NCBI GenBank assembly: GCA_021780275.1
Contig: JAJXZC010000436.1
Coordinates: 1-21,637 of the forward strand
From: Pseudomonadota bacterium
Lineage (GTDB): Bacteria; Pseudomonadota; Alphaproteobacteria; Parvibaculales; Parvibaculaceae
Reading direction: 5' to 3'
Length of the DNA: 21,637 nt
Part shown: positions 1 through 21,637 of the stretch, in pieces
Numbering within the stretch: position 1 is the stretch's first letter
How the letters are laid out: the number at the start of each line of letters is the position of its first letter
Notes under the pieces: generated by a model
Seen by the model: only the letters and a program-made list of their open reading frames with translations
The model's database searches: none
What the model was told of the DNA's origin: nothing
Position numbers and translations under genes: made by a program

Positions 1-85
1 CTTCCCGCTCGCCCTCGGTCGCGGCGCCGAGAAAAAGCGCCTCTATCTTGCGTAACCGTTCCCGAAGCTGATCTTCAATCATCAT
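1..85 (-). CDS. Small hypothetical protein, N-terminal fragment
   Basis: A leftward reading frame runs off the window edge. It starts MMIEDQLRERLRKIEALF and continues as a charged helix rich in Arg and Glu (28 residues visible). A GAGGA ribosome-binding sequence lies about 8 nt upstream of the first ATG; the second ATG, one codon on, is also possible. The N-terminus resembles small helical proteins of unknown function found around alphaproteobacterial mobile elements, possibly DUF2786-like, but too little is visible to assign a family. It has no evident link to the catabolic genes that follow. Confidence 0.5.
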   Translation of the reverse strand, partial: MMIEDQLRERLRKIEALFLGAATEGERE

Positions 86-93
86 CTCGCCGT

Positions 94-111
94 CCTCGTA
101 TGACCACGAGG
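94..111 (-). promoter_or_regulatory. Short hairpin overlapping the ribosome-binding site of the first gene
   Basis: A 6-bp perfect inverted repeat (CCTCGT / ACGAGG, 6-nt loop) lies 9 nt upstream of the start at 85. On the leftward mRNA its second arm contains the GAGG of the ribosome-binding site, so folding could mask translation initiation. It is short enough to occur by chance. Confidence 0.25.
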
Positions 112-228
112 ACATGGGTGAGCCCGCTCAGTCAATCCGCGGCACCGCGCCGTCCACAGAGGCAGAAATCAAACCTGTGGTCGACTCGTGCCGCTTACGA
201 TGCAACGCCGCCCGCGATGTGGACGTAC

Positions 229-317
229 TGCGTCGGGTGATTTCGGTCCGGGCCATCGGATCGCTGCAAATCTTGCATATCCGACGGAGCTAAACGCTTC
301 TGAAATCACCCGACGCA
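229..317. repeat. 16-bp perfect inverted repeat with 57-bp centre
   Basis: The left arm TGCGTCGGGTGATTTC (229-244) is repeated exactly as its reverse complement at 302-317. The 57 bp between the arms is non-coding. The right arm ends 14 bp past the stop of the leftward alcohol dehydrogenase gene. No target-site duplication is visible directly outside the arms. The spacer is too long for a normal intrinsic terminator and there is no T-tract. It could be a miniature element (MITE-like), the closed-up ends of a lost insertion sequence, or a paired operator. The rest of 86-331 holds no gene that I can see. Confidence 0.7.
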
Positions 318-331
318 ATTTCGAGTAGTTC

Positions 332-1477
332 TCAAATAACAAGAAGAGGCTTGATTACTTTTCCCTCTTCCGCGTCAGCAAATGCTTCATTGATAAACTC
401 AAAGCTGTATTGAGAATAGAGCTTTTCGATCGGCAGCTTTCCCTCGCGGTAATATTCTATCAGTTCAGGAATGAATGTCTTGGGATCGGAATCGCCTTCT
501 GTAATCATTTTGACGGTCACACCGCGGACGAGCATGTCCATGATGTTGAGCGGAAGGCTGGCTTCGGGAGGCGCGAAGGCGAGCAGACCGAGCCGCCCCA
601 TCGGGAGCAATGTGCTGTGAGCCGTCGCAATGACGGTTGGAATACCCGTCGTGTCCAGCGCATGGGTGGCTCCGCCGGAAATCGCCTTGATTGCGGCGGC
701 AACATCCGATTCGGCTTTCGGGTCGATGACGTGGGTCGCTCCGACTTCCAAGGCGAGTTGGCGCCGTTTCGCGACTGGCTCAACCAGGATGATCATGGAG
801 GCGTCGGCAATTTTCGCCCCCATAACGGCGCTCAGACCAACCGAACCACCGCCAAATATGACGACCTTGTCGCCCTTCCCGACGGCGAGGGAATTCAGGA
901 TAGCGCCGGCGCCAGTTTGAATGCCGCAGCCGAGCGGACCGAGGAGCGCCAATTTGTCAGACTTAGGCACGACGACAGTATTTCGCTGGTTCGCGATCAC
1001 ATGGGTCGCGAACGACGACTGGCTGAAAAAGCGCGCATTGATTGGTTGTTCGCCCCTGTACATCGGGGTCGAGCCGTCGTCACGCGTGCTTGCAAAATTC
1101 TTGGCCATGAAGTTGTAACAATACGCCGGATGAGATTTCATGCAGTTGGGGCATCCGCCGCATGAACCGAAGCTGAGTACGACGTGGTCTCCGACCGTTA
1201 TGTCGGAAACATCGGTGCCGACAGCCTCCACAATTCCGGAACCTTCATGACCGAGTACGATCGGCATCGGCACCGGGAACGCTCCTTTGCAGACCACGTC
1301 GGTGTGACAAACGCCAACGCCGACGATGCGGACGAGAACCTCGTCGCTGCGCGGCTCCTGCAAAGACACGTCCTGGATGGCGAATTTTCCGTTGGCTTCG
1401 GAAAGGACCGCAGCGCGTCCCTTAACGGCCTTCACGCCTGCCACCGCTGCGTTGAAAAGACGATCGATCTGGTTCAT
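332..1477 (-). CDS. xylB: Zinc-dependent alcohol dehydrogenase, XylB/aryl-alcohol type
   Basis: This 381-residue medium-chain NAD-dependent alcohol dehydrogenase would oxidise the primary alcohol made by the neighbouring hydroxylase to the aldehyde. The catalytic zinc site is visible as Cys57 (GVCHTD), His77-Glu78 (GHEG) and Cys184 (GPLGCGIQTG). The structural zinc lobe is Cys106, Cys109, Cys112 and Cys120. The Rossmann motif GGGSVG is at 209-214. The pattern from GHEG through GPLGCGIQTGAG matches benzyl-alcohol dehydrogenase XylB and geraniol dehydrogenase GeoA as I remember them. The start at 1477 is preferred over an in-frame start at 1600 because AAGGA lies 8 nt upstream and the family begins near here. 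It follows the hydroxylase gene on the same strand by 91 bp, so co-transcription is likely. The exact alcohol is unknown: benzyl, cumyl, terpenoid or aliphatic. Confidence 0.9.
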   Translation of the reverse strand: MNQIDRLFNAAVAGVKAVKGRAAVLSEANGKFAIQDVSLQEPRSDEVLVRIVGVGVCHTDVVCKGAFPVPMPIVLGHEGSGIVEAVGTDVSDITVGDHVVLSFGSCGGCPNCMKSHPAYCYNFMAKNFASTRDDGSTPMYRGEQPINARFFSQSSFATHVIANQRNTVVVPKSDKLALLGPLGCGIQTGAGAILNSLAVGKGDKVVIFGGGSVGLSAVMGAKIADASMIILVEPVAKRRQLALEVGATHVIDPKAESDVAAAIKAISGGATHALDTTGIPTVIATAHSTLLPMGRLGLLAFAPPEASLPLNIMDMLVRGVTVKMITEGDSDPKTFIPELIEYYREGKLPIEKLYSQYSFEFINEAFADAEEGKVIKPLLVI

Positions 1478-1568
1478 CCCTGATATCCTTGTGGAAATGG
1501 AAGCGAGAGGACGGAATCCTTGATTTTTCATCGAGGCTTCGCGCTTGGTTACGTCATTGTGAATGAGG

Positions 1569-2678
1569 TCAGGCGGCGGCGCGGACCGGGCGCGCGTCAA
1601 CTTCCGAGAACCAGTCCGGCCAGCCGGCGGCGAGGTTTTGTTCGCGCGCGATCCTGCGTTCTTCGGCTGTGGCCTTGGTGAGGTCCCATTCTTTGAGCGC
1701 CGGCTTGGCGACAGAGTTTTGCCAAACTGGCGGAATCAAGGCCGTAAGGAAGCAGACGAACACGCTAGGCATTTTGACCGCCGAAGCGTCCGGAACCAGA
1801 ACGTGATACGGCTTGAACGAATCCAGATGGTGATCGGCATGATTGACGATCTCCCAGCCGAAGATGCGGCTCAGCGGGTGCAGGTGGTTCCAAACATGAC
1901 GGGCCGCGATCGGAGCGCCAGGAGCGCGGACGAGCCCGTAATGCTGGAAATAGTTGAAGGACTCGGCCCAAACGCGGGCGATGAACATCGCGAGCACGCA
2001 AAGTGCAACCGCATGCCCGCCGCCAATAAAATAAATCGGCGTCTGCATGATGATCATCATCGCTATCGCTTTCCACAGTCGATGGCCCAGCGACCAGCGG
2101 CCTTTGCCACGCTTTTCGAGGGCGTCGCATTCCGCGCGCAGGGAAGTGCGGGTGCTTTCCACGAGGGCGCCGACGGTAAAGCTGTAAAGGTCTTTGCCGC
2201 GAAGAGAGGTGTCGGAATCCGTAGTGGTGGCGACATCAATATGGTGGCCGATGACATGGGCGACGGAACGGGTGCAGTCGAAATAGACAATCTGACCGAC
2301 CAGCCCCAGGAAGCGCGAGAACCAGCCGCGCTGATGATATAGCTCATGCGTGACCGGAACCATCGGCACGACCGACAGCCACGCCACGCCACCGACAGCG
2401 CCGATTGTTTCAGCGGCTGTCATCCCCTGCGCGATGCGCCACGCGAAGATGAAATACATACCCATTCCACAGACGCTCGCAACATAGAGCGGCAGATTCG
2501 CCATGAACCTGTTGGGAATATTCCGCCTGGAATAGTCGCGCGGAAGCGAGGTGTCGATGATCATCAGCACCGGGAAACTGCCGATCGCGATGTAGACCCA
2601 TGGGCCGCCGAGATAGAGGCCGTAGCCGGCGAGTAGCTGAAGCGCCACCGGCAAAAAATATAGCGACATAGACAACAT
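1569..2678 (-). CDS. xylM: XylM/CymA-type membrane di-iron hydroxylase (AlkB superfamily)
   Basis: This 369-residue integral membrane monooxygenase hydroxylates a terminal or aryl methyl group using O2 and electrons from a ferredoxin-reductase partner. The histidine boxes that bind the di-iron centre are all present: HELYH (His111, His115), HVIGHH (His141, His145, His146), His246 in NYFQHYG, and NHADHH (His280, His283, His284). Hydrophobic helices fill residues 5-45, 60-85, 93-109 and 203-235. Length, the NYFQHYGLVR segment and the C-terminal AKP.L..WD...AT..ER..A motif are those of xylene monooxygenase XylM and p-cymene monooxygenase rather than long-chain alkane AlkB (about 400 residues). 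The start at 2678 has GGGAGGA 7 nt upstream. The gene diverges from the aldehyde dehydrogenase gene across 341 bp, and its likely reductase is encoded on the other strand at 4573. The substrate is inferred only. Confidence 0.92.
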   Translation of the reverse strand: MLSMSLYFLPVALQLLAGYGLYLGGPWVYIAIGSFPVLMIIDTSLPRDYSRRNIPNRFMANLPLYVASVCGMGMYFIFAWRIAQGMTAAETIGAVGGVAWLSVVPMVPVTHELYHQRGWFSRFLGLVGQIVYFDCTRSVAHVIGHHIDVATTTDSDTSLRGKDLYSFTVGALVESTRTSLRAECDALEKRGKGRWSLGHRLWKAIAMMIIMQTPIYFIGGGHAVALCVLAMFIARVWAESFNYFQHYGLVRAPGAPIAARHVWNHLHPLSRIFGWEIVNHADHHLDSFKPYHVLVPDASAVKMPSVFVCFLTALIPPVWQNSVAKPALKEWDLTKATAEERRIAREQNLAAGWPDWFSEVDARPVRAAA

Positions 2679-3019
2679 TGGAGAATCCTCCCTGTGCTTT
2701 TCCTTAGGACGGCGCCGTGGCGTTGATGGGCCACATTTCGTGAGGGCGCACTTGGTTGCGCGGCGCCTGCCCCGTCCAGAATCGTACGTTAGCGATGTTT
2801 TTGGGCCTCAGCCCCGCTCCAAAGTATTGGTCGGGACGGGCCTTTACTCAGGGCCACCGTCCTTTTTGGTCCTTATCCCATACTTAGGTCCGGCGGCCCT
2901 GGCGTTCCCGACGTCACATGATGGAGCGTCTTCGCCTAGGTCGTACGCCTGCGTATGATTGCGGCTTGGCCGACAAGAAGGAACGCGCCGGATTTCGGCG
3001 ACATTCAGGGAGTAGAGAT
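2679..3019. promoter_or_regulatory. Divergent promoter region of the hydroxylase and aldehyde dehydrogenase operons
   Basis: These 341 bp of non-coding DNA must carry promoters in both directions. Three copies of the pattern CYTAGGWC occur, at 2703-2710, 2883-2890 and 2935-2942; the last two are 52 bp apart, close to five helical turns. There are also an inverted repeat GGACGG/CCGTCC (2834-2839 and 2857-2862) and two CGTACG palindromes (2783-2788 and 2942-2947). I could not identify a convincing sigma-54 -24/-12 element or a strong sigma-70 promoter by eye. The LAL regulator encoded at 5773 is the natural candidate to act here. Confidence 0.55.
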
Positions 3020-4468
3020 ATGGCACTGGGACAGTCGGCGCTTCGCGCCGATGAGGTGGCCGTTCGCGCCGAAGATGTAGCTGGGATTCTCGCGGCTCAA
3101 AAAGCGGCAATTTTGACGCATGGGCCGTTGTCGATCCGTGAGCGCGAGGAATGGCTTGATCGGCTGATCGGCCTGATGGTCGATTTCAAGTCGGAAATCG
3201 TCGATGCCGTGAATCAGGACTTCGGGTGCCGCAGCCGCGAGGCGACTTTGATGGCGGATGTTTTCGCGGTCCTTGGCTCACTGAAGCTGGCGCGCGCGAG
3301 CCTCGACGAATGGGCTAAGCCGGTTCCTTACGAGGGAATGTTCCCCGACGCCAATGCCCAAGTGGAATATCATCCGCTCGGCGTTGTCGGCGTCATGAGC
3401 CCATGGAATTTTCCATTTAATTTGACTTTCGCTCCGTTGGCAGGGATCGTCGCCGCGGGCAATCGCGCAATGATCCGTCCATCGGAGCTCTCGCTGGCTT
3501 CGTCGGCCCTCATGGCTCGCATGATCGAAACGGCTTTCGCCCCGACGGAAATTGCGGTGATCAACGGCGGGCCGGAGGTGGCGCAGGCTTTTGCGAGCCT
3601 GCCGTTCGACCATCTGCTGTTCACAGGGGGTGGCGCCGTCGCTCGTCGCGTAATGCGGGCGGCCGCCGAGAATCTGACGCCTGTGACTCTTGAGCTTGGC
3701 GGAAAATGTCCTGTTGTCATTTCGCCGTCGGCGGCGGTCGATGACGCCGCCGCGCGCGTCCTCACGATCAAAACGCTCAATGCGGGCCAGATTTGCCTGG
3801 CGCCAGACTATGTTCTCGTTCCGGAGTCTCGCGCGAACGAGTTTGTGGCCGCGGCTAAGAAGGCCGTGGCGGCCATGTATCCAACTCTGGCGAGCAATCC
3901 CGATTACACATCGATCATCAACCAGCGTCAGTTTGATCGCCTGCAGGCGCTTCTGGCCGACGCGCGGGCGAAAGGGGCGGAAATCATAGAACTGAACCCG
4001 GCAGGTGAGAGCTTCTCACGCGAATCCCATCGACTCCCGCCGACGCTGGTCTTGAATCCTACTCCGAATATGGACATCATGCAGGAGGAAGTTTTCGGTC
4101 CGTTGCTCCCCGTGAAAACGTATTCTGCGATCGATCAGGCCATTGCTCACGTCAATTCCGGCGACAGTCCCCTTGCGCTCTACTATTTCGGCTCAGATCC
4201 GAAAGAAGAGCGAAAGGTTCTCGATCAAACCCGTTCCGGAGGCGTCACGATCAACGACGTCATGACTCATGCCTTCGCTGAAAATCTACCCTTTGGCGGC
4301 GTCGGCCCTTCGGGCATGGGTTCGTATCATGGCAAAGCCGGCTTCATCAATTTCAGTCATGCGCGTTCGATTTATCGTCAAGGCAAAGCGATCGAGGCCG
4401 AATACATGATCCGGGCGCCGTTTGGCGAACCGATCAGGCAGTTTCTTGACTCGGTCATCGTGAAGTAA
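3020..4468 (+). CDS. Aldehyde dehydrogenase, coniferyl-aldehyde dehydrogenase type
   Basis: This 482-residue NAD(P)-dependent aldehyde dehydrogenase would convert the aldehyde from the XylB-like enzyme to the carboxylate. Visible motifs are PWNFPFNL (128-135), FTGGG (201-205), the general base Glu225 in LELGGK and the catalytic nucleophile Cys259 in NAGQICLAPDY. A C-terminal LPFGGVGPSGMGSYHG segment is of the class-3/coniferyl-aldehyde dehydrogenase type. This differs from benzaldehyde dehydrogenase XylC of TOL plasmids, which has a different N-terminus. The start at 3020 is chosen because AGGGAG lies 7 nt upstream and the family N-terminus fits; an in-frame ATG at 2918 would add an atypical 34-residue leader. 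It is the first gene of the rightward operon, followed after 104 bp by the reductase gene. Substrate range is not readable from the sequence. Confidence 0.93.
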   Translation: MALGQSALRADEVAVRAEDVAGILAAQKAAILTHGPLSIREREEWLDRLIGLMVDFKSEIVDAVNQDFGCRSREATLMADVFAVLGSLKLARASLDEWAKPVPYEGMFPDANAQVEYHPLGVVGVMSPWNFPFNLTFAPLAGIVAAGNRAMIRPSELSLASSALMARMIETAFAPTEIAVINGGPEVAQAFASLPFDHLLFTGGGAVARRVMRAAAENLTPVTLELGGKCPVVISPSAAVDDAAARVLTIKTLNAGQICLAPDYVLVPESRANEFVAAAKKAVAAMYPTLASNPDYTSIINQRQFDRLQALLADARAKGAEIIELNPAGESFSRESHRLPPTLVLNPTPNMDIMQEEVFGPLLPVKTYSAIDQAIAHVNSGDSPLALYYFGSDPKEERKVLDQTRSGGVTINDVMTHAFAENLPFGGVGPSGMGSYHGKAGFINFSHARSIYRQGKAIEAEYMIRAPFGEPIRQFLDSVIVK

Positions 4469-4473
4469 GAGAG

Positions 4474-4494
4474 CCCCGTTTCTCTGGGACGGGG
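4474..4494 (+). promoter_or_regulatory. Small hairpin just after the aldehyde dehydrogenase stop
   Basis: CCCCGT (4474-4479) pairs with ACGGGG (4489-4494) around a 9-nt loop, starting 6 nt after the stop codon. It has no T-tract, so it may attenuate transcription or protect the upstream mRNA rather than terminate fully. Confidence 0.35.
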
Positions 4495-4506
4495 TCCAGC
4501 TTCCGG

Positions 4507-4538
4507 GGCGGCGAGCGCCAACGAGTACGCTCGCCGCC
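4507..4538 (+). promoter_or_regulatory. Strong 11-bp intercistronic hairpin before the reductase gene
   Basis: GGCGGCGAGCG (4507-4517) is perfectly complementary to CGCTCGCCGCC (4528-4538) with a 10-nt loop. All 11 pairs match and the stem is almost entirely G/C. No run of T follows, so it is probably an mRNA-stabilising or processing hairpin, or a leaky terminator that lowers expression of the reductase relative to the aldehyde dehydrogenase. Confidence 0.55.
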
Positions 4539-4572
4539 AGCGATATAGGTCCGCATAAGGGTGTTGCCGGGC

Positions 4573-5637
4573 ATGACACGGTTTTGGCGCAAATGGTTCG
4601 TGAAAGCGAAGCCACAATTTGCAATTCTTGAACCCTTCGGCGTGGAAGTCGCCGTGGGGCCCGAGCAGACATTGTTGGAAGCGGCCCTCGCGAAAGGCGT
4701 TCCATTTCCACATAACTGCACAGTTGGAACTTGCGGCTCATGCAAGTGCCGCCTCATTTCGGGCGACGTGCGGGCCGGGGTCGATTTCGGTTACACCTTG
4801 TCGAAAGAGGAAATTCAGGCGGGCTACATTCTAGCCTGCCAAGCGCATCCGCTTTCCGCGGTCGTCGTCAAGGTTGAAAATGCCGGCGCGGATGCGCCCG
4901 CGCCAGAAAAATTCAGCGGGCGAATTCGTAGCCGTTCCGAACTGACGCATGACATTTTGTCGGTCGTCATCGAACTCGACCGACCGATGAAATATGTGGC
5001 TGGACAATATGCCGACATCCAGACGGGAGATCTTCCGCCTCGGTTCTATTCCTTCGCGGATCCGCCCGAGCGCGGGGGGCGCCGCGAGGTTAGCTTTTTT
5101 ATTCGCAAGACGCCAGGCGGAGCCTTCACCGAGCCGCTTTTCGCCGGGGCGTTTGACGGACGGGAGCTTGCTATCGATGGACCTCACGGCAGCTTTTATT
5201 TGAGGTCTGGAGATGGGCCTCTGATATGCCTTGCAGGCGGCTCAGGCTTAGCTCCGTTGATGAGCTTGCTAATGGACGCGCGCAAAAAGAATATCAAGCG
5301 TCCCTGCGTGCTGCTGTTTGGCGCCCGCTCTCAGCGTGACCTTTACATGCTTGACGCGATCGAAGGCATGGGCGCGGACTGGCTGAGCGATTTCAAATTT
5401 ATTCCGGTTCTCTCAGAGGAGCCGCTGGACAGTTCGTGGCGCGGGCGCCGTGGGCTTGTGACCAAGGCTCTCGCAGAGCTGCTCGGCGCTGATCCGGAAA
5501 TCGTCAGGAGCGCACAGTCCTATATGTGCGGGCCGCCGCCGATGATCGACAGCGCTGTGTCGGTTCTCGTTAAGGCGGGCGTAGATATCGGCGACATCCA
5601 TTACGATAAATTCACGGATGTCCGACGGCCGAGTTGA
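4573..5637 (+). CDS. xylA: XylA-type ferredoxin-NADH reductase, electron donor of the hydroxylase
   Basis: This 354-residue soluble flavo-iron-sulfur protein passes electrons from NAD(P)H through FAD and a plant-type [2Fe-2S] cluster to the membrane hydroxylase. Cluster ligands are Cys49, Cys54, Cys57 (CTVGTCGSC) and Cys89. The FAD-binding RFYS motif is at 157-160. The nucleotide-binding AGGSGLAPLMSLL begins at 221 and the CGPPPM motif at 319. The order ferredoxin then FAD then NAD and the length match XylA and the p-cymene monooxygenase reductase. The ATG at 4573 is preferred; an upstream in-frame GTG at 4561 abuts the AAGGG sequence and leaves it no spacing. In TOL and cym systems the reductase gene is next to the hydroxylase gene on the same strand. 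Here it lies 1.9 kb away in the opposite operon. Confidence 0.92.
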   Translation: MTRFWRKWFVKAKPQFAILEPFGVEVAVGPEQTLLEAALAKGVPFPHNCTVGTCGSCKCRLISGDVRAGVDFGYTLSKEEIQAGYILACQAHPLSAVVVKVENAGADAPAPEKFSGRIRSRSELTHDILSVVIELDRPMKYVAGQYADIQTGDLPPRFYSFADPPERGGRREVSFFIRKTPGGAFTEPLFAGAFDGRELAIDGPHGSFYLRSGDGPLICLAGGSGLAPLMSLLMDARKKNIKRPCVLLFGARSQRDLYMLDAIEGMGADWLSDFKFIPVLSEEPLDSSWRGRRGLVTKALAELLGADPEIVRSAQSYMCGPPPMIDSAVSVLVKAGVDIGDIHYDKFTDVRRPS

Positions 5638-5672
5638 AGCTCTTTTGTCGAGCCGATCGGGTCCGGCCGCCA

Positions 5673-5718
5673 GGCGCCCCATACTTTTGGCCGGGTGGAT
5701 AAAAACGTCCGGGGCGCC
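5673..5718. promoter_or_regulatory. Inverted repeat upstream of the LAL regulator gene
   Basis: GGCGCCCC (5673-5680) and GGGGCGCC (5711-5718) are perfect complements 30 bp apart, in the 135-bp gap between the reductase and regulator genes. Each arm contains the GGCGCC palindrome. It could be a pair of operator half-sites for autoregulation or a long-loop terminator for the reductase operon. Confidence 0.4.
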
Positions 5719-5772
5719 ATATTCCAACGTGACAGCAACGCCTTAAGATTGCTGCGCGGAGGAAACGCATCA

Positions 5773-8553
5773 ATGAAGGAATTTCCCCGGCGGGATGAGC
5801 CACGGGAAGGCGCATTTGTGCTGGCCGGCGCTTGCGGGAGCCCAGACAACTTGGTCGGCGAGGCGGCGGTTTTCGCTATGCGTCCCCCGCCTGTCTATTC
5901 GTTTCGACCTGTCGAGACGTCCATATTCGCAGCAGTGGCTGCACGGGAGACATTGCCGAAAATCACGACGGTGATCGCCCCGCCCGGCTATGGCAAGACT
6001 GTCTTTCTTTCGGAGCTTTACAGGAAATATCAGAAGGCAGGCGTCCATTGCCTTTGGATCGCCTTAGATGATCGTGACAGCAATCTTGGAAGTCTTTTGC
6101 GCCTGCTCGAAGCAGCGGTCCGCGTTCAGCCCGCTGAAGGGCACATTTATGAGAAATTTTCGCGTTCAGACGCCTTCGAACGAATCGAGAACATCCGTTT
6201 GCGCATCGCGGCGGGCTCACGACCGACGATTCTTTTCATCGACAACATTGACTTTTGCAAGGAGACTGGCGTCGACACTGCGCTGAATGCGCTCGTCTTC
6301 AATAGCCCAGACTGGTTCAAGCTTTTTATCTCGTCGTCCTCAACGCCCGTGCCGTTCAATGCGGGCCGGGCGCATCTCGAATTAAACCTGCAGACGATCA
6401 AGGCCGCCGACTTGAGCTTCGACAAAAAGGCGACTGGCGAACTCTTCGATGAGGCGGGCCTGACCGATTTGAACCCTGCGGTGCTGGCCGAAATCGTGGA
6501 TCGGACGGAAGGGTGGCCGGCGGCCATCCGCTTGCTGCAACTGACGGCGCAGGCGGGAAATGCGGTGAACGGCGGGATCGATCTTCTCGTCGGCCATGAG
6601 GAACACATCTCCGATATCCTTTCGGAGCGATTGATCGCTTCCTTCCCTGAAGGCTTGGTCAATTTCCTATACGAGATTGCGGAGTTCCGGCATTTTTCGG
6701 CGGAACTCGCGGAAATCGCAACCGGGAACCCGCATTCCGCAACTTGGATCCAGTTCTTGGTCGATCACAACATCATGATCATACCGGTAGACCAAAAAAG
6801 GCGGTGGTTCCGCTTTCACACCCTGTTCCGGCAGTACCTGATCGAGGAGGCGCGACGCAAATGTCCGGCGAGCCGCCGACATGAAACTCACGCCAACGCG
6901 GCTCGTTGGCTAATGCGCCACGGCGATCAGTCCAGCGCCTTCGATCTCGCAATCGCGGCCGGCAATTTGGAATTGATTGCTGAAATTCTCGAACGCGCCG
7001 CCTGTTCGTTGGTGCGAGAACAGGGAGATACGTCCACGTTTATCGACTGGATCAAGCGCGCGTCGGAGGCCGGTGTGAAGCGCGGACCGCTCGCGACCTT
7101 CTGGTATGCGTGGGCGTTGCTTTTCGAACGCCGCTTTGCCGAAGCCAGTGATGAAATTCGGGCGGCCTATGTCGAGATCGCGAAAGTCGAAGATTGTCCC
7201 ACAGCGAAAGCGTTGCGTTCAAAACTTGCGATAGCCGAAATCGCGGCTTCGATCCATCTGGACGCGACGGATAGTGCGATCAAGGTCGCCGAACGGTGGC
7301 TTGAGCAAAATCCCGATGGCGAGCCGTTTGAAATAGGCGTCGCCGCCGCCGGCGGACTTGGCATCGCCCGGTTTTCGAAACAGGATTACACTACCGCACG
7401 CTTTTCGATTCAGATCGCGCAGGCGGCAATATCGCGGTCCGACAGCATTTATGGACGCTGCTGGGTGGCGGCCTTGGATGCCATTCGCGAAATCGTCCAA
7501 GGGAATCCTGCCACCGCGATCCGAGAATTGGCGGCGTTGGAAGGCGCCGCAAGGATGCAAATCGGTCCAAATTCGAGCATCTTATCGGTTCTGGCGACTG
7601 TTCGAGCGCGCGGGCTCTTGGAAGCAGGTGAGTTTGCCGAGGCCGAAAGCTTGATTGCTGAGCATCTCGATCGTGCGGCCGCCAATGGCGTCCCCGACAC
7701 AACCTGGGTTGGACTAGAGGTGGCCATCGCGTCCGTTGTTAGCGGGCGATCGGTCTTTACATTGGACGAATTACGTTCAATCGTTAAAACATATCCGAAG
7801 CGCATCGGCGTACTTTTCGAGCTCAAATTGATAAGAGAATTGGCGGAGTCTGGACAGGCCGAAGCGGCAATCAATCGCGCTGAGGAGTGGGGCTGGAGCG
7901 TCAAGAGAGGCTGGCCCGAAAGCCTGTCGATGAATGCCTCTGAAATGGAGCAGTCCGCGGCCAGAATGACAGGCGGAGTCCTATTGTTGGCATCTGGCCA
8001 TTTCAATGCCGCGCATGAGCTTTTCCAACAGGAAATTCGGCGCGCTGTCGAAACCGGGCGTCGTCTGGATCAGATCGAACTCTTCCTTTCTAGCGTCGAT
8101 GCGTGTTTTCGGATCGACGCGCGTGCGACAGCCCTCAGGGCCTTTACGAGGGCGATCATGCTGACGACGAAGCGCGAAATCTACCGACCTTATATGAAAC
8201 GCCAGAAATTGATGGCCTTCATCCACGAGAACTCGAAGCCGAAAGAACTTGGCTTAACGAATATGGACGAGCTAGGGACGCTGGCGCATATCTTCGGACT
8301 TTCCGGTCTGCAGAAAGGCGCCACTGGCAGTACTTCAAAAAATGGCGAAGGCGTTGTCGCTCCGCCTACGCCTCGTGAAATTGAGTTGCTACATTATCTC
8401 GATGCCGGGCTCGACAATTCCCAGATCGCTGAACGCCTGTCGGTCTCGATCCGCACCATCAAATGGCACCTCTCCAATCTCTATTTCAAACTGGACGTGA
8501 AGAACCGGTCGGCGGCGGTCGCGAAAGGCCGCGCGCTCAGGCTATTGCCATGA
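5773..8553 (+). CDS. LAL-family (MalT/AlkS-type) LuxR transcriptional activator
   Basis: This 926-residue, STAND-type ATP-dependent regulator has the layout of MalT and of AlkS, the activator of the Pseudomonas alkane operon. The Walker A motif is APPGYGKT (69-76) and the Walker B motif is TILFIDNID (152-160). A winged-helix/arm region follows. The long helical middle (about 380-830) looks like TPR-type repeats for inducer sensing. The LuxR helix-turn-helix is at about 861-926 (TPREIELL...NSQIAERLSVSIRTIKWHL). The start at 5773 has GGAGGA 9 nt upstream; an in-frame codon at 5695 would add 26 residues without a ribosome-binding site. It is 135 bp downstream of the reductase gene on the same strand, which suggests that it senses the substrate and activates the divergent oxidation operons. 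The inducer is unknown. Confidence 0.92.
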   Translation: MKEFPRRDEPREGAFVLAGACGSPDNLVGEAAVFAMRPPPVYSFRPVETSIFAAVAARETLPKITTVIAPPGYGKTVFLSELYRKYQKAGVHCLWIALDDRDSNLGSLLRLLEAAVRVQPAEGHIYEKFSRSDAFERIENIRLRIAAGSRPTILFIDNIDFCKETGVDTALNALVFNSPDWFKLFISSSSTPVPFNAGRAHLELNLQTIKAADLSFDKKATGELFDEAGLTDLNPAVLAEIVDRTEGWPAAIRLLQLTAQAGNAVNGGIDLLVGHEEHISDILSERLIASFPEGLVNFLYEIAEFRHFSAELAEIATGNPHSATWIQFLVDHNIMIIPVDQKRRWFRFHTLFRQYLIEEARRKCPASRRHETHANAARWLMRHGDQSSAFDLAIAAGNLELIAEILERAACSLVREQGDTSTFIDWIKRASEAGVKRGPLATFWYAWALLFERRFAEASDEIRAAYVEIAKVEDCPTAKALRSKLAIAEIAASIHLDATDSAIKVAERWLEQNPDGEPFEIGVAAAGGLGIARFSKQDYTTARFSIQIAQAAISRSDSIYGRCWVAALDAIREIVQGNPATAIRELAALEGAARMQIGPNSSILSVLATVRARGLLEAGEFAEAESLIAEHLDRAAANGVPDTTWVGLEVAIASVVSGRSVFTLDELRSIVKTYPKRIGVLFELKLIRELAESGQAEAAINRAEEWGWSVKRGWPESLSMNASEMEQSAARMTGGVLLLASGHFNAAHELFQQEIRRAVETGRRLDQIELFLSSVDACFRIDARATALRAFTRAIMLTTKREIYRPYMKRQKLMAFIHENSKPKELGLTNMDELGTLAHIFGLSGLQKGATGSTSKNGEGVVAPPTPREIELLHYLDAGLDNSQIAERLSVSIRTIKWHLSNLYFKLDVKNRSAAVAKGRALRLLP

Positions 8554-8592
8554 GGGTGCTGTGGGCGCGCCGTAATCAGAACGCAAATGCCG

Positions 8593-9648
8593 TTAGGTCA
8601 GCAGGACACCCAGAGCCACTTCAGGCAAGACGAAGAAATCATCGACTGCTCGGCGGCTCACTTTCTCAAGGCGTATCGGCGACCAAGATGGATTGCGGTC
8701 TTTGTCGATGATTGCAGCGCGGATGCCTTCCTTCAAATCGTGACTCTGGAAACAATGACTGACCAACGACAATTCCATGTCGAAGCAGGGAGCGAGCTTA
8801 CCGAACGCGCGCGCCTTGCGCAGCGCGCGCAACGTCACTTTGAGCGATGTGGGCGAATTGCGTTCGATGGCTTTCAGGGCCTCCGCCGCTGCAGGCTCGG
8901 AGCGTTCCCTCAACCGATTGCAAATTGTCTCGACCTCGTCCACGGCATATGCTTGGTCGATCCAACTCCGCTCCCGAAGCAGGGGCGCGTCGCCGGCCGG
9001 CGTGACAAAATCAACCAATATCTTCTCGACATCGCTTCGATTCCGCGCCTTGGCGAGATGACCAGCCACTCTGTTCGCTTCGATCGCACGGATATGATAG
9101 TCGGCGAATCCCAGTGCGATGGCGTCGGTCGCCTCGATGCGGCCTCCCGTCAAGGCCAGATGCGTTCCCAATTCGCCCGGCGCATGCGACAGCAAATAGG
9201 TGCCCCCGACGTCGGGGATCAGTCCGATGCCGACCTCAGGCATGGCTATGTTCGTCGTTTCGGTGACGATCCGGTGGGACGCATGAGCCGATACGCCAAT
9301 GCCGCCGCCCATGACGATGCCGTGCATCAGCGCAACGACGGGTTTCGGATATTCAGAAATCATCCGATTAAGCCGATATTCGTCGCGCCAGAAGCGAATG
9401 GGCCACATTTCTCCGGAATTCGCGGCATCATAGATGGAACGGATGTCTCCGCCTGCGCAGAGCCCACGCTCGCCCGCGCCCCGGATCATGACGACCCGAA
9501 CATCTGGATCGCTCATCCATTTTTCCAGTTGGCGCGTCATCTCCTGAACCATGGGATACGTCAACGCATTCAGCGCGCGCGGACGGTTCAGCGTGACAAT
9601 GGCGAGCCCCGCGTCCCGCTCGAAGACAATGTCGGCTTGTTCGTTCAT
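8593..9648 (-). CDS. 3-Hydroxyisobutyryl-CoA hydrolase (crotonase superfamily)
   Basis: This 351-residue crotonase-fold enzyme would release 3-hydroxyisobutyrate from its CoA thioester, the distinctive hydrolytic step of the valine/isobutyrate route. It is longer than simple enoyl-CoA hydratases (about 260) and matches the hydrolase family length. It carries the oxyanion segment RGLCAGGDIR (61-70) and the hydrolase signature MPEVGIGLIPDVGG, with Glu138 and Asp146 where the catalytic Glu and Asp of human HIBCH lie. The start at 9648 has GAGG 6 nt upstream. The gene is convergent with the LAL regulator (39-bp gap) and divergent from the LysR gene (170-bp gap). Confidence 0.9.
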   Translation of the reverse strand: MNEQADIVFERDAGLAIVTLNRPRALNALTYPMVQEMTRQLEKWMSDPDVRVVMIRGAGERGLCAGGDIRSIYDAANSGEMWPIRFWRDEYRLNRMISEYPKPVVALMHGIVMGGGIGVSAHASHRIVTETTNIAMPEVGIGLIPDVGGTYLLSHAPGELGTHLALTGGRIEATDAIALGFADYHIRAIEANRVAGHLAKARNRSDVEKILVDFVTPAGDAPLLRERSWIDQAYAVDEVETICNRLRERSEPAAAEALKAIERNSPTSLKVTLRALRKARAFGKLAPCFDMELSLVSHCFQSHDLKEGIRAAIIDKDRNPSWSPIRLEKVSRRAVDDFFVLPEVALGVLLT

Positions 9649-9771
9649 TCCTCGCCTCTTTGCCAGATACGGACCCACCTATAGAAAGACACGGACAAAC
9701 CGCAAATAGCCGAATTTCGCGCAGCCAATGTGCGTCCACACGGGATAGAACTAGGAGGCCAGGAGCGCCGT

Positions 9772-9793
9772 GAAACGGAAACTGTGCCGTTTC
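9772..9793. promoter_or_regulatory. Inverted repeat in the hydrolase/lysR intergenic region
   Basis: GAAACGG (9772-9778) and CCGTTTC (9787-9793) are perfect complements with 8 bp between them, ending 25 bp before the LysR start codon. Pairing continues by CG/CG beyond one mismatched position. The dyad's size and its place between divergent genes fit a LysR or other dimeric regulator operator, though it is not a clean T-N11-A box. Confidence 0.45.
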
Positions 9794-9818
9794 GCGAAGC
9801 AATCGAAATGAGACCAAA

Positions 9819-10718
9819 ATGAGCTTCGACTGGAACAATTTGCAATTCTGTCTCGCGGTGGCGCGCGAGGGCACCATATCTGCTGCGGCAAAGCGATTAG
9901 GCGTCGACCACGCCACGATTATTCGACGCATCGATCGGCTCGAGGAAGAACTCGGCGCGAAGTGTTTCGCCCGCCGTAAGACCGGCTACGAATTAACCGA
10001 TGCAGGTCGGCGGGCAGCCGCAATAGCTGAAGCGATCGAAACCGAAATCAGGGCGGGGCAAGCGCAAATCTCGGGCGAACAAGCGCGATTGACGGGCTCC
10101 GTACGGATCGGCGCGCCGGACGGTTTTGGTTCCATTTTTTTAGCTTCGCGCCTTGGCGAACTCGCCGGGCGGCACCCGGAACTTCAGCTGGAGCTGGTCG
10201 CCACCGCCCGTTTGTTCAGCCTGTCCAAGCGTGAGGCTGATATCGCCATCGGGCTCACCTTGCCACGAGACGGCCAAATCATTGGCCGCAAGCTCGTTGA
10301 CTATCGCCTGTTTCTGTACGCGTCCGAGGATTATCTCACCGCGAACGGGCCAGTCAAAGCGGCCGAGGAACTCAAGAGCCATCGGCTCATCAGTTATATC
10401 AGTGAGTTGCTGTTCACGCCGGAGCTCGATTATCTACCCCAAATTCTTCCGGGATTATCGGCGCAGATTCGCAGCGCCAATCTTATTGCACAATTGCAAG
10501 CGACGCTTGCGGGTGTCGGAATAGCCATATTGCCGAGGTTTCTGGCCCAGGCCTACCCGCAACTTCACCCTATTTTGCCTGAGCAATTGTCGATCTTCCG
10601 AAGCTTCTATCTATTGATGCACGCCGACGGGCGGAAATTTCCCCAGGTGCGAGCCGTCGCCGATTACCTCTACGCCTTGGTCGAGCGGGAGAAGGCACTT
10701 TTCCTCGATCCGCCTTAA
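9819..10718 (+). CDS. LysR-family transcriptional regulator
   Basis: A 299-residue LysR regulator. The N-terminal winged helix-turn-helix is clear (AREGTISAAAKRLGVDHATI at about 16-35, with the wing and linker helix to about 90). The C-terminal periplasmic-binding-like effector domain starts near residue 93 (GSVRIGAPDGFGS). It is transcribed divergently from the 3-hydroxyisobutyryl-CoA hydrolase gene and convergently with mmsA. The likely target is one or both of these, with a pathway intermediate such as 3-hydroxyisobutyrate or an acyl-CoA as effector. That is inference from position only. Pseudomonas mmsAB is controlled by an AraC-type protein (MmsR), so a LysR here is a different solution. 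Confidence 0.93.
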   Translation: MSFDWNNLQFCLAVAREGTISAAAKRLGVDHATIIRRIDRLEEELGAKCFARRKTGYELTDAGRRAAAIAEAIETEIRAGQAQISGEQARLTGSVRIGAPDGFGSIFLASRLGELAGRHPELQLELVATARLFSLSKREADIAIGLTLPRDGQIIGRKLVDYRLFLYASEDYLTANGPVKAAEELKSHRLISYISELLFTPELDYLPQILPGLSAQIRSANLIAQLQATLAGVGIAILPRFLAQAYPQLHPILPEQLSIFRSFYLLMHADGRKFPQVRAVADYLYALVEREKALFLDPP

Positions 10719-10741
10719 GCGGGTTCGGTCGCATTGAGAAA

Positions 10742-10775
10742 GCCGGCCCGGACGCCAGAGGCGAACCGGACCGGC
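10742..10775. terminator. Bidirectional hairpin between convergent lysR and mmsA
   Basis: GCCGGCCCGG (10742-10751) pairs with CCGGACCGGC (10766-10775) with one mismatch. Inside the loop CGCC (10753-10756) pairs with GGCG (10760-10763) around AGA. The whole 64-bp gap between the two stop codons is essentially this long G/C-rich stem. No strong T-tract flanks it, so it is a structure-type terminator serving both genes. Confidence 0.7.
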
Positions 10776-10781
10776 CTGGCG

Positions 10782-12281
10782 TCAATTCATCGTCGGAATA
10801 ACGAAACTGGCGCCGTCTTTGACGCCGGACGGCCACCGCGCCGTCACGGTCTTGGTCTTGGTATAGAAGCGGAAGGCGTCCGGGCCATGCTGGTTGAGGT
10901 CGCCGAAGGCTGAACGCTTCCAGCCGCCGAAGGTGTAATAGGCGATCGGCACCGGGATCGGCACGTTGACGCCGACCATGCCGACATTGACGCGCGACGC
11001 GAAATCGCGCGCGGCGTCGCCGTCGCGGGTGTAAATCGCGACGCCGTTGCCATATTCGTGGTCATTCACGATGCGGAGAGCGTCATTGTAGGACTTTTGG
11101 CGGGCGACCGACAGCACCGGGCCGAAGATCTCCTCTTTGTAGATCCGCATATCCGTCGTGACGTGATCGAACAGGCAGCCGCCGAGATAGAAGCCGTTTT
11201 CATAGCCTTGCAGCGAGAAATTGCGGCCGTCGACGAGCAGTTTCGCACCTTCCTGAACGCCCACGTCGATATAGGATTTCACCTTTTCGAGATGGGCGCG
11301 GGTGACGACGGGGCCATAATCCGCAGTGGCGTCCGTCGAGGGGCCGATCTTCAGCGATTCGACGCGCGGAATCAGACGCTCCACAAGGCGGTTCGCCGTC
11401 TCTTCGCCAACTGGAACGGCGACTGAAATGGCCATGCAGCGCTCGCCGGCTGAGCCGTAGCCCGCGCCGATGAGCGCGTCGACGACCTGATCCATGTCGG
11501 CGTCAGGCATGACGACCATGTGGTTTTTGGCACCGCCGAAGGCCTGCACGCGCTTTCCATGGGCGGTCCCTCGCGAGTAGATATATTCGCCAATCGAGGT
11601 GGAGCCGACGAAGCCGATGGCCTTGATATCTGGATCGTCGAGAATGGCGTCCACGGCTTCCTTGTCGCCATTGACGACATTGAGGATGCCGGCTGGCAAT
11701 CCGGCCTCGATCATGAGCTCGGCGAGGCGCAGCGGCACGCCGGGATCGCGTTCCGACGGCTTGAGGATGAAGGCATTGCCGGCGGCGATCGCCGGGCAGA
11801 ATTTCCACATTGGGATCATCGCGGGGAAATTGAAGGGCGTGATTCCCGCGACGACGCCGAGAGGCTGGCGCATTGAATAAATGTCGATGCCGGGGCCCGC
11901 GCCGTCGGTATATTCGCCTTTGAGCAGATGGGGCGCACCGATGCAGAATTCGGCGACCTCAAGACCACGCTGGATGTCGCCGCGCGCGTCGGGGACGGTT
12001 TTGCCGTGTTCGCGGGCAAGCAACTCCGCGAGTTCATTCATGTCGCGGTTGAGCAGTTCGACGAATTTCATCAGGACGCGGGCGCGCCGTTGCGGATTGG
12101 TCGCGGCCCACGCCAGCTGCGCGTCGCGGGAATTCTCCACGGCGGCGCGCACTTCCGCGGCACTAGCGAGAGGGACGCGAGAAATGACCTCGCCGGTCAT
12201 CGGCTTATAGGCGTCGCTGAAACGGCCGGATGTCCCTTTGACGTGCTTCCCGCCGATGAAATGCTTCAGTTCGGCAACCAT
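10782..12281 (-). CDS. mmsA: Methylmalonate-semialdehyde dehydrogenase (CoA-acylating)
   Basis: This 499-residue CoA-dependent aldehyde dehydrogenase converts methylmalonate semialdehyde to propionyl-CoA and CO2, the last step of isobutyrate/valine breakdown. Family marks are TPFNFPAMIPMWKFC (148-162), FVGSTSIGEYIY (224-235), FGGAKNH (248-254) where other ALDHs have the general-base Glu, and the nucleophile Cys282 in AGERCMAIS. The C-terminal FGGWKRSAFGDLNQHGPD is typical. The start at 12281 has GGGAGGA shortly upstream. It diverges from the acyl-CoA synthetase gene over 280 bp, so the pathway is split into leftward and rightward operons that share a control region. Confidence 0.96.
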   Translation of the reverse strand: MVAELKHFIGGKHVKGTSGRFSDAYKPMTGEVISRVPLASAAEVRAAVENSRDAQLAWAATNPQRRARVLMKFVELLNRDMNELAELLAREHGKTVPDARGDIQRGLEVAEFCIGAPHLLKGEYTDGAGPGIDIYSMRQPLGVVAGITPFNFPAMIPMWKFCPAIAAGNAFILKPSERDPGVPLRLAELMIEAGLPAGILNVVNGDKEAVDAILDDPDIKAIGFVGSTSIGEYIYSRGTAHGKRVQAFGGAKNHMVVMPDADMDQVVDALIGAGYGSAGERCMAISVAVPVGEETANRLVERLIPRVESLKIGPSTDATADYGPVVTRAHLEKVKSYIDVGVQEGAKLLVDGRNFSLQGYENGFYLGGCLFDHVTTDMRIYKEEIFGPVLSVARQKSYNDALRIVNDHEYGNGVAIYTRDGDAARDFASRVNVGMVGVNVPIPVPIAYYTFGGWKRSAFGDLNQHGPDAFRFYTKTKTVTARWPSGVKDGASFVIPTMN

Positions 12282-12561
12282 TCTGTCCTCCCAAGTTGGT
12301 TTCGGCCTTATTGACGAAGCGCGGCGCGGTTCTCAACGCCCAAAGGCGCGGAATAATTGTGCGGGAATGCCGCGTCAGGGGCGTCACACCGCTCATGTTG
12401 CCGTGTTTGCGCAGATCAGTCTTGCTTTTTCGCCCATTTTCGTCGTCGGCCTTGCCGCTATCCTCTGCCGCCAATTCGCGCGCCAGACGCGAATGCCAAT
12501 CGCCCGCCCGATCCTCGCCACTGACGCGATCGAGGGCGATGATCAATTTGGGAGGAACAGG
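12282..12561. promoter_or_regulatory. Divergent intergenic region between mmsA and the acyl-CoA synthetase gene
   Basis: These 280 bp must hold the promoters for mmsA and for the rightward synthetase operon. A GGAGGA ribosome-binding site for the synthetase is at 12551-12556. I see no strong dyad or clear -35/-10 pair. The region stays open in the synthetase frame from 12238, but that upstream stretch does not resemble the family, so I treat it as non-coding. Confidence 0.4.
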
Positions 12562-14451
12562 ATGGGCTACCGCGCCATATATCGGCAGTCACTCGATCAC
12601 CCTGATGAATTTTGGAGCGAGGTCGCCTCGGGCATTTCCTGGTCGAAGAAATGGGAAAAGATCTGCGACCGATCGAATGAGCCTTTCGTGCGCTGGTTTT
12701 TCGGCGCCGGGTTGAACACCTGTTACAATGCGCTCGACCGCCACGTCGAGAACGGGCGCGCCAATCAGGCAGCGCTGATTTACGATTCGCCAGTCACTGG
12801 AACGATTCGCAAATTTACCTATGCCGAATTGCTAGACGAGGTCGCGCGGCTTGCCGGCGGACTTTCCGCTCGTGGCATCGGCAAAGGCGACCGCGTCGTC
12901 ATTTACATGCCTGGCGTGCCCGAGGCGGTGATGGCTATGCTGGCCTGCGCGCGGCTCGGCGCCATTCATTCGGTCGTTTTTGGCGGTTTCGCCGCCAGCG
13001 AACTCGCGACCCGCATCGATGACGCGCAACCGAAAGCGATCCTTTCGGCTTCCTGCGGCGTCGAGGCTACGCGCATCGTGCCCTACAAACCGATGCTCGA
13101 CCAAGCGATCGAAATGGCGCGGCACAAGCCGAATTTCTGCGCCATTCTGCAGCGTCGTCAGGTGGCGGCCCCTCTGATCGCCGGGCGCGATCTCGATTGG
13201 AGCGAAATCATTGGGGCACCTGTTCCCCCTACACCGGTTGGGGCCAGCGATCCTCTTTATATTCTTTATACGTCCGGCACGACGGGGCAGCCCAAGGGCG
13301 TCGTTCGCGACAATGCCGGCCACGCCGTGGTCCTGAAATGGACCATGGACAATCTTTACAACACCCAACCCGGTGAAACCTTCTGGGCAGCGTCCGACAT
13401 CGGATGGCAGGTCGGCCATTCCTACATTACGTATGGACCGTTGCTGCATGGGGCGACAGCGGTGCTTTTCGAGGGTAAACCCGTCGGCACACCTGACGCG
13501 GGAACCTTCTGGCGGCTGATCGCGGATCATCGGGTGGTCGTGTTGTTTACGGCGCCGACCGCTTTGCGCGCGATTCGCCGCGAGGATCCCGAAGGCCACT
13601 TCGTCAAAAAGTACGACCTTTCCAGCCTACGGGCCTTGTTTTTGGCGGGTGAACGCACCGATCCTGAAACGTTGGAATGGGCGCGAACACACCTCGGTGT
13701 TCCCGTGATTGATCATTGGTGGCAGACCGAAACGGGTTGGCCCATCGCCGGCAACCCTTTGGGAATTGAGGCATTTCCAATCAAGCCTGGCTCGACGGCA
13801 GTCGCCCTTCCGGGATGGGACGTGCGGTGCGTCGACGACGGCAATCACGAGGTTCCGCGTGGGACGCAGGGCAATATCGTCATCAAGCTGCCGATGGCAC
13901 CGGGTGCGTTGCTGACCCTTTGGAATGCCGACGAGCGCTTCGTCAAATCTTACATGACGGCGCATCCCGGCTATTACTCCACCGGAGACGCCGGCTATAT
14001 AGACGAGGACGGCTATATTTACATTATGAGCCGGACAGACGACGTCATCAATGTCGCAGGCCATCGCCTCTCGACGGGTGCGATGGAAGAGGTGCTGGCG
14101 TCTCATCGCGATGTCGCGGAATGCGCTGTAATTGGTCCGGCCGATGAACTGAAGGGTCAGGTTCCTGTTGGTCTCGTCGTCCTAAAGTCGGGTGTCGATC
14201 GTGATCACGAGACGATCAAGGTCGAATTGGTGCAATTGGTGCGCGATCGCATTGGTCCTGTCGCCGCGTTCAAGCTTGTGACGATCGTCGATCGTTTGCC
14301 GAAAACACGCTCCGGCAAGATCCTGCGAGGCACCATGCAGAAAATTGCCGATTCCTCTGAGTGGAAAATGCCAGCGACCATCGACGAGCCGGGAGTGCTC
14401 GACGATATCATGGCGGCGCTGCAGACTCTCGGTTTCGCTCGGAAATCTTGA
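12562..14451 (+). CDS. PrpE-type short-chain acyl-CoA synthetase (isobutyrate/propionate)
   Basis: This 629-residue AMP-forming synthetase of the acetyl/propionyl-CoA synthetase group would activate isobutyrate to isobutyryl-CoA. Its N-terminus (YRQS..HPDEFW, then FVRWFFGAGLNTCYNALDR) is that of PrpE-type enzymes. The AMP-binding signature YTSGTTGQPKG is at 236-246 and the C-terminal catalytic lysine is Lys586 in RSGKILRG. The start at 12562 is set by GGAGGA 5 nt upstream and by the length, about 628 for PrpE. It heads an operon with an acyl-CoA dehydrogenase, mmsB and a hydratase. As I recall, Pseudomonas mms clusters carry a similar synthetase gene, supporting an isobutyrate role over propionate or acetate. 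Confidence 0.9.
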   Translation: MGYRAIYRQSLDHPDEFWSEVASGISWSKKWEKICDRSNEPFVRWFFGAGLNTCYNALDRHVENGRANQAALIYDSPVTGTIRKFTYAELLDEVARLAGGLSARGIGKGDRVVIYMPGVPEAVMAMLACARLGAIHSVVFGGFAASELATRIDDAQPKAILSASCGVEATRIVPYKPMLDQAIEMARHKPNFCAILQRRQVAAPLIAGRDLDWSEIIGAPVPPTPVGASDPLYILYTSGTTGQPKGVVRDNAGHAVVLKWTMDNLYNTQPGETFWAASDIGWQVGHSYITYGPLLHGATAVLFEGKPVGTPDAGTFWRLIADHRVVVLFTAPTALRAIRREDPEGHFVKKYDLSSLRALFLAGERTDPETLEWARTHLGVPVIDHWWQTETGWPIAGNPLGIEAFPIKPGSTAVALPGWDVRCVDDGNHEVPRGTQGNIVIKLPMAPGALLTLWNADERFVKSYMTAHPGYYSTGDAGYIDEDGYIYIMSRTDDVINVAGHRLSTGAMEEVLASHRDVAECAVIGPADELKGQVPVGLVVLKSGVDRDHETIKVELVQLVRDRIGPVAAFKLVTIVDRLPKTRSGKILRGTMQKIADSSEWKMPATIDEPGVLDDIMAALQTLGFARKS

Positions 14452-14502
14452 CTGTAAGGCGGGCTCCGTTTCGGACGGATCGCCAGATCACTGGATCAGA
14501 AG

Positions 14503-15678
14503 ATGATGGATCATGTTTCGCCGGATACGATCCGGCAGTTCGACCTGAACGAAGAACAGCGCGCCATTCGAGAAATGGCGCAGAGTTTCGCGCAGGAAGA
14601 GCTCGCGCCTCGGGCGATCGAATGGGATCAGGAAAAACATTTCCCGATCGACGTCCTTCGCAAGGCCGCTGCCCTCGGCATGGCAGGGATTTATACGCGC
14701 GAGGAATTTGGCGGGTCCGGCCTTACCCGGCTCGACGCGGCCCTAATTTTCGAAGCTTTGGCTTCCGGCTGCCCTTCGGTCGCGGCCTATGTGTCGATCC
14801 ACAATATGGTCACGTGGATGCTCGACCGGTTCGGCGATGAGGCGCAGCGGGCGAAATTCGTTCACTCGCTTTGCACGATGGATCGTTTCGGCTCGTATTG
14901 CCTCACGGAGCCTGCTGCGGGCTCCGACGCCGGGGCGTTGAAAATGCGCGCGGCGAAGGATGGCGACGCCTATGTCCTGAACGGCGTCAAGCAATTCATC
15001 TCTGGCGCCGGAACGTCCGACGTCTATATCGTTATGGCCAGGACCGGCGATGCCGGACCGGCCGGCGTGTCCGCCTTTATCGTTGAGAAAGACACGCCCG
15101 GCCTTTCCTTCGGGGCCAATGAGAAAAAAATGGGTTGGAATGCACAGCCGACTCGGCAAGTGATCTGCGAGGATTGCCGTGTTCCGGCGTCCAATCTGCT
15201 TGGCGTTGAGGGCCAGGGTTTCAAGATCGCCATGGCGGGTCTCGACGGCGGACGCCTCAACATCGCAGCTTGTTCGCTCGGTGGCGCTCAGGCTGCGCTC
15301 GATAAAGCCCTGTCCTATATGACCGACCGCCAGGCTTTCGGTCGCCGGCTCAATGAATTCCAGGCCCTGCAATTCCGTCTGGCAGACATGGCCATCGATA
15401 TCGAGGCCTCACGGACTTTCCTGTGGCGCGCGGCCAGCGCGCTGGACGCGAAAGATCCCCGCGCCACGCAGTTCTGCGCGATGGCCAAAAAATTTGTCAC
15501 CGATGCCTGTTTCAACGCGGCAAACGAGGCGCTGCAGCTTCACGGCGGATACGGCTACCTCTCCGAATATGGGGTCGAGAAGATCGTCCGGGACCTACGC
15601 GTCCATCAGATCCTCGAAGGAACCAACGAAATCATGCGCGTCATCGTCGCGCGCAAGTTGATCGAATCCGCGAAATAA
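14503..15678 (+). CDS. Acyl-CoA dehydrogenase, isobutyryl-CoA dehydrogenase type
   Basis: This 391-residue FAD-dependent dehydrogenase would oxidise isobutyryl-CoA to methacrylyl-CoA, passing electrons to ETF. The FAD/substrate motif YCLTEPAAGSDAGALK is near 130-150, RQAFGRRLNEFQALQF marks the C-terminal domain, and the catalytic base is Glu372 in ILEGTNEIMR. The sequence is closest in pattern to mammalian ACAD8 and bacterial valine-pathway enzymes. Two adjacent ATGs (14503 and 14506) are possible starts and the ribosome-binding site is weak (AGAAG). It begins 51 bp after the synthetase and is followed 14 bp later by mmsB. Short-branched-chain or butyryl specificity cannot be excluded. Confidence 0.93.
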   Translation: MMDHVSPDTIRQFDLNEEQRAIREMAQSFAQEELAPRAIEWDQEKHFPIDVLRKAAALGMAGIYTREEFGGSGLTRLDAALIFEALASGCPSVAAYVSIHNMVTWMLDRFGDEAQRAKFVHSLCTMDRFGSYCLTEPAAGSDAGALKMRAAKDGDAYVLNGVKQFISGAGTSDVYIVMARTGDAGPAGVSAFIVEKDTPGLSFGANEKKMGWNAQPTRQVICEDCRVPASNLLGVEGQGFKIAMAGLDGGRLNIAACSLGGAQAALDKALSYMTDRQAFGRRLNEFQALQFRLADMAIDIEASRTFLWRAASALDAKDPRATQFCAMAKKFVTDACFNAANEALQLHGGYGYLSEYGVEKIVRDLRVHQILEGTNEIMRVIVARKLIESAK

Positions 15679-15692
15679 GGATGGAGTTCGTT

Positions 15693-16589
15693 ATGGCGCA
15701 AATTGCTTTCATCGGCCTTGGCAATATGGGGCTGCCCATGGCGCTGAACTTGGCCAAGGCTGGCCATCAGGTCGCCGGTTTCGATTTTTCCTCGGTCGCA
15801 ATGGACAAGGCGCGCGAAGGCGGAATCCTGGCCAGCGCATCCGGTTCGGAGGCGGTCTGGAGCGCGGATGTGGTCGTGACTATGCTGCCGTCCGGCAAGC
15901 ATCTGCTCGGCGCTTTGAACGGCGACACCGGGCTTCTGGCGGCGGCCAAACCCGGAACCCTGTTTATCGATTGCTCGACCGTCGACATTTCGAGCGCACG
16001 CGCCGCGCACGAGGCCGCCGCCGCGGCCCGAATGAAATCGGTCGATGCCCCGGTTTCGGGCGGCGTCGGCGGCGCTGGCGCCGGCACGCTTACGTTCATG
16101 ATTGGCGGCGAGACTGAAGTCGTTGAGGCAGCCAGGCCGGTCCTCTCCGCCATGGGCAAGAAGCTCGTGCATTGCGGCGCGGCTGGAGCCGGGCAGGCCG
16201 CGAAAATATGCAACAATATGATCCTGGGCATTTCGATGATCGCTGTTTCCGAAGCTTTCGTGCTCGGCGAGAAACTCGGACTTTCGCATCAGGCGCTGTT
16301 TGACGTCGCGTCGACTTCGTCTGGCCAGTGCTGGTCTCTTACGTCATATTGTCCGGTGCCCGGTCCTGTGCCGACCAGCCCGGCCAATAATCAATACAAG
16401 CCCGGCTTCGCCGCTCCGCTGATGCTCAAGGATTTGAAACTTGCCGAAGAAGCGGCCCACGACGTGTCCGCGCTGACCGCATTGGGGCAGCACGCCACGC
16501 GGATCTATGAGGAATTCGTTGCGTCTGGCGGGGACTCTTCCGATTTCTCGGGTGTTATTAATTCCATTCGCACCGCATCTGGAGCCTGA
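15693..16589 (+). CDS. mmsB: 3-Hydroxyisobutyrate dehydrogenase
   Basis: This 298-residue NAD-dependent beta-hydroxyacid dehydrogenase converts 3-hydroxyisobutyrate to methylmalonate semialdehyde, the substrate of MmsA. The N-terminal dinucleotide site is [12 protein letters not shown] (6-17), the substrate loop is DAPVSGG (118-124), and the catalytic lysine is Lys171 with Asn175 in [14 protein letters not shown]. The HIBADH-type tail with SS..NQYKPGF and LMLKDL is present. The start at 15693 is chosen because GGAG lies 6 nt upstream; the ATG at 15681 has no room for a ribosome-binding site. The 5-bp gap to the hydratase gene indicates a tight operon. Confidence 0.96.
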
Positions 16590-16594
16590 GAACA

Positions 16595-17386
16595 ATGGCC
16601 GAGTCACAACTTCGTAATTATGAAACCCTGCTAGTCGAACAGCGCGGCCGTGTTGCCCTCGTGACGCTCAATCGCCCGCAGGCGTTGAATGCGCTCAATG
16701 TTCAGAGCGCCATTGACATGGCGGACGCTCTCGCCAAGCTCGACGAGAGCGAAGAAATCGGCTGCATCGTTATTGCTGGCTCGCAGAAGGCCTTCGCGGC
16801 CGGCGCGGACATTAAGGAGATGCAAAACCTTTCTTATATCGACGCCCATCGCCTCGACTGGTTTCATCTCTGGGATCGCTTGGCGCAGGTTCGCAAACCG
16901 ATTGTTGCGGCCGTGTCCGGCTTCGCGTTGGGCGGCGGCTGCGAGTTGGCGATGATGTGCGATTTCGTCATTGCCTCCGAAACAGCGAAGTTTGGACAGC
17001 CTGAAATCAAGCTCGGCGTCATGCCAGGCATTGGCGGATCGCAGCGGCTCACCCGAGCGGTCGGCAAGGCGAAGGCGATGGATATGTGTCTCACGGGCCG
17101 CATGATGGACGTCAACGAGGCTGAGCGCTCGGGCCTGGTATCTCGCGTGGTCCCCGTTGATCGCCTCATGGATGAGACGATGGCGGCCGCGACGGCGATC
17201 GCCGCCATGTCGCTACCGGTCGCGCGATTGACGAAGGAAGCGGTGAATGTAGCCTTCGAAATGCCGCTGAGCCAAGGCGTGCGCTTCGAGCGACGGGTCT
17301 TCCAATCCCTGTTCGCCCTAGGCGATCAGAAGGAAGGCATGGGCGCTTTTGTCGAAAAGCGGACGGCAAGATTTTCGAACGCATAA
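16595..17386 (+). CDS. Enoyl-CoA hydratase, probable methacrylyl-CoA hydratase
   Basis: This 263-residue crotonase would hydrate methacrylyl-CoA to 3-hydroxyisobutyryl-CoA. The oxyanion-hole segment [11 protein letters not shown] is at 66-76. Both catalytic glutamates of true hydratases are present: Glu117 in [11 protein letters not shown] and Glu137 in [15 protein letters not shown]. The start at 16595 lies 5 bp after the mmsB stop, with GGAG within the mmsB 3' end as ribosome-binding site. Position between dehydrogenase and hydrolase steps supports methacrylyl-CoA, although straight-chain crotonyl-CoA activity is common in this family. Confidence 0.94.
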
Positions 17387-17493
17387 TTGCGAATCCCGTG
17401 GCGCGAGCGTTATGCCGGTTTTGTGCGCCGGCGTTCAACCAAACTGGGTCTGGTCCGCTCGCTATCAGGCCGGCGGCAAACCCGGAGAAGATT

Positions 17494-18129
17494 ATGGCGG
17501 AGCGTGCGCGACGTAAGGCTCAACGACCTGGCGAGATTCTTGAGGCGGCATTTGAAGCCTTCGCAGAGCGCGGCTTTGCCGCCACACGCATGGAAGACGT
17601 CGCCGCGCGCGCGGGCGTCACAAAGGGTGCGATTTATTTCTATTTCAAGACCAAGGAATGCCTGTTTGAAGCCATGGTAACCCGTTATTCGCAGGGCATT
17701 CTGGCTTCCGCCGACGCGACGCTCGCGTCGGCGGTGGGCAGCAATGCGGAACGGCTCCGAGCCTTCCTCGAATATATTTATGGGCGTTGCGCCCAAGATC
17801 GCCATGGACGCGAACTCATCCGATTTATGGTGTCAGAAGGAAAGTCCTTCCCCAATCTTGTCGAGCGCTATTATCTGGATTTTTTTGTTCCGGCTATGCG
17901 CATTATTTCGGACTTATTGGCGGCGGGGATCGATAGCGGTGAATTTGATCCAGATATTGCGCAGCAAGGCGCCGAGATCGTCGTCGCGCCTGCCGCATTG
18001 CTCACTTTGATGCGGCTTATTTTCGACGAACGCCAAGCGTTCAACGAAACGGCCTATATCGCTGCTCACATTAAGCTCTTGCTTCGAGCCTTGCTGACGT
18101 CATCCGCGCGGGAAAACGCGCGCCGGTAG
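17494..18129 (+). CDS. TetR-family transcriptional regulator
   Basis: This 211-residue TetR regulator has its DNA-binding domain at about 14-60 (ILEAAFEAFAERGFAATRME, then VAARAGVTKGAIYFYFKTKECL). The C-terminal ligand-binding helices resemble the TetR_C family members that follow fatty-acid and CoA pathway genes. The start at 17494 has GGAG 6 nt upstream; an upstream in-frame codon at 17398 would add an untypical 32-residue leader. It follows the hydratase gene by 107 bp on the same strand and may be the last gene of the synthetase operon, acting as its repressor. An acyl-CoA ligand is plausible but not shown. Confidence 0.92.
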   Translation: MAERARRKAQRPGEILEAAFEAFAERGFAATRMEDVAARAGVTKGAIYFYFKTKECLFEAMVTRYSQGILASADATLASAVGSNAERLRAFLEYIYGRCAQDRHGRELIRFMVSEGKSFPNLVERYYLDFFVPAMRIISDLLAAGIDSGEFDPDIAQQGAEIVVAPAALLTLMRLIFDERQAFNETAYIAAHIKLLLRALLTSSARENARR

Positions 18130-18480
18130 ACTTTGTGATGCCAAGAGCGGAACGGGCCTTCGCTCGTACAATATCGTGATTTGTCTTCCCGAAATTGGCC
18201 GGCATTGAGTTATGTCTTTCGAGATTTTGAAAAGGATTGCGCCAATGGACAAGGCGCCACGAACCCTAAGTGATCGGTGTCATGTTTGGGCGAGCGGACG
18301 TGCTGAATTCTCAACGGTTAGGGTGGGTGCGCTACCCAATCAAATTTTTCAATGGCGTCGATTTTTGGCTGTGGCCGAATCTGAATAACCAATTCAACGT
18401 ACGGATTGTCTGATCGCCTGCAGCCAAAATGATTTAACGCCGAAACTGGGCTGCTCAGCAAACGTCTTACGGAGGCGAGT
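18130..18480. other. Non-coding gap between tetR and the AI-2E gene
   Basis: I see no gene in these 351 bp. A weak bulged stem GAGCG/CGCTC (18145-18149 and 18161-18165) just after the TetR stop could be a terminator. A GGAGG ribosome-binding site for the next gene lies near its end. The stretch is visibly more AT-rich than the genes around it, which suggests a boundary between the catabolic cluster and what follows. Confidence 0.5.
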
Positions 18481-19542
18481 ATGACCTGGATACCCAAATT
18501 GGCTATTGAAAAAGCTAGTTTTGCAGCTGTTGTGGTCGCGGTCACTGCCGCATTTATATGGCTGTTATTCCCGTATTATGGCGCGATTCTGTGGGCGGTC
18601 ATTCTCTCGATCTTGTTTGATCCTCTCAGACGAAACCTCGAACGGCGCACCGGTGGTCGCCGCAACTTGGCTGCTTCCCTTTCGGTCTTGGCCTGCGTTT
18701 GCATTGTTGTTGTTCCAGGTTCGATCGTCCTTGCGTCGCTAACGCGCGAAGCAGCAAACGTCTACGATCGGATCAGCGCGCGAGAGTTGGATCCGGCTTC
18801 GGTTCTGGATCAAATCAGGAGCGCTTTGCCGCCGCTTCTCACCAGCGCCATGTCGGCGCTCAATCTTGGAAGTTTCACCGAAATCCAATCAGGATTCACG
18901 TCCTTTGTCGGGCGGGCGAGTCAGACGATAGCATCGGGTGCGGTCACCCTCGGGCAAGGCGCCGGTCAATTTTTGATCAACCTCGCATTGATGCTATACA
19001 TCCTGTTTTTCCTCTTTCGTGACGGCGCAGCACTGGCGAGCGCAGTTCGACGCGCCTGTCCCCTCAGCGAGCGCCATACCGACCTGCTTGTGGATAGGTT
19101 CACCGCCGTCGTTAAGGCGACCGTCAGGGGCAGTGTTATCGTCGCGGCCGTTCAGGGTGCGATCGCGGGATCCATGTTTTGGATCTTGGGAGTCGAGGCA
19201 GTTCTTCTCTGGTTCGTGCTCATGACAATTCTTTCGCTCCTTCCCGCCATCGGAGCTGCGCTGATCTGGGCGCCCGCCGCTGTCTATTTCTTTGTCTCCG
19301 GCCACTACTGGAAAGCGATCGCTTTGTTTGCGGTTTGCGGGATCGGGAACACCGCCATTGATAATCTCTTGCGGCCTCCGCTGGTCGGCAAGGGAATCCG
19401 GTTACCGGACTACGTTGTGCTCATTGCAACTGTTGGTGGGCTGACGTCGTTTGGCATGAACGGGATGGTGATCGGGCCGCTGATTGCCGCGCTATTTGTC
19501 GCGGTCTGGTCGTTGTTCGCCGACGACCACCTACGGGCTTGA
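18481..19542 (+). CDS. AI-2E family transporter / UPF0118 membrane protein
   Basis: This 353-residue inner-membrane protein has two N-terminal helices (about 12-50), another at about 62-85, a soluble middle segment with amphipathic helices (about 86-150), and further helices to about 347. It carries the family hallmarks FLFRDG, LLPAIGAALIWAPAAVY, DNLLRPPLVGKGIRLPDYVV and GMNGMVIGPLIAALF. Family members have been linked to autoinducer-2 export and, in some cases, to Na+/H+ antiport; many have no known substrate. GGAGG lies just upstream of the ATG. It sits alone between the catabolic cluster and the mobile-element scar, with no evident functional tie to either. Confidence 0.92.
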   Translation: MTWIPKLAIEKASFAAVVVAVTAAFIWLLFPYYGAILWAVILSILFDPLRRNLERRTGGRRNLAASLSVLACVCIVVVPGSIVLASLTREAANVYDRISARELDPASVLDQIRSALPPLLTSAMSALNLGSFTEIQSGFTSFVGRASQTIASGAVTLGQGAGQFLINLALMLYILFFLFRDGAALASAVRRACPLSERHTDLLVDRFTAVVKATVRGSVIVAAVQGAIAGSMFWILGVEAVLLWFVLMTILSLLPAIGAALIWAPAAVYFFVSGHYWKAIALFAVCGIGNTAIDNLLRPPLVGKGIRLPDYVVLIATVGGLTSFGMNGMVIGPLIAALFVAVWSLFADDHLRA

Positions 19543-19668
19543 TAACTGGAATTAGCTTTAGCTGCCGGTGAGCGGACAAGGGTCGAGAACGCGACAAAAA
19601 GCTGTATGAATCGGTAAGCTCATCCGCGCCGAATCCGCCTCGCGCCGCTGCAAGATTTTTCTGCGCCC

Positions 19669-19824
19669 AACTTTATCCACAATGCGGATATCTGCCGCAT
19701 CAGCGTCGCCAACTACGTCGAGCTGTCGATCATGATTGAACGCCAGCTCGGCCCGGAAGGAATGCGGCAAACGGAAGTCTTCTTCCGCCGCGCCGGCCTC
19801 ACCATCGAGCCAGTGACGCGCGAG
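19669..19824 (+). pseudogene. vapC: VapC toxin (PIN domain) fragment
   Basis: About 52 codons in one frame read NFIHNADICRISVANYVEL, then SIMIERQLGPEGMRQTEVFF and RRAGLTIEPVT. This is the middle of a VapC-type PIN ribonuclease, including the second conserved acidic residue in YVELS. The N-terminal part with the first catalytic Asp and the C-terminal part with the remaining acidic residues are missing. After EPVT the frame continues only as the antisense of the Toprim gene. No VapB antitoxin gene is visible. The 19543-19668 stretch before it shows no recognisable coding sequence. Family assignment is from pattern recognition and is fairly confident; it cannot be functional. Confidence 0.7.
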
Positions 19825-20542
19825 ACGATCGGCGGCAGGGTAACAATAGAAACCCTCTCCGCGCCCAACGTCGCCCAAACCGGCATTCCCTCGTGCAGCA
19901 ACGAGGCGCCCCAAGCGCTCTCAAACCCTTCCGCGAGCCCGATATGGCTTGCCGCCGGCGCAGTGCGCAGCAATCCATCGCCAAGGGGCCCGACGGCGCG
20001 GCGGGGTGAAGGAACATCGGCTTTCGACCGACCGGAAGGATCGAGAAACGTCAGCTGGACCGCGACCAGAACGCGTGACGGCGCCTGAACCGCAGCGATC
20101 ATGCAGGGAAAGCGGCGCGCGCGATCATAGCGATAGGACGGCAGAAAGCGAATGGTTGGCGGGAGCGGCACAGCGAATCCCCGCGCCCTCAAATAGGCTT
20201 CGACCTGCGTCCCCGCGACCGGCAAAGCAGAGCGCCAAAGTTTTCGCGCCAGCTCGCTTGTCGTCCGCGCCGCCTTGCGCGATGGAAAGGCTGGAGCCTG
20301 TTCCTTCCTCTCGGCCCATTCCGACCCGGGCGCGAGATGATTCAGGGCGCGAAAAATCTCAGAAGCCCGACATCCGGCAAAACAATGAACCACCAAACCT
20401 CCCGGCCATCCGAGACACCCAGCGAGGGGCGCATGTCGCCGCGCCGTTTCCCGTGAGTCGGGACCGGACAGCGGCACAGGAATCCCGTTCCTTCCGGCCG
20501 ACCGTGGAGCAGGCGCGCAATATCGCCGGCGCGCGCCTTCAT
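19713..20542 (-). pseudogene. Toprim/primase-like plasmid replication or transfer protein, frameshifted and truncated
   Basis: The gene starts at 20542 (MKARAGDIARLLHGR...), with ATG overlapping the stop of the upstream SNase-like gene as ATGA. A DnaG-like zinc-finger pattern follows: CRCPVPTHG in the first frame, then HCFAGC in another. The frame must change near 20401-20403, where restoring one base in a short G-run (leftward strand) would give the smooth sequence SDGRGGLVVHCFAGC. The second frame continues to the first half of a Toprim domain (GLAEGFESAWGASLLHEGMP, containing the Toprim Glu). It is cut off at about 19813, before the expected Asp-x-Asp motif, and reads into the VapC remnant until a stop at 19713. 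Homologues are common on alphaproteobacterial plasmids and integrative elements. Confidence 0.75.
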
Positions 20543-21144
20543 CGGCCAGACGCCGGGCCACCGGCCTGCCGGGCGGCGCGCGCGAGAATAGCGTTCGGAT
20601 AAGGAAGGTCGAGCGAAGCCCATAGGCCGCGCCGATGGGCCTTCGCATCGGCTTCGGCAACCGCGTAAGCAAAATTAACGGCCCGGCCCCTGACGTCGGC
20701 GGCGGCAAAGGCAAAGCCCTGAGTGATCAAGATCGTGCCGAGATCGAGTGAAGTCCGTCCAATGTGAGCCGCGCAGACGGCATAGATCAGCGGCGGCGCG
20801 CCCGAGCGCGCGATGGCAGTGCAGCGTGGCTTGGTGTCGCGGGTCAGCGTCGCGAAATAGACAAGCGAAGCCTCGCCGCAATCGCCTTTCCTTCCTGCGG
20901 CATTGGTGAATGTGGTTCCCCGGATGCAGGACTGGACGCCATAGAGCCGGAACCTCTCGCCGCCCTGGATCCAGGTATCCCCGGTTTCAAAAGTCGCGCC
21001 TGACAGCGGGATATCGAAGACCGGCAATTTTGCGGTCGGCGTCGCTTGTTGGGCGTCGAGCTTTGCGCCCGGCGCCACGAGCGCGACCGCACACAGAAGC
21101 ACGACGAGGAAATTCCGGCAGGGTCGCGTCATGGCGCCGATCAT
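20539..21144 (-). CDS. Secreted thermonuclease (SNase)-like protein, probably catalytically inactive
   Basis: A 201-residue protein with a clear signal peptide: a basic start, then the hydrophobic stretch FLVVLLCAVALVA and probable cleavage after about residue 31. The mature part has an SNase (OB-fold) outline: GERFRLYGV, a helix GEASLVYFATL, a late ITQGFAFAA strand and the closing AEADAKAHRRGLWAS. The catalytic VDxPE segment of staphylococcal nuclease is replaced here by VQSCI and the second active-site Arg is not recognisable. Four cysteines in the mature region suggest disulfides and periplasmic location. The start at 21144 overlaps the preceding stop as ATGA; an internal ATG at 21132 is possible. 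The stop overlaps the Toprim start, again as ATGA. Homologues of this kind are often labelled thermonuclease family in mobile elements. Confidence 0.75.
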   Translation of the reverse strand: MIGAMTRPCRNFLVVLLCAVALVAPGAKLDAQQATPTAKLPVFDIPLSGATFETGDTWIQGGERFRLYGVQSCIRGTTFTNAAGRKGDCGEASLVYFATLTRDTKPRCTAIARSGAPPLIYAVCAAHIGRTSLDLGTILITQGFAFAAADVRGRAVNFAYAVAEADAKAHRRGLWASLDLPYPNAILARAARQAGGPASGR

Positions 21145-21637
21145 CCGACATTATCCGGAAGAGTCAGGGGCGCGTCGCTCGGCGACGGCGTAATCACGCC
21201 CCCGGGGGTCGTATTATTGTCGGGGCAATTGGTCCCGCCCTTTTGTCCGTTCATCTGGCAATTCTGATTGGCGGCCTGCTGGTCGGCGGCATGCCCCCAG
21301 GAACAGATGGTTTGGCCGCCGGTGTGGCTGGTCCCATCGGTATAGGAGCCGCAACTGCCCGACGATTGCAGGGACTGGACATTATTGTTGCACACGCGCG
21401 CCCCGAATTGCTCGCAGGCGGCCAACATGCCGGCGGTGACAGGATAGCCGTTGATCGGGGTTCCGCCGTCGTAGGCGCCGAGAAGCGTCTGATAGCCGGA
21501 ACTGCTGGCGTTGGAATTCGCGGTGGCGGCCCAGCCATTCACCTGGGTCTGGAGGTCCGCATTCAGATACGCCGCGCGATCCTGGGCAGAATAATCAAGC
21601 CCGCTCGGACCGACATTGAGCTGCAGAATTCCGACGC
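21141..21637 (-). CDS. Unidentified protein, 5' part outside the window (possible conjugation-associated lytic protein)
   Basis: This leftward frame is open from the window edge for 165 codons. It begins VGILQLNVGPSGLDYSAQDR and ends ..PSDAPLTLPDNVG, with a Ser/Asn/Gly-rich, Cys-containing, low-complexity C-terminus (six Cys). The GILQLN start, the NADLQTQVNGWA segment and the INGYPVTAGMLAACEQFGAR segment resemble the pattern of lysozyme/transglycosylase-like proteins in type IV secretion loci (partial repeat length, 'NG..VT..GLLAA'). This is a weak impression, not an identification. It is translationally coupled (ATGA) to the SNase-like gene, and Cys richness suggests an extracytoplasmic protein. 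Confidence 0.6.
   Translation of the reverse strand, partial: VGILQLNVGPSGLDYSAQDRAAYLNADLQTQVNGWAATANSNASSSGYQTLLGAYDGGTPINGYPVTAGMLAACEQFGARVCNNNVQSLQSSGSCGSYTDGTSHTGGQTICSWGHAADQQAANQNCQMNGQKGGTNCPDNNTTPGGVITPSPSDAPLTLPDNVG

Follow-up and report, generated by a model that had tools for sequence, protein, structure and literature searches.

Gene content of the locus

The window (the whole stretch of 21,637 nucleotides that we analysed) encodes a set of methyl-group oxidation genes, an adjoining set of isobutyrate genes and, at its right edge, three genes of a plasmid-type backbone (Table 1). The named gene set spans positions 332-17386, where the first-pass annotation had placed it. Its genes are intact open frames, and in profile searches their family matches cover most of their length. 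We recovered every activity that this annotation had named. Pfam and PDB matches identified an XylM/CymA-type hydroxylase, its reductase, an XylB-like alcohol dehydrogenase and an aldehyde dehydrogenase. All six enzymes leading from isobutyrate to propionyl-CoA adjoin this set, the ligase being a PrpE-like protein that scores below the curated cut-offs. The annotation had left out the LAL, LysR and TetR regulators interspersed among these genes and the plasmid-type character of the right edge. Scans for tRNA and Rfam families had no match in the window. Over positions 1-19900, promoter and terminator scans gave 6 and 16 sites, compared with 6.2 and 24.1 in shuffled sequences.

Table 1. Genes of the window, with strand and the matches used to assign them.
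Positions	Strand	Assignment	Evidence or remark
332-1600	-	XylB/benzyl-alcohol-type Zn alcohol dehydrogenase	Pfam ADH_N/ADH_zinc_N
1569-2678	-	XylM/CymAa-type membrane di-iron methyl hydroxylase	Pfam FA_desaturase, 48.5 bits
2918-4468	+	Aldehyde dehydrogenase, MdlD/steroid-aldehyde-dehydrogenase-like, not CymC-type	
4561-5637	+	XylA/CymAb-type 2Fe-2S/FAD reductase	
5695-8553	+	MalT/LuxR-type (LAL) regulator	Pfam GerE and AAA; NF003420, 200.6 bits (below cut-off 537)
8593-9648	-	3-hydroxyisobutyryl-CoA hydrolase (HIBCH)	NF004127, 430 bits (cut-off 274); PDB 4hdt, 322 bits
9819-10718	+	LysR regulator	Neighbour of mmsA in relatives
10782-12281	-	MmsA, CoA-acylating methylmalonate-semialdehyde dehydrogenase	TIGR01722, 662 bits (cut-off 448.5)
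12562-14451	+	PrpE-like acyl-CoA synthetase, Q-type clade	Proposed isobutyrate-CoA ligase
14503-15678	+	ACAD8-like isobutyryl-CoA dehydrogenase (ACAD)	PDB 1rx0, 490 bits (next 342)
15693-16589	+	MmsB, 3-hydroxyisobutyrate dehydrogenase	TIGR01692, 395.5 bits (cut-off 291.6)
16595-17386	+	Enoyl-CoA (methacrylyl-CoA) hydratase	NF004517, 426 bits (cut-off 396)
17494-18129	+	TetR regulator	Follows ligase operon
19812-20542	-	Toprim gene, broken	
20539-21144	-	Thermonuclease	
21147-21635	-	Hypothetical protein, start-less	

The oxidation module

The XylM-like protein carries the His-rich motifs HELYH, HVIGHH, HVWNH and HADHH. It is 49.6% identical to CymAa of Paraburkholderia xenovorans LB400 over 361 amino acids, and less similar (38-41%) to plasmid genes annotated as xylM. 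The reductase is 50.7% identical to LB400 CymAb over 353 amino acids, and we classed the two proteins as a cym-type hydroxylase and reductase. As described for Pseudomonas putida F1 and LB400 (PMC5224996), the cym/cmt operons encode a homologous pair and the same three steps to the acid. The dehydrogenases differ. CymB, an SDR, had no match in the window at 1e-5; the alcohol dehydrogenase found there is an MDR, with 5tnx and the benzyl alcohol dehydrogenase 1f8f as its best solved relatives. Its start is uncertain, and the frame as listed may be spurious at its N-terminal end. The aldehyde dehydrogenase is of another class than CymC (27% identity) and best matches the steroid aldehyde dehydrogenase 9nxl (426 bits). 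Neither enzyme is thus an orthologue of its cym counterpart. The window further differs from the cym/cmt operons in lacking cymD and cmt genes, in having a LAL gene beside the oxidation genes, and in encoding the whole isobutyrate pathway. We found no xyl lower-pathway genes in the window and no relatives of its XylM in IMG/VR.

The isobutyrate genes and their ligase

An ACAD8-type dehydrogenase, a hydratase, HIBCH, MmsB and MmsA are all present, and the window encodes no further beta-oxidation gene. The best structural match of the dehydrogenase, 1rx0, is ACAD8, which we take to be isobutyryl-CoA dehydrogenase. Some of its homologues bear that name; the named homologues include proteins of Rhodoblastus and Beijerinckiaceae. 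HIBCH was assigned to the minus-strand frame; we dropped an opposite-strand frame (8587-9684), which would leave no HIBCH.

Similar gene sets occur in alphaproteobacterial valine (mms) clusters, e.g., on pAB510d of Azospirillum sp. B510, where MmsA, isobutyryl-CoA dehydrogenase, MmsB and LysR lie together as they do here. Among the top 40 ACAD neighbourhoods listed, several of them on short contigs, MmsB was found in 32, HIBCH in 30 (38-50% identity), MmsA in 10 and a LysR protein of at least 45% identity in six. The difference lies in the ligase, which had no match in any of these 40 neighbourhoods and which in the window heads the isobutyrate operon. Free isobutyrate needs a CoA ligase, and valine breakdown needs no free-acid ligase.

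The family closest to the ligase is that of propionate ligases, whose curated cut-offs it misses (729 bits for NF007815, cut-off 955; 672 bits for TIGR02316, cut-off 827.4). Its match to the solved structure 5gxd scores 933 bits. The residues V310/T311 presumably line the acyl pocket of Salmonella enterica Acs; the pocket position of the window's ligase, assigned through alignment to that protein, is a glutamine (motif DIGWQVGHSY), hence Q-type. One named homologue shares it, from Agrobacterium deltaense (P0160). A DNA pattern for the Q-type motif, which matches the window, was absent from all 397 Hyphomicrobiales genomes searched and from the 250 loci collected. Among the matches listed, no ligase exceeded 68% identity in a sample of the class (385 genomes) or 65% in a sample of the family of genome G623 (397 genomes). 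We also compared 40 alphaproteobacterial ligase neighbourhoods. Of these, 36 were chosen among the higher entries of the list, passing over one short contig, and the other four come from Zavarzinia, Xanthobacter (two) and Acidocella. At thresholds of 40% identity for MmsA, 30% for HIBCH and 45% for ACAD, none had a match; at 30% identity, one matched the MmsB family and one the XylM family. Their ligases (57-68% identity) belong to another clade, with Val, Ala or Ile at the pocket, so these neighbourhoods are uninformative on where ligases of the window's own clade usually lie. The ligase tree was built by a quick method and leaves out P0126, P0204 and 26 of the 40 neighbourhoods. Of the 30 plasmid ligase matches listed, two were examined (Variovorax and Mycobacterium), and neither had valine genes beside it.

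Ligases of the PrpE family also accompany cym genes. The cym operon of P. putida F1 contains a ligase gene, cymE, described as of unknown role (PMC5224996, PMC4097962). PrpE-family ligases 44-45% identical to that of the window flank the cym genes of Pseudomonas nabeulensis and Dyella, and those flanking cym genes in loci L061 and L065 exceed the TIGR02316 cut-off (1047 and 1058 bits).

Regulators and plasmid backbone

The LAL gene is the probable regulator of the oxidation genes; a homologue (46%) adjoins the oxidation module of Xanthobacter. The LysR protein has a homologue of 62% identity beside mmsA in locus L163. We considered the TetR protein as a counterpart of the TetR of the Xanthobacter cmt block and rejected this match (25% over 146 amino acids). 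The published CymR operator was absent from the window at up to three mismatches. Four of 13 intergenic stretches had one palindrome each, none alike as judged by eye, so we saw no shared operator.

The genes at the right edge match three Methylocystis plasmids in order and at 41-72% identity (M. bryophila pDSM21852-1, MJC1 unnamed3 and M. heyeri H2 unnamed1). The order hypothetical protein, thermonuclease, toprim is the same in all, the toprim gene being broken in the window. The window is therefore probably plasmid cargo. We rejected a sphingomonad origin on account of these matches and of the Rhodoblastus and Beijerinckiaceae proteins among the named ACAD homologues. The genes after toprim differ between these plasmids and the window, and searches of the three plasmids for MmsB (at 1e-20) and ACAD (at 1e-60) were negative. 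Genes for replication and type IV secretion of such a plasmid would be located beyond the window.

Relatives of the module and ring cleavage

The first-pass annotation had proposed a catabolic island for an isopropyl-bearing substrate whose side chain is also salvaged, and had suggested looking nearby for ring-cleavage genes. We searched the window with six cmt queries taken from loci of LB400, Dyella and P. nabeulensis and obtained no match at 1e-5 (the LB400 frames were labelled according to their position and length, in agreement with the Pfam matches of the matched relatives). The window's left edge lies only 331 bases past the alcohol dehydrogenase gene. The proposal thus lacks its ring-cleavage step within the window, and finds support in the free-acid ligase and in the cmt blocks near relatives of the module.

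In our genome scan, the oxidation set most closely resembles one on a 68-kb contig (C7) of Xanthobacter oligotrophicus 29k, with identities of 69% for XylM, 71% for the aldehyde dehydrogenase, 63% for XylA, 61% for the alcohol dehydrogenase and 46% for LAL. About 9-18 kb from XylM, the same contig encodes cmtAa (46%), cmtAb (61%) and a cmtB-like SDR (57%). This block also has two extradiol-dioxygenase-like proteins, an HsaD/BphD-like hydrolase and a hydratase, all with matches below the curated NCBIfam cut-offs. In Zavarzinia aquatilis, the oxidation set (XylM 55%, aldehyde dehydrogenase 63%, XylA 60%, alcohol dehydrogenase 64%, LAL 35% over 264 amino acids) and cmtF, cmtC, cmtB, cmtAb and cmtAa lie within about 30 kb on contig C12. 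These two modules share the hydroxylase, reductase, both dehydrogenases and LAL with the window. They differ from it in having ring-cleavage genes, and in that XylM shares no contig with the ligase and valine genes of these genomes.

We then considered the best 80 of 130 confirmed XylM relatives, which represent 78 distinct loci, most with flanks of at most 10 kb. The pair cmtAb and cmtC occurred within 10 kb of XylM in 14 of these. Our XylM tree has 94 rows, in which loci failing the ORF length or frame filter (L008 among them) are absent and the cmt label of L004, L061, L074 and L038 was added by hand from other results.

These relatives bear on two further readings. The first-pass annotation had suggested that the module might turn a small branched alkane or alcohol, such as isobutane or isobutanol, straight into isobutyrate. 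Every enzyme this would need is in the window, where ring-cleavage genes are absent. The relatives, however, point to methyl groups of aromatic compounds or cyclic terpenes: the window's XylM groups with CymAa-type enzymes, 14 of whose 78 loci carry cmt genes, the alcohol dehydrogenase is of the benzyl-alcohol type, and the closest matches of the aldehyde dehydrogenase act on aromatic or steroid aldehydes. We regard a small branched alkane or alcohol as a very improbable substrate. Alternatively, the module could act on another methyl-bearing cyclic compound (limonene, xylene or a diterpene fragment) whose breakdown proceeds through CoA thioesters, with the isobutyrate genes coming in only at a late step of it. 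Many XylM relatives adjoin homologues of ACAD, enoyl-CoA hydratase and AMP ligases, the Xanthobacter XylM adjoins an AMP ligase, a MaoC protein and an HpcH/HpaI lyase, and the other 64 of the 78 loci (best 80 of 130 relatives) lack the cmtAb-cmtC pair within 10 kb. Against this, the closest relatives whose wider surroundings were examined have cmt-type genes on the same contig, and CoA-thioester breakdown would find no additional beta-oxidation gene in the window. We consider this reading distinctly unlikely.

Association of the two gene sets

None of the 78 XylM loci (best 80 of 130 relatives) had MmsB or HIBCH within 10 kb at a threshold of 30% identity, nor MmsA or ACAD at one of 45%. The pairing, for which the first-pass annotation had proposed a search across genomes, did not recur at this distance among these loci, and reappears in one apparent case; it may or may not be confined to this one genome, which the annotation had named as a refuting condition. 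A metagenome contig of 29,067 bases appears to carry a 79% XylM relative and a ligase, as judged solely by equal sizes of the longest contigs and not from the contigs themselves. Any such equality at 20 kb or more arose in 2 of 600 shifted controls, and at 5 kb or more in 84 of 600. By the same measure, ligase and ACAD share three contig sizes (74-92% identity), a number reached in none of 600 shifted controls. The 29,067-base contig had no ACAD partner among the matches listed. Likewise, a contig of 65,324 bases that bears an XylM relative of 85% identity had no equal size among the listed ligase or ACAD relatives, and a 50,930-base contig with a 92% ligase and ACAD had none among the listed XylM relatives.

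These data could reflect two unrelated pieces of cargo, a cym/xyl-type module and an ordinary valine cluster, each with its own substrate and regulator. Valine clusters are common in alphaproteobacteria, long contigs bearing just one half appear to exist, the two sets of genes have separate regulators and opposite orientations, and no locus in the sample above unites them. Yet the free-acid ligase inside the isobutyrate operon sets it apart from the 40 ACAD clusters, XylM and this ligase appear to occur together on a second, diverged contig, and the acid consumed by the second half is a product of p-cumate breakdown. We find unrelated cargo rather unlikely.

A proposed p-cymene route with side-chain salvage

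The window is best called a variant of p-cymene/p-cumate catabolism with side-chain salvage, as far as its gene content can tell. On balance, we favour the view that its halves belong to one pathway, degrading p-cymene or a closely related p-isopropyl aromatic, and that they are cargo on a plasmid of the Methylocystis type or on an element descended from such a plasmid. XylM and XylA would hydroxylate the ring methyl group of p-cymene, and the two dehydrogenases would carry the resulting alcohol on to p-cumate. Ring dioxygenation and meta-cleavage, whose genes we expect past the window's left end or at another place in the host, would then release free isobutyrate, a product that is described for p-cumate breakdown (PMC5224996, PMC4097962). 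The PrpE-like ligase may convert it into isobutyryl-CoA, which ACAD, the hydratase, HIBCH, MmsB and MmsA would bring to propionyl-CoA. A tight coupling of the halves is made less probable by the missing ring-cleavage genes, the XylM loci lacking isobutyrate genes and the differing regulators. The growth of LB400 on p-cymene without cymE, as stated in one account (PMC5224996), also counts against the favoured view, as do the dehydrogenases unlike CymB and CymC, the ligase scores below the propionate-ligase cut-offs, and the separate contigs of XylM and the ligase and valine genes in Xanthobacter and Zavarzinia.

More speculatively, and unlikely as a whole, the Q-type clade might consist of dedicated isobutyryl-CoA synthetases. 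It and CymE would then be two independent recruitments from the PrpE family for isopropyl salvage, and here a plasmid of a kind found in methanotrophs would carry the whole chain together with a p-cymene module. Our literature search, which largely covered papers outside subscription, found no description of an XylM module combined with an isobutyrate chain. A cym-type module with a PrpE-like ligase and a complete isobutyrate chain would give a simple, testable answer to the fate of isobutyrate. In the collection searched, the plasmid type is nearest to those of methane-oxidising Methylocystis, and the pathway would extend the spectrum of substrates potentially open to these hosts.

Gene content of the window

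The first-pass annotation had placed a methyl-group oxidation set directly beside a full gene set for converting isobutyrate to propionyl-CoA, and family matches and gene order confirm this observation. The 21,637 bases have a G+C content of 53–65% per kb.

Genes and other features along the window
Feature	Position	Strand
Alcohol dehydrogenase (ADH)		-
XylM-like hydroxylase		-
Aldehyde dehydrogenase (ALDH)		+
Perfect 11-base inverted repeat, 10-base loop	4507-4538	
XylA-like reductase		+
LAL/MalT-type regulator		+
3-hydroxyisobutyryl-CoA hydrolase (HIBCH)		-
LysR		+
MmsA		-
PrpE-like ligase	12562-14451	+
Acyl-CoA dehydrogenase (ACAD)		+
MmsB		+
Enoyl-CoA hydratase (ECH)		+
TetR		+
AI-2E family transporter	18481-19542	+
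Toprim/DUF7146 gene, broken	19812-20542	-
Thermonuclease		-
Hypothetical, start-less		-

MmsA, MmsB, ECH and HIBCH all score above their curated cut-offs in NCBIfam, and the nearest solved structure to the ACAD is ACAD8 (490 bits vs 342 for the runner-up). The ligase matches 5gxd with 933 bits vs 444.5 for the second-best match, and scores below the curated cut-offs of both the propionate and the acetate ligase families. These matches establish the gene identities. The AI-2E transporter, encoded after TetR and before the backbone genes, has no evident pathway role.

Relatives of the oxidation half

The hydroxylase is 50% identical to CymAa of LB400 and 38–41% identical to plasmid genes annotated xylM. 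We used the alignment A1 to scan genome_contigs, which is described as covering 84,980 species; the best 80 of 130 relatives represent 78 distinct loci. The closest XylM among these best 80 is that of Xanthobacter oligotrophicus 29k (69%), whose locus also encodes ADH (61%), LAL (46%), XylA (63%) and ALDH (71%). On the same 68-kb contig, about 9–18 kb from XylM, lie cmtAa (46%), cmtAb (61%), a cmtB-like SDR (57%) and a TetR gene, with two extradiol-dioxygenase-like proteins (one 31% identical to CmtC), an HsaD/BphD-like hydrolase and a 2-keto-4-pentenoate-hydratase-like protein, the latter four all scoring below curated NCBIfam cut-offs. Between XylM and this block (L004:4302-8601) are genes for an AMP ligase, MaoC, an HpcH/HpaI lyase and an acetyl-CoA hydrolase/transferase, a group that resembles the genes of itaconate or citramalyl-CoA breakdown.

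Zavarzinia aquatilis encodes, on one contig from about 459 to 488 kb, XylM (55%), ALDH (63%) and XylA (60%), then cmtF, cmtC (39% over 143 aa), cmtB, cmtAb (60%; TGA codons are listed inside the match, yet a 423-aa open frame spans it) and cmtAa, and finally ADH (64%) and, where the examined stretch ends, a LAL match (35% over 264 aa). In Acidocella, a cmtAb-like gene (57%) and XylM lie on different contigs. Both cmtAb (at least 50%) and cmtC (at least 38%) occur within 10 kb in 14 of the 78 loci, the other 64 being without the pair.

On the XylM tree, the window falls first with the homologues P0001–P0004, then with P0012/P0013, then with Xanthobacter, P0005 and P0006, all within a clade of 19 rows that includes Acidocella and a Zavarzinia MAG (long branch, place unsure). 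The cmt label requires 6 changes on this tree vs 15.8 in shuffles. Since close XylM relatives have cmt-type genes, the reading that the oxidation half would act on p-cymene is reasonably grounded; use of p-cymene by Xanthobacter and Zavarzinia themselves is putative. Of the 78 loci, 14 have a LAL/MalT-type regulator (match of at least 500 aa) close to the XylM-like gene, and the LB400 cym locus is one of these; the words LuxR and MalT are absent from the main text on p-cymene in LB400 (PMC5224996). On a plasmid of Sphingopyxis macrogoltabida, a XylM relative (54%) is accompanied by a reductase, ALDH and ADH, and by a cluster for the degradation of CoA thioesters; the downstream route there apparently differs.

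The isobutyrate half and its ligase

Homologues of the isobutyrate cluster are common, with an ACAD match at 1e-120 in 159 of the 385 genomes of the class sample. The top 40 ACAD neighbourhoods contain, at 45% or more, MmsB (32), MmsA (10), LysR (6) and ECH (4), and 30 have HIBCH (at least 38%, at least 80 aa); at 30%, neither a ligase nor a XylM match turned up in any of the 40. Valine breakdown starts from the keto acid and needs no ligase, which free isobutyrate requires.

Single-gene ligase homologues are also common (166/385 at 1e-150 in the class sample; 287/397 at 1e-250 in the family of genome G623). In the neighbourhoods of 40 of them, 36 picked from the class-sample list and four from Zavarzinia, Xanthobacter and Acidocella, MmsA at 40%, HIBCH at 30% and ACAD at 45% were each absent, and one MmsB-family and one XylM-family match were found at 30%. 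Among the class-sample matches listed, the nearest ligase and ACAD on one contig are about 62 kb apart, judged by eye. These 40 ligases belong to another clade than that of the window. What the comparison shows is therefore that an ordinary PrpE is no part of the valine cluster, and the only guide to the usual placement of the window's clade is metagenome contigs of equal size.

The window ligase has Gln at the position of Acs V310 (motif DIGWQVGHSY). A motif-pattern search of the 40 neighbourhoods and the cym loci of Pseudomonas nabeulensis and Dyella found 42 motifs, with VV in 37, AV in four, IV in one and Gln in none. In a tree of 135 ligases built with a quick method (118 homologues, the window, two CymE-type and 14 other PrpE), a single branch (SH-aLRT 92 by the same method) separates the 74 ligases with Gln from all others, including both CymE-type ligases. 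Gln may bear on specificity; we infer that the ligase acts on isobutyrate. The CymE-type ligases of P. nabeulensis and Dyella score 1047 and 1058 bits against TIGR02316, the equivalog for propionate-CoA ligase (cut-off 827.4), and also pass NF007815. They stay below the cut-off of TIGR02188, the equivalog for acetate-CoA ligase (658 and 667 vs 724.95), but narrowly exceed that of NF001208, a broader acetate--CoA ligase subfamily (663 and 670.5 vs 657). The Dyella order is cymB, cymC, cymAa, a 170-aa frame, cymAb, cymD, ligase, cmtAa, cmtAb, cmtC.

Linkage of the two halves

The first-pass annotation had proposed searching genomes for conservation of the XylM-to-mmsA neighbourhood. The isobutyrate chain did not appear in this search: MmsB or HIBCH at 30% and MmsA or ACAD at 45% were found in none of the 78 genome XylM loci, and a ligase match at 40% in two. 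What did emerge was one contig size shared by XylM and ligase, when longest-contig sizes were compared across XylM, ligase and ACAD, with 120 listed homologues for each: XylM P0004 (79%) and ligase P0125 (78%) both lie on contigs of 29,067 bases. Shifted controls gave any XylM-ligase match of at least 20 kb in 2 of 600 cases, and of at least 5 kb in 84 of 600. Ligase and ACAD shared three sizes (50,930, 5,316 and 91,356 bases), a number that no shifted control reached. XylM and ACAD had no common size among their 120 listed homologues each; among the matches listed, the 50,930-base contig has no XylM partner, the 29,067-base contig no ACAD partner, and the 65,324-base contig of XylM P0002 (85%) neither a ligase nor an ACAD partner.

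The regulators of the two halves differ, and no shared operator was seen; like the missing partners and the XylM loci lacking the isobutyrate chain, this speaks against coupling. In favour of coupling, which we infer, are the fit of product to substrate, the ligase within the operon and the equally sized metagenome contigs. A protein with the annotation 3-hydroxyisobutyrate dehydrogenase is 2.1-fold up in LB400 on p-cymene (PMC5224996, Table 2), which agrees with coupling but carries little weight because this family is broad.

Plasmid-type backbone

The gene order at the right edge matches three Methylocystis plasmids, with identities of 41% for the hypothetical, 61–69% for the thermonuclease and 62–72% for toprim (in two pieces). 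Of the 15 toprim matches listed from the plasmid collection, the top 13 are Methylocystis and the other two are not; of the 15 thermonuclease matches listed, the top 11 are Methylocystis and the other four are not. A frame break near 20,390 interrupts toprim, and beyond 19,812 about 55 of its final residues are missing; the break sits at the border of backbone and cargo, and the genes after toprim vary between the three plasmids. Named ACAD homologues at 74–79% include Rhodoblastus and Beijerinckiaceae. Genome G623 has two thermonuclease matches of this plasmid type (66%), and the largest of its contigs searched carries MmsB-MmsA and ACAD-HIBCH genes of its own. This suggests that a Methylocystis-type plasmid, or a derivative of one, carries the catabolic genes as cargo; alternatively, the backbone-plus-cargo stretch may be a relic inside a chromosome.

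Proposed pathway

In the most likely route, XylM/XylA would hydroxylate the methyl group and two dehydrogenations would yield p-cumate, from which ring cleavage by genes outside the window would release isobutyrate, as in the CmtE step of p-cumate breakdown (PMC4097962, PMC5224996). The PrpE-like ligase would activate isobutyrate, and ACAD8-type dehydrogenation, hydration, thioester hydrolysis, MmsB and MmsA would then lead to propionyl-CoA. Each half alone is of a known kind. Together, the joined set, the dehydrogenases of a type other than CymB/CymC, the clade of the ligase and the setting on a plasmid form a new version, of which we found no description in the literature searched. On balance we lean, with confidence slightly lowered because the compared ligase neighbourhoods are of another clade, towards a plasmid cargo that would encode two parts of one p-cymene-type route.
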